From Dokdonella koreensis DS-123 (GTDB lineage Bacteria; Pseudomonadota; Gammaproteobacteria; Xanthomonadales; Rhodanobacteraceae): a stretch of DNA of 64,000 nt. Position 1 is the first letter of the stretch; every line of letters begins with the position of its first letter. Location of the stretch: NCBI RefSeq assembly GCF_001632775.1, contig NZ_CP015249.1, positions 2,770,686-2,834,685 of the forward strand, in the 5' to 3' direction. Made by a program: the position numbers and the translations under genes. The notes below the pieces were generated by a model. The model worked only from the letters and a program-made list of their open reading frames with translations, had not been told where the DNA came from and searched no databases. This document shows, piece by piece, positions 1 to 64,000 of the stretch.

Positions 1-2049
1 CTCGGCGACCAGCGCCGAGAACGGCTGGCTGCCGTCGTAGCGGTTGAACAGCCACGCCAGCGTGCCGGACAGGATGCCTTCGACGGCGACCAGTTCGTCG
101 CCGGTGTCGAGCAGGTCGCGCAGGGTCTGGATCACCGGCAGGCCGGCGCCGACGGTCGCCTCGTAGCGCCAGCGCGCGCCACCGGCCTCGGCCGCCGCGC
201 GGATCGCGCGGTACAGCGCCAGCGGCCCGGCCCCCGCCTGCTTGTTCGGCGTGACGACATGGATGCCGGCGGCCAGCCAGTCCGGGTAGCGCGCCGCCAC
301 CGCGGCGCTCGCGCTGCAGTCGACGATGACGGCATGCGGCAGGTGCGGGGCGTGGACGTGAGCGGCGAAGCGGTCCAGGTCCGCCGCCTCGCCGCCGGCC
401 GCCACGCGGCGCTGCCAGTCGGCCGGCAGCTCGCCGCGCTCGTCGGTCCACAGCTGCCGGCTGCCGGCGATCGCGCGGACGCGCAGGTCCAGGCGGGTAT
501 CGCGCTGCAGCCGCGGCGCGGCCTCGCGGATCTGCTCGATCAGCGCGCGCCCGACGTTGCCGGGCCCGATCAGCCCCACCGACAGCGCCTGCGGGGACAG
601 CCAGAAGCCGGCATGCGCGGCGCGCAGCGCACGCGCGGCATCGGCGCCGGCCAGCGCGACCGAGATGTTCCGCTCCGAGGCGCCCTGCGCGATCGCGCGC
701 ACATTGACGCGCGCACGGCCGAGCGAAGCGAACAGGCGTGCCGCCACGCCCGGCATGCCGGCCATGCCGTCGCCGACCGCGGCCAGCACGCTGATGCCGG
801 CGGTCACCGCGATGTCCTGGATCTGGCCGTCCGCCAGCTCCGCGGCGAACGCCGCCGCCAGGCCGCTGCGGGCACGCTCGACGTCGCCGGCACGGACCAC
901 GCAGCAGATCGAATGCTCCGAGGATCCCTGCGAGATCATCACGACCGAGACGCCGGCGCTGCGCAGCGCGGCGAACACCCGCTCGGCCGTACCCGGCACG
1001 CCGATCATGCCGGCACCCTCGACATTGACCAGGGCCAGGTTGTCGGCCAGCGAGAGGCCCTTGACCGGCATCGGCGGGGTTTCGGCCGCACCGATGCAGG
1101 TGCCCGGATGGTTCGGCCGGAAGGTGTTGCGGATGCGGATCGGCAGGCCGAGCGCCATCGCCGGCAGCATCGTCTGCGGATGGATCACCTTGGCGCCGAA
1201 GTAGGCCAGCTCGCAGGCCTCCTCGTAGGACATCGCCGCCAATGGCACCGCCTCGGGCACCAGGCGCGGATCGGCGGACAGCACGCCGTCGACGTCGGTC
1301 CAGATGTTGAGTTCGCAGGCGCCGAACAGCGCGGCGAAGATCGCGCCGGAATAGTCGCTGCCGTTGCGGCCGAGGACCGTCGGGCGGCCGTCGGCGTCGC
1401 GCGCGACGAAGCCGGTCGCGATCACGCGCGCCTGCGGGTGGCCGTCGCGCCAATCGGCCAGGCGCCGGGCGCTGTCGTCCCAGTCCACGGCGACGCCGAG
1501 TTCACCGTGACGCACCGTCAGCACCTCGCGGGCGTCGAGCATCGCGCATTCGGCACCCTGCGCCACGAGCAGCGCCGACAGCAGCCGCGCCGACCAGACC
1601 TCGCCCAGGCCCTGGATGCGCTCCAGCGCCTCGCGCGCCGGAAAACCGAGCACCGCCAGTGCCTGCAGCAGGTCCGCCAGGCCGGCATGGCTGGCGTCGA
1701 GCCACGCCTGCGTCGGACCTGCCTGGCCGCCGAGCAGGTCGCCGGCCACGGCGAGGTGACGCTCGCGCAAGCTGCCGGCCGCGGCGCGCCAGTCGCCCGT
1801 GCCGGAGGCCGCGTCCTGGGCCAGCGCGATCAGCGCGTCGGTCACGCCCTGCATCGCCGAGACCACGGCGATCTGCCGGTCCTCGGCCTGGTCGCGCAGG
1901 ATCGCGGCAACGCCGCGGTAGCACCCGGCATCGGCCAGCGAAGAGCCGCCGAACTTGTGGGCGACGGTGCGGGTGCCGGCCGGGATGCCGCGCGTCCCGA
2001 TGTGGCGGGCGGCGGCGAGCGGTGCGGACAGGTTGACGTGCGGACTCAT
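1..2049 (-). CDS. thrA: Bifunctional aspartokinase / homoserine dehydrogenase (partial, C-terminus off the left edge)
   Basis: This fused enzyme phosphorylates aspartate and, in its second half, reduces aspartate semialdehyde to homoserine, the first and third steps of the threonine branch. The first 683 residues are visible. The kinase signature HKFGGSSLAD lies near residues 31-40. A long aspartokinase domain follows with VLGRNGSDYSG, then an ACT regulatory region (VNVEGAGMIGVPG and AVGDGMAGMPGVAARLF). The NAD(P)-binding start of homoserine dehydrogenase is SVGLIGPGNVGRAL, and substrate-domain motifs PNKQAG and GILSGTLAWLFN come just before the edge. E. coli ThrA is about 820 residues, so roughly 140 are missing. 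It is preceded by a Thr-rich leader peptide at 2138-2212, so expression is probably set by attenuation. The start ATG at 2049 follows GGAGG a few bases upstream. Confidence 0.95.
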   Translation of the reverse strand, partial: MSPHVNLSAPLAAARHIGTRGIPAGTRTVAHKFGGSSLADAGCYRGVAAILRDQAEDRQIAVVSAMQGVTDALIALAQDAASGTGDWRAAAGSLRERHLAVAGDLLGGQAGPTQAWLDASHAGLADLLQALAVLGFPAREALERIQGLGEVWSARLLSALLVAQGAECAMLDAREVLTVRHGELGVAVDWDDSARRLADWRDGHPQARVIATGFVARDADGRPTVLGRNGSDYSGAIFAALFGACELNIWTDVDGVLSADPRLVPEAVPLAAMSYEEACELAYFGAKVIHPQTMLPAMALGLPIRIRNTFRPNHPGTCIGAAETPPMPVKGLSLADNLALVNVEGAGMIGVPGTAERVFAALRSAGVSVVMISQGSSEHSICCVVRAGDVERARSGLAAAFAAELADGQIQDIAVTAGISVLAAVGDGMAGMPGVAARLFASLGRARVNVRAIAQGASERNISVALAGADAARALRAAHAGFWLSPQALSVGLIGPGNVGRALIEQIREAAPRLQRDTRLDLRVRAIAGSRQLWTDERGELPADWQRRVAAGGEAADLDRFAAHVHAPHLPHAVIVDCSASAAVAARYPDWLAAGIHVVTPNKQAGAGPLALYRAIRAAAEAGGARWRYEATVGAGLPVIQTLRDLLDTGDELVAVEGILSGTLAWLFNRYDGSQPFSALVAE

Positions 2050-2097
2050 CGGGCCTCCGGAAGGAAACCCCGAACGTCACCGAGGAGAAGGGCCGAA

Positions 2098-2121
2098 CCC
2101 GCATCCTCGTCGAGGTGCGGG
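2098..2121 (-). promoter_or_regulatory. Hairpin in the thr leader, candidate attenuator or antiterminator stem
   Basis: Read on the minus strand, CCCGCACCTC pairs with GAGG(A)TGCGGG around a GAC loop, giving about ten pairs with one bulged A. It starts 17 nt after the thrL stop codon and lies about 50 nt before thrA. The run after it is only moderately U-rich (TTCGGCCCTTCTCC), so whether it is the terminator or a competing stem cannot be settled by eye. Confidence 0.6.
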
Positions 2122-2137
2122 GGCCGTTGCTGGAACG

Positions 2138-2212
2138 CTATGCGCGCGCGACGACCGACCGCACCGGGCGGGTAGTGGTGGTCGTCGTCGTGATGGTGCG
2201 GCGTGCAAACAT
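2138..2212 (-). CDS. thrL: thr operon leader peptide (24 residues)
   Basis: This short frame encodes MFARR, then Thr-Ile and seven further Thr codons, then RPVRSVVARA and a TAG stop. Eight threonine and one isoleucine codon in nine positions is the hallmark of threonine attenuator leaders: when charged tRNA-Thr or tRNA-Ile is short, the ribosome stalls and a downstream hairpin rearranges so thrA is transcribed. It lies 88 bp upstream of thrA on the same strand. No Shine-Dalgarno precedes its ATG, and the predicted transcription start falls on the ATG itself, so it may be leaderless. The E. coli equivalent is 21 residues with the same Thr/Ile logic. Confidence 0.85.
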   Translation of the reverse strand: MFARRTITTTTTTTRPVRSVVARA

Positions 2213-2218
2213 GGGCCG

Positions 2219-2247
2219 AGTTGATCCGATCGACGCCGGGCTGTCAA
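2219..2247 (-). promoter_or_regulatory. Promoter of the thr leader
   Basis: On the minus strand a perfect -35 TTGACA (2242-2247) is followed after 17 bp by TCAACT (2219-2224), a weak -10. The expected start site is about 2212, the A of the thrL ATG. The -10 assignment is inferred from spacing. Confidence 0.5.
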
Positions 2248-2327
2248 GCGCGCAGCGGCCGTTCCGCCGGCGTCCCGCGCCGCCGCATGCGGACGAGTCC
2301 GGCACCGGTTTCGGGTAGCATGGCGCG

Positions 2328-3080
2328 ATGAGCGAAACCCACGGCACCACCCATTTCGGCTACCGCGACGTGCCCGAGGGCGACAAGGCCCGTCTGGTCG
2401 GCGAGGTGTTCACCTCGGTCGCCCGCCGCTACGACCTGATGAACGACCTGATGTCGTTCGGCCTGCACCGGCTCTGGAAGCGCCATTTCGTCGCCACCAG
2501 CGGCGTGCGCCCCGGCGATGCGGTGCTGGACCTGGCCGGCGGCACCGGCGACATCGCCGCCCTGCTGCTGCCGAAGGTCGGCCCCGAAGGCCGGGTCGTC
2601 GTCGGCGACATCAACGGCGACATGCTGCGCGTGGGCCGCGACCGCCTGACCGACCGCGGCAAGGTCGGCGGCCTGGCGTACGCCCAGCTCGACGCCGAAG
2701 CCCTGCCGTTCCCCGACGCCAGCTTCGACTGCGTGACGATGGCCTTCGGCCTGCGCAACGTCACGCGCAAGGAGAACGCGCTGGCCGAGATCCACCGTGT
2801 GCTCAAGGTCGGCGGTCGCGCGCTGGTGCTGGAGTTCTCGGCCGTGCAGGTCGAGGCGCTCAAGCCGCTGTACGACTTCCATTCGTTCCAGGTCCTGCCG
2901 CGGATCGGCCAACTGATCGCCGGCGACGAGGCCAGCTACCGCTATCTCGCCGAATCGATCCGCCGCCATCCGGACCAGGCCACGCTCAAGGCGATGATGG
3001 AGGCGGCCGGCTTCGCCTGCGTGGACGTGCGCAACCTGTCGGCCGGCATCGTCGCGATCCATCGCGGCTACCGCGTCTAG
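2328..3080 (+). CDS. ubiE: Ubiquinone/menaquinone biosynthesis C-methyltransferase
   Basis: UbiE methylates the quinone ring carbon using S-adenosylmethionine: 2-polyprenyl-6-methoxy-1,4-benzoquinol in ubiquinone synthesis and demethylmenaquinol where menaquinone is made. The 250 residues match the usual length. Both family signatures are visible: [17 protein letters not shown] at 35-51 and, further on, [16 protein letters not shown]. The SAM-binding motif I is [10 protein letters not shown] at 66-75, and GLRNVT is also present. A TAGCAT -10-like box (2314-2319) sits just before the ATG, which would give an almost leaderless transcript. It diverges from the thr leader. No other ubi gene is adjacent. 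Confidence 0.95.
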
Positions 3081-3151
3081 CACGCGTTCTCGCTTCCGCG
3101 CAGGCCGTCCAGCGGGCCACGAGGCGCGCGCAACCCGGCACGATCGACCGG

Positions 3152-3490
3152 ACCTTCTGCCGCGGCCGGCAGCCGACCGACTGCGACGGCATCATGAGCT
3201 TCCTGACGGTGTACCCGGTCAGGTACGGCGGCCGCATCATGCACATCCATTTCCAGGTCTGCCTCGACGACGGCGGCACGCTGGCGACCACCGCGCAGCG
3301 GGCCGTCCCGCGCACGGTCGCGCAGGCGGTATCCGCCTCGCCGCTGTCCGTGGCGCACCGCCAGAACCCGACCATCGACTTCTCGCAGGGCAACGTCTTC
3401 GCCGACGGCATCGAGCAGCGGCCGATCACGATTGCCGGCGACGTCGCCGGCGGCCATGACGCGACATGGCGGGTCGCGATCGCCGGCTGA
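3152..3490 (+). pseudogene. Remnant of an intradiol ring-cleavage dioxygenase (C-terminal part only)
   Basis: The frame reads TFCRGRQPTDCDGIMSFLTVYP and then VRYGGRIMHIHFQV, which tracks the C-terminal half of the protocatechuate/catechol dioxygenase fold: usual forms have RG-x-Q-TD-x-xG, TIYPGWY and the HIHF iron-ligand segment. Here the Trp/Gly of the YPGWY segment is lost (YPVRY), while HIH is kept. No N-terminal half with the first Tyr ligands is found in the space after ubiE, and a usable ATG appears only at 3194, giving 98 residues. I read this as a decayed fragment. A small standalone protein cannot be excluded. Confidence 0.6.
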
Positions 3491-3511
3491 GCAGCCACCG
3501 CCCGATCGCCT

Positions 3512-4351
3512 TCAGGGCGACCGCGGCAGCGCCTGCTGGGCCTGCGCCGCCATCGCCGGCGGATCGTCGATCGCTGCCGCCTGCTGCAGGGGTGCCAACG
3601 CCTCCTGCGGCGGTGCCGGCGCGGCCTCCCACGGGAACGGCGGCAGGCTGCGTACCGCGCTTTCGAGCTTGCGCGACCAGCTGTCACGGATCTCGGCGTA
3701 GAGCGGCGTATCGCCGTCCAGGCGCATCTGCGTCATCAGGCGCAAGGCATCGACACGCAGCAACGCCAGGTCGATCGGCAGGCCGACCGAGACGTTCGAG
3801 CGGATCGTCGAGTCGATCGAGACCAGCGCGCAGCGGGCGGCGTCCTCGAGCCGCGTGGCCGGCCGCACGATGCGGTCGAGGATCGGCTTGCCGTACTTGG
3901 ACTCGCCGATCTGCAGGTACGGCGTCTCCGGCGAGGCGGCGATGCAGTTGCCGAGCGGGTAGACCAGGTACAGCGCCGGCGCCTCGCCGGCCACCTGCCC
4001 GCCGAGGATCAGCGTGGCCTCGACGCTGACGCGATTCTGTTCGGCCTGGGCCGCCACGTGCGCCTGCGCGGCCACCAGTGCCTGGCCGACGTACTCGGCG
4101 GCATCGGCGATGCGCGCCACCGTGCGCAGGTTGACGGGTGCGGCGTCCTCGATGTCGCGGCGCAGGCGCGCCACGGTGGCCTGGGTCGTGGCGAGGTTGC
4201 CGGCCGTCATCAGCACCAGCACGCGCTCGCCCGGGTACTCGAACACGTGCATCTTGCCGTGCACGCGCACGTCGTCGAACGCGGCACTGGTCCGCGTGTC
4301 CGACGCGAACACCAGTCCCTGGTCGACCGCGATCCCCACGCAATAGGTCAT
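3512..4351 (-). CDS. Proteasome-type peptidase of the Anbu family
   Basis: Anbu proteins are bacterial proteasome beta-subunit relatives with an N-terminal nucleophile threonine that is exposed when Met1 is removed. The 279-residue product begins MTYCVGIAVDQGLVFASDTRTS, the Anbu start with Thr2 as predicted nucleophile; the 2-50 segment matches the beta-subunit sheet. YGKPILDR and RCALVSIDSTIRSNVSVGLPID are further family-like segments. The start at 4351 is chosen because Thr2 must be N-terminal; a longer frame exists upstream but reads as non-coding. Anbu usually sits with genes for an alpha-E protein, a transglutaminase-like protein and a circularly permuted ATP-grasp protein. None is present here, so it is an orphan copy. 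Substrate and cellular role are unknown. Confidence 0.88.
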   Translation of the reverse strand: MTYCVGIAVDQGLVFASDTRTSAAFDDVRVHGKMHVFEYPGERVLVLMTAGNLATTQATVARLRRDIEDAAPVNLRTVARIADAAEYVGQALVAAQAHVAAQAEQNRVSVEATLILGGQVAGEAPALYLVYPLGNCIAASPETPYLQIGESKYGKPILDRIVRPATRLEDAARCALVSIDSTIRSNVSVGLPIDLALLRVDALRLMTQMRLDGDTPLYAEIRDSWSRKLESAVRSLPPFPWEAAPAPPQEALAPLQQAAAIDDPPAMAAQAQQALPRSP

Positions 4352-4509
4352 CGACGCCTGCCACCGTCCGGAAGTCCGTACCCATTCTAGCCGCGGGCCG
4401 TGCCGGGAGCCCGGCGCGGCGAACCGGCAAGGCGCCGCCATCGCCGCGCCGCCGCGCCGGCGGCGTGCGCACGTTGAAGCGGACTGCCGCTTCGGCCATC
4501 CTGCGCGCC

Positions 4510-4872
4510 ATGGATACCGTATTCATCGAAGACCTGCGCATCGACACCGTCATCGGCATCTACGACTGGGAGCGGCGCATCCGCCAGACCGTGGCGCTCG
4601 ACATCGAGATGGCGTTCGACAACACCCGGCCGGCCGCGACCGACGCCATCGCCGACACGCTCGACTACAAGGCGGTCTCCAAGCGCCTGATCGCCTACGT
4701 CGAGGCCGCCGAGTTCCAGCTCGTCGAAACGCTGGCCGAGCGCTGCGCGGCGATCCTGCGCGAGGAGTTCGGCATCGCCTGGCTGCGGCTGAAGCTCGCC
4801 AAGCCCGGCGCCGTCCGCGGTGCGCGCGCCGTCGGCGTGTGCATCGAGCGCGGCACCCGGCCGGGCGGCTGA
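4510..4872 (+). CDS. folB: Dihydroneopterin aldolase
   Basis: FolB splits 7,8-dihydroneopterin into 6-hydroxymethyl-7,8-dihydropterin and glycolaldehyde in folate synthesis. The 120-residue protein has the family's usual length. Visible signatures are VIGIYDWERRIRQ (14-26, with the substrate-binding Glu of the WE pair), TLDYKAV (50-56, catalytic-region Tyr53) and LKLAKPGAVRGA (95-106, catalytic Lys98). The start is the ATG at 4510. folK follows 5 bp after the stop, and the product of FolB is FolK's substrate, so the two are almost certainly co-transcribed. Confidence 0.93.
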   Translation: MDTVFIEDLRIDTVIGIYDWERRIRQTVALDIEMAFDNTRPAATDAIADTLDYKAVSKRLIAYVEAAEFQLVETLAERCAAILREEFGIAWLRLKLAKPGAVRGARAVGVCIERGTRPGG

Positions 4873-4877
4873 CCGGC

Positions 4878-5390
4878 ATGGTGCGCGCCTACCTGAGCCT
4901 CGGCAGCAACATCGACCCTGCGCGCAACCTGTGCCTCGCGATTGATGCGCTGCGCCGCCGCTTCGGCCCCGTCGCGCTCTCGCCGGTCTATCGCAGCCCG
5001 GCGGTCGGCTTCGACGGCGCCGACTTCCTCAACGCCGCCGCCGCGATCGACAGCGACCTCGACGCGTCCCGGCTGGACGCCTGGCTGCGCGAACAGGAGG
5101 CCCGCCAGGGCCGCCGCCGCGACGGTCCGCGCTATTCGAGCCGGACGATCGACCTGGACCTGCTGCTGTACGCGGACGCCATCGCATCGACGCCGCCGCT
5201 GCCGCGACCGGAGCTGGCCGACCAGGCCTTCGTGCTGCGCCCGATGGCCGATCTCGTTCCGGCACTGCGCCACCCGGTGCTCGGCGTCGAGCTGCGTGAG
5301 CTGTGGCGCCGCTGCGAGGACGCCACGCCGTTGACGCCGGTCCGGCTCGACTGCGACGCGCTCGCCGCGGAACCCGCTGCCGGCGGTTGA
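4878..5390 (+). CDS. folK: 2-amino-4-hydroxy-6-hydroxymethyldihydropteridine pyrophosphokinase
   Basis: FolK transfers pyrophosphate from ATP to 6-hydroxymethyl-7,8-dihydropterin, preparing it for condensation with p-aminobenzoate. The 170 residues open with AYLSLGSNIDPARNL (4-18), the HPPK N-terminal signature, and carry SRTIDLDLLLY (88-98), in which Asp92 and Asp94 are the magnesium ligands. VYRSPAVG and a downstream RPELADQAFVLRPM segment also fit. The ATG at 4878 lies 5 bp after folB. The convergent gene that follows encodes a pteridine reductase, so three pterin genes lie together. Confidence 0.94.
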   Translation: MVRAYLSLGSNIDPARNLCLAIDALRRRFGPVALSPVYRSPAVGFDGADFLNAAAAIDSDLDASRLDAWLREQEARQGRRRDGPRYSSRTIDLDLLLYADAIASTPPLPRPELADQAFVLRPMADLVPALRHPVLGVELRELWRRCEDATPLTPVRLDCDALAAEPAAGG

Positions 5391-5414
5391 CCGGCCCGGA
5401 CCTCGATCGGCCGA

Positions 5415-6173
5415 TCAGTCGACGACCGAGCGGCCACCGTCCACCGCCAGGACCTGGCCGGTGACGTAACCGGCGTCGAGCAGCAGCCAGCGCACCGCCT
5501 CGGCGACCTCGGCCGCCTGCCCGGTGCGGCCGAGCGGCGTGCGCGCCAGCATCGCCGCGCGCTCGGCGGCTGCGTCGGCATCGGCCGTCTGCTCGGGCCA
5601 GAGGATCGCGCCGGGCGCCACCGCGTTGACCCGCACCTCGGGGGCCAGCGCGATCGCGAGACTGCGCGTCAGGCTGACGAGCGCCGCCTTGGCCGCCGAG
5701 TAGACCAGGCTGTCGGCCTTGGGCCGGTCGGCGTAGATGTCGGCCAGGTTGACGATCGCGCCACCGGCGCTGCGCAAGAAGGGGGCCGCCGCCTGCGCCA
5801 GCAGCAGCGGCGCTTGCGCGTTGGCGGCGAACAAGGCCTGCCAGTGGTCCGGCGTCACCGCGCCGAACGGCGTGGCGTGAAACGCCGAGGCATTGTTGAC
5901 CAAGCCGTCGAGCCGGCCGAACCGCGCCCGCGCGGCGTCCACCAGCCCCGGCAGCGCCGCGGCGTCGGCCAGGTCGGCCGCCACGCACAGCGTCGAGCCC
6001 GCGCGTACCGCGTCCAGCTCCCGCGCCAGCGCCTCGGCCTCGGACCGCGACCCACGGTAGTGCAGCACGATGTCGCAACCCGCCGCGTGCAGGCTCCGCG
6101 CGATCGCCGCGCCGATGCGCCGGGCCGCGCCCGTGACCAGCACCACGCGCCGCTTCGGACCGGTCGCCGTCAT
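5415..6173 (-). CDS. Pteridine reductase (short-chain dehydrogenase family, FolM-like)
   Basis: A 252-residue short-chain dehydrogenase/reductase. The NADPH-binding loop is TGAARRIGAAIA (14-25): the arginine-rich TGxxRRxG form, rather than TGxxxGxG, is typical of pteridine reductases. NNASAF (93-98), NLADIYADRP (142-151, with Asp and Tyr as in pteridine reductases) and the catalytic Tyr158-x3-Lys162 follow. The C-terminal VTGQVLAVDGGRS is standard for the fold. It would reduce dihydropteridines or dihydromonapterin. It converges with folB-folK, which supports the pterin assignment. A generic SDR function is the alternative. Confidence 0.82.
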   Translation of the reverse strand: MTATGPKRRVVLVTGAARRIGAAIARSLHAAGCDIVLHYRGSRSEAEALARELDAVRAGSTLCVAADLADAAALPGLVDAARARFGRLDGLVNNASAFHATPFGAVTPDHWQALFAANAQAPLLLAQAAAPFLRSAGGAIVNLADIYADRPKADSLVYSAAKAALVSLTRSLAIALAPEVRVNAVAPGAILWPEQTADADAAAERAAMLARTPLGRTGQAAEVAEAVRWLLLDAGYVTGQVLAVDGGRSVVD

Positions 6174-6407
6174 CGCTACTCCTCGTGCAAACCCGCGCCA
6201 TTATGCGCTGCAGCCCCTGCGGGCTCACGTTGCACTGCGCGCCGGCGCACCGCCGGCCGCAGCACCGGCACCCAGCTTCAGGCCCATGACGCGCGCCACG
6301 AGCACGCCCTAGAATGGCACCGCGTCGACCGGCAGGCCCCGGTGGCGCCACGCGTTCCACGCAGCGCGGACCGGTGGCCTGGCCGCAGGCGCGAAGGGGC
6401 ATTGTTC

Positions 6408-7253
6408 ATGGCTGGACGTTTCGCACGCAGCTGGGACCTGGTCAAGGCGAGCGCCGCGGTGCTGCGCTCGGACAAGGAGCTGCTGCTGTTTCCGCTGATG
6501 TCGGCACTCGGCACCCTGGTCGTGGCGGCCAGCTTCGTCGTTCCCGCGGCCTTCGCCGGCATGTTCACCGGTGTCCGCAACGGCGACGTGTCGCCCGTGT
6601 TCTGGCTGCTGACGTTCGCGTTCTACGTCGTCCAGTACACGATGATCTTCTACTTCAACTCGGCCCTGGTCGGCGCCGCGTCGATGCGGCTGGCCGGACG
6701 CGATCCCACACTGGCGGACGGCTTCCGCATCGCCAACCAGCGGCTGCCGGCCATCATCGGCTACGCCGTGATCGCCGCCACCGTCGGCATGCTGCTGCGC
6801 GCGCTGCAGGAACGTGCCGGTTTCATCGGCCGCTGGGTCGTCGCGCTGATCGGCGTCGCCTGGACCGTCGCCTCATTCCTGGTCGTTCCGATCCTCGTCA
6901 ACGAGAAGATCGGGCCGGTCGATGCGGTCCGGCGCAGCGCCGAGCTGCTGCGCACCACCTGGGGCGAGAACCTGGCCGGCAACCTCGGCATCGGGCTGGT
7001 GTTCGGCGTGGCGGTGGTCGCGATTGCCCTGGTCGGTGGCGGCGCCACGGTGCTGCTGGCGACGAACGGCGGCGGCCGCCTGGTGCTGATCCCGATCGCG
7101 CTGACCGTCGTCGCGATCCTGCTGCTCGGCCTGCTGCAGGCGGCCCTGCAGGGGGTCTATGCTGCCGCACTGTACCGCTATGCCGCGACCGGCGACGGCG
7201 GTGCCGGTTTCGACCGCGCCCTGATCACCGACGCGTTCCGCGTCAAGGCCTGA
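6408..7253 (+). CDS. Integral membrane protein of unknown function (DUF6159-like)
   Basis: A 281-residue polytopic membrane protein with about six hydrophobic segments: 25-50 (FPLMSALGTLVVAASFVV), 64-80, 108-125, 135-155, 190-215 and 220-250. The start MAGRFARSWDLVKASAAVLRSDKELL, a soluble lead with an amphipathic stretch before the first membrane span, is what I recall of DUF6159 proteins; the PVDAVRRSAELLRTTWGENL cytosolic loop also fits. The ATG at 6408 has GAAGGGGC upstream, and a TAGAAT -10-like box lies at 6310-6315, implying a leader of about 85 nt. No function is known and the neighbours do not suggest one. Confidence 0.75.
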   Translation: MAGRFARSWDLVKASAAVLRSDKELLLFPLMSALGTLVVAASFVVPAAFAGMFTGVRNGDVSPVFWLLTFAFYVVQYTMIFYFNSALVGAASMRLAGRDPTLADGFRIANQRLPAIIGYAVIAATVGMLLRALQERAGFIGRWVVALIGVAWTVASFLVVPILVNEKIGPVDAVRRSAELLRTTWGENLAGNLGIGLVFGVAVVAIALVGGGATVLLATNGGGRLVLIPIALTVVAILLLGLLQAALQGVYAAALYRYAATGDGGAGFDRALITDAFRVKA

Positions 7254-7373
7254 GGCACGGCACCGGTGGCACGGCGGTTCCCGTGACCGCCGAAATGCCG
7301 TAGCGTTGCCCCGCGCGGCGATCTCGCCGCGCGGACCGCCGCGCCCCCCGAAGCGCGGCGAGCGGGAGGAGAC

Positions 7374-7928
7374 GTGTTCGACGACCTACGCAACCGGCTG
7401 CGCTCGCAGCGGCCGGCGCGGCTCGCTGCCGCGAGCGGCGCACACCCGATCGACGGCGGCCCGGCCCCGATCCGCTACCGGCCGCTGCTGGTCGCCCAGG
7501 TGCCGGCCGAGGGACACCGCTTGCGCACCGCGATGCGCGGCGTGCTGACGGCGCTCGGCCGGCGCGACGAGGATGCGCTGGTCGCCGGCCTGCTCGCGTT
7601 CGCCGGCGCGTTCCGCGGCATCGGCCTCGCCCGCAACGTGCAGTTCTATCCGTACCTGGCCTGGGCGCTGCACGGCACGCCGGCCGCGCGCACGATGTTC
7701 GAGGCGGTCCATGCCGACGCCCAGCGCTGCCTGGGCGGCATCGAGGCGATCCTGGCCACCTACCTGACCGCGCCGTGGGGACGCGACCGGCGCCGCCGCC
7801 TCGCGCCGGACCTCGTGCACGTGGCGCGCCTGCTCGGCCAGTGGCTGCGCATCGACGAGGAGGTCCTGCTGCCGCTGTACCTGCCACCGGGCCAGTACCG
7901 CACGATCGGCCCCGCGCCACCGCGCTGA
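7374..7928 (+). CDS. Small helical protein, hemerythrin-like fold without metal ligands
   Basis: A 184-residue soluble, mainly helical protein with GTG start (7374) and a strong GGGAGGAGA ribosome site. The spacing of helices, with VQFYPYLAWALHG in the position where hemerythrin-type proteins have an L-x-x-E-x-x-LYPYL segment and VHADAQRCLGGIEAIL in the next helix, suggests a hemerythrin-like or Rsd-like bundle. The usual His and Glu iron ligands are largely missing, so oxygen or iron binding is unlikely. The assignment rests on pattern only. It stands between an unrelated membrane protein and a methyltransferase, and gives no functional clue. Confidence 0.55.
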   Translation: MFDDLRNRLRSQRPARLAAASGAHPIDGGPAPIRYRPLLVAQVPAEGHRLRTAMRGVLTALGRRDEDALVAGLLAFAGAFRGIGLARNVQFYPYLAWALHGTPAARTMFEAVHADAQRCLGGIEAILATYLTAPWGRDRRRRLAPDLVHVARLLGQWLRIDEEVLLPLYLPPGQYRTIGPAPPR

Positions 7929-7990
7929 CGCTACCGGCGCGACGCTGCGCTATGCTGGCGGTCGCTCCCTCGAGAACCCCGCGCGACGCC

Positions 7991-9175
7991 GTGAACACCG
8001 CCCTGCCCGCCCCCGGCGCCGACGAACTGGATCACTCCCGGCGCCTGCAGGCGGCGATCCACGCCGAGATCGCACGCACCGGACCGATCCCGTTCTCGCG
8101 CTACATGGAGCGCTGCCTGTACGCACCGGGCCTGGGCTACTACAGCGCCGGCCGCACGAAGTTCGGGCGCGACGGCGACTTCGTGACGGCGCCGGAACTG
8201 GGCCACCTGTTCGCGCAGTGCATCGCCGAAGCGCTGGCGCCGGTGCTGCGCACGCTGGGGCCGGACGCCGACTTCGTCGAGCTCGGCGGCGGCAGCGGCG
8301 CGTTCGCCGAAGTCGCGCTGCTCGCCCTCGCCGAACGCGACGCACTGCCGCGCAGCTACGCGATCCTGGAGCCGAGCGCGGACCTGCGCGAGCGCCAGCA
8401 GACGCGGCTGCGCGCCGCCCTCGGTGCCGACCTGGCGGCTCGGGTGCGCTGGATCGACCGGCCACCGGAAGCCGACTGGCGCGGCGTCCTGTTCGCGAAC
8501 GAGGTTATCGACGCGCTGCCGACGACGCGCTTCACGCTGCGCGGCGGCGAGGTCTACGAGGAACACGTCGCGCTGGACGGCCAAGCGCTGAGGATCGTCG
8601 ACCGGCCGGCCGATCTCCTGGTCGCCGGCGCGGTGCGTCACGTCGAGCGCGATCTCGGCCGGCCGATCGAGGACGGCTACCGCTCCGAGCTGCTGCCGCA
8701 GCTGCCGTACTGGATGCAGGCCGTGCTCGGCAGCCTGCGCAGCGGCGTCGCGCTGTTCGTCGACTACGGCTATCCGCGTGCCGAGTTCTACCGCCCCGAG
8801 CGCCGCGACGGCACGCTGATCGCCCATTACCGCCATCGCGCCCATGCCGACCCGTTCTTCCTGCCGGGCCTGCAGGACCTGACCGCCTTCGTCGACTTCA
8901 CCGCCCTGGCCGAGGCCGGCAACAGCGCCGGCTTCGGCCTGGCCGGCTATGCCGGGCAGGCGCGGTTCCTGATCGCCAACGGCCTGGCCGGGCACCATGG
9001 CCGCGCGGCCGAGGGGGCCGACGCCACCGCGCTCTACCGCCTCGGCCAGCAGGTCAAGCGCCTGACCCTGCCCGACGAGATGGGCGAGCGCTTCCGCGCG
9101 ATGCTGTTCGCGCGCGGCATCGATCCGGCGGCGCTGCCACCGATGACCGACATCGACCAGAGCGGCTCGCTGTGA
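7991..9175 (+). CDS. MidA/NDUFAF7-type SAM-dependent protein methyltransferase
   Basis: The 394-residue product belongs to the class I methyltransferases related to mitochondrial NDUFAF7, which methylates a complex I arginine. Key stretches are GPIPFSRYMERCLYAPGLGYY, FVTAPELGHLFAQCIAEAL, the SAM motif DFVELGGGSGAFAEVAL, and FANEVIDALPTTRF; C-terminal SGVALFVDYGYPRAEFY and HADPFFLPGLQDLTAFVDF are strongly family-like. I chose GTG at 7991; an ATG at 7952 is possible, but its surroundings (TATGCT) look like a -10 element. The next gene starts 14 bp after the stop. The substrate in bacteria is uncertain. Confidence 0.85.
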   Translation: MNTALPAPGADELDHSRRLQAAIHAEIARTGPIPFSRYMERCLYAPGLGYYSAGRTKFGRDGDFVTAPELGHLFAQCIAEALAPVLRTLGPDADFVELGGGSGAFAEVALLALAERDALPRSYAILEPSADLRERQQTRLRAALGADLAARVRWIDRPPEADWRGVLFANEVIDALPTTRFTLRGGEVYEEHVALDGQALRIVDRPADLLVAGAVRHVERDLGRPIEDGYRSELLPQLPYWMQAVLGSLRSGVALFVDYGYPRAEFYRPERRDGTLIAHYRHRAHADPFFLPGLQDLTAFVDFTALAEAGNSAGFGLAGYAGQARFLIANGLAGHHGRAAEGADATALYRLGQQVKRLTLPDEMGERFRAMLFARGIDPAALPPMTDIDQSGSL

Positions 9176-9188
9176 GCGCCGGCGGCCG

Positions 9189-9965
9189 ATGATCAGCGCC
9201 TGGCTGTCGCCGCTGCGCCTGGGCGTCCTGCTCGGCCTGGCCGTGCTGCTGGCATGGCGCTGGCTGCCGCGCTGGAGCCGCCGCACGGCACTGGTGATCG
9301 GCCTGGTGCTGGCCTGGCTGACGACGCCGTTCGGGGCGAACCTGCTGGTGCGCCTGCAGGAGGCCCGCGCCCCGGCGGCCGACGCCTGCCCGGCGCCGAC
9401 GCCGGAGGCGATCGTCGTGCTCGGCGGCGGCATGGCGCGCGAACCACGCTCGGCCGAGGACTACGCCGCGCTCAACGTCGACAGCCTGCGCCGCGTGTTC
9501 GCGGCGGTGGCGCTCCATCGCCGCTATCCGGACGCCCAATGGATCGCCAGCGGCGCCAGCCGCTACGCGATCGCCGAAAGCACGACGATGGCGCGCCTGG
9601 CCGAAGCGCTCGGCGTGCCGGCTGCCGCGCTGCGCAGCGAGACCGCCTCGCGCACCACCTGGCACAACGCGCAGGCGGTCGCCGCGCTGCAGCCGCCGCT
9701 GCCGCGGCGCGTCTGGCTGGTGACCTCGGCCCTGCACATGCCGCGCGCGCTGTACGCGTTCCGCGCCGCCGGCTTCGATCCCTGTGCCGCACCGGCGCCC
9801 GGCATCTACGCCGGGCCGGCCGGGCCGGGCTACTTCCTGCCGATCGCATCGGCGGCGGCCAAGTCCGAGGCGGCACTGCACGAGTTCGCCGGCGAGCTGT
9901 CCTACCGGCTGGGCCTGTTCCGGACCACCGACCGCGACCCGCAGCCGGCATCGGGCGAGCGCTAG
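9189..9965 (+). CDS. YdcF/SanA-type DUF218 membrane protein
   Basis: 258 residues with two N-terminal membrane spans (about 8-25 and 34-50) and a periplasmic DUF218 domain. The domain shows EAIVVLGGGMAREPRSAEDYAALNVDSLRR, the conserved GG plus Asp/Asn region, then IASGAS, ESTTMARLAEALGVP, SRTTWHNAQ and VTSALHMPRALYAFRAAGFDP. This is the ElyC/SanA family, linked to envelope and peptidoglycan or lipid-carrier handling in E. coli; the biochemical reaction is not firmly known. It follows the MidA-like gene by 13 bp on the same strand, and is convergent with cca 7 bp beyond its stop. Confidence 0.85.
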   Translation: MISAWLSPLRLGVLLGLAVLLAWRWLPRWSRRTALVIGLVLAWLTTPFGANLLVRLQEARAPAADACPAPTPEAIVVLGGGMAREPRSAEDYAALNVDSLRRVFAAVALHRRYPDAQWIASGASRYAIAESTTMARLAEALGVPAAALRSETASRTTWHNAQAVAALQPPLPRRVWLVTSALHMPRALYAFRAAGFDPCAAPAPGIYAGPAGPGYFLPIASAAAKSEAALHEFAGELSYRLGLFRTTDRDPQPASGER

Positions 9966-9972
9966 AACCGCG

Positions 9973-11199
9973 TCAGGCCGGCGTCGGTACCGCGGCCACG
10001 GCGCGCGCGCGCGCCGCGCGCATCGCCTCGGCGATCGCCGGGCCGGCCAGGCCGTCGGCGACGAAAGCCGCTGCCGTCACCGCCGCCGCCGCCGCATAGG
10101 CGGCGCGCAGATAGTCGGCCTGCGGATAGGCCGCGTCCTCGAAGCCGAGCCGCCCGCGCTTGTCCGCCTCGCAGGCGGCCAGCAGCACGTCGAGGCGGCG
10201 CGGCTTGCGGAAGCCGTCGATCTGCTCGAACAGCTTCACGACGGTGGCCGGTTTCAGTTCCAGCGCGCGATGCACGTTCAGATGCAGGCGGCTGCACAGC
10301 ACCGCCATCGCGGCGTGCTCGGCCGGTACGCGCAGGCGCGCCGACAGCACCTGGATCGGCGCGACCCCGCGCTCCTCGTGCATGACGTGGCGCGGCAGTT
10401 CGGCGGCCGGCGTCAGGGCCTTGCCGAGGTCGTGCACCAGCGCGCACCAGCCGACCAGGTCGTCGCCGGGCGCCAGCCGGGCCGCCATGTCCACGACCAG
10501 CTCGGTATGGACGCCGGTATCGACCTCCGGATGGAACTCCGGCCGCTGCGGCACGCCGTAGAGCGCGTCGATTTCCGGAAACAGCACGCGCAGCGCACCG
10601 CAGGCGCGCAAGGTCGCCAGGAACGCCGACGGCCGTGGCTCGGCCAGTGCCTTGCGCGTCTCGGCCCAGACCCGCTCGGGTACCAGGTGGTCGGCCTCGC
10701 CGTCGGCGACCATGCCGCGCATCAGCGCCAGCGTCTGCTCGGCGACGCGGAAACCGAGTGGCTGGTAGCGCGCCAGGAAGCGGGCGACGCGCAGGATCCG
10801 CACCGGGTCCTCGGCGAACGCCGGCGAGACGTGCCGCAGCACCCGCGCCTCGATGTCGCGCACGCCGCCGAACGGATCGACCAGGCGCCCGTCGGCGTCC
10901 TCGGCGATCGCATTGATCGTCAGATCGCGGCGTGCCAGGTCCTCTTCCAGCGTGACCGACGGGTCGGCGTCGAACGCGAAGCCGTGATAGCCGCGGCCGG
11001 TCTTGCGCTCGGTGCGTGCCAGCGCGTATTCCTCGCCGCTGCGCGGATGCAGGAACACCGGGAAGTCCTTGCCGACCGGCTTGTAGCCGAGGCCGAGCAG
11101 GTCGTCCGGCGTGGCGCCGACGACGACGTGGTCGCGATCGGCGACCGGGCGGCCGAGCAGCTTGTCGCGGACGGCGCCGCCGACCAGATAGATGCGCAT
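9973..11199 (-). CDS. cca: CCA tRNA nucleotidyltransferase with HD domain
   Basis: This enzyme adds or repairs the 3'-terminal CCA of tRNAs. In the 408-residue product the nucleotidyltransferase fold opens with [16 protein letters not shown] (GGAVRD at 7-12) and the catalytic Asp21/Asp23 of [18 protein letters not shown] (90-99) and [16 protein letters not shown] (130-144) are the base- and tRNA-recognition segments. A C-terminal HD domain is present with His231 and VHDLGK (255-260), as in E. coli-type Cca, which also has phosphatase/phosphodiesterase activity. The ATG at 11199 is chosen over one seven codons upstream because the fold begins at MRIYLVGG. It is transcribed away from the PHA genes. 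Confidence 0.95.
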
Positions 11200-11250
11200 C
11201 AGCCGATTGTGCCACGGCACGCCGGGCGGACCGCCCGGCGTGCCCTCAGG

Positions 11251-12315
11251 TCAGGCGCGCGCGGCCAGCCAGTCGTGGATGGTCGGCGGCACCTCGCGCT
11301 GCGCGCGGCCCGAGACGTAGATGCCGATATGGCCGCCCTTGAACGCGAGCTGCGTGTAGTCGTCGCTGCCCACCGCCCCTTCCAGCGCGCGCGAGGCGGC
11401 CGGCGGCACCAGGTGGTCCTGCTCGGCGAAGATGTTGAGCACCGGATGGCGGATCGTCTTGAGGTCGACCGGCCGGCCGCCGATCGTCAGGCCGCCGCGG
11501 ATCAGCTTGTTGCCCTGGAAGAAATCGCGGATGAACTCGCGGAAGGCCTCGCCGGCCTGGTCGGGCGAGTCGAAGATCCACTTCTCCATGCGCAGGAAAT
11601 TCTCCAGCTCCACCTTGTCGTCGAGGATGTCCACCAGGCCGACGTACTTCTGCTGGAACAGGCGCACCGGCTTGAGCGTCAGGTAGCACCAGTTCATCAG
11701 GTCGGCCGGCACGTTGCCCAGCGTGTCGACGAACAGGTCGATGTCGAGGTTGCGCGTCCAGTGCGAAAGCAGGTTGTCCGGCGTGTGGAAATCGACCGGC
11801 GTGACCATCGTGATCAGGTTGCGCACCTTCTCCGGATGCAGCGCGGTGTAGCACAGCGAGAACGCGCCGCCCTGGCAGATGCCGAGCAGGTTGACGCGAT
11901 CCACACCGGCGTGCGCGGCGACTGCGTCGACGCTGCGATCGATGTAGCCGTTGATGTAGTCGTCCAGCGTCAGCCAGCGATCGGTCCGGTCGGGATAGCC
12001 CCAGTCGATCAGGTAGACGTCCTCGCCCTGCGCCAGCAGGTTGCGCACCAGCGAGCGGTCGTCCTGCAGGTCGACCATGTAGGGGCGGTTGACCAGTGCG
12101 TAGACGATGAGGATCGGCGTCTTGGCGGTCGGCGCGCGCGCGCCCTTGAAGCGATAGACGACCAGCTTGTCCTCGCGGTAGACGGCTTCTTTCTCGGTGA
12201 CGCCGAAGTCGACGTCGTCGACCTCGCGCAGCGTCCGGAATCCTTCGGCGAGCTTGCGCTGCAGGGTCAGGGCCTCGTCGAGCGCCTTGGCCGGTTCGAT
12301 CTTGATCGGCTGCAT
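11251..12315 (-). CDS. phaC: Class III poly(3-hydroxyalkanoate) synthase, catalytic subunit PhaC
   Basis: PhaC polymerises 3-hydroxyacyl-CoA into polyester granules. The 354 residues match the short class III form (class I/II enzymes are about 560-600). The lipase-like box GICQGG places the nucleophile at Cys147; Asp300 (AEQDHLVPP) and His329 (KGGHIG) complete the triad. DVYLIDWGYPDR and VTPVDFHTPDNLLSHW are strongly conserved in PhaC. It begins 9 bp after phaE on the same strand, so the obligate partner is co-expressed. No phaA, phaB or phasin lies in the window. Confidence 0.95.
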   Translation of the reverse strand: MQPIKIEPAKALDEALTLQRKLAEGFRTLREVDDVDFGVTEKEAVYREDKLVVYRFKGARAPTAKTPILIVYALVNRPYMVDLQDDRSLVRNLLAQGEDVYLIDWGYPDRTDRWLTLDDYINGYIDRSVDAVAAHAGVDRVNLLGICQGGAFSLCYTALHPEKVRNLITMVTPVDFHTPDNLLSHWTRNLDIDLFVDTLGNVPADLMNWCYLTLKPVRLFQQKYVGLVDILDDKVELENFLRMEKWIFDSPDQAGEAFREFIRDFFQGNKLIRGGLTIGGRPVDLKTIRHPVLNIFAEQDHLVPPAASRALEGAVGSDDYTQLAFKGGHIGIYVSGRAQREVPPTIHDWLAARA

Positions 12316-12324
12316 GAGGACTCC

Positions 12325-13521
12325 TTAGTCGGATGAGCGGGCCGGCTTCGCCTTGCGCTTGCCGGCGGCCGGCGTCTTGGCGGTCTTCGCGAACTGTGCC
12401 ACGCGCGCCTCGAAGCCACCGGCGGCGCGGGCCGGGCGCCGCGGCTTGGGCGGCGCGGCCTTCTTCGCGGCACGCGGGCGGACCGGACGTGGCGCAGCGC
12501 GGGCGGCCTTTGCGGTCGGCTTGGGAGGCTCGGCCGCGCCGCTGCGCCGGCCGGCCGCCTTGAGCGCGGCGACTTCCCGGCGCAAGGCGGCGACCTCGGT
12601 CGCCAGCGCACCGCCGCTGCCGGCACAGCGGACCTCGCGGCGCAGCTCGTGCAGGCGCCGCCCGAGGCTGTCGACCTCGCTGCGGGTGGGAATGCCCAGC
12701 TCCACGCTCATGCGCTCGATGTCCTGCTGCAGTTGCGAGCGCAGCTTCATCTGCGCGTTGACGAGCGCGCCGTAGACCTCGCGGAACTCGGCCGAGGCGG
12801 CGACCTCGGCGTAGCCTTCCTCGGCCGCGTCCACCCACAGGTCGTAGAGGGCGCGCAGCGACTCGACCGGCCGCTCGGCCGCTCCGCGCTCGCCGAGCTT
12901 GTTCTCGAACAGCGAGGCGCCGCGCTGGCCGGCCTTGAGGATCAGCGCGTTGTAGCGCGCGGTCTGCTCCTGGTAGTCGATCAGCGCCTGCGCCGTGCGC
13001 TGCTGGTGTTCCTGGCGCTCGCGCAGGAAGCCGAACGCCGGCTGGTCCAGCCACGTGCGTGCTTCACCGGCGAGGGTGCCAAGCATCGGCCCGAAGCCGG
13101 CCGCCAGCTGCTCCAGGCTCCTGGCGCCCTCGCCGCCGATCTGGCGCAGGGCGGCGGCCAGCGGGTGGTCGGCCGACGGCATGCCGAGGCCGGGCGCGAA
13201 GGCCGCCCCGGATCGCAGGGCCTCGCTGAAGCGCGCCGCGATGTCCTCGGCCTGGACGCCGTTGCCGGCGGTGAACAGGGCCTGGGTGCGTTCCAGATAG
13301 GCCTTGACGCTGGCGAGCATCCGCTCGGCCAGGGCCGGCTGCTGGCCGGGATCGCCGAACAACCGCGCCCACTGCGCCAGCCCCTCGTGCCAGGGCGGCC
13401 CCGCCCCGGGTGCCGCACCTGCTGCCGAGGCCTGCTGCCACTGCTGCACGGCGTCCCAGTACTGCCGCGAAAACGTCTCCCACTGCGTGCTCGCGGTAGG
13501 ACCGGCGCTGCGATCGACCAT
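12325..13521 (-). CDS. phaE: Class III poly(3-hydroxyalkanoate) synthase subunit PhaE
   Basis: PhaE is the non-catalytic partner that class III PhaC needs for activity. The 398-residue protein begins MVDRSAGPTASTQWETFSRQYWDAVQQW, continues with helical segments including TWLDQPAFGFLRERQEHQQRTAQALIDYQEQTARYNALI and SEFREVYGALVNAQMKLR, and has a coiled-coil region (SVELGIPTRSEVDSLGRRLHELRREV) before a basic low-complexity tail rich in Ala, Lys and Pro (AAKKAAPPKPRRPARAAGG). The basic tail may contact granules or DNA; that is inference. The start at 13521 is taken at MVDRS, after which family-like sequence begins. Divergent from the sigma54 activator at 13865. Confidence 0.85.
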   Translation of the reverse strand: MVDRSAGPTASTQWETFSRQYWDAVQQWQQASAAGAAPGAGPPWHEGLAQWARLFGDPGQQPALAERMLASVKAYLERTQALFTAGNGVQAEDIAARFSEALRSGAAFAPGLGMPSADHPLAAALRQIGGEGARSLEQLAAGFGPMLGTLAGEARTWLDQPAFGFLRERQEHQQRTAQALIDYQEQTARYNALILKAGQRGASLFENKLGERGAAERPVESLRALYDLWVDAAEEGYAEVAASAEFREVYGALVNAQMKLRSQLQQDIERMSVELGIPTRSEVDSLGRRLHELRREVRCAGSGGALATEVAALRREVAALKAAGRRSGAAEPPKPTAKAARAAPRPVRPRAAKKAAPPKPRRPARAAGGFEARVAQFAKTAKTPAAGKRKAKPARSSD

Positions 13522-13864
13522 CGGATTGGCTCCTGGACACTCGGGGGCGCCGGATCGGATGCCGGCATGAGGAAGGCTTTTTACCAAAGCGATGCTACGC
13601 CGAGCCAGCGGCCGCTGGCAAAAGAACACGCCGGGCGCCGGTCGGCGGGGCCGGCCGGCCCCGCGGAACGCAGGTGCCGCATTCGGCCCGGCCGCGAAGG
13701 CCGCCGATGCCGGCGCGATCGCCTCCCGGCGCGTTCGAGCTGGCCGATTGGACCATCGTCGATTTTGTTGCACTGCGGTTTGCACAATGGATGCCAAAGG
13801 GCGACCCTTCACGCTGTAGCAGCCGCGCGATACCTGCGGCGGATCTTGATCCGGGAGCCACGTC
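13522..13864. other. Divergent regulatory region between phaE and the AcoR-like activator
   Basis: 343 bp without a gene. It contains a sigma54-type promoter toward phaE (13781-13796), two TTGCAC/TTTGCAC-like repeats around 13768-13786, and TTTTTACC near 13579 close to the phaE side. No long palindrome is evident. Confidence 0.5.
13781..13796 (-). promoter_or_regulatory. Sigma54-type promoter pointing to phaE-phaC
   Basis: On the minus strand, TGGCATCCATTGTGCA has GG (-24) and GC (-12) separated by exactly ten bases, as in the consensus TGGCAC-N5-TTGCA; nine of twelve specified positions agree. It is about 260 bp upstream of phaE, next to a gene for a sigma54-dependent activator. Match to consensus is direct; control of phaE is inferred. 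Confidence 0.5.
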
Positions 13865-15838
<1,974 letters not shown>

Positions 15839-15916
15839 GCGGCCGGCGCCTCGTACCACGACCGGCCCCGCCTTCCCGCATGGCAGCCCGCGTGCGTTAG
15901 CGCCTGCCGGCGCGTA

Positions 15917-16261
15917 TCAGCCCGGCGGCCAGTGCATCGGCCGCCCGCCGAGCAGGTGCAGGTGCAGGTGGTACACGGTCTGCCCGCCGTCGCCATTGCA
16001 GTTGATCACGCAGCGATAGCCGGCCTCGGCGAAGCCTTCCGCCTTGGCATAGGCGGTCGCGGCCAGCACCAGGCGGCCGATCAGCGTCGCATCGGCGTCG
16101 CCGAGGTCGTTCAGGGTCGCCACCGGGCGCCGGGGCACGAACAGGACATGCCGCGGCGCCTGTGGATTGATGTCGCGAAAAGCCACGACGTCCGCATCCT
16201 CGTAGACGATGTCGGCCGGGATCTCGCGCCGGATGATCTTGCTGAAAAGCGTCTCGCTCAT
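15917..16261 (-). CDS. HIT family protein (HinT-like nucleotide hydrolase)
   Basis: A 114-residue histidine-triad protein of the PKCI/HinT branch: MSETLFSKIIRREIPADIVYED, RDINPQAPRHVLFVPRR, GDGGQTVYHLHLHLLGGRPM. The triad histidines are His98, His100 and His102. HinT proteins hydrolyse purine nucleoside phosphoramidates such as AMP-lysine. The ATG at 16261 is 7 bp after the recR stop on the same strand, so it probably closes the dnaX-ybaB-recR operon. A longer upstream start exists but would overlap recR without family sequence. Confidence 0.9.
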   Translation of the reverse strand: MSETLFSKIIRREIPADIVYEDADVVAFRDINPQAPRHVLFVPRRPVATLNDLGDADATLIGRLVLAATAYAKAEGFAEAGYRCVINCNGDGGQTVYHLHLHLLGGRPMHWPPG

Positions 16262-16268
16262 GAGGTCC

Positions 16269-16877
16269 TCAGGTGTCGGCCAGCAGCTGACGGCTGCCGA
16301 AGGCATGGGCCAGGGTACCGCGATCGATGAACTCCAGCTCGCCCCCGAGCGGCACCCCGTGCGCCAGGCGCGTCGCGCGGATGCCGGCGGCAGCGGCCAG
16401 CTGGGCCACCAGGTGCGCCGTCGCCTCGCCCTCGACGGTCGGGTTGGTCGCGATGATCAGCTCCTGCACCTCGCCTTCGCCCAGGCGCGCGGCCAGCAGG
16501 TCCAGCCCGAGCTCGCGCGGCCCGAGGCCGTCGAGCGGAGACAGCCGGCCGAGCAGCACGAAGTAGCGGCCGCGATAGCCGGTGGCCTGCTCGATCGCGA
16601 GCTGGTCGACCGGCGTCTCCACCACGCAGAGCAGCTGGCTCTCGCGCGTCGGGCTGGCGCACAGCACGCACACCGGCTCCTCGCTGAAGGTCCGGCAGCG
16701 CGTGCAGTTGCCGATGCGCTCGACCGCCGTGCCGAGCCGCTCGGCCAGCCGCCGCGCGCCGGCGCGGTCGCGCTCGAGCAGGTGGAACGCCATGCGCTGC
16801 GCGGTCTTCGCGCCGACGCCCGGCAGGCAGCGCAGCGCGTCGATCAGCTCGGCCAGCAGGGGCGATCCGGTCGACAT
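16269..16877 (-). CDS. recR: Recombination mediator protein RecR
   Basis: RecR works with RecF and RecO to load RecA on gapped DNA. The 202 residues show the helix-hairpin-helix [18 protein letters not shown] (17-34), a C4 zinc motif at Cys58, Cys61, Cys70 and Cys73, and a Toprim domain ([35 protein letters not shown] and [14 protein letters not shown]). Length is normal. The ATG overlaps the ybaB stop (ATGA at 16877), giving translational coupling; dnaX-ybaB-recR is a classic arrangement. Confidence 0.97.
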
Positions 16878-17200
16878 CAGAACGGCAGCTTGAAGCCGGG
16901 CGGCAGGTTCATGCCGGCACCGAGGCCGCTCATGCGCTGCTGGGTCAGCTCGGCGACCTTGTTGACCGCATCGTTGAACGCGGCGGCGATCAGATCCTCG
17001 GCCATCTCCGCATCGTCGGCGAAGGTCTTGCGGTCGATCGCGACGCGGCGCACCTCGTGGCGCCCGCTCATGACGACGGTCACCAGGCCGCCGCCGGCCT
17101 GGCCGGTGACCTCGAGATCGGCCAGCTCTTCCTGCGCACGCTTGAGTTCTTCCTGCATGCGCTGGGCCTGTTGCATCAGGCCGGCAAGGGGTCCACGCAT
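16877..17200 (-). CDS. ybaB: YbaB/EbfC nucleoid-associated protein
   Basis: A 107-residue DNA-binding dimer protein found in the dnaX-recR operon of many bacteria. It begins [46 protein letters not shown] and has [21 protein letters not shown], the family core, ending with [10 protein letters not shown]. The N-terminal helix is coiled-coil-like. The ATG at 17200 lies after an AGAAG-type ribosome site; its stop overlaps the recR start. Confidence 0.95.
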
Positions 17201-17437
17201 CGTTCTTCTCCAAAAGGGTCCGGTTGGGGGCCGGGGCGCGGGGACGCGGCGTGGCCGCGCGCCGTCTCCAGGCCGTACATCGATGACCAGTACGGGAAAG
17301 GGCTGTCCTGCCCTCGTCCGACTCACACGGTCGCGGCAAGGCCGCGCCACCTCTTCCGCCGATCGACGGCTTGCACCGCCGAACCGCGAGTGATCCCTTC
17401 TCAGGATCGCGCCGGCAGGCCGTTTCTCAAGAGCCTG

Positions 17438-19084
17438 CTAGTGACTGGACGGGCGGATCGAACTCTGCACCAGACGCCCGTCGAAATGCTCGATCAACGA
17501 CTGCACCTGCGGATCGCTGCGCAGCGCGTCCTCGGCGTCGCGCAGCCGTGCCGCCTCGATGCGGGCGCGCCGGGCCGCCGGGCTTTCGGCGGCGTCGCCG
17601 TCCTGGCGCTCGAACTTCACGCGGATCTTCCGCTCGAGCGCCTCGCCGAGGCGCGCCTCGAGCACCTCGACCAGGGGGCCGGCCGCCAGGTGCTCGTGCT
17701 CGGGCCGCACGCCCAGCCGGACCTGGCCCTCCTCGATGCCGAGCAGCACCGAATGCTGCGCGAGCTGGCCCAGGGGACCGCGCAGACCCGCCCGTTCGAT
17801 CAGCGCATCCCACGAAAGCGTTTCGGCCGGCGGCGCCGGCGCAGCGGGCGCCGATACGGCCGGCGGCGGGGCGTATGCGGGCGACGCCGGTTCGGCCAGA
17901 CGCGGCGCGGCGGGCGCGGGCGCGGGCGAAGGTGCGACCGCGGCGGCGGCCGGCGGCGGCACCGCGCGCGTCGCGCGCGGCGTCCCGTCGGCCTCATCGC
18001 CACTTCCCACCGGCGCCGGTGCGAACGCCAGCATGCGCAGCAGGCTCATCTCGAAACCGGTGCGCGGCGTCGGCGCCAACGGCAGGTCGCGGCGCCCGGT
18101 GATCGCCATCTGGTACCACAGCTGCACGTCCTGCGGGTCGAGTCGCGCCGCCAGTGCGGCGAGGACTGCGTCCTCCTCGCCCACGGTCGCGACCAGCTGC
18201 TGCAGCTGGATCCGGTGCAGCAGCGACGCCAGCTCGTCGAGCACCTGGGCGAAATCCGGCGCGAACTCGGCGATGCGGCGGATCTCGGCGAGCAAGGCCG
18301 GGCCGTCACCGGCCGCGATCGCCTCCAGCAGCAGGCGCACCCGGCCACGCTCGACCGTGCCGAGCATGGCATGGACATCGGCCGCGTGGACCACGCCGCC
18401 GCCGTGCGCGATCGCCTGGTCGAGCAGCGAGAGGCCGTCGCGCAGCGAACCGTCCGCCGCCCGCGCCAGCGCCTCGACCGCCTCGGCGTCGCCCTCGATC
18501 GTCTCGGCCGACAGGATGTGCCGTATCTGGCCGCCGATCTGCTCCGGCGTCAGGCGCTTGAGATTGAACTTGATGCAGCGCGAGAGCACGGTCACCGGGA
18601 GCTTCTGCGGATCGGTGGTGGCCAGCAGGAACTTCACGTGGCCCGGCGGCTCCTCGAGCGTCTTGAGCAGCGCGTTGAACGCCGACTTGGACAGCATGTG
18701 CACCTCGTCGATCAGGTACACCTTGTAGCGGCCGCGGCTCGGGGAATACTGGGCGTTGTCGATCAGCTCGCGGACGTTGTCGATGCCGGTGTTGCTGGCC
18801 GCGTCGATCTCCAGCAGGTCGACGAAGCGGCCCGCGTCCACCTCGGTGCACACGCCGCACACGCCGCACGGGTCGGCCGACTGGCCGCGCTCGCAGTTGA
18901 GCGACTTGGCGAAGATGCGCGCGATCGTCGTCTTGCCGACGCCGCGCGTGCCGGTGAACAGGAACGCGTGATGGATGCGGCCGCCGTCCAGCGCGTGACT
19001 GAGCGCGCGCACGACGTGCTCCTGGCCGACCAGTTCGGAAAAGCGGCGCGGCCGCCACTTGCGGGCGAGGGCTTGATAGGACAT
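17438..19084 (-). CDS. dnaX: DNA polymerase III subunit gamma/tau
   Basis: DnaX is the ATPase of the clamp loader and, as tau, links polymerase cores and helicase. In the 548-residue product: SYQALARKWRPRRFSELVGQEHVV at the start, Walker A GTRGVGKTT (45-53), a zinc ribbon at Cys64, Cys73, Cys76 and Cys79, Walker B/DEVH LIDEVHML (124-131), sensor SRC (168-170), then a Pro/Ala-rich linker (about 355-425) and a C-terminal tau-like domain. No A-rich slippery site for programmed frameshifting is apparent in this GC-rich gene. The ATG at 19084 is used; an in-frame ATG 12 codons upstream lacks family sequence. The 237 bp to ybaB hold a small GC hairpin near 17333-17347 and no visible SRP RNA. Confidence 0.95.
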   Translation of the reverse strand: MSYQALARKWRPRRFSELVGQEHVVRALSHALDGGRIHHAFLFTGTRGVGKTTIARIFAKSLNCERGQSADPCGVCGVCTEVDAGRFVDLLEIDAASNTGIDNVRELIDNAQYSPSRGRYKVYLIDEVHMLSKSAFNALLKTLEEPPGHVKFLLATTDPQKLPVTVLSRCIKFNLKRLTPEQIGGQIRHILSAETIEGDAEAVEALARAADGSLRDGLSLLDQAIAHGGGVVHAADVHAMLGTVERGRVRLLLEAIAAGDGPALLAEIRRIAEFAPDFAQVLDELASLLHRIQLQQLVATVGEEDAVLAALAARLDPQDVQLWYQMAITGRRDLPLAPTPRTGFEMSLLRMLAFAPAPVGSGDEADGTPRATRAVPPPAAAAVAPSPAPAPAAPRLAEPASPAYAPPPAVSAPAAPAPPAETLSWDALIERAGLRGPLGQLAQHSVLLGIEEGQVRLGVRPEHEHLAAGPLVEVLEARLGEALERKIRVKFERQDGDAAESPAARRARIEAARLRDAEDALRSDPQVQSLIEHFDGRLVQSSIRPSSH

Positions 19085-19290
19085 CGGGGGGTTCCGCGAG
19101 GGGACTTCAGATTGTGCCAACTCCGGGGCGCTTGGACAAAACCGCCGCTTCGTTCAGGCTCCAAGTACTTTCTGTCCGGGTGGGTATATGAGAGCCTTCG
19201 TAGTCCGGGAGGGCCTGGATCGCACTTCCAGCCATGCCGCACGGCGATCGCCGATGCGGGCATTCTTGACCATCTCCGACGGGGAAATCC

Positions 19291-22164
19291 ATGCATTTCG
19301 ATCTACCTAAGAAGGCGATCTTCGCCTTGCTGGCGCTCGTTTGGCTCGTCGCCGGCAGCGTCCACGCGGCGCCCGACACGCGCGCCTTCTGGCTCGACGC
19401 CCAGGCCCGGCCGCTGGCCGCGCAAGCGCCCCGCCCCGCCAGCTACCGCGCCCTGCAGCTGGACGTCGCGGGCATCCGGGCCGCGCTGGCGGCCCCCGGT
19501 GCCACGCTGGCGCTGCCGCACCCGACCGGCGGCTTCACCGAGTTCACGCTGGCCGACTCGGGCACGATGCCGCCCGAACTGGCCGCCCGCTATCCGGAAA
19601 TCCGCAGCTACGTCGGCGTCGACGGCCGCGGCAACCGCGCGCGTATCGACATCTCGCCGCTCGGCGTCAACGCGATGGTGTTCGAGCGCAGCAGCGGCAA
19701 CGGCATCTGGGTGGTGCGACCGGACATGCCCGGCGAAGGCAGCGACTACCTGAGCTTCTACCGCAAGGAGCTGGCCGTGCCCGAAGGCATGTTCAGCTGC
19801 GGCGTGCATGCCGAGATCGATCCGTCCGGCCAGAGCCTGATCGATCCGGAGCCCACCACCGAGACCGGCATCGCCCGCCGCACCTACCGGGCCGCGGTCG
19901 CGGCCAACCGGCAGTACACCAATGCCGTCGGCGGCGGCACCGTGGCCGGCGGCCTGGCGGCCGTGGTCGTCGCGATGAACCGCGTCAACGAAGTCTACGA
20001 GAACGACTTCTCGGTCCACATGACCCTGATCGCCAACAACGACACGATCATCTACACCAACGAGAACCCGGGCCCGTACAGCAACAGCGGCGCGGCGATC
20101 GACCAGAACCAGAGCAACCTGGACAGCGTGATCGGCAGCGCCAACTACGACATCGGCCACGTGTTCACGACCGGCAGCGGCGGCATCGCCGGCCTCGGCG
20201 TGGTCTGCCGCAACGGCCAGAAGGCGCTCGGCACCACCGGCCTGGGCAGCCCGCTCGGCGACGTCTTCTACATCGACTACGTCGCCCACGAGATGGGCCA
20301 CCAGTTCGGCGGCAACCACACCTTCAACGCCACCACCAACAGCTGCGGCGGCGGCAACCGCGCGGCGTCGGCCGCCTACGAGCCGGGCAGCGGATCGACG
20401 ATCCAGGCCTATGCCGGCATCTGCGGCACGCAGAACCTGCAATCCAACTCCGATGCCTACTTCCACGCCGAAAGCCTGCGCGAGATGGGCAACTACATCA
20501 GCGCCGGCGTCGGTTCCTCGTGCGCGGTCAGCGTGCCGAACCCGAATACGCCGCCGGTCGTGAACGTCCAGGCCGCCCGCACGATCCCGGCCAACACGCC
20601 GTTCGAGCTGGCCGGCTCGGCCAGCGGCGCCGGCGCCGGCGCGACCTACACCTGGGAGCAGTACGACCGCGGCGCGGTCAACAACAACTTCAACGTCGAT
20701 CCCGGCACCGGCCCGATCATCCGCTCGCTGCTGCCGGCGACGTCGCCCCACCGCTTCGTTCCGCGCATGGACCAGCTGGTCGCCGGCACGACGCTGCGCG
20801 GCGAGATCCTGCCGACCACCAACCGCACGCTGACCTTCCGCCTGACCGCGCGCGACAACGCCAACGGCGGCGGCACCACCGGCAGCGCCGACGTCGTCCA
20901 CACCGTCGTCGCCACGGCCGGACCGTTCACGGTCGCAGGCCCGGCCGCCGGCAGCACCTGGAACTACCTCGACGGCGCCGGCACCGCCAGCGTGACCTGG
21001 AACGTCGCCAACACCGACGTACCGCCGGTGGCCTGCTCCAATGTCGACATCGACCTGTCCCGCGACGGCGGCCTGACCTATCCGGTGTCGCTCGCGCTCA
21101 ACGTGCCGAACAGCGGCAGCGCCACGGTGCCGGTACCGAACGAGATGACCGCCCAGGCCCGCGTCAAGGTGCGCTGCGCGAACAACATCTTCTTCAACAT
21201 CTCGCCGGGCAACTTCACGATCGCCGGTGGCAGCGACGACCTGTTCGCCGACGGCTTCGACGGCGAGGGCGGTACGGTGCCGCCGACGCTGGCCAAGGCG
21301 TTCTCGCCCGATACCGTCGCGACCGGCGCCGCCAGCACGCTGACGATCACGCTGGCCAACGCCAATGCGACCGCGGCGACGCTGACCGCGGCGCTGACCG
21401 ATACGTTCCCGACCGGCCTGGTCGTAGCCACCCCGCCGGCCGCCTCGACGACCTGCGGCGGTACGCTGGGTGCCGTCGCCGGCACCGGCTCGGTCAGCCT
21501 GGGCAGCGGTGCGACGATCCCGGCGGGCGCGTCCTGCACCGTCGTCGTGAACGTCCAGTCCGCCGTGGCCGGCAGCTACGAGAACACGCTCGCCGCCGGC
21601 GCGCTGCAGACCGACCTCGGCGCCAACGCGGCACCGGCGACCGCCACCCTGACGGTGACCGAGGAGACCGGCGCCTGCCCGGCCCAGTTGCTGCAGGACC
21701 CCGGCTTCGAGGCCACCGAGGACGACGGCGGCGACAACCCGTTCTGGGCCTCCAGCACGACGCAGGGCGACTCCACGTTCTGGAGCCCGCTCGGCGGCGC
21801 CACCGTGCACGCAGGCTCGTGGACCGCCTGGTTCGGCGGCTACGGCACCGTGACCACCGAGACCCACGAGTTCTCGCAGACCGTGACGATCCCGGCCAGC
21901 GGCGCGGCCACGCTCAAGTACTGGCGGCGGATCGACCGCACCGGCACCAACAGCAACGTCGTCACCTTCACCGTCGACGGCACCGTGGTCCGCACCGAGA
22001 ACCTCGTCACCCTCGGCACCTCCGGCTGGACCGAGCAGAGCATCGACCTGTCCACCTATGCCGACGGCCAGCCGCACCTGGTCAAGGTCAGCTACACCCA
22101 CAGCGGCGGCGGCCAGGACGCGAACTACTTCATCGACGACGTCACGCTCGACTGCAGCCCCTGA
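19291..22164 (+). CDS. Large secreted zinc metalloprotease (metzincin, reprolysin-like) with C-terminal DUF11-type and carbohydrate-binding-like domains
   Basis: 957 residues. A signal peptide (LLALVWLVAGSVHA, cut near 26) leads into a propeptide-like region and a catalytic domain with HEMGHQFGGNH at 333-343, the HExxHxxGxxH zinc motif of metzincins. A following AYAGICGTQN segment matches related bacterial proteases, but the residue expected to be Met in the Met-turn is Gln372. After a beta-rich region (430-645) comes LFADGFDG (651-658), the [IL]F-x-D-G-F-[ED] motif, then a DUF11-like domain with Cys pairs and a C-terminal jelly-roll-like segment (QLLQDPGFEATEDDG to FIDDVTLDC). It is probably exported and degrades protein outside the cell. 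It stands alone, with a strong terminator 73 bp after the stop. Confidence 0.88.
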   Translation: MHFDLPKKAIFALLALVWLVAGSVHAAPDTRAFWLDAQARPLAAQAPRPASYRALQLDVAGIRAALAAPGATLALPHPTGGFTEFTLADSGTMPPELAARYPEIRSYVGVDGRGNRARIDISPLGVNAMVFERSSGNGIWVVRPDMPGEGSDYLSFYRKELAVPEGMFSCGVHAEIDPSGQSLIDPEPTTETGIARRTYRAAVAANRQYTNAVGGGTVAGGLAAVVVAMNRVNEVYENDFSVHMTLIANNDTIIYTNENPGPYSNSGAAIDQNQSNLDSVIGSANYDIGHVFTTGSGGIAGLGVVCRNGQKALGTTGLGSPLGDVFYIDYVAHEMGHQFGGNHTFNATTNSCGGGNRAASAAYEPGSGSTIQAYAGICGTQNLQSNSDAYFHAESLREMGNYISAGVGSSCAVSVPNPNTPPVVNVQAARTIPANTPFELAGSASGAGAGATYTWEQYDRGAVNNNFNVDPGTGPIIRSLLPATSPHRFVPRMDQLVAGTTLRGEILPTTNRTLTFRLTARDNANGGGTTGSADVVHTVVATAGPFTVAGPAAGSTWNYLDGAGTASVTWNVANTDVPPVACSNVDIDLSRDGGLTYPVSLALNVPNSGSATVPVPNEMTAQARVKVRCANNIFFNISPGNFTIAGGSDDLFADGFDGEGGTVPPTLAKAFSPDTVATGAASTLTITLANANATAATLTAALTDTFPTGLVVATPPAASTTCGGTLGAVAGTGSVSLGSGATIPAGASCTVVVNVQSAVAGSYENTLAAGALQTDLGANAAPATATLTVTEETGACPAQLLQDPGFEATEDDGGDNPFWASSTTQGDSTFWSPLGGATVHAGSWTAWFGGYGTVTTETHEFSQTVTIPASGAATLKYWRRIDRTGTNSNVVTFTVDGTVVRTENLVTLGTSGWTEQSIDLSTYADGQPHLVKVSYTHSGGGQDANYFIDDVTLDCSP

Positions 22165-22236
22165 CGCCGGCCGGGTCCACGCGACCTCGCCACACCCGGG
22201 CAGCGGCCTTCACCGGCCGCTGCGCCGGACCGGAAC

Positions 22237-22263
22237 GAGGCGGGGTTTCCCCGCCTCTTTTTT
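22237..22263 (+). terminator. Rho-independent terminator after the metalloprotease
   Basis: GAGGCGGGG pairs perfectly with CCCCGCCTC over a TTT loop (22237-22257) and is followed by six T (22258-22263). A second hairpin, CAGCGGCC/GGCCGCTG, precedes it at 22201-22222. Confidence 0.92.
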
Positions 22264-22377
22264 GGCGCTTCGCCCATTTCCAGGGTCATTGGGCTCTTGC
22301 TCCTGCTTTGGATTTGGCCCTTGGCTTTTTCGCCCTAAAGCAAGCCGAGCATCGCAGGGTGGCGAGGCCGCAGAGGC

Positions 22378-22407
22378 GCCCCGTGTCTGAGCGAAGCGAG
22401 TTGGGGC
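22378..22407 (+). repeat. 30-bp identical core, arm A
   Basis: Identical, in inverted orientation, to 22811-22840. It starts GCCCCGTGTCTGAGCG and ends AGTTGGGGC, and its ends pair to close a stem-loop with the flanking bases. Confidence 0.9.
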
Positions 22408-22810
22408 GCCGTGCCTCGTCGCCCGAGAAGCGCAGGGGACCGAGCCGGCGTAGCCGGATCGGCTTGCGCCGGGCGAGAGGGCTTTTGGTTCCTTTTGGCC
22501 CGTCAGAAAATGTCCGGGAGACATTTTTGACATCGCGTCAGCGATGGCCCGGAGGGCGGCGGCCAGGGATGGCTGCCGCAAAAGGGACTCGGCCGCGCAG
22601 CGGACGAAAGCTCTTGATGTTGCTCCTGCTTTGCTCCGTGCCGGCAATCCCTCAAAAGCCACGGCACAAGCTAAGAGCAACAGCTTCCGCACGCTGCGCG
22701 CGCGGGTCACTTTTGTCTTGGCAAAAGTAACCAAAACCGTGGTCGCCGGCGCGAGCCGGCACGGCTGCGCCGTGCCGGTCCCCTGCGCTTCTCGGCCGGC
22801 CAGGCACGCT

Positions 22811-22840
22811 GCCCCAACTCGCTTCGCTCAGACACGGGGC
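22811..22840 (-). repeat. 30-bp identical core, arm B
   Basis: Reverse complement of 22378-22407, without a mismatch over 30 bp. The flanking bases differ from arm A but keep their own pairing. Confidence 0.9.
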
Positions 22841-22887
22841 AGCTCTGCGGCCTGGCCGACCTGCGATGCTCGGCTCGCTTTAGGCGC

Positions 22888-22942
<55 letters not shown>

Positions 22943-23088
22943 AGCAGCGACTGCGACGAAAGCGGCAGCTGATGGGTTCCCGCGAATGGGCAAGAACCTT
23001 TTTTCGATGCGAACCACGCGCCGGTGCCGGCGCATCCATGGCCGGAGTCATGCACAATCGCCCGGATCGTTTCGAAGGAGAGTGCCCG

Positions 23089-24273
23089 ATGCGTACCCTG
23101 ATCGCCCTGACCGCGCTGGCGCTGGCCGGCTGCGGTGCGCGCCCGACCGGCGGCGGCGAGGCGGCCGCGGCCCCTGTCGCCTCGCCGAACTGGCCGGCCA
23201 CGCCGGCCACCGAAACGCTCACCAGCGAGAAGGGCCCGTTCCGGGTGACCGAACTGGTCACCGGCCTGGTCCATCCCTGGAGCCTGGCCTTCCTGCCCGA
23301 TGGCCGCATGCTGGTCACCGAGCGACCGGGACGCCTGCGCATCATCGGCAACGGCGCGGTGTCGGCGCCGCTGGCCGGCGTGCCGGCGGTCTACGGCGAG
23401 GGCCAGGGCGGCCTGCTCGACGTGGCGGTCTCGCCGCAGTTCGCCGAGGACCGGCTGGTCTACCTGTCCTACGCCGAGGCCGACGGCGACAACGCCGGCA
23501 CGGCCGTCGCGCGCGCGCGCCTGGAAGGCGATGCGCTGCAAGGGCTGACCGTCATCTACCGGCAGTCGCCGAAGCTCTCCCAGGGCGCGCATTTCGGCTC
23601 GCGGCTGGTGTTCGACGACCAGGGTTTTCTGTTCGTCACCCAGGGCGAGCACAACAAGCGCGCGATGGCGCAGGACCTGGACAAGCTGCAAGGCAAGCTG
23701 GTGCGGCTGCGGCCGGACGGCAGCGTGCCCGACGACAACCCGTTCGTCGGCCGCCCGTATGCCCGTCCCGCGATCTGGTCGTATGGCCATCGCAACATGC
23801 AGGGCGCCGCGCTGCACCCGGTCACGCGCGCGCTGTGGACCAGCGAGCACGGCCCGCGCGGCGGTGACGAGCTCAACATCCCGCAGGCAGGCAGGAACTA
23901 CGGCTGGCCGATCATCACCTACGGCATCAACTATTCGGGCCTGCCGATTCCCGAGGCCAAGGGCGAGGCGGCCGATGGCCTGGAGCAGCCGCTGCACTAC
24001 TGGAAGGTCTCGCCCGGGCTGAGCGGCATGGCGTTCCTGGCCGACGGCGGATCGGCCTGGAACGGCAACCTGTTCCTCGGCGCGCTGGCGACCCGCGAGC
24101 TGATCCGCCTCGAACTCGACGGCGACCGCGTCGCCCACGAGGAACGCCTGCTCACGGCACGCAAGTGGCGCATCCGCGACGTGCGCCAGGGACCGGATGG
24201 AAAGCTGTACGTCCTGACCGACGAGGACGACGGCCGGCTGCTGCGTATCGACCCACCCGGAAGCACGCCTTGA
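23089..24273 (+). CDS. PQQ-dependent aldose sugar dehydrogenase-like lipoprotein
   Basis: 394 residues. A lipoprotein signal, MRTLIALTALALAGC with lipobox LAGC, places it in the periplasm or outer membrane. The mature part is a six-bladed beta-propeller of the soluble glucose/aldose dehydrogenase type (YliI-like): HPWSLAFLPDGRMLVTERPGRLRII, GEGQGGLLDVAV, SYGHRNMQGAALHP, TSEHGPRGGDELNI, NYGWPIITYGINYSG. These enzymes oxidise sugars with PQQ and calcium. The ATG at 23089 has GAAGGAG 7 bp upstream. No PQQ synthesis gene is in the window. Confidence 0.88.
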   Translation: MRTLIALTALALAGCGARPTGGGEAAAAPVASPNWPATPATETLTSEKGPFRVTELVTGLVHPWSLAFLPDGRMLVTERPGRLRIIGNGAVSAPLAGVPAVYGEGQGGLLDVAVSPQFAEDRLVYLSYAEADGDNAGTAVARARLEGDALQGLTVIYRQSPKLSQGAHFGSRLVFDDQGFLFVTQGEHNKRAMAQDLDKLQGKLVRLRPDGSVPDDNPFVGRPYARPAIWSYGHRNMQGAALHPVTRALWTSEHGPRGGDELNIPQAGRNYGWPIITYGINYSGLPIPEAKGEAADGLEQPLHYWKVSPGLSGMAFLADGGSAWNGNLFLGALATRELIRLELDGDRVAHEERLLTARKWRIRDVRQGPDGKLYVLTDEDDGRLLRIDPPGSTP

Positions 24274-24310
24274 CGCGGACGTCATCGTCGCCCTGCGGCC
24301 GGACGTCCGC

Positions 24311-25573
24311 ATGACGGCCCGGCTTGCGATCGTCGGCGGCGGGCCGGCCGGCCTGATGGCCGCCGAAGCCGCCGTCGCCCACGGCATCCGGGTGGACCTG
24401 TACGAACGCATGGGCTCGGTCGGGCGCAAGTTCCTGCTGGCCGGCAAGGGCGGGCTCAACCTGACGCATTCGGATCCGCGCGGACGCTTCGACGCGCGCT
24501 ACGGCGCGCGCAGCGGCGAGATCGGCCGCTGGCTCGACGCGTTCGACGCCGATGCGCTGCGCGCCTGGGCACGGGCGCTCGGCGTGGAAACCTTCGTCGG
24601 CAGCTCCGGACGCGTCTTCCCGGCCGATCTCAAGGCCGCCCCGCTGCTGCGCGCCTGGCTGCGCCGCCTGCGCGCCGCCGGCGTCGGCTTCCATGTCCAT
24701 CACCGCTGGCTCGGCTGGGACGCCGATGGCGGCCTGCGGTTCGAGACGCCGCAGGGCGAGACCACGATCACCACCGACGCCGTCGTCCTCGCGCTCGGTG
24801 GCGGCAGCTGGCCGATCCTCGGTTCCGACGGGGCCTGGGTCCCCCTGCTCGAACGACGCGGTATCGCGGTCGCCGACCTGGCACCGGCCAACTGCGGCTT
24901 CGACGTGGACTGGTCGGCGCATTTCTCGACGCGCCATGCCGGCGCGCCGCTCAAGCCGGTCGCGCTCCTGTGGCACGCCCCCGACGGCACGGCGCAGCGC
25001 CTGCAGGGCGAGTGCGTGATCACGGCCGGCGGCATCGAGGGCAGTCTGGTCTATGCGCTCTCGGCGCTGCTGCGCGACACGATCGCCGCGCGTGGGGAAG
25101 CGACGATCGCACTGGACCTGGCGCCCGGACGCGACCAGGCACGTCTGGCGCATGACCTGGCCCGTCCGCGCGGGGCGCGCTCGCTGGCCGAGCACCTGCG
25201 GCGCCAGGCCGGCATCACCGGCGTCAAGGCCGGCCTGCTGCGCGAGCGGCTCGACGCGGACGCGCTGCAGGATCCGCAACGGATCGCCGCGGCGATCAAG
25301 CGGCTGCCGCTGACGCTGCGCCGGCCGCGGCCGCTCGCCGAAGCGATCAGCACCGCCGGCGGCGTGCGCCTGGAGGATCTCGACGGGAACCTGATGCTGC
25401 AGCGCCTGCCCGGCGTGTTCTGCGCCGGCGAGATGCTCGACTGGGAAGCGCCGACCGGCGGCTACCTGCTGACCGCGTGCTTCGCCAGCGGGCATCTCGC
25501 CGGCGAAGGCGCCGCCCGCTGGCTCGGCCCGTCTGCCCGGCCGATCGGCGAGCCGTCCGTTTCGTCTCCCTGA
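24311..25573 (+). CDS. FAD-dependent flavoprotein of the HI0933/BaiN-like family (TIGR03862)
   Basis: 420 residues with the FAD-binding Rossmann motif RLAIVGGGPAGLMAAEAAV at the start and LYERMGSVGRKFLLAGKGGLNLTHSD, the family's defining segment. ALGGGSWPILGSDGAWV and a C-terminal FCAGEMLDWEAPTGGYLLTACFASGHLAG (second flavin contact) agree. The reaction is not defined for this subgroup; relatives include bile-acid oxidoreductase BaiN and uncharacterised flavoproteins. It follows the aldose dehydrogenase by 37 bp. Confidence 0.85.
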   Translation: MTARLAIVGGGPAGLMAAEAAVAHGIRVDLYERMGSVGRKFLLAGKGGLNLTHSDPRGRFDARYGARSGEIGRWLDAFDADALRAWARALGVETFVGSSGRVFPADLKAAPLLRAWLRRLRAAGVGFHVHHRWLGWDADGGLRFETPQGETTITTDAVVLALGGGSWPILGSDGAWVPLLERRGIAVADLAPANCGFDVDWSAHFSTRHAGAPLKPVALLWHAPDGTAQRLQGECVITAGGIEGSLVYALSALLRDTIAARGEATIALDLAPGRDQARLAHDLARPRGARSLAEHLRRQAGITGVKAGLLRERLDADALQDPQRIAAAIKRLPLTLRRPRPLAEAISTAGGVRLEDLDGNLMLQRLPGVFCAGEMLDWEAPTGGYLLTACFASGHLAGEGAARWLGPSARPIGEPSVSSP

Positions 25574-25692
25574 AGAATTCGCCTCCCTGAAGAACCCGCC
25601 GCGCGCAGGGCCGATGCGGCCCGGCGAGGTCGACATTTCTCCGACCGCGGCCAGGGCACGATGCGCCGCCCTGCCCGGCTGCGGATCTGCTC

Positions 25693-27255
25693 GTGTCGAC
25701 CTCCCCTGCCACGCCGACGACGTCGCGGGCGCGCCCCGCCATTGCCTGGATCGCGGCGATCGCCGTGGTGATGGCGTTTGCGTTCCTCGGCAGCCGCGGC
25801 ATCTGGGATCCGGACGAGGGGCGCTACACCAACGTCGCGCTGAACATGCTCGACAGCGGCGATTGGCTGAACCCGCAGCGTACCGACGATACCGGCCACT
25901 GGACCAAGCCGCCGCTGACCTATTGGCTGATCGCCGCCAGCGTCGCCGCGTTCGGCCAGAATCCCTGGGCGGCGCGCCTGCCGATCGCGCTCTCCTATCT
26001 GGCGTGCGTGTATCTGGTCTGGCGCCTGGGGCGGCGCCTGCTGCCGGGCAGCGAATCCACCGCCGCGACGATCTACGCCACCCTGCTGCTGCCGCTCGGC
26101 GCGGCCCAGCTGATCACGACGGACTTTCCGCTGACGGCACTGCAGACATTGGCGGTGACGGCCTTCGTCGAGGCGCGTTTCGGTCAGGGGCGGGCCTACG
26201 GATGGCTGGCCCTGATGTGGCTCGCGTTCGCGCTGGCCTTCCTGACCAAGGGTCCCCCGGGCCTGCTGCCGCTGCTGGCGATCGTCGTCTACCAGTTCCT
26301 GCTTCCGCAGCCCGGCGGCCGCCGCGTGCTCAGCATCAGCGGCCTGGTGATCTTCGTCGTGGTCGCCCTGCCCTGGTTCGTCGCCGTCACCACGCGCCAC
26401 GCCGGCCTGCTCGACTACTTCGTGGGCGCCGAGATCGCCGGGCGCATCGCCAGCCCCGACTTCGGCCGCCACCCGGAATGGTATGGCTGGCTGCAGATCT
26501 ATGCACCGACCCTGGTCCTGGGGTCGCTGCCGTGGACGGGCACCCTGTGGCGCTGGGTGAGGACGCTGCCGGCCGACCTGCGCCGCTGGCGCGATCCCGC
26601 CGTCCGTCGCGAACAGGCGCCGTTGCTGCTGCTGACGGTGTGGGTACTGGTACCGCTGCTGGTCTTCTGCATCGCGCGATCACGCCTGCCGCTGTACCTG
26701 TTGCCGCTGTTCGGCCCGCTGGCGCTGCTGGCGGCACGGCAACGGCACCGCGACGGCGCAGCCCGGCCGCTCGGCGCCTGGCTGGCGGGATGGGTCCTGC
26801 TGGCCCTGGTGCTGAAGGCCGCGGCCGCGTACTGGCCGACGCACAAGGACGCTTCGGTGTGGGCCGCGGCGATCCGCGAACGGGCACCGGTCCCGGTCAC
26901 CGAGATCGTGTTCGTCGAGGACATGGCCCGCTACGGCATCCATCTGCACCTGGATGCCGAGGTCGAGAAGATCTCGCTGCAGCCGATCGACGGACCGCGC
27001 TTCAATCCCGAGTACGACGAAGACCTGGCGACCGAACTGCGCGAAAGCGAAGGCGAGCCCGGCGCGATCTGGATCGCCAAGAGCGAACGGCTGGCCCAGA
27101 TCCGGGCGGCGATCGACGCGAACGGCCATGTCCTCGAACCGCTCGGAACGCCGTTCCGGGGACGCACGCTGTTCACGGTGCACCGGAAAGGCGCCGCGCC
27201 CGCGGCGGCGCCGGGCGCGGATCCCGCCGCAGCGGACCGCGACGGCCGTCAGTAG
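25693..27255 (+). CDS. Glycosyltransferase family 39 (ArnT-like) membrane protein
   Basis: 520 residues, GTG start at 25693. About eleven hydrophobic segments alternate with loops. The first periplasmic loop has the family motif WDPDEGRYTNVALNMLDSGDWLNP (38-61, acidic pair Asp41/Glu42), then TGHWTKPPLTYWLIA (67-81). Members transfer a sugar from a polyprenyl-phosphate donor to lipid A or protein; ArnT adds aminoarabinose to lipid A. The exact donor and acceptor are not visible. It converges with the acyltransferase gene, overlapping it by 7 bp at the 3' ends; that gene and waaA are also lipid A/LPS genes, which favours an LPS role. Confidence 0.85.
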   Translation: MSTSPATPTTSRARPAIAWIAAIAVVMAFAFLGSRGIWDPDEGRYTNVALNMLDSGDWLNPQRTDDTGHWTKPPLTYWLIAASVAAFGQNPWAARLPIALSYLACVYLVWRLGRRLLPGSESTAATIYATLLLPLGAAQLITTDFPLTALQTLAVTAFVEARFGQGRAYGWLALMWLAFALAFLTKGPPGLLPLLAIVVYQFLLPQPGGRRVLSISGLVIFVVVALPWFVAVTTRHAGLLDYFVGAEIAGRIASPDFGRHPEWYGWLQIYAPTLVLGSLPWTGTLWRWVRTLPADLRRWRDPAVRREQAPLLLLTVWVLVPLLVFCIARSRLPLYLLPLFGPLALLAARQRHRDGAARPLGAWLAGWVLLALVLKAAAAYWPTHKDASVWAAAIRERAPVPVTEIVFVEDMARYGIHLHLDAEVEKISLQPIDGPRFNPEYDEDLATELRESEGEPGAIWIAKSERLAQIRAAIDANGHVLEPLGTPFRGRTLFTVHRKGAAPAAAPGADPAAADRDGRQ

Positions 27256-28169
27256 ACCGGCGGCGCGCCCGGCGGCCGGGTCTTGAAGCGCTTGTGGATC
27301 CACAGGTACTGCGATGGGGCTTCGCGCACCATCCGTTCGATCGCCGCATTGACGCGCGCAGTGTCGGCCACCGGATCGTCGCTCGGGAAATCGGCCAGCG
27401 GCGCTTCCAGCCGCAGCGCATAGCCGCCGCCGGGCAGGCGGCGGTGGAAGAACGGGATCACCGCCGCCTGCCCCAGGCGCGCCAGGTGATGGGTGGCGGT
27501 GATCGTCGAGGCGGGGATGCCGAAGAACGGGACGAAGACGCTGTCCTTGCCGCGCATGTCCTGGTCGGGCGCATACCAGATCGCGCCCCCGTCGCGCAGG
27601 TGGCGCACGGTCTGGCGGATCTCTTCCTTGGTGAACATCGTCACCGCGTAGCGCAGGCGCGCGCGCAGCACGGCCCGCTCGAAGACCGGGTTGTCCATGA
27701 CGCGGTACATGCCGGCGATGCGCAGCCGCTGCGAAACCAGCCGCGCGCACAGTTCCAGGTGCGAGAAATGCGCGCCGACCAGCAGCACGCCGCGACCGGC
27801 GCGATGGGCCGCCTCCAGGTGCTCCAGTCCGTCGAGCGTCATCGGGACCCGCGCCAGCGCGCGATCGGTCCCCATCCAGGCCAGCGCGAACTCGGCCAGC
27901 ATGCGGCCGGTGTCGCGCAGGTTCTCCTCCAGCAGCGCGGCACGTTCCGCGGCCCCCAGCTCCGGGAAGCACAGCGCCAGGTTGCGCTCGGCGACGCGCC
28001 GGCGCGAGCGCAGCAGCCGCGCCGCCAGCCAGCCGGCCGCGCCGCCCAGGACCAGCAGCAGCCGGTACGGCAGCCGCGCCATGACCGCGATCGCGCCGAC
28101 GCCGAGCCAGGAGAGCCAGTGGCGCGGATGGACCAGGGAGGACACTGGTGAAACGGAGGGGACGCTCAT
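27249..28169 (-). CDS. Lipid A late acyltransferase (LpxL/HtrB type)
   Basis: 306 residues of the lysophospholipid/lipid A acyltransferase family. One N-terminal membrane anchor (about 20-50) precedes the HX4E catalytic motif, His134-FSHL-Glu139 (GVLLVGAHFSHLEL). RRVAERNLALCFPEL, YRVMDNPVFERAV, DGGAIWYAPDQDMRGKDSVFVPFFG and QYLWIHKRFKTRPPG are typical of LpxL/LpxM. It adds a secondary acyl chain to Kdo2-lipid IVA at the inner membrane. waaA, which supplies the Kdo, starts 133 bp away on the opposite strand. Confidence 0.9.
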   Translation of the reverse strand: MSVPSVSPVSSLVHPRHWLSWLGVGAIAVMARLPYRLLLVLGGAAGWLAARLLRSRRRVAERNLALCFPELGAAERAALLEENLRDTGRMLAEFALAWMGTDRALARVPMTLDGLEHLEAAHRAGRGVLLVGAHFSHLELCARLVSQRLRIAGMYRVMDNPVFERAVLRARLRYAVTMFTKEEIRQTVRHLRDGGAIWYAPDQDMRGKDSVFVPFFGIPASTITATHHLARLGQAAVIPFFHRRLPGGGYALRLEAPLADFPSDDPVADTARVNAAIERMVREAPSQYLWIHKRFKTRPPGAPPVY

Positions 28170-28269
28170 CCGTGCCGATTATGGCGGCGCGGCGCCGCCC
28201 GGCATAGCATGGCCGTGCTCGCGCACCGCTGCGCCGGCCTCGCGGCTGGGGAGCCGCACCCGCAGCCGA

Positions 28270-28275
28270 TATACT
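28270..28275 (+). promoter_or_regulatory. -10 element for waaA
   Basis: TATACT, five of six matches to TATAAT, 27 bp before the GTG chosen for waaA; the start site would be near 28282. No clear -35 is seen. Confidence 0.45.
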
Positions 28276-28301
28276 CGCCCTCCGCCGAACGCCCGCCGCC
28301 C

Positions 28302-29618
28302 GTGCAACGCTTTTTCTACACGCTCACGATGTACCTGCTGACGCCGGTGATCCTCTACCGGCTCGCCGCGCGTGGCCTGCGCTATCCGTACTACTTCGAG
28401 CGCTGGCGCGAACGCTTCGGCTTCTTTCCGGCCCCCGGCATCCGCGACAGCATCTGGATCCACGCCGTGTCGGTCGGCGAGGTCAACGCCGCGGTGCCGC
28501 TGATCGAGGCGCTGATGCGCCGCTACGCCGATACCCGTTTCGTCATCACCACCGTGACCCCGACCGGTTCGGAGCGCGTGCAGAACCTGTTCGGGGACCG
28601 CGTCTTCCATGTCTACCTGCCCTACGACCTGACCGCCTCGATCGAGCGCTTCCTGGAGCGCGTGCGGCCGCGGATCATCGTCATCATGGAAACGGAGATC
28701 TGGCCGAACCTGTTCATGACCTGCAAGGACCACGGCATCCCGATCGTCATCGCCAATGCGCGCCTTTCCGCCCGCAGCCTGCGCGGCTACGGGCCGATCC
28801 GGCCGCTGGTCCGGCGCGCGGTCCGCAACGCGCGCTTCATCGCCGCGCAGTCGGCGGCCGATGCCGAACGGCTGCGCCAGCTCGGCGCGCCGCCGCAGCA
28901 GATGGCCGTGGTCGGCAACCTCAAGTTCGACATGACGGTCCCGGCCGGCGCGCAGGAACAGGGCACCGAGTTCCGCCGGCACTGGGGGCCCGATCGACCG
29001 GTGTGGATCGCCGCGAGCACGCACGAAGGCGAGGAGATGGCGGTGCTCGAAGCGCATACGATCGTGCTGCGCCGCTTTCCCGACGCGCTCCTGCTGATCG
29101 CGCCACGTCATCCGGAACGGTTCAAGCCGGTCGCCGCGGCCTGCCGCTCGCTCGGCTTCACGACCGCGACCCGCAGCGACAACGGCCAGGCCGATCCGGC
29201 CGCGCAATGCTTCGTCATCGACACGATGGGCGAGCTGCTGCGCTGCTACGCGGCGGCCGACGTCGCCTTCGTCGGCGGCAGCCTGGTACCGATCGGCGGG
29301 CACAACCTGCTCGAAGCCGCGGCGCTGGCCAAGCCGGTGATCGTCGGCCCGCACACGTTCAACTTCGCCGAGGTCACCGAGGGCCTGATCGACCGCGGTG
29401 CGGCGATCCGGATCGAGTCGAGCGAGGCGCTCGGCCCGGCCATCGTGCGGCTGCTGGCCCACGAGGACGAGCGCCGCTCGATGGGCGCCGCCGCGCACGC
29501 GGCGATGGAGCGCGAGCGCGGCGCGGTCAAGCGCACGATGGCGATCATCGAGACGATGCTGGCCGAGCGCGAGACCGCGCCCGGCCGGCCGGGTCCGGAC
29601 GCCGGTCCGGACCGCTGA
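28302..29618 (+). CDS. waaA: 3-deoxy-D-manno-octulosonic acid transferase
   Basis: WaaA attaches Kdo to lipid IVA from CMP-Kdo. The 438-residue product is normal in length. An N-terminal anchor (MYLLTPVILYRLAARG) precedes the GT-B fold: IWIHAVSVGEVNAAVPLIEAL, ITTVTPTGSERVQNLFGD, VIMETEIWPNLF, ANARLSARSLRGY, VVGNLKFDM and the donor-site VGGSLVPIGGHNLLEAAALAKPVIVGPHTFNF. I start at GTG 28302, just after a -10 box; the next ATG is nine codons further in. Convergent with the TolC-like gene, 1 bp apart. Confidence 0.94.
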   Translation: MQRFFYTLTMYLLTPVILYRLAARGLRYPYYFERWRERFGFFPAPGIRDSIWIHAVSVGEVNAAVPLIEALMRRYADTRFVITTVTPTGSERVQNLFGDRVFHVYLPYDLTASIERFLERVRPRIIVIMETEIWPNLFMTCKDHGIPIVIANARLSARSLRGYGPIRPLVRRAVRNARFIAAQSAADAERLRQLGAPPQQMAVVGNLKFDMTVPAGAQEQGTEFRRHWGPDRPVWIAASTHEGEEMAVLEAHTIVLRRFPDALLLIAPRHPERFKPVAAACRSLGFTTATRSDNGQADPAAQCFVIDTMGELLRCYAAADVAFVGGSLVPIGGHNLLEAAALAKPVIVGPHTFNFAEVTEGLIDRGAAIRIESSEALGPAIVRLLAHEDERRSMGAAAHAAMERERGAVKRTMAIIETMLAERETAPGRPGPDAGPDR

Positions 29619-29619
29619 C

Positions 29620-31005
29620 TCACTCGAGCAGGGTGTTGACCGCCTCGAGGTCGGACACTTCGATGATGCCGGCCGACTGCTTGAGCAGCAGGCCGTCGAG
29701 CACGAAGCCGTGGCGCGCCTGTGAGTAGTTGCTCTGCGCCGACAGCAGCTGCTGCTGGCTGATCAGCACGTCGACGATCGTACGCGTACCGACCTCGTAG
29801 CCGGCCTGCGTCGCGTCCAGCGAGCTCTGGGCCGAGATCACCGCCTGGCGCGTGGCCTCCACCTGGGCGGCACCGGCGATCACCGCCCGGTAGCCGTTGC
29901 GGGTGTTGCGCTCGACCAGCCGCCGCTGCGACTCGAACTGGTCCTGCGCGTAGTCGCGGTTGTGGATCGACTGGCGCACACGCGACTGGGTCGCGCCGCC
30001 GGCGAACAGCGGCACGTTGAGCGTGACGCCGACGGTGGTGTTCCACGATTCGCCGTTGGTGTGCAGGTTGGAGCCATCCGGCTGGACGCGATCGGCCCAG
30101 GTCGGCGACTTCAGGTAGCTCACCTGCCCGCTCAACGTCGGCAGGTGGCCGGCGCGCGCGGTGTTGATGTTGGCGTTGGCCACGTCGACCTGCGAGGCGA
30201 ACGAGCTCAGCGTCGGGTTTTCCTTCAGGGCGACGCCGACCCAGGCTTCCGGGTCTTCCGGGTTGGGCTTGTCGAGCGGGAGGTTCTCACGCAGCTTCTT
30301 GAGGTCGCCGGCCGCCTTGCCGGTCAGCTGGCGCAGCGCTTCGCGGTTGTCGTCGAGCGTGTTCTGCGCGGCGATGACGTTGGAGACGGCGGTATCGTGC
30401 TGGGCCTTGGCGTCGTTGACGTCGGTGATCGCCGACAGGCCCACGTCGAAGCGCTGCTGCGCCTGTTCCATCTGGCGGTTCAGCGCTGCCTCGTTCGCCT
30501 GCGCGAACTTCAGCGCGTCCTCGGCCGTCAGCACCGCGAAGTACGCGGTCGCGACGCGGATCAGGAGCTCCTGCTGCGCCGCTTCCAGGGTGGACTCGCC
30601 GGCCCGCACCTGCGCCTTGCTGGCCTTCAGCGCGGTCCAGCGGCTGAGGTCGAGGATGCTCTGGTCGAGCGTGCCGCCCCAGCTGCGCGAGAAGGTGGTG
30701 CCGGACGAGGAGTTCTGCACGACGATCGGGTTGCCGGCGGCATCGTAGGCCAGCTCGGGGCCACGCGAGTTGTTGTGCTGCCGGCGGTAGCCGTAGGTCG
30801 CGCCCAGCTGCGGCAGCAGCGCCGCCCGCGCCTGGTCGACGTTCTCGTCGGTCGCCAGCTTGGTGGCTTCGGCGCCGGCCAGCTGCGGATCCGAAGCGCG
30901 CGCCTCGTGATAGATCTGCACGAGGTCGTCGGCATGCGCCAGCGGCGCGCCGGCGACCAGCGCGGCGAACAGGGAAAGGGTCAGGGGTCGAATGCGCAGG
31001 GTCAT
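29620..31005 (-). CDS. TolC-like outer membrane efflux channel
   Basis: 461 residues with signal peptide (MTLRIRPLTLSLFAALVAGAPLAHA) and two repeats of the outer-membrane factor domain: DLVQIYHEARASDPQLAGAEATKLATDENVDQARAALLPQLGATYGY at the N-terminus and PTLSSFASQVDVANANINTARAGHLPTLSGQVSYL in the second half. A C-terminal GYEVGTRTIVDVLISQQQLLSAQSNYSQARHGFVLDGLLLKQSAGI is characteristic of TolC, as is the periplasmic coiled-coil. TolC exports toxins, proteins and drugs with an inner-membrane partner; none is adjacent. A Pcm-like gene lies 43 bp upstream, as in xanthomonads. Confidence 0.93.
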   Translation of the reverse strand: MTLRIRPLTLSLFAALVAGAPLAHADDLVQIYHEARASDPQLAGAEATKLATDENVDQARAALLPQLGATYGYRRQHNNSRGPELAYDAAGNPIVVQNSSSGTTFSRSWGGTLDQSILDLSRWTALKASKAQVRAGESTLEAAQQELLIRVATAYFAVLTAEDALKFAQANEAALNRQMEQAQQRFDVGLSAITDVNDAKAQHDTAVSNVIAAQNTLDDNREALRQLTGKAAGDLKKLRENLPLDKPNPEDPEAWVGVALKENPTLSSFASQVDVANANINTARAGHLPTLSGQVSYLKSPTWADRVQPDGSNLHTNGESWNTTVGVTLNVPLFAGGATQSRVRQSIHNRDYAQDQFESQRRLVERNTRNGYRAVIAGAAQVEATRQAVISAQSSLDATQAGYEVGTRTIVDVLISQQQLLSAQSNYSQARHGFVLDGLLLKQSAGIIEVSDLEAVNTLLE

Positions 31006-31048
31006 CGGTTGGGTTTCCTCGGGGAATCGTTTCCTGACCGCCGGTCGT

Positions 31049-31708
31049 TCAGAGCGAGAACCGGCGCGGCGGCGCGGCGTGTGTGAGATAGGGAAGATCC
31101 GTTTCGAACAGGCTTTCCTCCTGCCAGCGGTCGGCCTCGACGCGCGTGTACAGGAGAGCCTGCATCGCCGGCGAATCGCCGACGATCGCGAACAGGCGCC
31201 CGCCGGGCTTGACCCAGGCGCGGAACCGGTCGGGAAGGACATGGACGGCACCGGTGACGACCACGACGTCGAAGCTGGCATCGGGCTGGTAGCCCTGCAT
31301 CGCGTCGGCCACCGCCACCTGCACGTTGCCGATACCGGCGGCGGCGAGCCGCGCCTTGGCGACATCGGCCAGGTCCGCGTGCTGCTCGACGCTGACCACG
31401 CGCGCGGCGAGGCGGGCCAGGCAGCCGGTGACGAAGCCCGAGCCGGTGCCGATCTCCAGCACGTGCTCGTCCGGCGTCGGTACCACCGCCTGCAACAGGC
31501 GGCCTTCGACGACCGGCTTCATCATCACCTCGTCATGGCCGATCGGCAGGCACAGGTCCGCGAACGCCATCGCGCGATAGCGCAGCGGCACGAAATCCTC
31601 GCGGCGCATGCCGCCGAGCACGTCGAGCACGCGCGGATCGAGCACGTCCCAGGTCCTGATCTGGTTCTCCACCATGTTGGTCCGGGCAAGTTCGATGTTC
31701 GCGCTCAT
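31049..31708 (-). CDS. Protein-L-isoaspartate O-methyltransferase family protein
   Basis: 219 residues. NMVENQIRTWDVLDPRVLDVLGGMRREDFVPLRYRAMAFADLCLPIGHDEVMMKPVVEGRLLQAV is the PCMT-family start and SAM motif I is VLEIGTGSGFVTGCLA (83-98); FDVVVVTGAVHVLPDRF and a C-terminal WQEESLFETDLPYL follow. True PCMT repairs isoaspartyl residues. This branch, upstream of tolC in xanthomonads, may act on another substrate, so I keep the name at family level. The ATG at 31708 is chosen over an upstream in-frame ATG because family sequence starts there. Confidence 0.85.
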   Translation of the reverse strand: MSANIELARTNMVENQIRTWDVLDPRVLDVLGGMRREDFVPLRYRAMAFADLCLPIGHDEVMMKPVVEGRLLQAVVPTPDEHVLEIGTGSGFVTGCLARLAARVVSVEQHADLADVAKARLAAAGIGNVQVAVADAMQGYQPDASFDVVVVTGAVHVLPDRFRAWVKPGGRLFAIVGDSPAMQALLYTRVEADRWQEESLFETDLPYLTHAAPPRRFSL

Positions 31709-31988
31709 AACGGTGGTTCCATCTGAATGTGATCGGGACGCCGGCCCCGCGACGCCACGGCCGCGCGCTCCGGTCAGGAGCCTGCGACGCCGTTGCGGGT
31801 ACCTCCGGCAACAGCCCGAAAGCATAGCAGGCAGCATCAAAGCAAACCTCGTGCCGAAACCATCGCTTCGTGCCCCGAATCGGCCGAAGTGCCGGAAGTC
31901 ACCGCGCGCCCGGACGACGGGCAACGTGTCCCCGCCCGCTGCGGATACGGCGTGCGGCTACCCGCACATGCCGCTGTTCGGCGCGATC

Positions 31989-32558
31989 TCAAGCCACCGC
32001 AGCGCCTGAAACCACGGTCGTCCGGCCGTCGAGCTCGGCGCACAGCGCGGGCAGCTGGCGGCGCACCCGGGCCGCCAGCACGAGATCGACCTTGGCCAGG
32101 GCCACCAGCACGCGACCGCCGTCGGCGGCGTCCAGGCCGGTGGCCAGCTGCAGCGCCACCCAGCGCGCGAACGCGGAACGGCCGTCCGCGGACAGTGCGG
32201 ACACCACCGGTCGCAGCGCCCGGGCACCGGCTTCCGCCGCCGCGTGGCGGCGCAGGCGGATCGCGTCGAACAGGTCCGCGCCCGCCCGCTGGGCGTACGG
32301 CAGGGTCCATTCCGGACGCTGGCGCGCATCCGGCACCGGCGGCGCCGCACCCGCATGGCGCGCCGGCGACGGCCGGCGGCGCGCCCGCGCGTGGGCAGGC
32401 ACCTCCGTGGGCGGGCGTACCGCCTCGGCGCGGCCGGCGGGCATCAGGAAAAGGGGCGTCGACGGCATCGCCGTCCAGGTGGCATCGACCTCGTCGGCTG
32501 CCGCTGATCGAAGCGAATCGCTGTCATGCTCGTTGCGCATCGAACGGATCGTCCTCAT
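31989..32558 (-). CDS. Hypothetical protein
   Basis: 189 residues from the ATG at 32558, which has GGAGAG 8-13 bp upstream. The N-terminal third is Ser/Asp/Pro-rich and probably disordered; the C-terminal part (about 85-189) is amphipathic helical (PYAQRAGADLFDAIRLRRH, RSAFARWVALQLATGL, VLVALAKVDLVLAARVRRQL). No recognisable domain. It is better supported than the overlapping frames because of the ribosome site and helix pattern, but still tentative. The 280 bp on to the next gene hold nothing I can name. Confidence 0.45.
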   Translation of the reverse strand: MRTIRSMRNEHDSDSLRSAAADEVDATWTAMPSTPLFLMPAGRAEAVRPPTEVPAHARARRRPSPARHAGAAPPVPDARQRPEWTLPYAQRAGADLFDAIRLRRHAAAEAGARALRPVVSALSADGRSAFARWVALQLATGLDAADGGRVLVALAKVDLVLAARVRRQLPALCAELDGRTTVVSGAAVA

Positions 32559-32744
32559 GTAAAGGATCTCTCCACCGCGCTGCCCAGGGCGGGAGGGAGG
32601 GAGGGCAGCACGGGGAGAGATGTTCGTCCGGCACCGGATGGGCCGCGGACGACGGGCCGGAAGCTCGCCCGGCGACACCGGAAGCCGCCTGGGCGACAGA
32701 TGTCGACGGGACCGCTACCATTTCACGCGGTAACCGCAGATCCG

Positions 32745-32800
32745 GCACCATCGTTCATGTACTGAGTAGTATAGTAAAATATCGAAATTCGTTCGTCCAG
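32745..32800 (+). promoter_or_regulatory. AT-rich promoter of the TetR regulator
   Basis: An unusually AT-rich stretch in this genome has TATAGT (32770-32775) and overlapping TAAAAT (32775-32780), either of which would serve as -10. It leads into the TetR gene at 32821. No clear palindrome for autorepression was found. Confidence 0.5.
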
Positions 32801-32820
32801 CATCCCTACGCAAGACGCAA

Positions 32821-33483
32821 ATGAGCACAGTCATCGCCAAGACCTGCGGCCCGGGCCGCCCGAAAGACCTCGAGAAACGCGCCGCGATCCTCGCCGCCGC
32901 CAAGCAGCTGTTTCCGCAGCATGGCTTCGAGGGGACCAGCATGGATGCGATCGCATCGGCCGCGGGCGTGTCCAAGCTGACCGTCTACAGCCACTTCAGC
33001 GACAAGGAGACGCTCTACGTCGAGGCGATCCGTGCGCGCTGCCACGAGCAGCTGCCCGAGGAGCTGTTCGACGTCGCCGCGCGCGGCCCGCTGCGCCAGC
33101 AGCTGGAAACGATCGCACGCGCGTTCTTCTCGCTGATCACGACGGATGAGGCGATGGCCCTGCACCGGCTGTTGACCAGCGGCGCCGGCGCCTCCTCCAA
33201 GCTGGCACAGATGTTCTGGGAACAGGGACCGAAACTGATCCACGCCGCGTTCGAAAAGTTCCTGGAAGCACGCACCAGCGCGGGTGAGCTGGAGATCGCC
33301 GACGTGCAGCGCGCGTCCTCGCAGTTCTTCGCGCTGCTCAAGGGCGAGCTGCACGCACGCATGCTGTGCGGATGCTGCGACCCGATCCGCAAGGAAGAGA
33401 TCGACGCCCACATCCACGCCACGGTGGACTTCTTCCTGCGCGCATGCGGGCCGCGCCCGCGCGGCGTGCGCCCGGCGACCTGA
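32821..33483 (+). CDS. TetR/AcrR family transcriptional regulator
   Basis: 220 residues. The N-terminal helix-turn-helix (about 18-64) reads RAAILAAAKQLFPQHGFEGTSMDAIASAAGVSKLTVYSHFSDKETLYVEAIR, a textbook TetR DNA-binding domain. The C-terminal part (FFSLITTDEAMALHRLLTSG, MFWEQGPKLIHAAFEKFLEA) resembles AefR-like ligand domains. The ligand is unknown. Neither adjacent gene is an obvious efflux pump target; it may control itself or the divergent hypothetical gene. Confidence 0.88.
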   Translation: MSTVIAKTCGPGRPKDLEKRAAILAAAKQLFPQHGFEGTSMDAIASAAGVSKLTVYSHFSDKETLYVEAIRARCHEQLPEELFDVAARGPLRQQLETIARAFFSLITTDEAMALHRLLTSGAGASSKLAQMFWEQGPKLIHAAFEKFLEARTSAGELEIADVQRASSQFFALLKGELHARMLCGCCDPIRKEEIDAHIHATVDFFLRACGPRPRGVRPAT

Positions 33484-33507
33484 TCGGTCCCGGGGCCGGT
33501 CCGGACG

Positions 33508-33837
33508 CTAGTCGTCCAGCCAGGCCGCCAGCGCCGCCGCATCGTCGGCGGCGATGTCGATGAAGCTGAAGCCGGCCCAGTAGTGGCCCGGCACGTCGGC
33601 GCGATCGCTCCATTGCTCGTGGACGCCGATCTCGACCGTTCGCGGCGGCCCCTTGCGCGACGGCAGCGCGAACGAGAACTGGTAGAGCGCGTCGCTGGCG
33701 ACCGGGCGTTCGAGCAGCAGCATCACCCCGTCCAGCGACAGGTCCACCACACGTCCGATCGCGCCGCCGGTCATCGCATCGGTCACCACGATGACCGACT
33801 CGGCACGGCGACGGGGAGAACGGCGCTTCTCGTTCAT
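33508..33837 (-). CDS. PilZ-domain protein (c-di-GMP receptor)
   Basis: 109 residues, essentially one PilZ domain. The c-di-GMP signature is visible: RRSPRRRAE near the N-terminus (RxxxR) and DLSLDGVMLLLE about 30 residues later (D/N-x-S-x-x-G). PilZ proteins bind cyclic di-GMP and change partner activity in motility or envelope processes. It lies 23 bp downstream of the DUF1631 gene on the same strand, so they are probably co-expressed. Confidence 0.82.
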   Translation of the reverse strand: MNEKRRSPRRRAESVIVVTDAMTGGAIGRVVDLSLDGVMLLLERPVASDALYQFSFALPSRKGPPRTVEIGVHEQWSDRADVPGHYWAGFSFIDIAADDAAALAAWLDD

Positions 33838-33860
33838 CTGACTCCTCTGTGCGGCGTCCA

Positions 33861-36203
33861 TCAGGAGGGCGCCGTCTGTGCAGCATCGCCCGGCGCCATC
33901 CGGCGCAGCGCCGAGAGGATCGTATCCCAGGCCCGGTCGACGAAACCGCGCTGCTCGTTGCGGACCGGGCGCACCTGGCCGCGTGCGATGTCGCGCGCCA
34001 GGTGGTCGAGCGAGCCGTCCTCCACGCGCAGGCCGCGCTGGTTCACGAACAGGCACCGCCCGGTCAGGGTGGAGAACCACGCCAGCTTGCGGCGCACCGT
34101 ATCGCCCTGCTGATTGACCTGGAACTCGAACCAGGTGCCGAACGGCAATCCCTTGATCTGCTCGAGGATCTGCTGCTCGCGCGCGCTCAGCGGGATCGGG
34201 GCGGGCCGGTCCTCGACGGCGGCCGGCGCGGCATCGCCGGGCCCGGTCGCGGCGTCCATCGAACGCCCCCACGCCCCCAGCTTGCCGGTGACATCGGTCA
34301 GCGCGGACTCGGCGCCCGGGCGATCCGGGCGTGCCGGATCGAACAGGGCCTGTGTCAGCACCTGGATGTCGTCGCCGTGCATGCCGATCTGTCCCAGCCC
34401 CTCCTCCACCTCACGGCGCAGGGCCTGGTCGACCGGCCGGTCGTCGAGCGCCGAGCGGCGCAGCAGCTGGTCGGCGACCGCCAGCCGGCGGTGATAGAGC
34501 GCGCTGCCTTCGCCCTGGCGCAGCAGCGTCAGCGCCAGCACCGGCACCCAGGTGCGTTCGAGCATGTCGCGCAGCGGAGCCGGCGGATCGGCCCGGTCGA
34601 TCATGCGCGTCAGCGCCGTGCGCGCCTGGCGCCGTGCGATCTCGAGTTTCTCGCGTCCCTTGGCCGCCTCGATCTGGCGCCGTTCGGCAATCTCCGCGCG
34701 CCGCGCCAGCGCCTGCACATGACCGGCCAGGCCCTTGTGCAGGTCGTCGAGCGCGACCGGGTCGGAGACGTCGCCGTGACTCACCTGCTTGACGACCTGC
34801 TGCAGCCGCAGCAGCAGGTCCGGATCCGGGTCGGCATCGTCGATCCAGCGCTCGCCGGCCTCGATCACGGTATTGAGCAGCTTGCGTGCCGGATGCTCGG
34901 ACTGCGTGAAGAAGCCCGGGTCGGCCAGGGCGACGCGCATCAGCGGCAGCTGCATCCGCGCCAGCAGGTCCTGTGCGGTCTCGCCCAGCCCGGTCTCGCG
35001 TGACAGGTGCCCGAACAGCATGCCGACCAGGTCGATGGTGTCGCCGTCCTCCCGGCTCAGCGCCAGCGGCTGGCCGTCGCTGCCCATCTGGCGCAGCTGC
35101 GCGACCAGGTCGCGCTTGAGATGCGTGACGCCGCGCGATCCGAGGCCGGCACCGGCCGTCTGCCGCGTGCTCCGCTCCTGCAGGCGATGCAGTGCGGACT
35201 GCACCGCGCGGGCATCGGCCACGCCCGGCCCGCCGGAAGACGCGCGCGCGGCCGGGGCCGGCACCTCGCCGTTGAGCAAGCCGCGAAGATGCGTGTAGAG
35301 CCGCAGCGAATCGGCCGAACCGGCGAGCCCGTCGCCGCTGGCCGGCGCAGCGGCCGCAGCCGGCGGCGCGGACGGCACCGGATCCGCGGCCGGAGCCGGC
35401 ACGGGCGCGGTGCGCGCATCGGCCGTCTCGCTGGCGACGGGCGGCGGCGCTTCGCTCGCCCGCGCCGGCGCGCGTCGGGGCCGCAGTCCCGGCAGGATGC
35501 GCTGCTCGACGAACCAGTCGTTGATCGCTGCGTAGTAGCCACCCGCCGACGCCATCGCGTTGCGGTCGAACAAGCGGTAGACCATCACGCGCTGGGCGGC
35601 GGTCAGGTCGAGCGGCTCGATCGCGTCGCGCAGTGCCTCGGCCAGGCGGCCCGGGCCGATCGGAAGGCGGCCGGCGCCGATGATCGGCGACGCGGCCAGA
35701 ACGGCGAAGCGATGGCCGAGCAGGAACAAGGCTTCGGCATGCCGCGTCTCGCCGCGCGTGGCGATGTTCTGCAGGGCCAGTTCTTCCTCGAGCAGGCCCT
35801 GGTCGACCAGTTCGAGCGACGCCGGACGCGGGATCGGCGCCGGATCGCCGGCATCCTGCGGTGCCGGTGCCGAGCCCTCCAGTTCCGCCAGGGCCGACTC
35901 GATCGACTGCACGAAACGATCGGTCAACGCGGCCTGCTCGCGCCGCAGCACGCCCAGCAGATCGAGGGTTGCGGCACGGTCCTCGCCGCCGCGTCCGGTC
36001 TCGCCGTGCTGCAGGTCCTGGCCCAGGCCATCGAACGCGGTCTTGAGACCGGCCCCCAGGTGCGTCGCGCTGCGCTGCACGATCCCCGACAGCACCGCCT
36101 GTGCCCGCCGCGAGAGCCGCTGGCAATCGGCCAGTTTCCGTAGCGGCGCACGTGCGCGCTCGCGCGCCGGAAAGCCTTGCGAGTGCCTCATGTCTACGTC
36201 CAT
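33861..36203 (-). CDS. DUF1631 family protein
   Basis: A large protein, 780 residues from ATG 36203 (an alternative ATG at 36191 gives 776). The sequence MRHSQGFPARERARAPLRKL leads into long helical segments, VMVYRLFDRNAMASAGGYYAAINDWFVEQRILPGL, a low-complexity Ala/Pro-rich linker (about 245-300), then DLVGMLFGHLSRETGLGETAQDLLARMQLPLMRVALADPGFF and ERTWVPVLALTLLRQGEGSALYHRRLAVADQLL, which are DUF1631. Near the C-terminus GTWFEFQVNQQGDTVRRKLAWFSTLTGRCLFVNQRG looks like a PilZ-type barrel. Function unknown; the neighbour is a PilZ protein, so a c-di-GMP link is plausible but inferred. Confidence 0.82.
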   Translation of the reverse strand: MDVDMRHSQGFPARERARAPLRKLADCQRLSRRAQAVLSGIVQRSATHLGAGLKTAFDGLGQDLQHGETGRGGEDRAATLDLLGVLRREQAALTDRFVQSIESALAELEGSAPAPQDAGDPAPIPRPASLELVDQGLLEEELALQNIATRGETRHAEALFLLGHRFAVLAASPIIGAGRLPIGPGRLAEALRDAIEPLDLTAAQRVMVYRLFDRNAMASAGGYYAAINDWFVEQRILPGLRPRRAPARASEAPPPVASETADARTAPVPAPAADPVPSAPPAAAAAPASGDGLAGSADSLRLYTHLRGLLNGEVPAPAARASSGGPGVADARAVQSALHRLQERSTRQTAGAGLGSRGVTHLKRDLVAQLRQMGSDGQPLALSREDGDTIDLVGMLFGHLSRETGLGETAQDLLARMQLPLMRVALADPGFFTQSEHPARKLLNTVIEAGERWIDDADPDPDLLLRLQQVVKQVSHGDVSDPVALDDLHKGLAGHVQALARRAEIAERRQIEAAKGREKLEIARRQARTALTRMIDRADPPAPLRDMLERTWVPVLALTLLRQGEGSALYHRRLAVADQLLRRSALDDRPVDQALRREVEEGLGQIGMHGDDIQVLTQALFDPARPDRPGAESALTDVTGKLGAWGRSMDAATGPGDAAPAAVEDRPAPIPLSAREQQILEQIKGLPFGTWFEFQVNQQGDTVRRKLAWFSTLTGRCLFVNQRGLRVEDGSLDHLARDIARGQVRPVRNEQRGFVDRAWDTILSALRRMAPGDAAQTAPS

Positions 36204-36288
36204 GCCCCCTGACGGATACGCGGGGCATTCTGGCATGCGCCTACGGCGCACGGAAGCTGCAGCGCGGCGCTCCCGTGCGCCTCCCGGC

Positions 36289-38091
36289 TCAGCGCTGGGG
36301 CTGCCAGATCACCTCGACGAAGCCGGACCGGCCCGGCGTGTTGTAGCCGTGGGCCAGCTCGTAGTCGCGGCCGGTCAGGTTCTCGATGCGGGCGGCCAGG
36401 CTCCACGACGAGGTCAGCGCCAGCGAGCCGCGCAGGTTGACCAGCGTGTAGGACGGCAGCTCGATCCCGCCGACGTCGTCGCGATGGCCCGCGTAGAGCA
36501 CTTCCACGCCCGCCCGGGCACGGTCGCCGAAGCGGCGCTCGAGGCGGCCGGAGAGCTTCTGCTTGGGCCGGCGCAGGAGTTCGGTGTCGGTATCCGCGTT
36601 GCGCGCGTCCTGCCAGGTGTAGCTGCCGTGGACCAGCCAGTCGCCGAAGCCGCCGTCGTAGCCGAGCTCGCTGCCGTCGATCTTCGCGCGGGCGATGTTC
36701 TCGGCCTGGAAGTCCGGACCGGTGAAGCTGATCAGGTTGCGCACCTTGGTCGAGTACAGGCTGGCCTTGAAGCGGTGCTGCTCGGCCGGCGAGAACTCGA
36801 TGCCCAGCTCGGTGCTGCGCGACTTCTCCGGATTCAGGTCCGGGTTGCCGGCGTACATGCCGCCGAAGCCCGGCGAGTACTGCTCGTTCAGCGTCGGCCC
36901 GCGGAAACCCTGGCCGTAGCTGAGGTAGGCGCGCAGCCGCTCGGTGAAGCGCCAGCCGATCGCCGCCGAGCCGGTGGTGGCGTCGCCGAACACGCTGTTG
37001 TCGTCCTGCCGCAGCGAGACCTCGCTGTCGAACCGCCCGAATCCGCCCTGCCAGCCGGCATAGACGCCGGTGTTGTCGCGGCTCTTCTTGTAGCTCGGCA
37101 ACCCGCTGAAGGTGTCGCGGCTCTCGCCCTGCTCGTGCAGGTAGTCGATGCCCGCGACCAGGCTCTGCGTTTCGGCCAGCGCGTAGCTGGCCTGCCAGCC
37201 GGCCGTCTCGCGGCGGGTCCGGAACAGCGTGAAATAGGCCGGTGTCTCGTAGTCCTCGCGCGCGCTGCCGAGGGTGAGCGCATGCTGCCAGCGCTCGCCC
37301 AGCCGGCCGCCGAGCGACACGCGGGCGGCCTGCTCGGTGAAATCGGAACTGCCGCCGGCGAAGTCCACCTCGCCCTGGCTGCGCAGCAGGACCGCGTCGA
37401 GCGTCTGCGTGCCGATCTGCACGTCGCCCTGCGCGGCCAGGTGCTGGTTCTCCATGCCGTGGTCCTTCGGCTCGTAGGCGAAGCCGTCGCGGTTCTGGCT
37501 CGGGAAACCCTCGTAGTCGCGCGCACCCACCTGCACGCTGAAGCCGCCGCGATCGCCGCGGCCGCCGACGCCGACCGCCGCATTGGCGTCGCCGTAGGTG
37601 CCGTAGCCGAGTGACACCCGCGGCCCTTCGAGCTTGCGCGTGAAGATCTGCACGACGCCGCCGATCGCATCGGAGCCCCAGTAGCTCGCACGCGGCCCCC
37701 GCACGATCTCGATGCGCTCGACCGCTCCCAGCGGCAGCGTCTCCCAGGTGAAGACGCCAGTGCCCAGCGCGGCGACACGGATGCCGTCGACCAGCACCAG
37801 CACGTGGTTGTTGTTGGTGCCGCGCAGGAACACCGAGGTCTGGCTGCCCGGTCCGCCGGTCCGCGCGATGTCCACGCCCGCCTCCAGGCGCAGCAGGTCG
37901 CTGACGTCGCGAGCGACGCTGGCGTCGATGTCCTCGCGCGTGATGACGCTGACGTCGGCAAGGGTGGCGTCGACCGTGCGCGCGATGCGCGAGGCGGTGA
38001 CGATGACTTCCGGTTGGGTCTCCATCTCGGCCCATGCCGGGCCGGCGAGCCCGGCCAGTACGGCCAGGGACACAGGGGTGATACGCAGCAT
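36289..38091 (-). CDS. btuB: TonB-dependent vitamin B12 outer membrane receptor
   Basis: 600 residues. A signal peptide (MLRITPVSLAVLAGLAGPAWA) precedes a TonB-dependent plug: PEVIVTASRIARTVDATLADVSVITREDI, then TSVFLRGTNNNHVLVLVDGIRV, IEIVRGPRASYWGSDAIGGVVQIFTR. A beta-barrel follows and the C-terminus, TPGRSGFVEVIWQPQR, ends with an aromatic-rich strand. The gene is preceded by a cobalamin riboswitch (38225-38425), which identifies the ligand as B12 or a related corrinoid. The ATG at 38091 has a strong GGGAGGAA ribosome site. Confidence 0.93.
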   Translation of the reverse strand: MLRITPVSLAVLAGLAGPAWAEMETQPEVIVTASRIARTVDATLADVSVITREDIDASVARDVSDLLRLEAGVDIARTGGPGSQTSVFLRGTNNNHVLVLVDGIRVAALGTGVFTWETLPLGAVERIEIVRGPRASYWGSDAIGGVVQIFTRKLEGPRVSLGYGTYGDANAAVGVGGRGDRGGFSVQVGARDYEGFPSQNRDGFAYEPKDHGMENQHLAAQGDVQIGTQTLDAVLLRSQGEVDFAGGSSDFTEQAARVSLGGRLGERWQHALTLGSAREDYETPAYFTLFRTRRETAGWQASYALAETQSLVAGIDYLHEQGESRDTFSGLPSYKKSRDNTGVYAGWQGGFGRFDSEVSLRQDDNSVFGDATTGSAAIGWRFTERLRAYLSYGQGFRGPTLNEQYSPGFGGMYAGNPDLNPEKSRSTELGIEFSPAEQHRFKASLYSTKVRNLISFTGPDFQAENIARAKIDGSELGYDGGFGDWLVHGSYTWQDARNADTDTELLRRPKQKLSGRLERRFGDRARAGVEVLYAGHRDDVGGIELPSYTLVNLRGSLALTSSWSLAARIENLTGRDYELAHGYNTPGRSGFVEVIWQPQR

Positions 38092-38224
38092 CGGTGATTC
38101 CTCCCGCAACGCGCAGATGCAAAAAGCCAGGATCGCGGGGGAGCAGCGACAAGCCGGGCCGGCGCACGGCCGCCCGAGCCCGCCCGTTGCCCGCCGCAAC
38201 GCTGGAGCCGGGGACGGCGAGCGT

Positions 38225-38425
38225 CCCGCATCGGGCCGGTCTCCGGACTCGCAAGCGATGCCGTGGCATCGGCCGGCCCGCCTTCCCGCGCATCGCGCAG
38301 TGGCGTCTGGACCGGCGGAACTTGCTTACCGTTGCGGGGGCAGCACCGGAATTGCCGGCACGTGCGTTTGCACGGCCAGGCGCACCGGTTTCCCGTTTCA
38401 TCCCGCGGTGGCGGGACACCCAAAG
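38225..38425 (-). promoter_or_regulatory. Cobalamin riboswitch upstream of btuB
   Basis: Read on the minus strand, the conserved parts occur in order: GAAACGGGAAACCGGTG near the 5' end (about 38385-38405), AATTCCGGTGCTGCCCCCGC and AACGGTAAGC (about 38325-38355), and the B12 box GCGAGTCCGGAGACCGGCC (38234-38252). This matches the Rfam cobalamin class. About 140 bp of leader remain before btuB. Adenosylcobalamin binding would lower BtuB production; whether by a terminator or by hiding the GGGAGGAA ribosome site is not clear from the sequence. Confidence 0.93.
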
Positions 38426-38488
38426 CGGGGCGGAGTGTAGTGGCGCCCCCCTGTGCGCCGCAACAATCACCGGAACATCCCCTCTAGG

Positions 38489-38513
38489 CGACGGCACCGC
38501 GCGGGTGCCGTCG
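38489..38513. other. Strong hairpin between the HExxH protease gene and the riboswitch
   Basis: CGACGGCACC pairs perfectly with GGTGCCGTCG over a five-base loop. There is no T run on either side, so it may help transcription termination or mRNA 3'-end stability for the minus-strand protease gene. Sequence between it and 38666 and 38426-38488 shows nothing else I can name. Confidence 0.55.
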
Positions 38514-38666
38514 CGGCCGCACGCCGGGCGCCCGCGGAACACGCGCGGCGTCCGGCCGGCGCAGCGGCGTGGACCCGGACCACGCGGCGCGCGATGCCGG
38601 TTTCCGGGCCACGCAGGATGGGCCGCCGCGACCGCGAAGGGAGCCGTCAACCGGACCGGCGACGTC

Positions 38667-39617
38667 TCACCGGTCCGGTTCGAAGTCGCCGGCGAAGATG
38701 CGCTCGCGCAGCAGCCCGACGTCGGCGAGCACGGCCCGATCCAGCGCCGAGAGGTCATAGCGCGTTCCGCGGTAGAAGACGACGCCGTTCATCAGCTGGT
38801 CGATCAGGCCGCCGGCGCCGCGCAGCACGGCGTCCGCCGACGGCGGCGCGTCGATCGACATCGGCAACCCGCACGCCGCAATCGGCACCGGCGCACCACC
38901 GGCCCAGCGCACCGGGGCCGGCACGGCCGCTGGCCGGCCGGTCCGCAGCACCGGGTTGGCCCAGTGCGTGTTGTTACCGGTGGTCAGGTCGGGCGCCACG
39001 CCCCAGGCCTGCGTCGCCGCCGGGCCGGCGAACAGCGTCGGCGCGCCCGGCATCATCCAGCGATCGAACGTGGACCAGTAGGTGGCCGGCGGTTGGCCGG
39101 TGGTGAGGTCGGCCCAGCCGTTGTAGGCCAGCACGTGGCCGAGCTCGTGCAGCGCGACGCTGAAGGCATCGGTGCGGTTGGCCGGCACCGGCGCGATGCG
39201 CAGGACTGGGTCCGGATCGAACCACAGCTCGTTGCGCAGGTAGTTGAGGCCGAACGTCACGATGCCGTCGGCGTCGGCGCCGTTCACGTCGACACCGGTG
39301 CGCAGCTTGTGTGCCGCCCCCTGCTCGAACGTGTCGCGCCCGCCGAAGACGCCGACGAAGGCCGTGGCGGCACTGGCGCCGTTGGCGGTAGGGACATCGG
39401 CGATCGCCACGCGGATCGCGATCGTGACCGGCGCGGTCGCGCCGAGCGCCTGCGACCAGCGCCGCCCGGCTTCCCGCAGGTGGGTGGCGACCGCGGCCCG
39501 CTCCGCCGGCTGCAGTACATCGGCACTGGGGTCGAACGTGATGTCGAAGGTGGCTTGCGCCGCCGCCGGGCCGGTGGCCGCGGCCACCAGCGCGAACAGT
39601 ATCGGGACACGGTGCAT
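38667..39617 (-). CDS. Secreted HExxH metallopeptidase with C-terminal IF-x-x-x-F-E motif
   Basis: 316 residues. A signal peptide (MHRVPILFALVAAATGPAAAQA) is followed by a beta-rich domain and ALHELGHVLAYNGW, an HExxH zinc site. The PPSADAVLRGAGGLIDQLMNG region and LSALDRAVLADVGL near the end resemble matrixin-like bacterial proteases. The chain ends LLRERIFAGDFEPDR, a near match to the [IL]F-x-D-G-F-[ED] motif with the G and D exchanged. It is probably exported. Family-level assignment only; the third zinc ligand is not obvious. Confidence 0.72.
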   Translation of the reverse strand: MHRVPILFALVAAATGPAAAQATFDITFDPSADVLQPAERAAVATHLREAGRRWSQALGATAPVTIAIRVAIADVPTANGASAATAFVGVFGGRDTFEQGAAHKLRTGVDVNGADADGIVTFGLNYLRNELWFDPDPVLRIAPVPANRTDAFSVALHELGHVLAYNGWADLTTGQPPATYWSTFDRWMMPGAPTLFAGPAATQAWGVAPDLTTGNNTHWANPVLRTGRPAAVPAPVRWAGGAPVPIAACGLPMSIDAPPSADAVLRGAGGLIDQLMNGVVFYRGTRYDLSALDRAVLADVGLLRERIFAGDFEPDR

Positions 39618-39812
39618 GGACGATTCCCCCCAAGGAAACCCGGAACGGCCGGCGTGAACCGGACCTGGCACGTCGAACACGTCGTGGCGGCCGGCCGGCA
39701 CGGCGGTCCGGCGGCACCGGCCCCCGGATGTCCGCGGGCCACGACGCGATCTTCCTGTCCTGCCTCAGGCGCAGAACGGCGGCGCGATGACGCACGGCAC
39801 CGCGCGGCGAGA

Positions 39813-40943
39813 TCAGCGCGCGCGCCGCCGCGGCGTTCCGCTCGGCCGCCCTCCGACACCCGGGCGGTCGCGCAGCACCCGCAGGGCCAGCCCTTCCAGC
39901 CGGCGCGGGCCGCCGCTGCCGTGCTGGCTCGCCAGCCGGTGCAGGCGGCCCCTGCGCCAGACGTCGAACACCCGCGGATCGATATACGAGGTGCGGCAGA
40001 CGGCCGGCGTGTTGCGCAGCGCAGCCGCCACCTCGCGCACGACCGCGGCAGCGCCGGCCGCCAGCGCGCGCTCGTCGCCGGGGTCCGGCAGCGGCGTGCG
40101 AGCCAGCGCCGCGACCGCCAGCAGCGTGCCGCCCCAGGTCCGGAAATCCTTGGCCGTGAAATCCTCCCCCATCGCATCGCGCAGATAGGCGTTGACCTGC
40201 CCCGAATCGACCGGCTGGCAGACGCCATCCTCATCCAGGTACTGGAACAGCAGTTGCCCCGGCAGCTGGTGGCAGCGCGCCACGATGCGCGCCAGGCGCT
40301 GATCGTCGACGACCATCGCGTGCTCCAGCCCGCCCTTGCCGCGGAAGCGCAGCGACAACCGGCCGCCGCGCAACGACGCCACGTGGCGGTTGCGCAGGGT
40401 GGTCAGGCCGAACGAACGATTGTCGCGCGCGTAGGCCTCGTTGCCGACCCGCGCCAGGGTCTCGGCCAGGAGCGAGACGACCACCGCCACGACCTTCTCG
40501 CACGGCAGGCCGGGCAGCGCCAGGTCGCGGCGCAGCCGTCGCCGCAGCCGGGGCAGCGCCTGTCCGAACGCGACCAGGCGCACGAACTTGCTGCGATCGC
40601 GGAAGACGCGCCAGCGCGCGTGGTAGCGATACTGCTTGCGCCGCCGCGCGTCGCGGCCGGTCGCCTGCAGGTGGCCGCGCGGATCGCGGCAGATCCACAC
40701 CTCGGTGTAGGCCGGCGGCACCGCCAGCGCGCGGATGCGCGCCAGCTGTGCGGCGTCGCGGATCCGTGTGCCGTCGGCATCGAGGTAGATGAAGCCCGCC
40801 CCGCTGCGCCGGCGGCGGATACCGGGCGCGTCGTCGCGCACGTGGACCAGGCCGGCCTCGCGCGCGATGGCGGCCTCGTCCTGGGCGGCCCGGTCCTGCG
40901 GCGGGCGGCGGGGCGGCTTGCGGTCACGCCGGCGGGTCGTCAT
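39813..40943 (-). CDS. DNA topoisomerase IB (poxvirus/bacterial type)
   Basis: 376 residues. The N-terminal domain has GIRRRRSGAGFIYLDADGTRIRD and LAVPPAYTEVWICRDPRGHLQATGRDARRRKQYRYHARWRVFRDRSKF, as in vaccinia-like TopIB. The catalytic domain shows TTLRNRHVASLRG, the Arg region near VVDDQRLARIV, TAKDFRTWGGT and the C-terminal CRTSYIDPRVFDVW, where the Tyr is the expected nucleophile. It relaxes supercoils through a 3'-phosphotyrosine. The C-terminus has a basic tail. The ATG at 40943 is used; a longer in-frame start adds Arg-rich, unconserved sequence. Confidence 0.9.
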   Translation of the reverse strand: MTTRRRDRKPPRRPPQDRAAQDEAAIAREAGLVHVRDDAPGIRRRRSGAGFIYLDADGTRIRDAAQLARIRALAVPPAYTEVWICRDPRGHLQATGRDARRRKQYRYHARWRVFRDRSKFVRLVAFGQALPRLRRRLRRDLALPGLPCEKVVAVVVSLLAETLARVGNEAYARDNRSFGLTTLRNRHVASLRGGRLSLRFRGKGGLEHAMVVDDQRLARIVARCHQLPGQLLFQYLDEDGVCQPVDSGQVNAYLRDAMGEDFTAKDFRTWGGTLLAVAALARTPLPDPGDERALAAGAAAVVREVAAALRNTPAVCRTSYIDPRVFDVWRRGRLHRLASQHGSGGPRRLEGLALRVLRDRPGVGGRPSGTPRRRAR

Positions 40944-41154
40944 GCGCGCAGCGTGCCCGGCCGCCGATGAACGACACCGCATACGGGGCCACGCCATGCG
41001 GGTTCCGCCGGCCGGCGCCGACCGCACACCGGACGAGGTGCCGGGCGCGCGGGCCGCCCGGGTCGCTTGGCGAGACCTTGCACGACGCCAGCGCGCGTTC
41101 GCGCGCGACGCGAGCAGCCCTACGACAACCCGGTCCTGCGCGGCAGCGTCCGCG

Positions 41155-41643
41155 TCACGCCGCGCGCTTGCGCGTGCGCGCTGCCTTCTTCGCCGCGGCC
41201 GAGCGTCCCTTGGCACCCTTGGTGCGTGCCGCCTTCTTGGCCGCGGCCGAGCGGCTGGCCGCCGTGCGCTTCTTGGCGGCGGTCTTGGCCTGCTGCGACA
41301 AGGCCGACGTGCTGGCCGAGGTCTTCGACGCATGCGTGAGCGCCTGCCGCGTGGCCGCGGACCGCTTGGCGGACGGCTTCGTGCGGGACCCGCTCTTGGC
41401 GCCGTCCTGCTCGGCCTTGCGCCGTGTCGCCGCCGAGGCCTTCTTCGGCGCGCCCACCTTCACGCCCGCGCGTCGCGCCTTGGAAAGGCCGATCGCGATC
41501 GCCTGCTTGGTGGATTTGGCGCCGTGCTTGCCCTTGCGCACGTGCTCGATTTCCTCGTGGACATAGGCACCGGCCTGGGTGCTCGGCGCCTTGCCCTGGC
41601 GTTTCGCGCGCTGGGCGCGCTCGGTCGTCTTCTTCTCCGGCAT
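41155..41643 (-). CDS. DUF6496 protein with histone H1-like basic tail
   Basis: 162 residues. The N-terminal 70 residues, QGKAPSTQAGAYVHEEIEHVRKGKHGAKSTKQAIAIGLSKARRAGVKVG, are DUF6496. The rest is a Lys/Ala/Arg/Ser-rich tail with repeats such as RSAAAKKAARTK and SAAAKKAART, like the tails of bacterial histone H1-like proteins. DNA binding is likely from composition; the specific role is unknown. Low-complexity tails like this vary in length between strains. Confidence 0.82.
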   Translation of the reverse strand: MPEKKTTERAQRAKRQGKAPSTQAGAYVHEEIEHVRKGKHGAKSTKQAIAIGLSKARRAGVKVGAPKKASAATRRKAEQDGAKSGSRTKPSAKRSAATRQALTHASKTSASTSALSQQAKTAAKKRTAASRSAAAKKAARTKGAKGRSAAAKKAARTRKRAA

Positions 41644-41738
41644 GACGGATCTCCGGTTCGGATGAGTGGGAGCCCGACTGGTAGCAGAACGCGGTCAACC
41701 GGCGGTGAACGGCCTGCCCCGCCGAACCGCGCCGTACG

Positions 41739-42781
41739 CTACGGCGAGGTGCCGCCCGCCAGTGCGCGGGTCGCTGCCCCGACCGCCTCGACGATCGCGT
41801 CGGGCCGGTCCTGCGGCACCTCGTGCGAGCTGCGATTGACGATGACGCGCTGGCCGCGCGAGGACGTCCCGGCCAGCGTCTCGTGCGTCGTGATCTGCGC
41901 CGACTGCAGCGCCCCGCGCACGCTTTCCCCCCCGAGGCGTAGGCGCGCCGGGCGGTCAGCACCAGGAGCGGCTTGTCACCGTGCCGCTCGTCGGCGGCCA
42001 CCGGCGCGGTGAACAGCGCGGCCTTGGCTTCCGATCCGGACACCAGGGTCTGCCAGAACGCCGGCTTGGACTGGTTGGCGCGGATCGCATCGTTGATGCG
42101 CTGGCCGAACCGCGGATCGGGCGGCCGCAGGCATTGGCGCAGCTCGCCGGTCGGCTTGGCCAGCGCATCGTCCCGGGCGCCCTGCTCGCAGCGCTGCAGC
42201 TGGCGCAGCGCGATCGGCAGCAAATGGGCTTCCTTCCGCACATAGGATTCCGAGAACGCGCCGATGTTCTGCGGCGGCGGCTCGACCAGCACCAGGGCCG
42301 CGACGTCCTCGCCGTAGCGCTGGTCGTAGCGGCGCGCGATGTTGGCACCGAACGAGTGGCCGACCAGGATCACCGGCGTGGCGATGCCGGCCGCGTGGAT
42401 CAACGCATGCAGGTCCTCGACCTCCGCCTCGACGTCGCGCGGCAACGGGCCGGCATCGCTGAAGCCGTAGCCGGCCCGATCGTACGAGCACACGCGCTGG
42501 CGGGCCTGCAGCATCGGCTGCACGCGCCACCACGCGAACGAGTCGGCCCCGAACCCGGCTTCCAGGACGACCGTCGGCGCACCCTGGCCGCTGCAGCGCA
42601 GGTTGAGCATCCGCCCGGCACCGATGTCGACGCGCCGTGCCGGGTCGGCATAGTCCGCGGCCGGCCGCTTGGGTGCGGCGACGGCGATGTCGGCCTCGGG
42701 CTCGGGCTCGGCCGGCACGGACGGCGCGGCGAGGGACAGCGAGACGAGCAGCGTGAGCGACATCCGGAACGTTCGATGCAT
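41739..42781 (-). pseudogene. Exported alpha/beta hydrolase interrupted by a frameshift in a G7 run
   Basis: The frame starting at 42781 encodes a signal peptide (MHRTFRMSLTLLVSLSLAAPSVPA) and a typical alpha/beta hydrolase: VVLEAGFGADSFAWWRVQPML, CSYDRAGYGFSDAG and the nucleophile elbow VGHSFGANIARRYD with Ser143. It then runs KPLLVLTARRAYASGG and loses sense at a run of seven G (minus strand, 41927-41933). In the other frame from there ESVRGALQSAQITTHETLAGTSSRGQRVIVNRSSHEVPQDRPDAIVEAVG is the expected C-terminal half with catalytic His, ending at 41739. One more G joins the two halves into about 346 residues. As sequenced, the first frame would instead run on through the DUF6496 region for 553 residues. 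Confidence 0.8.
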
Positions 42782-42907
42782 GACGGGCGCGATGAGGGGT
42801 ATGGCCTACCCCGCGATGATAGGGCCATCGGCGCCGGTTTCGCGCCGGTTGCGGACCGGCGCGACGCCGGCCACGCACGAGGCGATGCGCCATCCGTGAC
42901 GGCGGCC

Positions 42908-43360
42908 TCAGTCCGGGTCGAGCAGCCGCGGCCCGCTGCCCGCCTTGCCGAGCGCGTCATCCGGATTGCGCAGCGGGCAATCGCCGGTCGTCAGGCACCC
43001 GCAGCCGATGCAGCGGGTGAGCTGGTCGCGCAGGCCGGTCAGGCGGGCGATGCGCGCATCCAGGTCGCCGCGCCAGGCCTGGGACAGCCGGCGCCAGTCG
43101 GCCGCCGTCGGCGTGCGCGCGTCGGGCAGGCTGGCCAGCGCGTGCCGGATCTCGGCCAGCGCGATTCCGGCGCGCTGGGCGACGCGGATGATCGCCACCC
43201 GGCGCAGCACGTCGCGCGCATAGCGGCGGTGGTTGCCGGCGTTGCGCCGCCCCGCGATCAGGCCCTTGGCTTCGTAGAAATGCAGCGTCGAAACGGCCAC
43301 TCCGCTGCGCGCGGCGACCTCGCCGACCGACAGGTCGGCCTGTACAGGACCTCGGGGCAT
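42908..43360 (-). CDS. soxR: Redox-sensitive MerR-family regulator SoxR
   Basis: SoxR carries a [2Fe-2S] cluster and, once oxidised, activates promoters with a 19-bp spacer. The 150 residues show a MerR helix-turn-helix ([45 protein letters not shown]) and the four cluster cysteines at 117, 120, 122 and 128 ([12 protein letters not shown]). The ATG at 43360 lies next to its operator (43365-43395), which points to the FMN reductase gene on the other strand. No soxS is seen, as is usual outside enterics. Confidence 0.94.
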
Positions 43361-43364
43361 GGCA

Positions 43365-43395
43365 TTGACCTCAACTAATGTTGAGGTTTTAGCAT
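43365..43395 (+). promoter_or_regulatory. SoxR operator and MerR-type promoter of the FMN reductase gene
   Basis: ACCTCAAC-TAAT-GTTGAGGT (43368-43387) has perfect 8-bp arms, close to the known sox box CCTCAAGTTAACTTGAGG. On the plus strand it lies between TTGACC (43365-43370, -35) and TAGCAT (43390-43395, -10), separated by 19 bp, the overlong spacer that MerR regulators untwist. It overlaps the region upstream of soxR as well, which could allow autoregulation. Confidence 0.88.
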
Positions 43396-43425
43396 CGCGC
43401 GCTCTCCCATGCCAGTCACCCGCCC

Positions 43426-44064
43426 ATGAAGACCCCGCCGTCCCCGCGCTCCGCCTCCACCGTCCATTCCCTGCCCCCGCCCGCCATGCCCGGCGAACTG
43501 GCGGTGGGCCTGATCTACGGGAGCACGCGCGAAGGCCGGTTCTGCGACACCGTCGCCCGCTGGGTCGGCGAGGAGATGACCGCGCATGGCGGCTTCCACG
43601 TCGACCCGATCGATCCGCTGGCCCTGCAGTTGCCGGCACGCCACGAAAGCGTGGCGGGACCGGCGACGCTGGCGCTGCGGCGCCGCCTGGCCGCCGCCGA
43701 CGCCTTCGTGATCGTCACGCCCGAGTACAACCACGCCTACCCCGCCTCGCTGAAGTTCCTGATCGACTCGGCCTATCGCGAGTGGTGCGCCAAGCCGGTG
43801 GCCTTCGTCTCCTACGGCGGCATTTCCGGCGGCCTGCGCGCCATCGAGCAGCTGCGGCTGGTGTTCGCCGAGCTGCACGCGGTGACGCTGTCGGACACGG
43901 TCAGCTTCGCCAACTGCTGGTCGGCCTTCGACGCGCGCGGCCGCCCGGTCGACGAGCAGGCCGCACGGCGCGCGCTTTCGGCGCAGCTGGGCAGCCTCGG
44001 CTGGTGGGGATCGGTGCTGCGCGACGCGCGCACGCAACGACCGTACGAACAGGCCGCCGCCTGA
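43426..44064 (+). CDS. NADPH-dependent FMN reductase family protein
   Basis: 212 residues of the flavodoxin-like NADPH:FMN reductase family. [23 protein letters not shown] contains the FMN-phosphate loop [37 protein letters not shown] and [18 protein letters not shown] are family signatures. It may reduce flavins or quinones. It is directly under the SoxR operator, so it is expected to be induced by redox-cycling compounds; quinone or flavin reduction would suit that role. Confidence 0.9.
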
Positions 44065-44201
44065 CCGGCCCGGCCACGCCGGCCCTTGCCACCCGGCCGG
44101 TGGGGCCGCGCCCCTTGAAAAGCGCAGCGGGCGGCTCGACAGCGTGGCGACACCGCCGCGGTGATCCCACCGCCGTGGCGCCACCCCCATCAGGAGCCGG
44201 C

Positions 44202-44708
44202 ATGTCCCTCTCGCTGCATCGCCTCACCGTTCCTACCTATCTACGCGGCCTGCGGACGCTTTCGCACTACCTGGACAAGGCCGCCGAGCATGCGCGCGCA
44301 CAGGCCACCGACCCCGATGCCCTGGCCGCCGCCCGTCTCGCGCCGGACATGCTGCCGCTGGCCGGGCAGGTCCAGCGTGCCAGCGACACCTCGAAGAACG
44401 CGATCGCGCGCCTGCTCGGCGTCGATCCCCCGCGCTTCGAGGACACCGAGACCACGCTCGACGACCTGCAGGCCCGCATCGCGCGGACGATCGCCTACGT
44501 CGAGGCCGCCGACGCGGCCGCGATCGACGCCGGGGCCGGGCGCGAGATCACGCTGGCCTTCGGCCAGCTCAAGAAGACGTTCGATGGCGAGGACTTCGTG
44601 CTGTCCTTCGCGCTGCCGAACTTCCAGTTCCACGTCGTCACGGCACACGCGATCCTGCGCCAGGCCGGCGTACCGATCGGCAAGCTCGACTACCTCGGCG
44701 CGGCCTGA
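44202..44708 (+). CDS. DUF1993 family protein
   Basis: 168 residues, mainly helical. MSLSLHRLTVPTYLRGLRTLSHYLDKAAEHARA, LAPDMLPLAGQVQRASDTSKNAIARLLG and FQLKKTFDGEDFVLSFALPNFQFHVVTAHAILRQAGVPIGKLDYLG correspond to DUF1993, a DinB-like family of unknown function. The ATG at 44202 follows CAGGAG. It could be read through from the SoxR-regulated gene 137 bp upstream, but nothing confirms that. Confidence 0.85.
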   Translation: MSLSLHRLTVPTYLRGLRTLSHYLDKAAEHARAQATDPDALAAARLAPDMLPLAGQVQRASDTSKNAIARLLGVDPPRFEDTETTLDDLQARIARTIAYVEAADAAAIDAGAGREITLAFGQLKKTFDGEDFVLSFALPNFQFHVVTAHAILRQAGVPIGKLDYLGAA

Positions 44709-44835
44709 TCGCCGTGCTGCGATGCGGCCGGGGACCTCGCCTGCCGGCGTGGCCCTTCGCAGGAAAGGCCTGACCGGCACGAAGCCGCGGCGGCGGTACC
44801 GGCGCAGGCCGGACGGACGCCCTGCGGCCGGCCGA

Positions 44836-45096
44836 TCAGCCGGCCGCGTCGCCGGCCGGCGTCTCGACGAAGTACGGGACGACCTCGCCCTTGAGCTTGA
44901 CCGTCATCGGACGGCCGCGGCGGTCGAGCGCGCGACCGGCCGCGACCCGCACCCAGCCCTCGCTGATGCAGTATTCCTCCACGTCATGGCGCTCGCGCCC
45001 GTTGAAGCGGATGCCGATGGGGCGTGCAAGAAGATCGGCATCGTGGAACGGGCTGCGCGGATCGACGCTGAGGCGGTCGGGAAACGTATCGGTCAT
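44836..45096 (-). CDS. DUF3297 family protein
   Basis: 86 residues: MTDTFPDRLSVDPRSPFHDADLLARPIGIRFNGRERHDVEEYCISEGWVRVAAGRALDRRGRPMTVKLKGEVVPYF. The whole chain is the DUF3297 pattern. The function is unknown; it is a widely kept small soluble protein. The longer upstream in-frame start lacks family sequence. Divergent from the HTH protein at 45344. Confidence 0.85.
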   Translation of the reverse strand: MTDTFPDRLSVDPRSPFHDADLLARPIGIRFNGRERHDVEEYCISEGWVRVAAGRALDRRGRPMTVKLKGEVVPYFVETPAGDAAG

Positions 45097-45301
45097 GACG
45101 GGACTGGCTGGAGACGGAAAGGCGATTCGGGCGCCGGAACCCGAAAGCGTAGCGTGTCGCGCCGCTCGCGTCGCCCACCCGGCGGCGATCGGCCGTCCCC
45201 CAGGCCGCGTCCGCCGGTGCGCCCCCGGACGGCGGCGCCGGTCCGCCCGCGCCCCTTCGGGCGGCCCCGTATGAATCGAAAATTCATTCATATGGAAATC
45301 A

Positions 45302-45317
45302 TTACTTTACCAAGTAA
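45302..45317. promoter_or_regulatory. Inverted repeat upstream of the small HTH regulator
   Basis: TTACTT-TACC-AAGTAA has perfect 6-bp arms within an AT-rich stretch (about 45280-45325), 26 bp before the regulator's ATG. It is placed like an autorepression site; that is inference. Confidence 0.5.
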
Positions 45318-45343
45318 GTGAACCGAAACTTCACCGTCCACGC

Positions 45344-45739
45344 ATGGACGAGAAGAAGCAGTTCGCGGAGCGCTTGAAGACGGCGATGCGCAATGCCGGC
45401 CACGAGCCTCGCGCCAACGTGCTGGAAGCCCAGTTCAATGCGCGCTACTGGGGCCGTTCGGTCACCTACCAGGGCGCGCGACGCTGGTTGAAGGGTCTCT
45501 CGATCCCCGAGCAGGACAAGCTGCAGGTGCTGGCGCAATGGCTGGGCGTCGAGCCGCAGGACCTGCGCTATGGAACGCCCGCCACCCAGGTCGGCGAAGG
45601 GCGGCCACCCTGGCCGGCCGTCACCGATCCGGCCGACCGTACGGCGATCGCGACCTTCCTCGGGCTGCCGCTCGACACGCGCCGGACCCTGCGCGACCTG
45701 ATCGCCCAGCTCGCCAAGCCGGCGCGCAGCAAGCGCTGA
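45344..45739 (+). CDS. Small helix-turn-helix regulator
   Basis: 131 residues. EKKQFAERLKTAMRNAGHEPRANVLEAQFNARYWGRSVTYQGARRWLKGLSIPEQDKLQVLAQWLGVEPQDLRYG resembles the Cro/C1-type DNA-binding domain, with YQGARRWLKGLSIP the recognition-helix region and a family-typical LQVLAQWLGVEPQDLR after it. The C-terminal 50 residues are linker plus helix. Similar proteins occur as small stand-alone regulators and in phages; no other phage gene is present. An inverted repeat just upstream may be its own site. Confidence 0.72.
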   Translation: MDEKKQFAERLKTAMRNAGHEPRANVLEAQFNARYWGRSVTYQGARRWLKGLSIPEQDKLQVLAQWLGVEPQDLRYGTPATQVGEGRPPWPAVTDPADRTAIATFLGLPLDTRRTLRDLIAQLAKPARSKR

Positions 45740-45776
45740 ACCGGCACGCAGCGGCGACAGCCGCCGGCGCACGCCC

Positions 45777-46367
45777 CTACTGCAACAGGTGTGCATGCTG
45801 CGCGAGCACGCCACGCGCGCTCGTGCGCCAGGCCGTCTCGCCGAGCACGACCTCGGCATAGGCCGCATGCATCTGCCGCGCCACCCGCGCCGGCGGCATT
45901 GCGCCGACGCCGGCGCCGAGTGCCGGCGCGGCCAGCCGCCGGATCGGCGGCGCAGCCGTCGCGTTGTGGCGCCGCACCGCCAGCAGCGCCGCGCGGAACG
46001 CCAGATAGACATTGACCGTCCGGTCGATCGTCACCGGCACGCGCATCGTCGGCGCACTGACCAGGTACGGCACGGTCGCATGACCGGTCGGCAGGACCAG
46101 CGCCTGGCCGACCGGCAACTCGCCGTCGTAGGCGTCGAGCAGGCGCTGCCGCAACGCGTCCTGGAGCCCCCCGCCGAAGAACCGGGCATAGTGCAGGTCG
46201 ATGCCACCGTCCATGAAGCCGAAGCTGTTCGCCGGACTGACGACCGCATCGACCGGGGTCGAAAGGATGTCGCCGATCACCACCTGCGCGTCCTCGAAAT
46301 GCGCGCGCCAGGCGTCGGCCATCGCCGCATCCAGCGCATGCAGCCGCAGGCTCGGGAAGGCGGTCAT
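45777..46367 (-). CDS. Macro-domain protein (ADP-ribose-binding type)
   Basis: 196 residues. EDAQVVIGDILSTPVDAVVSPANSFGFMDGGIDLHYARFFGGGLQDALRQRLLD contains the macro-domain core GDI...DAVVSPAN and the GGGL region; PIRRLAAPALGAGVGAMPPARVARQMHAAYAEVV is the second part. Macro domains bind or hydrolyse ADP-ribose derivatives. It resembles stand-alone bacterial macro proteins. It is followed on the same strand by an ankyrin protein 27 bp away, on its upstream side. Confidence 0.82.
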   Translation of the reverse strand: MTAFPSLRLHALDAAMADAWRAHFEDAQVVIGDILSTPVDAVVSPANSFGFMDGGIDLHYARFFGGGLQDALRQRLLDAYDGELPVGQALVLPTGHATVPYLVSAPTMRVPVTIDRTVNVYLAFRAALLAVRRHNATAAPPIRRLAAPALGAGVGAMPPARVARQMHAAYAEVVLGETAWRTSARGVLAQHAHLLQ

Positions 46368-46394
46368 CGATCGCTCCGCCGGCGATTCGCCGGT

Positions 46395-47093
46395 TCAGTC
46401 CTTCGCCGGCGGCAGCGGCTGGCCGATCAGGTCGGCACGCAGGCCGCGACGCTGCGGGTGGATCGTGAACGGGCCGTAGCACAGCAGGTGCAGCACCTCG
46501 TCCGGACGGCCGTACCAGCTGGCCCAGCCCAGCGGCGTATCGCCGTGGGCGTCGCGAACTTCCCGCCGCGCGCCGGCATCGAGCAGCCGCCGGACCGTAT
46601 CGGCCGTCCCGAATGCGGCGGCCCGGTGCAGCGGTGTCTCACCGCGGGTCCGGCAATCACGCATGAAGGCGCCGGTTTCCACGCCCGCCACCGTCGCCGC
46701 GTTCGGATCGGCGCCGGCCGCCAGCAGCACCTCGACCACGGCGTCGTAGCGCAGGCGGTCGGTCGAGCACAGCGCCGCGTGCAACGGCGTCTCGCCACCG
46801 GCGGACGGCGTGCCGCCCACGGCGGCGCCGTTCTCGAGCAGGAACTGGCAGAGCCGCCAGTGGCCGTGGAACGCCGCCGCATCGAGTCCCAGGTCGGTCC
46901 CGAGGCTGTCCAGCCGCTCGCCCGCCGCCAGCAGCAGGCGAATCGCACTGACGTCGCCGTAGTATGCGCACCAGCGGATCAGCGCGGTTCCACGCGCGTC
47001 GGTGGCGCGGGCATCCACGCCCGCCGCCAGCAGATCGTGGACCAGGTCGGTTCGCCCCGCGACGAGCCGTTCGAGCACCGCCGGATCGATCAT
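46395..47093 (-). CDS. Ankyrin-repeat protein
   Basis: 232 residues made of about five ankyrin repeats: DLVHDLLAAGVDARATDARGTALIRWCAYYGDVSAIRLLLAAGERL, then GETPLHAALCSTDRL, VVEVLLAAGADPNAATVAG, RGETPLHRAAAFGTADTVRRLLDAGARREVRDAHGDTPLGWASWYGRPDEVLHLLCYG. These stack to bind a protein partner that cannot be named from sequence. No signal peptide, so cytosolic. The ATG at 47093 has GGGAG at good distance. The macro-domain gene is next in the same direction, probably co-expressed. Confidence 0.85.
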   Translation of the reverse strand: MIDPAVLERLVAGRTDLVHDLLAAGVDARATDARGTALIRWCAYYGDVSAIRLLLAAGERLDSLGTDLGLDAAAFHGHWRLCQFLLENGAAVGGTPSAGGETPLHAALCSTDRLRYDAVVEVLLAAGADPNAATVAGVETGAFMRDCRTRGETPLHRAAAFGTADTVRRLLDAGARREVRDAHGDTPLGWASWYGRPDEVLHLLCYGPFTIHPQRRGLRADLIGQPLPPAKD

Positions 47094-47248
47094 GAGCAGG
47101 ACTCCCGCAGGTCCGAAACCGTTCTGGACTGCCGACGATACACCGATCGCGCGCCGGCCGGCCCGGTCCTCCGGCACGCGTCGATGCGTCGCCCGGGAGG
47201 GGGCGGCCCGGCCTAGAATCGGCAGTCCCGCATCCAGGAGATCGGCCG

Positions 47249-47875
47249 ATGATGACGCTCTATGGCCGCCGTGGCTGGGGTTCGGTGCTGATCGAAGCCC
47301 AACTGGCCTACTACGACCTGCCGTTCCGGTTCGAGGAAGTCGACGACCTGTTCACCTCCGCGTCGGCGCGCAAGGCCCTGGCGCGGATCAATCCGCTGGC
47401 CCAGGTGCCGACGCTGCTGCTCGACGACGGCCGCGTGCTGACCGAAAGCGCGGCGATCACGCTGCACCTCGCCGACCTCACCGGCCGCGACGACCTGGTT
47501 CCCGGCGCCGATGCACCGGAACGCGCCGCGTTCCTGCGCTGGCTGGTGTTCCTGGTGACCAACCTCTATCCCACCTTCACCTATGCCGACGAGCCGACGC
47601 GCTTCGTCGCCGATGCCACCGCGGCCAAGGCTTTCCGCGCACGCGTCGACGACTACGCGCAATCGCTCTGGCGCATGGTCGAGCACGCCGCGGCGGCACC
47701 GTGGTTCCTCGGCGAGCGGCGCAGCGCGCTGGACCTCTACATCGGCGTGATGACGCGCTGGCGCCCACGCCGGCCCTGGTTTCTCGCCGAGGCGCCGAAG
47801 CTGCATGCGATCGCCCAGGCGATCGACGCCGAGCCGGCGTTCGCCGGGACACTCGCGCGCAACTTCGCCGAATGA
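47249..47875 (+). CDS. Glutathione S-transferase family protein
   Basis: 208 residues. The N-terminal thioredoxin-like part, MMTLYGRRGWGSVLIEAQLAYYDLPFRFEEVDD, NPLAQVPTLLLDDGRVLTESAAITLHLAD (with the VPTL cis-Pro and ES glutathione-contact pair), and an all-helical C-terminal half with a GERRSALDLYIGV motif fit the GST fold. Substrate unknown. A TAGAAT -10 (47214-47219) lies about 30 bp upstream, and the ribosome site is CAGGAG. Confidence 0.85.
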   Translation: MMTLYGRRGWGSVLIEAQLAYYDLPFRFEEVDDLFTSASARKALARINPLAQVPTLLLDDGRVLTESAAITLHLADLTGRDDLVPGADAPERAAFLRWLVFLVTNLYPTFTYADEPTRFVADATAAKAFRARVDDYAQSLWRMVEHAAAAPWFLGERRSALDLYIGVMTRWRPRRPWFLAEAPKLHAIAQAIDAEPAFAGTLARNFAE

Positions 47876-47969
47876 ACGCCGCAGGCCACCGGCCGGGCCG
47901 CCTTCGCTGCCGGTTGCGCAGCGGTAGCGGCCAGGCCAAGCTGATCGCAGCCTGCCCCGGTCGCACGCC

Positions 47970-48962
47970 ATGATCACGACCCTCCTCGTCTCGCTGGGCC
48001 TGACCTTCGCGCTGATGGGCCTGGTCGACTGGGGACTGGGCCTGCGCCTGCCGGGATGGGCGATCATCGCGCTCTATCTCGCGCTGTACGCGGTGCTGAG
48101 CTGGTTCGGCCGGTCGCGCCGGCGTACCACCGACGACGAACCCGCGCCGGACTATTCGCACTGGCCCACGTCCGGCCCGATCGGCCGCTTCGGCCAGCGC
48201 GGGCTGAGGGTGCCGTGGCTGCTGACCAATACGCTGAGCATCCTCAACCCGCTGCAGGCGGTACAGGTATTCCGCCAGCTCGTCGGCAACGCCGAGCTGG
48301 AGCGGCGCGCGCGGCAGCGCGGCGACGACGGCAGCGGCTACCGCACCCAGGCGATCTACACCCTGCCGTTCGACGGCGAGTGGCTGCTCTACAACGGCGG
48401 CATGACGCCGAAGACCTCGCACTCCTGGGACGTGCTCGGCCAGCGGTTCGCACTGGACTTCGTGCAAGCCGATGCCGCCTTCGCGCGACACCGGGGACGC
48501 GGTACGCACCCGGGTGACTACTACTGCTACGACGCGCCGATCCTCGCCGCGGCCGACGGCGTCGTGGTCACCGTCGAGCAGCGCATCGGCCTGGCACCGC
48601 TGCTCGGCTGGGGCGTGTGCGATTTCACCGCGCGCAGCTTCGTCGGCAACCACGTGCTGATCGAGCACGCCGAGGGCGAGTACGCGCTGTACGCGCACCT
48701 GGTCAAGGACAGCGTCACGGTCCGGCCCGGCGACCGCGTGCTGCGCGGCCAGACGATCGGCCGCTGCGGCCATACCGGCCACAGCACCGAGCCGCACCTG
48801 CATTTCCATCTGCAGGATTCGGCCAGCCTGTTCGCCGGCATGGGCTTGCCGGTCGCGTTCACGGCACTCGCGGTCGACGGTCAGCCGGTCGGCGCAGCGC
48901 ACCTGACCGCCGGGCAGCGCGTACGCGCGCAGCGGCCGGCCGAGCGCGCGGCCACGCCGTAG
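47970..48962 (+). CDS. Membrane-anchored M23 (LytM-type) peptidase
   Basis: 330 residues with two N-terminal membrane spans (about 2-22 and 31-48) and a periplasmic M23 peptidase domain (about 130-310). Zinc-site segments are HSWDVLGQRFALDF (151-164) and EPHLHFHLQD (274-283; HxH at 276-278). Short FPVHGE-like lead-in and LAAADGVVVTVEQRIG and HLVKDSVTVRPGDRVLRGQTIGRCGHTGHS are typical of the family. M23 enzymes cut peptidoglycan cross-bridges, or act as inactive regulators; both zinc-site histidines look present, so it is probably active. Confidence 0.85.
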   Translation: MITTLLVSLGLTFALMGLVDWGLGLRLPGWAIIALYLALYAVLSWFGRSRRRTTDDEPAPDYSHWPTSGPIGRFGQRGLRVPWLLTNTLSILNPLQAVQVFRQLVGNAELERRARQRGDDGSGYRTQAIYTLPFDGEWLLYNGGMTPKTSHSWDVLGQRFALDFVQADAAFARHRGRGTHPGDYYCYDAPILAAADGVVVTVEQRIGLAPLLGWGVCDFTARSFVGNHVLIEHAEGEYALYAHLVKDSVTVRPGDRVLRGQTIGRCGHTGHSTEPHLHFHLQDSASLFAGMGLPVAFTALAVDGQPVGAAHLTAGQRVRAQRPAERAATP

Positions 48963-49263
48963 AGCGTCGCTCCCCGCGCAGGCTGCGCCGGACCTGGAAC
49001 GCGATCAGAAGAACCGTTTCGGCCGCCAGGTCCAGCCCTGCGCCCGCGCCGCGTTGCGTGTCCGTTCCCGCGATGGTTTTCCGTATCCCTCCGCAAGGAC
49101 CGTTCACCGGGTCCGGATCGCGCCTGCGGCGCTACGATCGCCCAGCCCCTGCCCGAGGCGAGTCGGCAGCACCGGTCCGATCCGCCGGTGCACGGGCGCG
49201 GCCGCCTGCGCGCGGCGTGCATCGCGATCGGCCGGATTCGCCGGCCTTGCCAAGGAGAGCACC
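48963..49263. other. Gap between the M23 peptidase and the small exported protein
   Basis: 301 bp with no gene I can support. It includes the AAGGAGAG ribosome site of the next gene at its right end. Frames in it on both strands are Arg-rich and look non-coding. Confidence 0.5.
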
Positions 49264-49758
49264 ATGTCACCCGTATCCCGTCTTCGTTCCGCTTCGTGCT
49301 TCGCGTTCGCACTCGCCGCCGCGGCCTCGGCACCGGCCCTGCAGGCGCAGACCTGCGGCCTGCCGCTGCCGATCACGATTCCGGACCCGTCCACTCCCTA
49401 CGTACACAGCGGCAATACCTGCCTGGCCGGCAACGTCGTCTCCCTCGTCGAAGGCATCGCGCTGCCGCAGCGTGACATCGTCTACCAGTTCCGCACCGGT
49501 GGCGGCGGCAGCATCACCGCCAGCTTCACGGCCGCGGGCTTCGCGGCGGAGATGCTGCTGGTCAAGGGCGACCCGGCCAACGGGACGTCGACGATCGTCG
49601 ACGTCGGCAGCGCGGCGGTGCCGATGACGACCGGCCCGCTCGCCGACGGCGTCTATACGCTGATCGTCACCGGCGATCCGTCCTGGCCGACACCGATCTG
49701 CGGCACGTATACGCTGCAGGTCGGCGGTACACTCACCGTGCCCGATCCCAACTGCTGA
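49264..49758 (+). CDS. Small exported protein with a PPC-like beta domain
   Basis: 164 residues. A signal peptide (LRSASCFAFALAAAASAPALQAQ) precedes a mature domain with RDIVYQFRTGGGGSITASFTAAGFAAEMLLVKGDPANGTSTIVDVG and DGVYTLIVTGDPSWPTPICGTYTLQV, a pattern like bacterial pre-peptidase C-terminal domains, with four Cys (two of them CGL and ICG). It has no catalytic motif. It probably folds outside the cytoplasm; function unknown. Confidence 0.72.
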   Translation: MSPVSRLRSASCFAFALAAAASAPALQAQTCGLPLPITIPDPSTPYVHSGNTCLAGNVVSLVEGIALPQRDIVYQFRTGGGGSITASFTAAGFAAEMLLVKGDPANGTSTIVDVGSAAVPMTTGPLADGVYTLIVTGDPSWPTPICGTYTLQVGGTLTVPDPNC

Positions 49759-49930
49759 ACGCTGCCGCGCCACCGCCGCGCGACACGAGCGGCGGTGGCG
49801 CGACGACATCGCATCCGCACGCGGCAACGACCGACGCGGGCCTGAACCGCGCTAGCGGGGCACGCGCGAAAATCCGGCAAGAAATGTGTTGACGAACTGC
49901 CGGTTCATCTCTATTCTCCGCGCCTCTCTT

Positions 49931-50006
<76 letters not shown>

Positions 50007-50019
50007 AGGTTCTCTATGC

Positions 50020-50095
50020 GTCCCCATCGTCTAGAGGCCTAGGACACCGCCCTTTCACGGCGGCGACGGGGGTTCGAATCCCCCTGGGGACGCCA
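50020..50095 (+). tRNA. tRNA-Glu (anticodon TTC)
   Basis: 76 nt ending in CCA. The acceptor GTCCCCA pairs with TGGGGAC; anticodon loop CTTTCAC in CCGCC/GGCGG gives TTC; T-arm GGGGGTTCGAATCCCCC. Confidence 0.97.
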
Positions 50096-50207
50096 CGTGG
50101 TTTGAGGGCATGAGGCTTCGGCTTCATCGTCCGGAGGCTCCGGAGATTCCGGAGGCTCAAGGTCACGGGGAAATTGAAGTCCTGGGCAGTTTTTGCGGTA
50201 AACATGC

Positions 50208-50284
50208 GGAGCGGTAGTTCAGCTGGTTAGAATGCTGGCCTGTCACGCCGGAGGTCGCGGGTTCGAGTCCCGTCCGCTCCGCCA
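50208..50284 (+). tRNA. tRNA-Asp (anticodon GTC)
   Basis: 77 nt with CCA. GGAGCGG pairs with CCGCTCC; anticodon loop CTGTCAC in GGC/GCC gives GTC; T-arm CGGGTTCGAGTCCCG. It follows tRNA-Glu by 112 bp, which hold no further tRNA. Confidence 0.97.
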
Positions 50285-50293
50285 CTGAATCAA

Positions 50294-50330
50294 ACAAAAA
50301 GCCCCGCTTCGTGCGGGGCTTTTTGTTTTC
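50294..50330 (+). terminator. Rho-independent terminator after the tRNA cluster
   Basis: AAAAAGCCCCGC pairs with GCGGGGCTTTTT over TTCGT, followed by TTTTGTTTTC. Because the A-run and T-run mirror each other it can also act on the other strand. Confidence 0.9.
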
Positions 50331-50523
50331 CGGCGCAGCCACGCTGCCGATGCCGGCGCCACGACGGGCGCGATCGCCGCCTGCGGCGATCGATGCGGAC
50401 GGCTGCAGCAGCGAACATCGCAGCGCAGGCGAAGACCACGGCGCGGTCCGTCACGCCGCCGCGCTGGCCGGCGCGCGCCGATCGTCGCATCATGCAGGTC
50501 CATCGCTCGCGACGGAGCCCGGC

Positions 50524-51192
50524 ATGGGACAGACGATCAGCCTCAATACCCGGCGCATGCAGTGCATCGGTGCCTACCTCGCGCGGCCCGACGGCCCGTC
50601 CAAGGGCGGGCTGGTCGTCGCCCAGGAGATCTTCGGCGTCAACGCGCACATCCGCGCCGTCGTCGACCGCTTCGCCGGCCACGGCTACACCACGATCGCG
50701 CCGGCGTTCTTCGACCACGTGGAAACCGGGGTGGAGCTGGGCTACGACGAGGACGGCTTCCGCCGCGGCCGCCTGCTGGTCGGCGAGGTCGGCCTGGCCA
50801 CTGCGGTCGACGATGTCGCCAGCGCCGCCGAGGCGATCGCCTCGGCCGGCCGTATCGGCTGCGTCGGCTACTGCTGGGGCGGCACGGTGGCGTTCCTGGC
50901 GGCGACGCGGCTGGGCCTGCCGTCGGTCAGCTACTACGGCATGCGCAACGTGCAGTACTTCGACGAGGTACCGCGCGCGCCGCTGCTGTTCCACTTCGGC
51001 GAACGCGACGCCTCGATCCCGCCGGCGATGGTCGAGCGCCACCGCGCCGAGCTGCCCGCTGCCGAGGTCCACACCTATCCGGCCGGCCACGGCTTCAACC
51101 GCGACGTCGGCGCCGACTACGACGCCGCCAGCGCGCGCCTCGCGCTCGAGCGCACACTCGCCTTCCTCGACCGCCACCTGGCCACGCCATGA
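50524..51192 (+). CDS. Dienelactone hydrolase family protein
   Basis: 222 residues of the alpha/beta hydrolase clan. The catalytic triad is visible: Cys117 in IGCVGYCWGGTVAF, Asp162 in HFGERDASIPP and His189 in YPAGHGFNRD. VVAQEIFGVNAHIRAVVDRFA near residue 33-53 includes the supporting Glu36. Dienelactone hydrolases open lactone rings in aromatic breakdown; many relatives have other ester substrates. The stop overlaps the HIT gene start by 4 bp, opening a five-gene coupled set that ends in pxpABC genes. Confidence 0.88.
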   Translation: MGQTISLNTRRMQCIGAYLARPDGPSKGGLVVAQEIFGVNAHIRAVVDRFAGHGYTTIAPAFFDHVETGVELGYDEDGFRRGRLLVGEVGLATAVDDVASAAEAIASAGRIGCVGYCWGGTVAFLAATRLGLPSVSYYGMRNVQYFDEVPRAPLLFHFGERDASIPPAMVERHRAELPAAEVHTYPAGHGFNRDVGADYDAASARLALERTLAFLDRHLATP

Positions 51193-51602
51193 CATCGTCC
51201 TTCGCGCTCGACCCGCGGCTGCAGGCCGACACCCATACCGTCGCCGAGCTGCCGCTCTCGCGCCTGCTGCTGATGGACGACTGGCGCTACGGCTGGCTGA
51301 TCCTGGTCCCGCGGCAAGCCGATGTGCGCGAGCTGACCGAGCTGGCCCGCGCCGACCAGCACCAACTGCTCGACGAGATCGCCCTGGCCGCGCGCGCCCT
51401 GGCCGCGCTCGGGTCGTTCGACAAGCTCAACGTCGGCGCGCTCGGCAACCTCGTCGAGCAACTGCACGTGCACGTGATCGCCCGCCGCCGCGACGATCCC
51501 GCCTGGCCCGGTCCGGTCTGGGGCCACAGCGCCCGCGTCGGGCACGACGCCGACGCACTCGCGTCCCGGCTGCAGCAGCTGCGCGACGCGCTGGCATCGT
51601 GA
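51189..51602 (+). CDS. HIT-domain protein (Ap4A hydrolase-like)
   Basis: 137 residues. LSRLLLMDDWRYGWLILVPRQADVRELTELARADQHQLLDEIALAARAL, FDKLNVGALGNLVEQLHVHVIARRRDDPAW is the HIT fold with Q91-L-H93-V-H95: the first His of the triad is replaced by Gln, as in a known branch of HIT proteins. It probably binds or hydrolyses a nucleotide. ATG overlaps the dienelactone hydrolase stop and its own stop overlaps the GTG of pxpB. Confidence 0.85.
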   Translation: MTSSFALDPRLQADTHTVAELPLSRLLLMDDWRYGWLILVPRQADVRELTELARADQHQLLDEIALAARALAALGSFDKLNVGALGNLVEQLHVHVIARRRDDPAWPGPVWGHSARVGHDADALASRLQQLRDALAS

Positions 51603-52297
51603 GCGTGGAGGTCGAGCCGCTGGGCGAAGGCCTGCTGGTGCTGCGCTTCGGCAGCGGCATCGATCCGGCCGTCAATGCACGCGTGCACGCCGCCGCCGAC
51701 GTGCTGGGCCAGCATGCCCTGCGCGGCGTCGACGACCTGGTGCCCGCCTATGCCAGCCTCGGCATCCGCTACCGTGCCGAGGCCTGGCTCACCACCGACC
51801 GGCCGCCGTGGCAGGCCCTGGCCGCCGCGGTCCAGGCCCTGCTCGACGGCACCGCTGCCGCGGCTGCACCGGCACCGCGCACGGTGGAGATCCCGGTCTG
51901 CTACGCCGCCGCCCATGCGCCGGACCTGGCGGTCGTCGCGGCACAGGCCGGCTTGCCGGCGAGCGAGGTGATCGCCCGCCACTGCGCGCCGCTCTATCGC
52001 GTCGCGATGCTCGGCTTCGCACCGGGCTTTCCGTACCTGATCGGCCTGGACCCGGCCTTGCACACGCCGCGGCGCGCCGACCCGCGCACCCAGGTGCCGG
52101 CCGGCGCCGTCGCGATCGGCGGCGGCCAGACCGGCATCTACCCGCGGGCGCTGCCCGGCGGCTGGCAGATCATCGGCCGCACGCCGCAGGTGCTGTTCGA
52201 TCCCGGGCGGCAACCGGCCAGCCTGCTGCAGGCCGGCGACGGCGTGCGCTTCCGGCCGATCGACGCGGCCGCGTTCGAGCAGGCGCTGCCCACGTGA
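51599..52297 (+). CDS. pxpB: 5-oxoprolinase subunit PxpB
   Basis: 232 residues, GTG start overlapping the HIT stop. Former KipI/allophanate hydrolase subunit 1 family: EPLGEGLLVLRFGSGIDPAVNARVHAAADVL, VDDLVPAYASLGIRY, YRVAMLGFAPGFPYLIGLDPAL, and GAVAIGGGQTGIYPRALPGGWQIIGRTPQVLFDPGR. PxpABC together hydrolyse 5-oxoproline (pyroglutamate) to glutamate using ATP. The set is in the order B-C-A here, each overlapping by 4 bp. Confidence 0.92.
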   Translation: MSVEVEPLGEGLLVLRFGSGIDPAVNARVHAAADVLGQHALRGVDDLVPAYASLGIRYRAEAWLTTDRPPWQALAAAVQALLDGTAAAAAPAPRTVEIPVCYAAAHAPDLAVVAAQAGLPASEVIARHCAPLYRVAMLGFAPGFPYLIGLDPALHTPRRADPRTQVPAGAVAIGGGQTGIYPRALPGGWQIIGRTPQVLFDPGRQPASLLQAGDGVRFRPIDAAAFEQALPT

Positions 52298-53253
52298 GCA
52301 TCACCGTGCTGCGGCCGGGCCTGCTGACCACGGTGCAGGACAGCGGCCGCACCGGGCACGCCGGTGCCGGCGTCGGGCGCAGCGGACCGCTCGACGACGT
52401 CGCCGCGCGCCTGGCCAATGCACTCGTCGGCAACGCCGCCACCGCCGCCCTGCTCGAGATCACGCTGGCCGGTCCGCGCCTGCGCTTCGCGGCGGCGGCC
52501 ACGCTCGCGCTGACCGGCGGTGCCGTCGACGCGCGGCTGGACGACCGGCCCGCCGCCACCTGGCGGCCGCTCGCCGTCGCCGCCGGCGAGGTGCTCGACC
52601 TCGGTGCCGTGCGTCTCGGTGCGCGCGCCTATCTCGCCGTCGCCGGCGGCCTTGCCGTCGAGCGCGTGCTCGGCAGCGCCGCCACCGACCTCAATGCCGG
52701 CCTCGGGCCGTTCGGCGGCCGCGCGCTGGCGGCCGGCGACGTGCTCGCGCTCGGCGACGCACGGCCGCTGCGGATCGATCCGCGCTGGTCGCTCGACCCG
52801 CAGCCGTGGTTCGACCCGCGCTCGGGCCAGCCGATCCGCCTGGTCCGCGGCCGCCATTGGGATGCGCTCACCGACGCCGCGCAAACGGCGCTGCTGGCCG
52901 CCGAATGGCGCATCGCGGCCGCGTCGAACCGCGTCGGCTTCCGCCTGGACGGCCCGCCGCTGGCGCTGCGCGCGCCGCTGGAACTGGTCAGCGAACCGGT
53001 CGCGCCGGGCACGCTGCAGCTGCCGCCCGGCGGACAGCCGATCGCGCTGATGGCCGAGCACCCGACCACCGGTGGCTACCCGCGCGCCGGCCAGGTCGCC
53101 GGCGTGGACATCGCCCGCCTCGCGCAGCTGCGGCCCGGCGACCGCCTGCACCTGCAGGAAATCGCCATCGACGAGGCGCAGGCGCGCTATCTTTGGCGCG
53201 AGCGGCAGCTGGCCGCGCTGATCGCCGCGATCGGCGAACGCCTTCGCACATGA
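52294..53253 (+). CDS. pxpC: 5-oxoprolinase subunit PxpC
   Basis: 319 residues, GTG start overlapping the pxpB stop. Biotin-dependent carboxyltransferase-like fold: ITVLRPGLLTTVQDSGRTGHAGAGVGRSGPLDDVAARLANALVGN, RAYLAVAGGLAVERVLGSAATDL, SNRVGFRLDGPPLAL, LELVSEPVAPGTLQLPPGGQPIALMAEHPTTGGYPRAGQVAGVDIARLAQLRPGD. Normal in length. Completes the PxpBC unit that works with PxpA. Confidence 0.92.
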   Translation: MSITVLRPGLLTTVQDSGRTGHAGAGVGRSGPLDDVAARLANALVGNAATAALLEITLAGPRLRFAAAATLALTGGAVDARLDDRPAATWRPLAVAAGEVLDLGAVRLGARAYLAVAGGLAVERVLGSAATDLNAGLGPFGGRALAAGDVLALGDARPLRIDPRWSLDPQPWFDPRSGQPIRLVRGRHWDALTDAAQTALLAAEWRIAAASNRVGFRLDGPPLALRAPLELVSEPVAPGTLQLPPGGQPIALMAEHPTTGGYPRAGQVAGVDIARLAQLRPGDRLHLQEIAIDEAQARYLWRERQLAALIAAIGERLRT

Positions 53254-54008
53254 CCCTGCGCATCGATCTCAACGCCGACATCGGCGAGTCGTTCGGCGCC
53301 TGGCGGATGGGCCAGGATGCCGCCGTGCTGCCGCAGGTCAGCTCGGTCAACATCGCCTGCGGCTTCCACGCCGGCGATCCGATGACGATGCACGCCACCG
53401 TGCGCGCCGCGGTCGCGCAGGGCGTCGCCATCGGCGCGCACCCGGCCCTGCCGGACCTGCAGGGCTTCGGCCGCCGCGAGATGCGCATCACGCCGGAAGA
53501 AGCCTATGCGCTGGTGGTCTACCAGACCGGCGCGCTGGCCGGCTTCGCTGCCGCCGCCGGCTCGCGCCTGGCGCACGTCAAGCCGCACGGTGCGCTCTAC
53601 ACGATGGCCGCGCGCGATGCCGCGCTGGCCGATGCGATCGCCACCGCCGTGCGCGACGTCGACCGCCGCCTGATCCTGGTCGGCCTGGCCGGCAGCGAGC
53701 TGACGCGCGCGGCCGGCCGCGCCGGCGTACCGGCCGCCAGCGAGGTCTTCGCCGACCGCCGCTACGAGGCCGACGGCACGCTGACGCCGCGCAGCCACCC
53801 CGATGCGGTGATCCACGACCTGGACATCGCGATCGTCCAGGTCATCGCACTGGCCACGCGTGGCGAGGTGGCCGCGCGCACCGGCGAGCGCCTGCGGCTG
53901 GCCGCCGACACGATCTGCCTGCACGGCGACCGCGCCGATGCCGGCGAGGCCGCGCGGCGCATCCGCCAGGCCCTGCTCGAGGCCGGCGTCACGGTGGCAT
54001 CGCTCTAG
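53250..54008 (+). CDS. pxpA: 5-oxoprolinase subunit PxpA
   Basis: 252 residues of the LamB/YcsF family: MTLRIDLNADIGESFGAWRMGQDAAVLPQVSSVNIACGFHAGDPMTMHATVRAAVAQGVAIGAHPALPDLQGFGRREM, then AHVKPHGALYTMAARDAALADAI and EVFADRRYEADGTLTPRS. The start ATG overlaps the pxpC stop. It closes the five-gene run; nothing on that strand follows. Confidence 0.94.
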   Translation: MTLRIDLNADIGESFGAWRMGQDAAVLPQVSSVNIACGFHAGDPMTMHATVRAAVAQGVAIGAHPALPDLQGFGRREMRITPEEAYALVVYQTGALAGFAAAAGSRLAHVKPHGALYTMAARDAALADAIATAVRDVDRRLILVGLAGSELTRAAGRAGVPAASEVFADRRYEADGTLTPRSHPDAVIHDLDIAIVQVIALATRGEVAARTGERLRLAADTICLHGDRADAGEAARRIRQALLEAGVTVASL

Positions 54009-54063
54009 CGCCTGTCATCCCGTCCCGCGGCAGGCCGCTCGGGCACGCACGATCCGTCCGCCG

Positions 54064-55374
54064 TCAATCGCCGTCGTCCACCGCCGCGCTGCCGTGCAAC
54101 GGCGCCACCAGCAGGCGGTCGACGCGGCGGCGGTCCATGTCGACCACCTCGAAGCGCAGGCCGCCCCAGTCGAAGCGGTCGCCGACCGAGGGGATGCGCC
54201 CGAGCCGGTCCATCACCAGGCCGCCCAGCGTGTGGTAGCCGGCGCGCGCGTCCGGTGCCTGCGCCTGCGGGAAGATCGCCTGCAGGCGATCGAGCGGCAG
54301 CCCGGCGTCCAGCAGCCAGGAGCCGTCGTCGCGGCGGACCGCGGCATCCTCGTCCTCACCGGCCGTCTCCCACGGCAGGTCGCCGACGATCGCCTCCAGC
54401 AGGTCGCTCAGCGTGACCACGCCCTCCACGCCGCCGTACTCGTCGACGACCAGCGCGACCGTCGTGCGGCGGCGGCGGAACGTCTCGATCAGCTGCATCG
54501 GCGAGATCGACTCGGGCACGAACAGCACCGGCCGCAGCGCCGCCTCGATGTCGAGCTCGGCACCGGACAGCACGCGGCGCAGCAGGTCCTTGGCGTCGAG
54601 CACGCCGACGACCTGGTCGAGCCCGTCGCGGCAGACCGGCCAGGTCAGGTAGTTGCCGGTGGCGAGCTTCTCGCGGTTGACCGCCGGCGGGTCGTCCAGG
54701 TCCAGAAAGGCGATGTCCGGCCGCGGCGTCATGATCGCGGTCATGCGCAGGTCGTCCAGCCGGAACACGTTGCCGACCATCGCCTGCTCGGCGTGCTCGA
54801 ACACGCCGGCCTCGGTGCCTTCCTTGAGCATCGACTTGATCTCCTCCTCGGTCACCGGCGGCTCGTTCGAGCCGCGCGCGCCGAGCAGGCCGAGCAGCAC
54901 CGCGCTGGACAGGCTGAACAGCCGCACCAGCGGATAGGTCAGCCGCGACAGCCAGTGCATCGGCGTGGCGATCAGCGTGGCGATCGTCTCCGGGTGCTGC
55001 AGCGCGAAGCGCTTGGGCACCAGCTCGCCCAGCACCACCGAGAGGTAGGTGATGATCGCGACCATCGCCACCGTCGCCAGGCCCTTGCTGTAGGGCGCCA
55101 GCAGCGGGTACTGGTCGAACACCGCGATCAGCCGCTCGGCGATCGCGTTCTCGCCGAACGCGCCGCTCAGGATGCCGATCGTGGTGATGCCGACCTGCAC
55201 GGTCGAGAGGAAATTGCCCGGGTCCTGCGACAGGCGCAGGGCCATGCGGGCACCGCCGCTGCCGGCATCGGCGCGCTGCTGCAGGCGGGCCCGGCGCGAG
55301 GAGACGATCGCGATCTCGGACATCGCGAACACGCCGTTGACCAGGATCAGGCACAGCAGGATCAGGTATTCCAC
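54064..55374 (-). CDS. CNNM/HlyC-CorC family membrane protein with CBS domains
   Basis: 436 residues. An N-terminal CNNM (DUF21) membrane domain with about four spans (MEYLILLCLILVNGVFAMSEIAIVSSRRARLQQ at the start), then two CBS repeats (about 200-325; MTPRPDIAFLDLDDPPAVN and VVGVLDAKDLLRRVL), then a CorC_HlyC domain (GSWLLDAGLPLDRLQAIF, YHTLGGLVMDRLGRIPSVGDRFDWGGLRFEVVDMDRRRVDRLL). Members are linked to magnesium or cobalt efflux, though some were first called hemolysins. It converges with pxpA, 55 bp between the stops. Confidence 0.9.
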   Translation of the reverse strand: MEYLILLCLILVNGVFAMSEIAIVSSRRARLQQRADAGSGGARMALRLSQDPGNFLSTVQVGITTIGILSGAFGENAIAERLIAVFDQYPLLAPYSKGLATVAMVAIITYLSVVLGELVPKRFALQHPETIATLIATPMHWLSRLTYPLVRLFSLSSAVLLGLLGARGSNEPPVTEEEIKSMLKEGTEAGVFEHAEQAMVGNVFRLDDLRMTAIMTPRPDIAFLDLDDPPAVNREKLATGNYLTWPVCRDGLDQVVGVLDAKDLLRRVLSGAELDIEAALRPVLFVPESISPMQLIETFRRRRTTVALVVDEYGGVEGVVTLSDLLEAIVGDLPWETAGEDEDAAVRRDDGSWLLDAGLPLDRLQAIFPQAQAPDARAGYHTLGGLVMDRLGRIPSVGDRFDWGGLRFEVVDMDRRRVDRLLVAPLHGSAAVDDGD

Positions 55375-55699
55375 AGGGGACGGCCGGCGGTGGGAGGGCC
55401 GGCCATCTTAGAGCCTGCCGCGGGCAGTGAGCCGGCGCGGAACGGATCCGGCCCGGCGATCCGGCCCGCCGCGGCCCGCCGGGCGCCGTGCCAGGGGCCT
55501 TCCCGCCGCCGTCCGGCCCGGCCGCGCCGCCGGTCCGGCCCCGGCTGCCCGTCCCGGACCGGAAGGCGCCCCGGCCCGCCTCGGAATCGGCGGCATGCGC
55601 CAAAGTGCCATCCCCGATCCGGAGCGGCCACCGCGTTTGCCGCCGCCTCGCGGATTGGGCAAGCTACGCGCTGCCTTCCATTGAAGAAGAACGGTCTCC
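55375..55699. other. Gap before lptD
   Basis: 325 bp between divergent genes. A CTGCC/GGCAG hairpin lies near 55412-55427 with no T run. No gene or clear promoter is evident. Confidence 0.4.
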
Positions 55700-57988
55700 G
55701 TGCCGCCGACCCCGCCCCGCCGCTTCCGCGCGCATCCGCTCGCGCTGGCCGTCGTTTTCGCCCTTCCCGCCGCCGCCCAGCCGCCGGACCCGGCGCCGGA
55801 TGCCGTGCCGAGCCCGGTCCCGGTCTGCCCGATCGGCGCGACCACCTGCGCCTCGCCCAAGGCCGACTGGTCGCTGTGCAAGCCGGGCGACCTGTTCGAC
55901 TTCTACGTGCCGGACCTGCCGCGCGCGGGCGACCGCAACGCCGCGCCGACCGACATCACCGCCCAGCACAGCCGCTCCACCGACGGCAACCGGTTCGAGC
56001 TCCAGGGCGAGGCGCGCGTGCAGCAGCACGACCAGCTGATCCGCGCCGACGCCTTCAGCTACCGGCGTGACACCACCGCCTGGACCGCCGAGGGCCACCT
56101 GCGCTACCAGGACCGCAGCCTGCTGCTGTCGGCCGACCGCGGCAGCGGCCGCACCGAGCCCAGCCAGAGCACGCTCGAGAACGTCCGCTACCAGTTGATC
56201 GACGCGCGCGGCAACGGCGTGGCCGCCCGGGCGGTCATGCCCGACCAGCAGCACGCGCAGATGACCGCCTCCACGTTCACGACCTGCGACATCGGCGCGC
56301 CGCAATGGCATTTCGCGGTGCGCGACCTGACGCTGGACCGCGAGGAAGGCGTCGGCCGCGGCCGTGACGTGACCTTCCACATCGGTGACGTACCGGTGTT
56401 CTGGCTGCCGTATGCGCGCTTCCCGATCGACGACCGCCGCGTGTCGGGCTTCCTGTACCCGACCATCGGCTACAGCAACCGGCGCGGCTTCGACCTGACG
56501 CTGCCGTACTACCTCAACCTCGCGCCGAACTACGACGCCACGCTGTACCCGCGCCTGATGACGCACCGCGGGCTGATGCTCGGCGGCGAGTTCCGCTACC
56601 TGACCGCCGGCAGCGCCGGCGAATTGGACTTCACCTACCTGCCCGACGACCGCGACGCCGACCGCGACCGCGGCCTGTTCCACTGGCGCAACAGCACCGT
56701 CTTCAACGCCAACTGGGGAGCCAGCATCAACCTCAACCACGCCTCGGACGACCGCTACTTCGAGGACTTCGGGCGCAGCCTCAACACCGCCGCCACCAGC
56801 CTGCTGCCGTCCAGCGCCTACCTCAACGGCCGCGGCACCTGGTGGAGCGCCAGCTTCGGCGCCGACCGCTACCAGGTCACCGATCCGGAGCTGCCGGGCA
56901 TCTCCGAGCCGTACCGGCGCCTGCCGCGTGCGACCTTCGAGGGCGAGAAGGCCCTGTTCGGCGGCCTGGACTGGGGCGTCAGGTCCGAGTTCGTCGCCTT
57001 CAGCAAGGACGACGCGCTCGACGGCCAGCGCGTGGACCTCTACCCGTACCTGGCCTACCCGATCGAGCGCGCCGGCTGGTTCGTGCGGCCGGAAGTCGGC
57101 TACCGCTACACCGGCTACAAGCTCGACCGCGACGACGAGGACACGCCCCACCGCGGCGTGCCGATCTACAGCCTCGACGCCGGCATGGTCTTCGAGCGCG
57201 GCTTCTCGCTCGGCAGCCACGCCTGGACGCAGACGCTGGAACCGCGCCTGTACTACCTGCGCGTGCCGTACCGCAACCAGGACGACATCCCGGTGTTCGA
57301 CACCCAGCTGGTGCCGTTCACGTTCGGCCAGATGTTCCGCACCAACGCGTTCGTCGGCGCCGATCGCCAGGCCGACGCCAACAACCTCACCCTGGCACTG
57401 ACCACGCGCGTGCTCGACGACGCCAGCGGCGAGGAGCGGCTGTCGGCCAGCATCGGCCAGATCCGCTACTTCGACGAGCAGCGCGTGCAGCTGCCGGGCG
57501 TGAAGCCGACCGACTGGAACGGCTCGGCCTACGTCGGCAACCTGACGCTCAGCCTGACGCCGCGCTGGCGCCTCACCGTCGACCAGCAGTGGAATCCCAA
57601 CAGCGACCGCACCGACCTCTCGGCCGTCGGCGTGCAGCACCGCTTCGGTGCCGAAGGCGTGCTCAACCTCTCCTACCGCTTCCGCCGCGGCTTCATCGAG
57701 CAGGCCGATGCCTCCGCGCTGATCCCGATCGGCAACCAGTGGCGCATCGTCGCGCGCAACAACTACTCGCTCAACGAGAGCAAGACGCTGGAGCGCTTCG
57801 TCGGCCTGGAGCGCGACAGCTGCTGCACCGCCTGGCGCGTGGTCGCGCGCGAGTGGGTGCGCAACGTCGAGGGCGAGCTGGACAAGGCACTGTTCTTCGA
57901 GATCGAGTTCAAGGGCGTCGGCGCCTTCGGCCAGCGCAGCGAGGACTTCCTGACCCGCGCGGTGCGCGGCTACCGGTCGCGGTGGTAG
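55700..57988 (+). CDS. lptD: LPS-assembly protein LptD
   Basis: 762 residues, GTG start. LptD forms, with LptE, the outer-membrane channel that places LPS on the cell surface. A signal peptide is followed by the N-terminal OstA domain (about 75-240: FELQGEARVQQHDQLIRADAFSYRRDT, LSADRGSGRTEPSQSTLENVRYQL, STFTTCDIGAPQWHFAVRDLTLDREEGVGRGRDVTFHIGDVPVFWLPYARFPID) and a C-terminal 26-stranded barrel. Cysteines at 43, 50, 60 and the C-terminal pair 708/709 (RDSCCTAW) fit the disulfides LptD needs. In many gammaproteobacteria surA follows; here a CadC-like gene does. Confidence 0.95.
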   Translation: MPPTPPRRFRAHPLALAVVFALPAAAQPPDPAPDAVPSPVPVCPIGATTCASPKADWSLCKPGDLFDFYVPDLPRAGDRNAAPTDITAQHSRSTDGNRFELQGEARVQQHDQLIRADAFSYRRDTTAWTAEGHLRYQDRSLLLSADRGSGRTEPSQSTLENVRYQLIDARGNGVAARAVMPDQQHAQMTASTFTTCDIGAPQWHFAVRDLTLDREEGVGRGRDVTFHIGDVPVFWLPYARFPIDDRRVSGFLYPTIGYSNRRGFDLTLPYYLNLAPNYDATLYPRLMTHRGLMLGGEFRYLTAGSAGELDFTYLPDDRDADRDRGLFHWRNSTVFNANWGASINLNHASDDRYFEDFGRSLNTAATSLLPSSAYLNGRGTWWSASFGADRYQVTDPELPGISEPYRRLPRATFEGEKALFGGLDWGVRSEFVAFSKDDALDGQRVDLYPYLAYPIERAGWFVRPEVGYRYTGYKLDRDDEDTPHRGVPIYSLDAGMVFERGFSLGSHAWTQTLEPRLYYLRVPYRNQDDIPVFDTQLVPFTFGQMFRTNAFVGADRQADANNLTLALTTRVLDDASGEERLSASIGQIRYFDEQRVQLPGVKPTDWNGSAYVGNLTLSLTPRWRLTVDQQWNPNSDRTDLSAVGVQHRFGAEGVLNLSYRFRRGFIEQADASALIPIGNQWRIVARNNYSLNESKTLERFVGLERDSCCTAWRVVAREWVRNVEGELDKALFFEIEFKGVGAFGQRSEDFLTRAVRGYRSRW

Positions 57989-58037
57989 CCGGCCGGCCCG
58001 ACACCGCCGACCGCGCCGGCTGAAACGGGCCGGCGTC

Positions 58038-60362
58038 ATGGCCCGCCGCTACCGCTTCGGCGGCTTCCGCCTCGACCCGGCCACGCGCGAGCTGTGGCAG
58101 GACGATCGCCCGGTGGTGCTGCCGCCACGCCTGTTCGAGTGCCTGCTCTGGCTGATCGAGCATCGCGACCGCGCGGTCGGTCGCGACGAGCTCATCGCCG
58201 CCGTCTGGGGCCGCAGCGCCGTCACCGACAACGTGCTCGCACAGGTCGTCGCGCGGCTGCGCCGCGTGGTCGACGCCGACGCTCGCGACAGCGCGATCCG
58301 CACCGTGCCGCGCTTCGGCTACCGCTGGGTCGCCGCCACCACCGTCGAATCCGCCGCCGCGCCCGGCGCCGCCGGACCACCGGCCGGCACCGGGCGCCAG
58401 CGGCGCGGCCGCCGATGGCGAGCCGTCGCGCTCGGCGGCCTGGCCGTACTGCTGCTCGCCGTGTCGATCGCATGGCTGCGGGTTCCCGTAGCGCAGCGCG
58501 CCGACGCGGCAGCGCGCCCGGCCGCGGTGCTGCCGGTCGAGCGCGTCGCCGGCGCCGGCGAGGAGTGGATGCGCCTGGGCCTGATGGCGCTGGTCGGCGA
58601 CCGGCTGCGCGACGCCGGCCAGCCGGTGGTGCCGGACGAGAGCGTGGTGGCGATCGTCGGCGATGCCGCGCCCGATCCCGCCGCCGTCGCCGCCGCGCTG
58701 GCCGGCGCGGTACCGCCGCTGCTGATCGCCGCGCGCGTCGAGGCCACCGAAGGCGGCTGGCGCGTCCGGCTGCAGGCGGTCGGCGAGCCGGACCTCGTGA
58801 GCGTCGGCGACGGCGCCGACCTGCTGGCCGCCGCGCGCGCCGCCAGTGACGGCCTGGCCGTGCGGCTCGGCCACGCACCGGCCGGCGCCGCGCCCGGGCC
58901 CGCCGCGTTCGAGCGGCTGCTGCTGGAAGTGGAGGCCGCCACCCTGGCCGGCGAGACCGAAGCCGCCCTGCGCCTGCTGGACACGGCCGACGCGCGCCAG
59001 CGCGAGACGCCCGAGTGGCGCTACCGCGCCGCCTGGACCGCCTTCGTCGCCGGCCGGCTGGACCCGGCCGAAGCCGGCTTCGCCGCCCTGCTCGAAGACC
59101 TGCCGGCCGACGCACCGGTCATGCGCGCACGCGCGCTCAACGGCCTGGCCAACGTGCAGTACGAGCGCGAGGACCTCACCGGCCTCGCGCGCAGTGCCGA
59201 GCAGGCCGTCGCGCTGCTGCGCGGGCACGACGCGCCGGGCGAGCTGGGCCGCGCCTTGATGGGCCAGGCCGTCGCCGCCCACCGTCAGGGCCGGACCGAG
59301 GCCGCGCGGCAGGGTTTCTTCCAGGCGCGCCTCGCACTCGAGCGGGCCGGCGACCCGCTCGGCGTCGCGCGTGCCAACCTGTCGCTCGGCATCGTCGACG
59401 CGCGGCAAGGCCGCCTGCCGGACGCGCTGGTGCTGTTGCAGGACGCCGCGCAACGGCTGGCCGCCCTGCGCAGCGCCCACGACGAGTTGCTGGCGCATGT
59501 CCACGTCGCGCACGTGCATCTGCTGCTGCTGGACCCGGCCGCCGCGCTGGCCCAGGCCGAGCCGATCGCCCGCCTCGGCGGGCGTGTCCGCTCGCCGCGC
59601 GCGCAGGTGCTGGCCGACCTGACCCGCGCCGAGGTGCTGCTGGCCAATGGCCGGCTCGACGCCGCCGGCGAACTGCTGCGGCGCTGGTGCGCGACCGGCT
59701 GCGACGGCCCGGAGCGCCTGCCGTTGGCGCTGGCGCGACGGGCGCTCGGCGGCGACATCGATGCGACCCTGCCCGACCTGCGGACCGCGCTGGCAGGCCT
59801 GCCCGCCGGCGAAGGCGGGCGCGATGCCGGCCGGGCCTGGCTCGCCGTGCTCGCGGCACGGCGGACGGGCGGCGCCGGCGGCGCCGCGATCGCCGGCCTG
59901 CGCGCCTGGGCCGGCGATGCCCCCGCGGCGACCGCCGAAGTCCGCCTCTATGCCGCGCTCGCTGAAGCCGAGTACGCCGCCGGCCAAGGCCGTCCGGCCG
60001 GCGATGCCTACGCAGCCGCCTGGCGCGAAGCGCTCGCCGGCGCGGTGCCGAGCGACTTGCTCGAGGTCGCGGATGCCTACGTCGGCTGGCTGATCCGGCA
60101 AGGCGATCTCGCCGGTGCCAGCCACGTCGCCGGCCACCTGGCCGGCTGGGCCGGGCGCGACTTCGGCAGTGCCCTGCTGCAGCTGCGCCTGCGCCACGCG
60201 CTCGGCCATCCGGCCGCCTGGCGCGCCGCCCTGGCGCAGGCCCGCGCGCTGGCCGGCGAGCGCCCGATTCCCGCCGCCCTGCAGGTCGAGCCGACAGCTC
60301 CTGCCATCGGCACCACGCCCGATCCGGCCCAGGAAGGACCCGGCCTGCTCGGCGACGGATGA
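58038..60362 (+). CDS. CadC/ToxR-like membrane transcriptional regulator with TPR-like periplasmic region
   Basis: 774 residues. An N-terminal OmpR/PhoB-type winged helix (1-100; YRFGGFRLDPATRELWQDDRPVVLPPRLFECLLWLIEHRDRAVGRDELIAAVWGRSAVTDNVLAQVVARLRR) is followed by a basic linker, a single membrane span (about 128-148) and a large periplasmic region. From about 280 to 700 it consists of Ala-rich paired helices like TPR repeats. Such proteins sense an external signal and act on DNA from the membrane. The signal is unknown. It starts 49 bp after lptD, and the exported kelch gene follows on the same strand, so it could regulate it; that is inference. Confidence 0.85.
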   Translation: MARRYRFGGFRLDPATRELWQDDRPVVLPPRLFECLLWLIEHRDRAVGRDELIAAVWGRSAVTDNVLAQVVARLRRVVDADARDSAIRTVPRFGYRWVAATTVESAAAPGAAGPPAGTGRQRRGRRWRAVALGGLAVLLLAVSIAWLRVPVAQRADAAARPAAVLPVERVAGAGEEWMRLGLMALVGDRLRDAGQPVVPDESVVAIVGDAAPDPAAVAAALAGAVPPLLIAARVEATEGGWRVRLQAVGEPDLVSVGDGADLLAAARAASDGLAVRLGHAPAGAAPGPAAFERLLLEVEAATLAGETEAALRLLDTADARQRETPEWRYRAAWTAFVAGRLDPAEAGFAALLEDLPADAPVMRARALNGLANVQYEREDLTGLARSAEQAVALLRGHDAPGELGRALMGQAVAAHRQGRTEAARQGFFQARLALERAGDPLGVARANLSLGIVDARQGRLPDALVLLQDAAQRLAALRSAHDELLAHVHVAHVHLLLLDPAAALAQAEPIARLGGRVRSPRAQVLADLTRAEVLLANGRLDAAGELLRRWCATGCDGPERLPLALARRALGGDIDATLPDLRTALAGLPAGEGGRDAGRAWLAVLAARRTGGAGGAAIAGLRAWAGDAPAATAEVRLYAALAEAEYAAGQGRPAGDAYAAAWREALAGAVPSDLLEVADAYVGWLIRQGDLAGASHVAGHLAGWAGRDFGSALLQLRLRHALGHPAAWRAALAQARALAGERPIPAALQVEPTAPAIGTTPDPAQEGPGLLGDG

Positions 60363-60502
60363 CTCGTCCGGCCCGTCCGAACAAGGGCTTGCAGGCGATG
60401 ACACGGCAATCTCATCGTTTCCGATCGAAACCGGAAGGCGGGCTCCGCGGCCGACCGGTACAACCGGCCGGCCTTCCCGTCCTTTCCGAGGAGATCTGCC
60501 CG

Positions 60503-61669
60503 ATGCGTCCGTTCCTTCCTTCGTGCCGCGGGGCGGCACCGCGCCTGCTGGCCGCCGCCGCGTTCGCGCTCGGCGGCGCCTTCGCCCAGGCCGGCAGCTT
60601 CTCGGTGGTCGGCGACATGGTGGTACCGCGTGACCACCACACCGCCACCGCCCTGCCCGACGGCCGCGTGCTGATCGCCGGCGGCGTCCGTCACAACCCC
60701 GGCGGGCCGACCGCCGAGGCCGAGCTGTTCGATCCGAAGACCGGCACCTTCGCCGCCACCGGCAACATGACGGTGCCGCGCGTGGACCATGCCGCCGCCC
60801 TGCTGCCGGACGGGCGCGTGCTGGTCGTCGGCGGCTACGGCGCCGAGGAAACGCAGGCCAATGCCGAGCTCTACGACCCGGCCAGCGGCAGCTTCACCGC
60901 GGTCGCCAGCGGCAGCGCCGTCGGCGGCGAGCGCACGGCGGCCATCACCCTGGCCGACGGCCGCGTGCTGGTCGCGGGCGGCTTCAACATGGGCGCGCGT
61001 GCCACCGCCTTCGTGTTCGACCCGGCCACCGGCAGCTTCAGCCCGACCGGCAGCCTCGGCGCCGCTCGCTACGTCCACACGATGACGTTGCTCGCCGACG
61101 GCCGCGTGCTGGTCACCGGCGGCATGGCCAACGGCATCCTCGCCAGCGCCGAACTCTACGATCCGGTCGCCGGCAGCTTCACGCCCACCGGCACGCTGTC
61201 GATCCCGCGCGAGCGCCACGCCGCTGCGCGCCTGCCGGACGGCCGCGTGCTGATCGCCGGCGGCTACACGCTCGAGGGCGAGCAGCAGGAAACCGCCGAG
61301 ATCTTCGATCCGGCCGCCGGCACGTTCAGCGCCGCCGCCGACATGACGATGGCACGCATCGACTTCGCGCTGGTCCCGCTCGCCGACGGTGACGTATTGG
61401 CGGTCGGCAGCTATCGCTGGGCGCTGGAGGCCGCCACCGCCGAGCGCTTCGTCGCCGGGGACGACCGGTTCGAGGCGATCGTGCCGGGCCCGGCCACCGA
61501 GCGTGCCGGCCTGGCGGCCACGCGCCTCCCGGACGGCCGCGTGCTGCTGACCGGCGGCACCGACCTGATGAACGAAGAAGGCGGCCTGACCCCCTACGGC
61601 GAGCTCTACGACCCGGCCGGCGGCGTCGATCCGATCTTCAGCGACGGCTTCGAGAACCCCACGCCCTGA
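60503..61669 (+). CDS. Exported kelch-repeat protein with C-terminal IFSDGFE motif
   Basis: 388 residues. A signal peptide (CRGAAPRLLAAAAFALGGAFAQA) is followed by seven kelch blades of about 50 residues, each with a form of LPDGRVLIAGG (LADGRVLVTGG, LPDGRVLLTGG); the sixth is degenerate (LADGDVLAVGS). The chain ends DPIFSDGFENPTP, the [IL]F-x-D-G-F-[ED] motif close to the stop. No catalytic site is known. I choose ATG 60503 with GAGGAG upstream, since the longer in-frame start overlaps the regulator gene and adds unconserved sequence. Confidence 0.85.
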   Translation: MRPFLPSCRGAAPRLLAAAAFALGGAFAQAGSFSVVGDMVVPRDHHTATALPDGRVLIAGGVRHNPGGPTAEAELFDPKTGTFAATGNMTVPRVDHAAALLPDGRVLVVGGYGAEETQANAELYDPASGSFTAVASGSAVGGERTAAITLADGRVLVAGGFNMGARATAFVFDPATGSFSPTGSLGAARYVHTMTLLADGRVLVTGGMANGILASAELYDPVAGSFTPTGTLSIPRERHAAARLPDGRVLIAGGYTLEGEQQETAEIFDPAAGTFSAAADMTMARIDFALVPLADGDVLAVGSYRWALEAATAERFVAGDDRFEAIVPGPATERAGLAATRLPDGRVLLTGGTDLMNEEGGLTPYGELYDPAGGVDPIFSDGFENPTP

Positions 61670-61865
61670 CCGCCGGACCGTTCCGCGGCCGGCGCGGCCA
61701 CCGGCAGCCTGCATCGCCGCGACCCACGCCGCAGGCGAGGCTTGCGCCAACCCCGTCGTACCCCACCGGTCCCGCGCTTCGCCGGCGCGGGACCGTATCG
61801 CCGGCCCGCACCGGCGCCGCGCACGGCCGCGTCCGGTTCTTCCCGGAAGCGGCCGCCGGACCGGC

Positions 61866-64000
61866 TCACTCGCCGTCGAAACCGTCGCGGAACAGCACCT
61901 CGGACACGGTGTACAGCGTCGTCGTGCCGCTGATCTCGCTGGCCACGGCGATCATCGCCTCGCCGGTCGGGCTGTCGGCCGCCGGGATGAACACGATGCC
62001 TTCCGGACCGATGTCGCCGGCCGCATCCGGCGCGACGTCCAGGTCCAGCACGACGCCGAAGTCGCGCTTGTTGATGTAGCCGGCGAACGTCGCCGCGTAC
62101 GGATCGGTCACGTCGAACACGGCGATGCCGCTGATCCGCTCCAGGCCGACGAAGGCATAGGTGCGCCCGTTCGGCAGCGTGCCGACCGCGAGCGCTTCGG
62201 GCTCCGGGCCCTTGTTGTCGCTGCGCGTGTCGAAGCTCTGGTTCGCCTCGTTGTCGGCGTTGAAGTCCGCCGGGTGGCGCGCGGCGGTGACCTGCTCGAG
62301 GATGTCGCCCGAATCGAACACGAGGTTGCCGTACTGGTCCCAGATCGCCATCGAGCGGCTGCCCAGGATCTGCAGGCGGTCGAAGTCGCCGTCGCCGTCC
62401 AGGTCGCCGTCGATCGTCGAGGCGTTGAGACGGCCGAGCTGCGCATTGGATTGCAGCGCCGCCGCATCCGGGAACACGCCCGGATCGAGGTCGAGATCGG
62501 CGATGCGCGCCACCTCGCCGCGGTCGTCGCCCTCGCCGGCACTGGCGTAGAAGGTCTTGCCGCCGGCGCTGAAGGCCGCGATCGAATCGGGCATGTGCAT
62601 GCCGAACACCGGCCAGGTGCGGATGTTGATCGCCGGACCGTCGCGGTCGGACGCATCCAGGCCACTGGGCACGTCGAAGCTGACCAGGCCCAGTTGGATC
62701 GGCGTCGGCTCCGCGTCGAGCGGCACGCTGCCGTTCGGCGGGATCGGCAGCGGCTGCGGCGCCACGCCGAAGTCGTTGTCGTTGATCAGCGCCAGGCGCC
62801 CGTCCGGCAGCACCGCCAGGCCTTCGAGCTTGTCGCCCTGGTGGTAACCCAGCGACGGCAGATTGGCCACCTTGACCTTGGCCACCGCGCGGATGCCCGC
62901 CGTCACCAGGTCGTCCGGCGTGTGCTGCTCCAGCGTCTTGCCCGGCAGCAGGGCCGGCGCGCCGGCCGCACGCAGGTTGGTCGCGCCGGCCAGCGTGAAC
63001 TCGAACAGCAGCTTCTTGCCGCTGCGCTCGACCGAATCGTCGCGCTCCACGATCACGAAGCGACCATCGCCGGCATAGGCGGCGTCGCCGATCTTGTCGG
63101 TGTTCTGCTCGCGGAAGGCGGTCTTGTCGATCAGGTAGACGTACTCGGCCACCGTCTCGCCGCTGGCCGGGTCGATGCCGACCATGCGGATCACCTTCGA
63201 TGCGTTGCTCGCCGCCGTGTTCGGGTTGGCCAGCGGCGTCTGGATGAAGGCGTAGAGCAGGCCGCTGTCGGTGTCGAGGGCCATGCCCTCGAAGCCGCGA
63301 TTGGGACGGCGCGTGGAATACTCGGCCGGCAGCGTCTCGCGGCCGTAGTGGCCGGCCGGCTGGCCGCCGAGCGCACCGGTGCCGGCCGGCACCAGGCGGT
63401 CGAGCAGGCGGCCGCCCGCGTCGAAGTGGTAGATCGCCGGGCGGTACTCGTCGACCATCCAGTAGCTGCCGTCCGGCGCCACCACCAGGCCCTCGATGTC
63501 CGCGCCGAGCGGGTCCAGCGGCAGCGGATTGCCGTTGAGGTCCACCGGCGGCTCGTCGATGCCGTTGCCGATGTTGGGCAGGCCGGTCAGCGGCGTGGTG
63601 CCGTCGGCCTTGAACAGCATCAGCTGCGCGCCCAGCGCGATCGCACCGGTGGCCGGGTCGAACGTGAAGCGGACGATGCGCGGCTGGTAGCCCGGCAGCA
63701 CGAACGGCCGCTCCAGCGTGCCGTCGCCGTTGACGTCGGTCGGCTCGCCGTTCGGGCCGCGATCCGGCACGGTGACGAACTTCATCAGGCCGGTGGCCGC
63801 GTCCACGCCCTCGAACCACAGCCCCGAGAAGCCGCCGAGGCGGATCGTCTGGCCGGCCGGCGTGGTGCCGAGCACCGGCAGCTGCGGGAAATCGTGCGTT
63901 TCCACGCGCGGCAGGCCGCGGCCGTGGTTCTTGAGGCCGGCCGCGACGATGTCGAGCACCGTGCCCCCGGCCAGGTCGATCACCGCGAAGGCGTTGGCCT
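61866..64000 (-). CDS. Large exported esterase-like/phytase and choice-of-anchor I-type protein (partial, N-terminus off the right edge)
   Basis: At least 711 residues, ending in a stop at 61866. The first visible residues, ANAFAVIDLAGGTVLDIVAAGLKNHGR, show that the protein continues past the edge. IRLGGFSGLWFEGVDAATGLMKFVTVPDRGPNGEPTDVNGDGTLERPFVLPGYQPRIV, PDGSYWMVDEYRPAIYHFD, NRGFEGMALDTDSGLLYAFIQTPL are the esterase-like activity of phytase part; DSIAAFSAGGKTFYASAGEGDDRGEVARI, NLVFDSGDILEQVTAARHPADFNADNEANQSFDTRSDNKGPEPEALAVGTLPNGRTYAFVGLERISGIAVFDVTDPYA matches the choice-of-anchor I alkaline-phosphatase-like domain. It ends VLFRDGFDGE, the same C-terminal motif. It probably acts on phosphate esters outside the cell; substrate unproven. 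Confidence 0.85.
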   Translation of the reverse strand, partial: ANAFAVIDLAGGTVLDIVAAGLKNHGRGLPRVETHDFPQLPVLGTTPAGQTIRLGGFSGLWFEGVDAATGLMKFVTVPDRGPNGEPTDVNGDGTLERPFVLPGYQPRIVRFTFDPATGAIALGAQLMLFKADGTTPLTGLPNIGNGIDEPPVDLNGNPLPLDPLGADIEGLVVAPDGSYWMVDEYRPAIYHFDAGGRLLDRLVPAGTGALGGQPAGHYGRETLPAEYSTRRPNRGFEGMALDTDSGLLYAFIQTPLANPNTAASNASKVIRMVGIDPASGETVAEYVYLIDKTAFREQNTDKIGDAAYAGDGRFVIVERDDSVERSGKKLLFEFTLAGATNLRAAGAPALLPGKTLEQHTPDDLVTAGIRAVAKVKVANLPSLGYHQGDKLEGLAVLPDGRLALINDNDFGVAPQPLPIPPNGSVPLDAEPTPIQLGLVSFDVPSGLDASDRDGPAINIRTWPVFGMHMPDSIAAFSAGGKTFYASAGEGDDRGEVARIADLDLDPGVFPDAAALQSNAQLGRLNASTIDGDLDGDGDFDRLQILGSRSMAIWDQYGNLVFDSGDILEQVTAARHPADFNADNEANQSFDTRSDNKGPEPEALAVGTLPNGRTYAFVGLERISGIAVFDVTDPYAATFAGYINKRDFGVVLDLDVAPDAAGDIGPEGIVFIPAADSPTGEAMIAVASEISGTTTLYTVSEVLFRDGFDGE

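What the first reader, a model, noticed from the sequence alone, without database searches (positions are those of the whole stretch)
19291..64000. A shared [IL]F-x-D-G-F-[ED] motif in four unrelated exported proteins
Four secreted proteins of different families carry the same short motif. It is C-terminal in three: IFSDGFENPTP (kelch, 61669 end), LFRDGFDGE (esterase-like, 61866 end) and IFAGDFEPDR (HExxH protease, 38667 end, G and D exchanged). In the 957-residue metzincin LFADGFDG is internal (651-658), with two domains after it. The motif has no transmembrane helix or basic cluster after it, so it does not look like PEP-CTERM, GlyGly-CTERM, LPXTG or a type IX signal. I infer a lineage-wide secretion, anchoring or processing tag, with the metzincin possibly having gained later domains. 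I cannot name a described signal that matches.
Basis: partly seen in the sequence, partly recalled or inferred. Interest (0 to 1): 0.75.

Follow-up and report, generated by a model that had tools for sequence, protein, structure and literature searches.

The report
Lineage-wide address tag on exported proteins
Dozens of unrelated exported proteins in this bacterium and its relatives carry the same short tag, usually at the very end, which looks like an undescribed address label for moving proteins to the cell surface or out of the cell, possibly through a second type II secretion system.

Summary
The window is from a Dokdonella-like genome (Lysobacterales). FxDGF[DE] occurs 65 times in it, against 1 for the reversed-pattern control. 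54 of 64 in-gene instances lie within 15 residues of the C-terminus; the 54 proteins fall in 23 single-linkage families. 47 of 50 score as exported, against 94 of 187 random genes.

The core is [ILV]-F-x-[DN]-G-F-[DE], with an acidic residue three before the F in most groups (not f4), then usually 0-6 residues. It also occurs right after signal peptides, between domains, and in tandem. Two models place it past the folded part. Tagged families are ones that carry PEP-CTERM, myxosortase, rhombosortase or type IX signals elsewhere. No model shown, and no paper search, described it.

In the genomes read, true tags occur only in Lysobacterales, patchily. The best partner found is a second type II secretion system (GspC-D-E, 'clade A'): in 70 of 79 tag-rich genomes and 44 of 220 others. 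Independent events are few and two groups disagree. I rate 'new sorting or secretion tag' very likely, 'linear address for that T2SS' plausible but unproven, a C-terminal cleavage signal less likely.

The parts
19291..22164 (+). 957-aa exported metzincin (Reprolysin domain, DUF7933) with an internal tag LFADGFD at 21241-21261
21241..21261 (+). internal tag (context GGSDDLFADGFDGEGG, acidic at -3), between the peptidase part and DUF7933
38667..39617 (-). 316-aa exported HExxH protein (weak match to NF038122 metallo_LGF and Matrixin, both under their cut-offs)
38679..38699 (-). variant C-terminal tag IFAGDFE (ERIFAGDFEPDR*, acidic at -3 kept)
58038..60362 (+). 774-aa CadC-like regulator: winged helix (Trans_reg_C), a predicted transmembrane helix, then a TPR part; directly upstream of the tagged kelch gene; one of a family that recurs beside tagged genes
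60503..61669 (+). 388-aa exported kelch-repeat protein with C-terminal tag (start as chosen by my gene caller; the longer ORF begins at 60359)
61634..61654 (+). C-terminal tag IFSDGFE (VDPIFSDGFENPTP*)
61866..64000 (-). exported Phytase-like / choice-of-anchor I protein with C-terminal tag; the gene begins beyond the window end (ATG at genome position 2835379 or 2835361)
61875..61895 (-). C-terminal tag LFRDGFD (SEVLFRDGFDGE*)

Best explanation
[ILV]Fx[DN]GF[DE], in most groups with an acidic residue at -3, is a short address tag that exported proteins of Lysobacterales display on a flexible tail or linker after Sec export. In the periplasm it is most likely bound as a peptide ligand by the outer-membrane export machinery, and the best candidate is the second type II secretion system (GspC-D-E 'clade A'), perhaps through the PDZ-like domain of its GspC. 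Shown here: the tag, its consensus, its link to signal peptides, its independence of fold, its absence from the genomes read outside the order, and its co-occurrence with clade-A GspD. Separate estimates: sorting/secretion/docking tag about 0.85; read by clade-A T2SS about 0.38.
For: 65 sites vs 1 control in the genome; 10 of 10 genomes of the genus have 29-65. 54 of 64 in-gene instances lie in the last 15 residues, expectation 2.7%. In 19 loci from 10 relatives (fetched at known sites), 23 of 25 sites end within 6 residues of the stop. In 75 C-terminal tails -1 is I/L/V in 73, +2 is D in 69, +3 is G in 72, -3 is D/E in 61 (F, F and final E/D were imposed by the pattern). Codons vary synonymously (G: GGC 39, GGT 13, GGG 6, GGA 6), so selection is on the peptide. 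Signal peptide: 47 of 50 vs 94 of 187. 54 tagged proteins include HAF, delta-60, S8, FG-GAP, kelch, choice-of-anchor J/Q/D families and matches to M36 models that NCBIfam splits into myxosortase-, rhombosortase- and T9SS-dependent. In the family of the 61866 protein, homologs elsewhere end in PEP-CTERM-like or T9SS-like tails, extra domains or nothing where Dokdonella has the tag. The tag lies past the last folded element in two unrelated models, pLDDT < 50 for all of it in the kelch model and for its last six residues in the other. Clade-A GspD: 70 of 79 tag-rich vs 44 of 220 other genomes, 29 of 30 vs 8 of 55 genera; at >= 95% completeness 10/10 vs 3/66 in f1 and 2/2 vs 0/76 in f2. The GspC beside it ends in a PDZ-like domain, by eye, in 14 of 14 tag-rich relatives read. 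Published work: GspC PDZ domains bind, or are needed for, some T2SS substrates (PMC7949064, PMC12369372; passages read).
Against: 27 genomes of one genus (f10 g31) have clade-A GspD but few FxDGF sites; 3 loci read in one of them held no tag, N/S variants are not raised in the six searched, and their GspC has the PDZ-like end too in 3 of 3. Two f8 genomes (G072, G106) have true tags but no clade-A GspD among the candidates scored. The f1 and f2 splits are about one event each on the tree of sampled GspDs, so the independent support is small although the raw table is extreme. Exosortase is also enriched in tag-rich genomes (17 of 32 vs 2 of 32), so co-loss of several surface traits is possible. 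Site counts are only a proxy: two Acidobacteria had 37 and 22 sites but no tag in the loci read. The PDZ matches of the own GspC are just under Pfam's cut-offs. No protein has been localised.
Confidence: 0.4

Rival explanations
1. A docking or anchoring tag: the protein leaves by an ordinary route (for example the Xps-like T2SS-B, the only kind found in the tag-poor f1 genomes sampled) and the tag then holds it on a surface receptor or matrix that was not identified here.
For: The tag sits at N-terminal, C-terminal and between-domain positions and in tandem, as docking peptides can; f8 genomes G072 and G106 have tags without clade-A GspD; the same protein families carry anchoring signals in other lineages.
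Against: No receptor candidate was found; of the few genes tested, clade-A GspD fits the distribution best.
Confidence: 0.32
2. A C-terminal processing signal cut by a dedicated protease or transpeptidase, as for PEP-CTERM, GlyGly-CTERM and MYXO-CTERM.
For: Short, C-terminal in 54 of 64 instances, lineage-wide and patchy, the same protein families as known CTERM systems; exosortase-like genes in 17 of 32 tag-rich vs 2 of 32 tag-poor genomes.
Against: No transmembrane helix or basic cluster follows; the tag also occurs straight after signal peptides and between domains, where a C-terminal cut would make no sense; the three genomes with most sites in the order sample (g12, 108-151) have no exosortase match.
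Confidence: 0.1
3. A structural element: the tag is the first strand of a jelly-roll (MAM/choice-of-anchor J-like) domain, either a relic of it or a donor strand that completes such a domain in a partner protein.
For: In L397 the tag runs straight into a stretch that starts IFADGFETGDTSAW and looks like such a domain by eye; choice_anch_J matches 5 of 54 tagged proteins.
Against: Most tags end the protein with no domain after them. No partner lacking a first strand was sought.
Confidence: 0.08
4. A feedback ligand: the TPR part of the CadC-like regulator encoded beside many tagged genes (periplasmic if the predicted membrane helix is right) binds the tag and adjusts expression of its own cargo.
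For: Regulator immediately upstream on the same strand of 15 of 58 C-terminally tagged genes, on either side of 18; TPR domains often bind short peptides (recalled).
Against: Tag-rich genomes G002, G012, G014 and G245 have no match to the regulator's TPR part among the 18 candidates scored in each.
Confidence: 0.05
5. Chance or base composition.
For: Composition and codon bias can raise such counts: two Acidobacteria had 37 and 22 sites without a tag in the loci read.
Against: 1 control site vs 65 in the own genome, 54 of 64 C-terminal, conserved -3 and -1.
Confidence: 0.01

Closest known systems
PEP-CTERM / exosortase (EpsH)
   Same: Short C-terminal signal on dozens of sequence-unrelated exported proteins, patchy in a lineage, shared cargo families (choice-of-anchor; HAF by recall).
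   Different: No transmembrane helix or basic tail; also N-terminal and internal; no exosortase match in 15 of 32 tag-rich genomes.
GlyGly-CTERM / rhombosortase and MYXO-CTERM / myxosortase
   Same: One signal serving many families; NCBIfam splits M36 proteases by these signals, and tagged proteins match those models. GlyGly-CTERM protease VesB goes through T2SS in Vibrio (PMC12369372, passages).
   Different: Those signals have a motif, a membrane helix and a basic end (PMC3237569, passages; for MYXO-CTERM the start of the abstract in the listing says tripartite); this one has only the motif.
Type IX secretion C-terminal domain (Bacteroidota)
   Same: A soluble C-terminal address read by an outer-membrane secretion machine; homologs of the 61866 protein carry tails of that look (by eye).
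   Different: The T9SS domain is a folded domain of about 70-100 residues (recalled); this tag is about 7-9 residues and the host is a proteobacterium.
Type II secretion substrates recognised by a GspC PDZ domain (PelI with OutC, VesB with EpsC)
   Same: Recognition of folded periplasmic cargo by a PDZ-bearing GspC (passages); clade-A GspC has T2SSC plus a PDZ-like end.
   Different: [quoted passage not shown] here one linear motif is shared by the tagged proteins.

Membership tests
PEP-CTERM and other CTERM signals (tripartite) | Signature motif followed by a transmembrane helix and a basic cluster at the C-terminus | tested here: not met
   0-13 residues follow the motif in the 54 own-genome C-terminal instances, mostly P/G/A
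PEP-CTERM and other CTERM signals (tripartite) | Match to a curated model of the signal | tested here: not met
   No CTERM signal model among the 25 families shown (of 41) for 54 tagged proteins at E <= 0.001, nor for the four window proteins at E <= 1
PEP-CTERM / exosortase | Every genome with the signal has an exosortase | tested here: not met
   PF09721 in 17 of 32 tag-rich genomes, in none of the three g12 genomes
GlyGly-CTERM / rhombosortase | Rhombosortase in the genome | not tested
LPXTG / sortase | LPXTG, membrane helix, basic tail | tested here: not met
   The tails listed hold no such arrangement
Type IX secretion | Folded C-terminal domain of the T9SS type | tested here: not met
   Tag lies past the fold at low confidence in two models; no T9SS sorting-domain model among the families shown (its T9SS-dependent M36 hits are M36 family models)
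Type II secretion cargo | Sec or Tat signal peptide | tested here: met
   47 of 50 vs 94 of 187 random genes by a crude start-tolerant test
Type II secretion cargo | A T2SS in the genome | tested here: met
   GspD over cut-off in 63 of 64 genomes searched, all 32 tag-rich ones included
Clade-A T2SS cargo | Tag and clade-A GspD occur together | tested here: inconclusive
   70/79 vs 44/220 genomes, but discordant in f8 and f10 g31, with few independent events
Clade-A T2SS cargo | Export lost when gspD-A or the tag is removed | not testable with these tools
   needs experiment

The most novel reading that the evidence does not exclude
The tag is the first general linear secretion signal of a type II secretion system: a peptide of seven to nine residues, usable at either end or between domains, that commits any folded protein in the periplasm to a dedicated second GspC-D-E outlet (clade A) in Lysobacterales, read by the PDZ-type GspC, while the Xps-like system of the same cell handles untagged cargo.
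Probability: 0.3. Interest if true: 0.93.

Novelty: new variant of a known kind. Interest (0 to 1): 0.8.

Why it matters
It marks at least 54 proteins in this genome, and 12-151 sites in each of 79 genomes of the order sample, as one class of exported protein. If the T2SS link holds, it makes a long-standing question testable: how type II secretion picks its cargo, for which the papers seen state that no common linear sequence or conserved signal is known (PMC7949064, PMC11981180; passages read). A short tag that could be moved between proteins would also be a useful export tool. Even without T2SS, it is a sorting tag outside the tripartite CTERM scheme.

Tried and rejected
Rejected: shared fold (23 single-linkage families; two models). 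Rejected as universal partner: exosortase (17 of 32 vs 2 of 32, in none of three g12 genomes) and the CadC-like TPR regulator (30 of 67 genomes, none in several tag-rich ones). PDZ in GspC-A as the sole discriminator: not supported, since tag-poor g31 has it too (3 of 3) and G263 has a PDZ-like end; G279 lacks it. N/S variants as the hidden tag of g31: not raised (2-8 sites in six genomes, control 2-3; loci not read); G106 in f8 has 19 vs 2. Tags outside the order: 271 non-order genomes of the class have 0-11 sites, and the 12 loci read from three high ones (G363, G359, G499) hold none on a credible protein. Of 30 named genomes outside the order, two Acidobacteria (37 and 22 sites) and a Steroidobacter MAG (15) have raised counts; 13 stretches of the first, 6 of the second and one site of the third showed no tag (which skipped frames with under 60 residues upstream). 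I recalled a longer C-terminal motif FESGDTSAW from other phyla; a paper search for it found nothing, and the nearest sequence met was L397. Paper searches for the motif letters and for a Lysobacterales sorting signal found nothing on it (one search was too broad to tell). Choices and rows dropped: I counted 15 weak f2 hits (426-543 bits, Xcs-like by my reading) as not clade A and two contig-edge fragments (G123, G237) as clade A; tag-rich means >= 12 sites. score only the best 18 and 4 candidates per genome, so absence means absent among these. In one search tails were chosen by F.[DNSG][GDS]F[ED], so those positions are fixed by choice. Gene calls are from my own simple script; it missed genes at several relatives' loci, so re-read those loci by open frame. 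Acidic -3 fails in f4 (0 of 10 sites within 6 residues of the stop) and holds in 1 of 3 in f6. Families f3, f7 and f12 were counted, but no true C-terminal tag of theirs was read.
Full report
The four motifs are at the stated places, and a six-frame scan of the window finds no fifth. The window lies at 2770686-2834685 of a single 4.45-Mb contig. The nearest named relatives of the 61866 protein are Dokdonella MAGs (75-89% identity), so this is Dokdonella or a near neighbour (Lysobacterales, Rhodanobacteraceae).

IT IS GENOME-WIDE. FxDGF[DE] as DNA pattern occurs 65 times in this genome; the pattern read backwards occurs once. 64 sites fall in genes called by my script. 54 of 64 lie within 15 residues of the C-terminus, against 2.7% for uniform placement, 42 of them with 1-4 residues after the motif. 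The 54 C-terminally tagged proteins fall in 23 single-linkage families. 47 of 50 with complete starts pass a start-tolerant signal-peptide test, against 94 of 187 random genes, 62 of which have no further membrane helix; two of the three failures look like signal peptides by eye.

THE MOTIF. In 75 C-terminal tails (this genome and relatives) position -1 is I, L or V in 73, +2 is D in 69, +3 is G in 72, and -3 is D or E in 61. In this genome -3 is acidic in 50 of 54 C-terminal and 8 of 10 internal instances, so the internal copy in the metzincin is probably a real tag; the G/D-exchanged copy at 38679 also keeps E at -3. A re-reading of 25 sites in 19 loci from relatives shows 23 within 6 residues of the stop; there -3 is acidic in all 8 of f1, in 1 of 1 of f5 and 1 of 3 of f6, but in 0 of 10 of f4 and 0 of 1 of f2 (residues read by eye). 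The core is therefore [ILV]FxDGF[DE], with the acidic -3 a feature of most but not all groups. D and G codons vary synonymously, so the peptide is what is kept.

IT IS NOT TIED TO THE C-TERMINUS. The motif sits right after the signal peptide in L069 (this genome, one of the ten internal instances), L121, L104, L237 and L403, and L397 has two copies there (signal peptides by eye). Tandem copies 10-13 residues apart occur in L399, L397, L398 and, with a variant, L095. In AlphaFold2 models of the 61866 protein (17-row alignment, mean pLDDT 82.7) and of the kelch protein (no alignment, 74.6) the tag lies past the folded part: in the kelch model residues 375-388 are all under 50; in the other a short helix runs to residue 697 and 700-705 are under 50. 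This is what a displayed binding peptide would look like, and it does not suit a cut-and-anchor signal.

THE CARGO IS SORTING-SIGNAL CARGO. Among 54 tagged proteins NCBIfam finds HAF repeats (6), delta-60 (5), choice-of-anchor J (5), Q (5) and D (3), and matches to M36 models split by NCBI as myxosortase- (4), rhombosortase- (3) and T9SS-dependent (2) (matches at E <= 0.001, not checked against the curated cut-offs; 25 of 41 families shown). Pfam adds S8 peptidases, FG-GAP, DUF4394, kelch and M14 (25 of 50 shown). In 77 homologs of the 61866 protein whose tails I could read, the three Dokdonella ones end in LFR[DN]GFD and a Lysobacterales MAG in IFNSSFEGDD; elsewhere the same place holds PEP-CTERM-like tails (L178, L183, L194, L201), T9SS-like tails (at least L134, L139, L157, L191), long extra domains, or nothing: 16 stop within 6 residues, not counting L175, which is cut by its contig end (tail labels by eye).

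DISTRIBUTION. 10 of 10 genomes of the genus have 29-65 sites. In 299 genomes of the order, 79 have 12 or more. In 271 other genomes of the class the range is 0-11. Reading loci confirmed C-terminal tags in f1, f2, f4, f5, f6, f8, f9, f10 and f11 and found none on a credible protein in 23 loci of six low-count genomes (G062, G246, G046, G363, G359, G499). Counts alone can mislead: two Acidobacteria with 37 and 22 sites, and a Steroidobacter MAG with 15, showed no tag in the stretches read (13, 6 and one site).

A CANDIDATE READER. All 64 genomes searched have GspD matches, 63 over the cut-off, but the tag-rich ones carry two kinds. A tree of 40 GspDs separates clade A from the Xps-like clade B with full support: all 10 tag-rich genomes sampled have both; the seven f1 and four of the six f2 tag-poor genomes have only B; the other two f2 genomes (G032, G070) have distant A-like forms, and tag-poor G053 (f10 g31) has A. 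A clade-A profile run on the same 299 genomes gives clade A in 70 of 79 tag-rich and 44 of 220 tag-poor genomes, and in 29 of 30 tag-rich against 8 of 55 tag-poor genera. At >= 95% completeness, clade A in tag-rich vs tag-poor: f1 10/10 vs 3/66; f2 2/2 vs 0/76; f9 16/18 vs 1/2; but f8 1/3 vs 1/14, and f10 7/7 vs 12/12. In this genome clade A is a gspC-gspD-gspE trio at 697267-701715, while clade B is a full Xps-like operon, gspE to gspN and gspD, at about 896-907 kb (gene letters beyond C, D and E of clade A and the D of clade B read by eye). GspC-A has the T2SSC domain and a PDZ-like end (PDZ_6 25.9 and PDZ_2 23.8 bits, both just under the cut-off of 27); by eye such an end is present in 14 of 14 tag-rich relatives, and also in 3 of 3 g31 genomes and G263.

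WHAT THAT IS WORTH. The raw association is extreme, but the f1 and f2 contrasts look like one event each on the tree; g31 has the machine without tags, and G072 and G106 have tags without the machine. Exosortase shows a weaker enrichment (17 of 32 vs 2 of 32), so co-loss of several surface traits is a live alternative. I commit to clade-A T2SS as the single likeliest reader at about 0.38, well below my confidence that this is a sorting or secretion tag (about 0.85).

KNOWN OR NEW. No CTERM signal model is among the NCBIfam families shown. Paper searches for the motif letters and for a Lysobacterales sorting signal found nothing on it. The closest published ideas are tripartite CTERM signals (PMC3237569, passages read) and PDZ-dependent recognition of T2SS cargo (PMC7949064 and PMC12369372, passages read). 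[quoted passage not shown] It is therefore a new variant of a known kind (a lineage-wide sorting tag), and it would be categorically new if it proves to be a linear T2SS address.

Noticed in passing
window 58038-60362; own-genome loci L034, L045, L048, L054, L055, L057, L061, L062, L065, L070, L073, L077 and others: A paralogous family of about 800-aa CadC-like regulators (winged helix, predicted membrane helix in 10 of 11 full-length ones, TPR part) sits directly upstream of tagged genes (15 of 58 same strand, 18 either side). 18-19 matches in this genome, G003, G283 and G285 (18 candidates scored per genome), none in several tag-rich relatives.
   Followed up: partly
L036, L041, L072 (own genome): ECF sigma factor plus Ser/Thr kinase pairs (named by eye) lie beside tagged genes, a second kind of dedicated regulation; a similar-looking pair lies near the clade-A gsp trio (703652-707192).
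   Followed up: no
L397, L398, L399, L095: Tags doubled in tandem 10-13 residues apart; in L397 the second copy leads into a jelly-roll-like stretch IFADGFETGDTSAW.
   Followed up: partly
G000:C1:684065-684574 (L253): A 169-aa exosortase-like protein (PF09721) about 13 kb from the clade-A gspCDE trio; its own targets were not sought.
   Followed up: no
f10 genus g31 (27 genomes, e.g. G046, G067, G113): Clade-A GspD with few FxDGF sites: either another signal or loss of the tag; a useful natural contrast.
   Followed up: partly
f8 genomes G072 and G106: True tags (G106 read with an FxSGFE C-terminus) but no clade-A GspD at E <= 1e-120.
   Followed up: partly
f4 genomes G012, G024, G050, G057: Tags end LFGDGFE*, IFADGFEGP* and the like without the acidic -3 seen elsewhere: 0 of 10 sites.
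   Followed up: partly
L034, L043, L038, L041, L062, L057: Runs of regulator or kinase, tagged protein, then a further large exported protein, two of these ending in tag-like variants (IFADGFGDGAR in L038, IWSDGFEPAP in L041), so true tag numbers are higher than counted.
   Followed up: no
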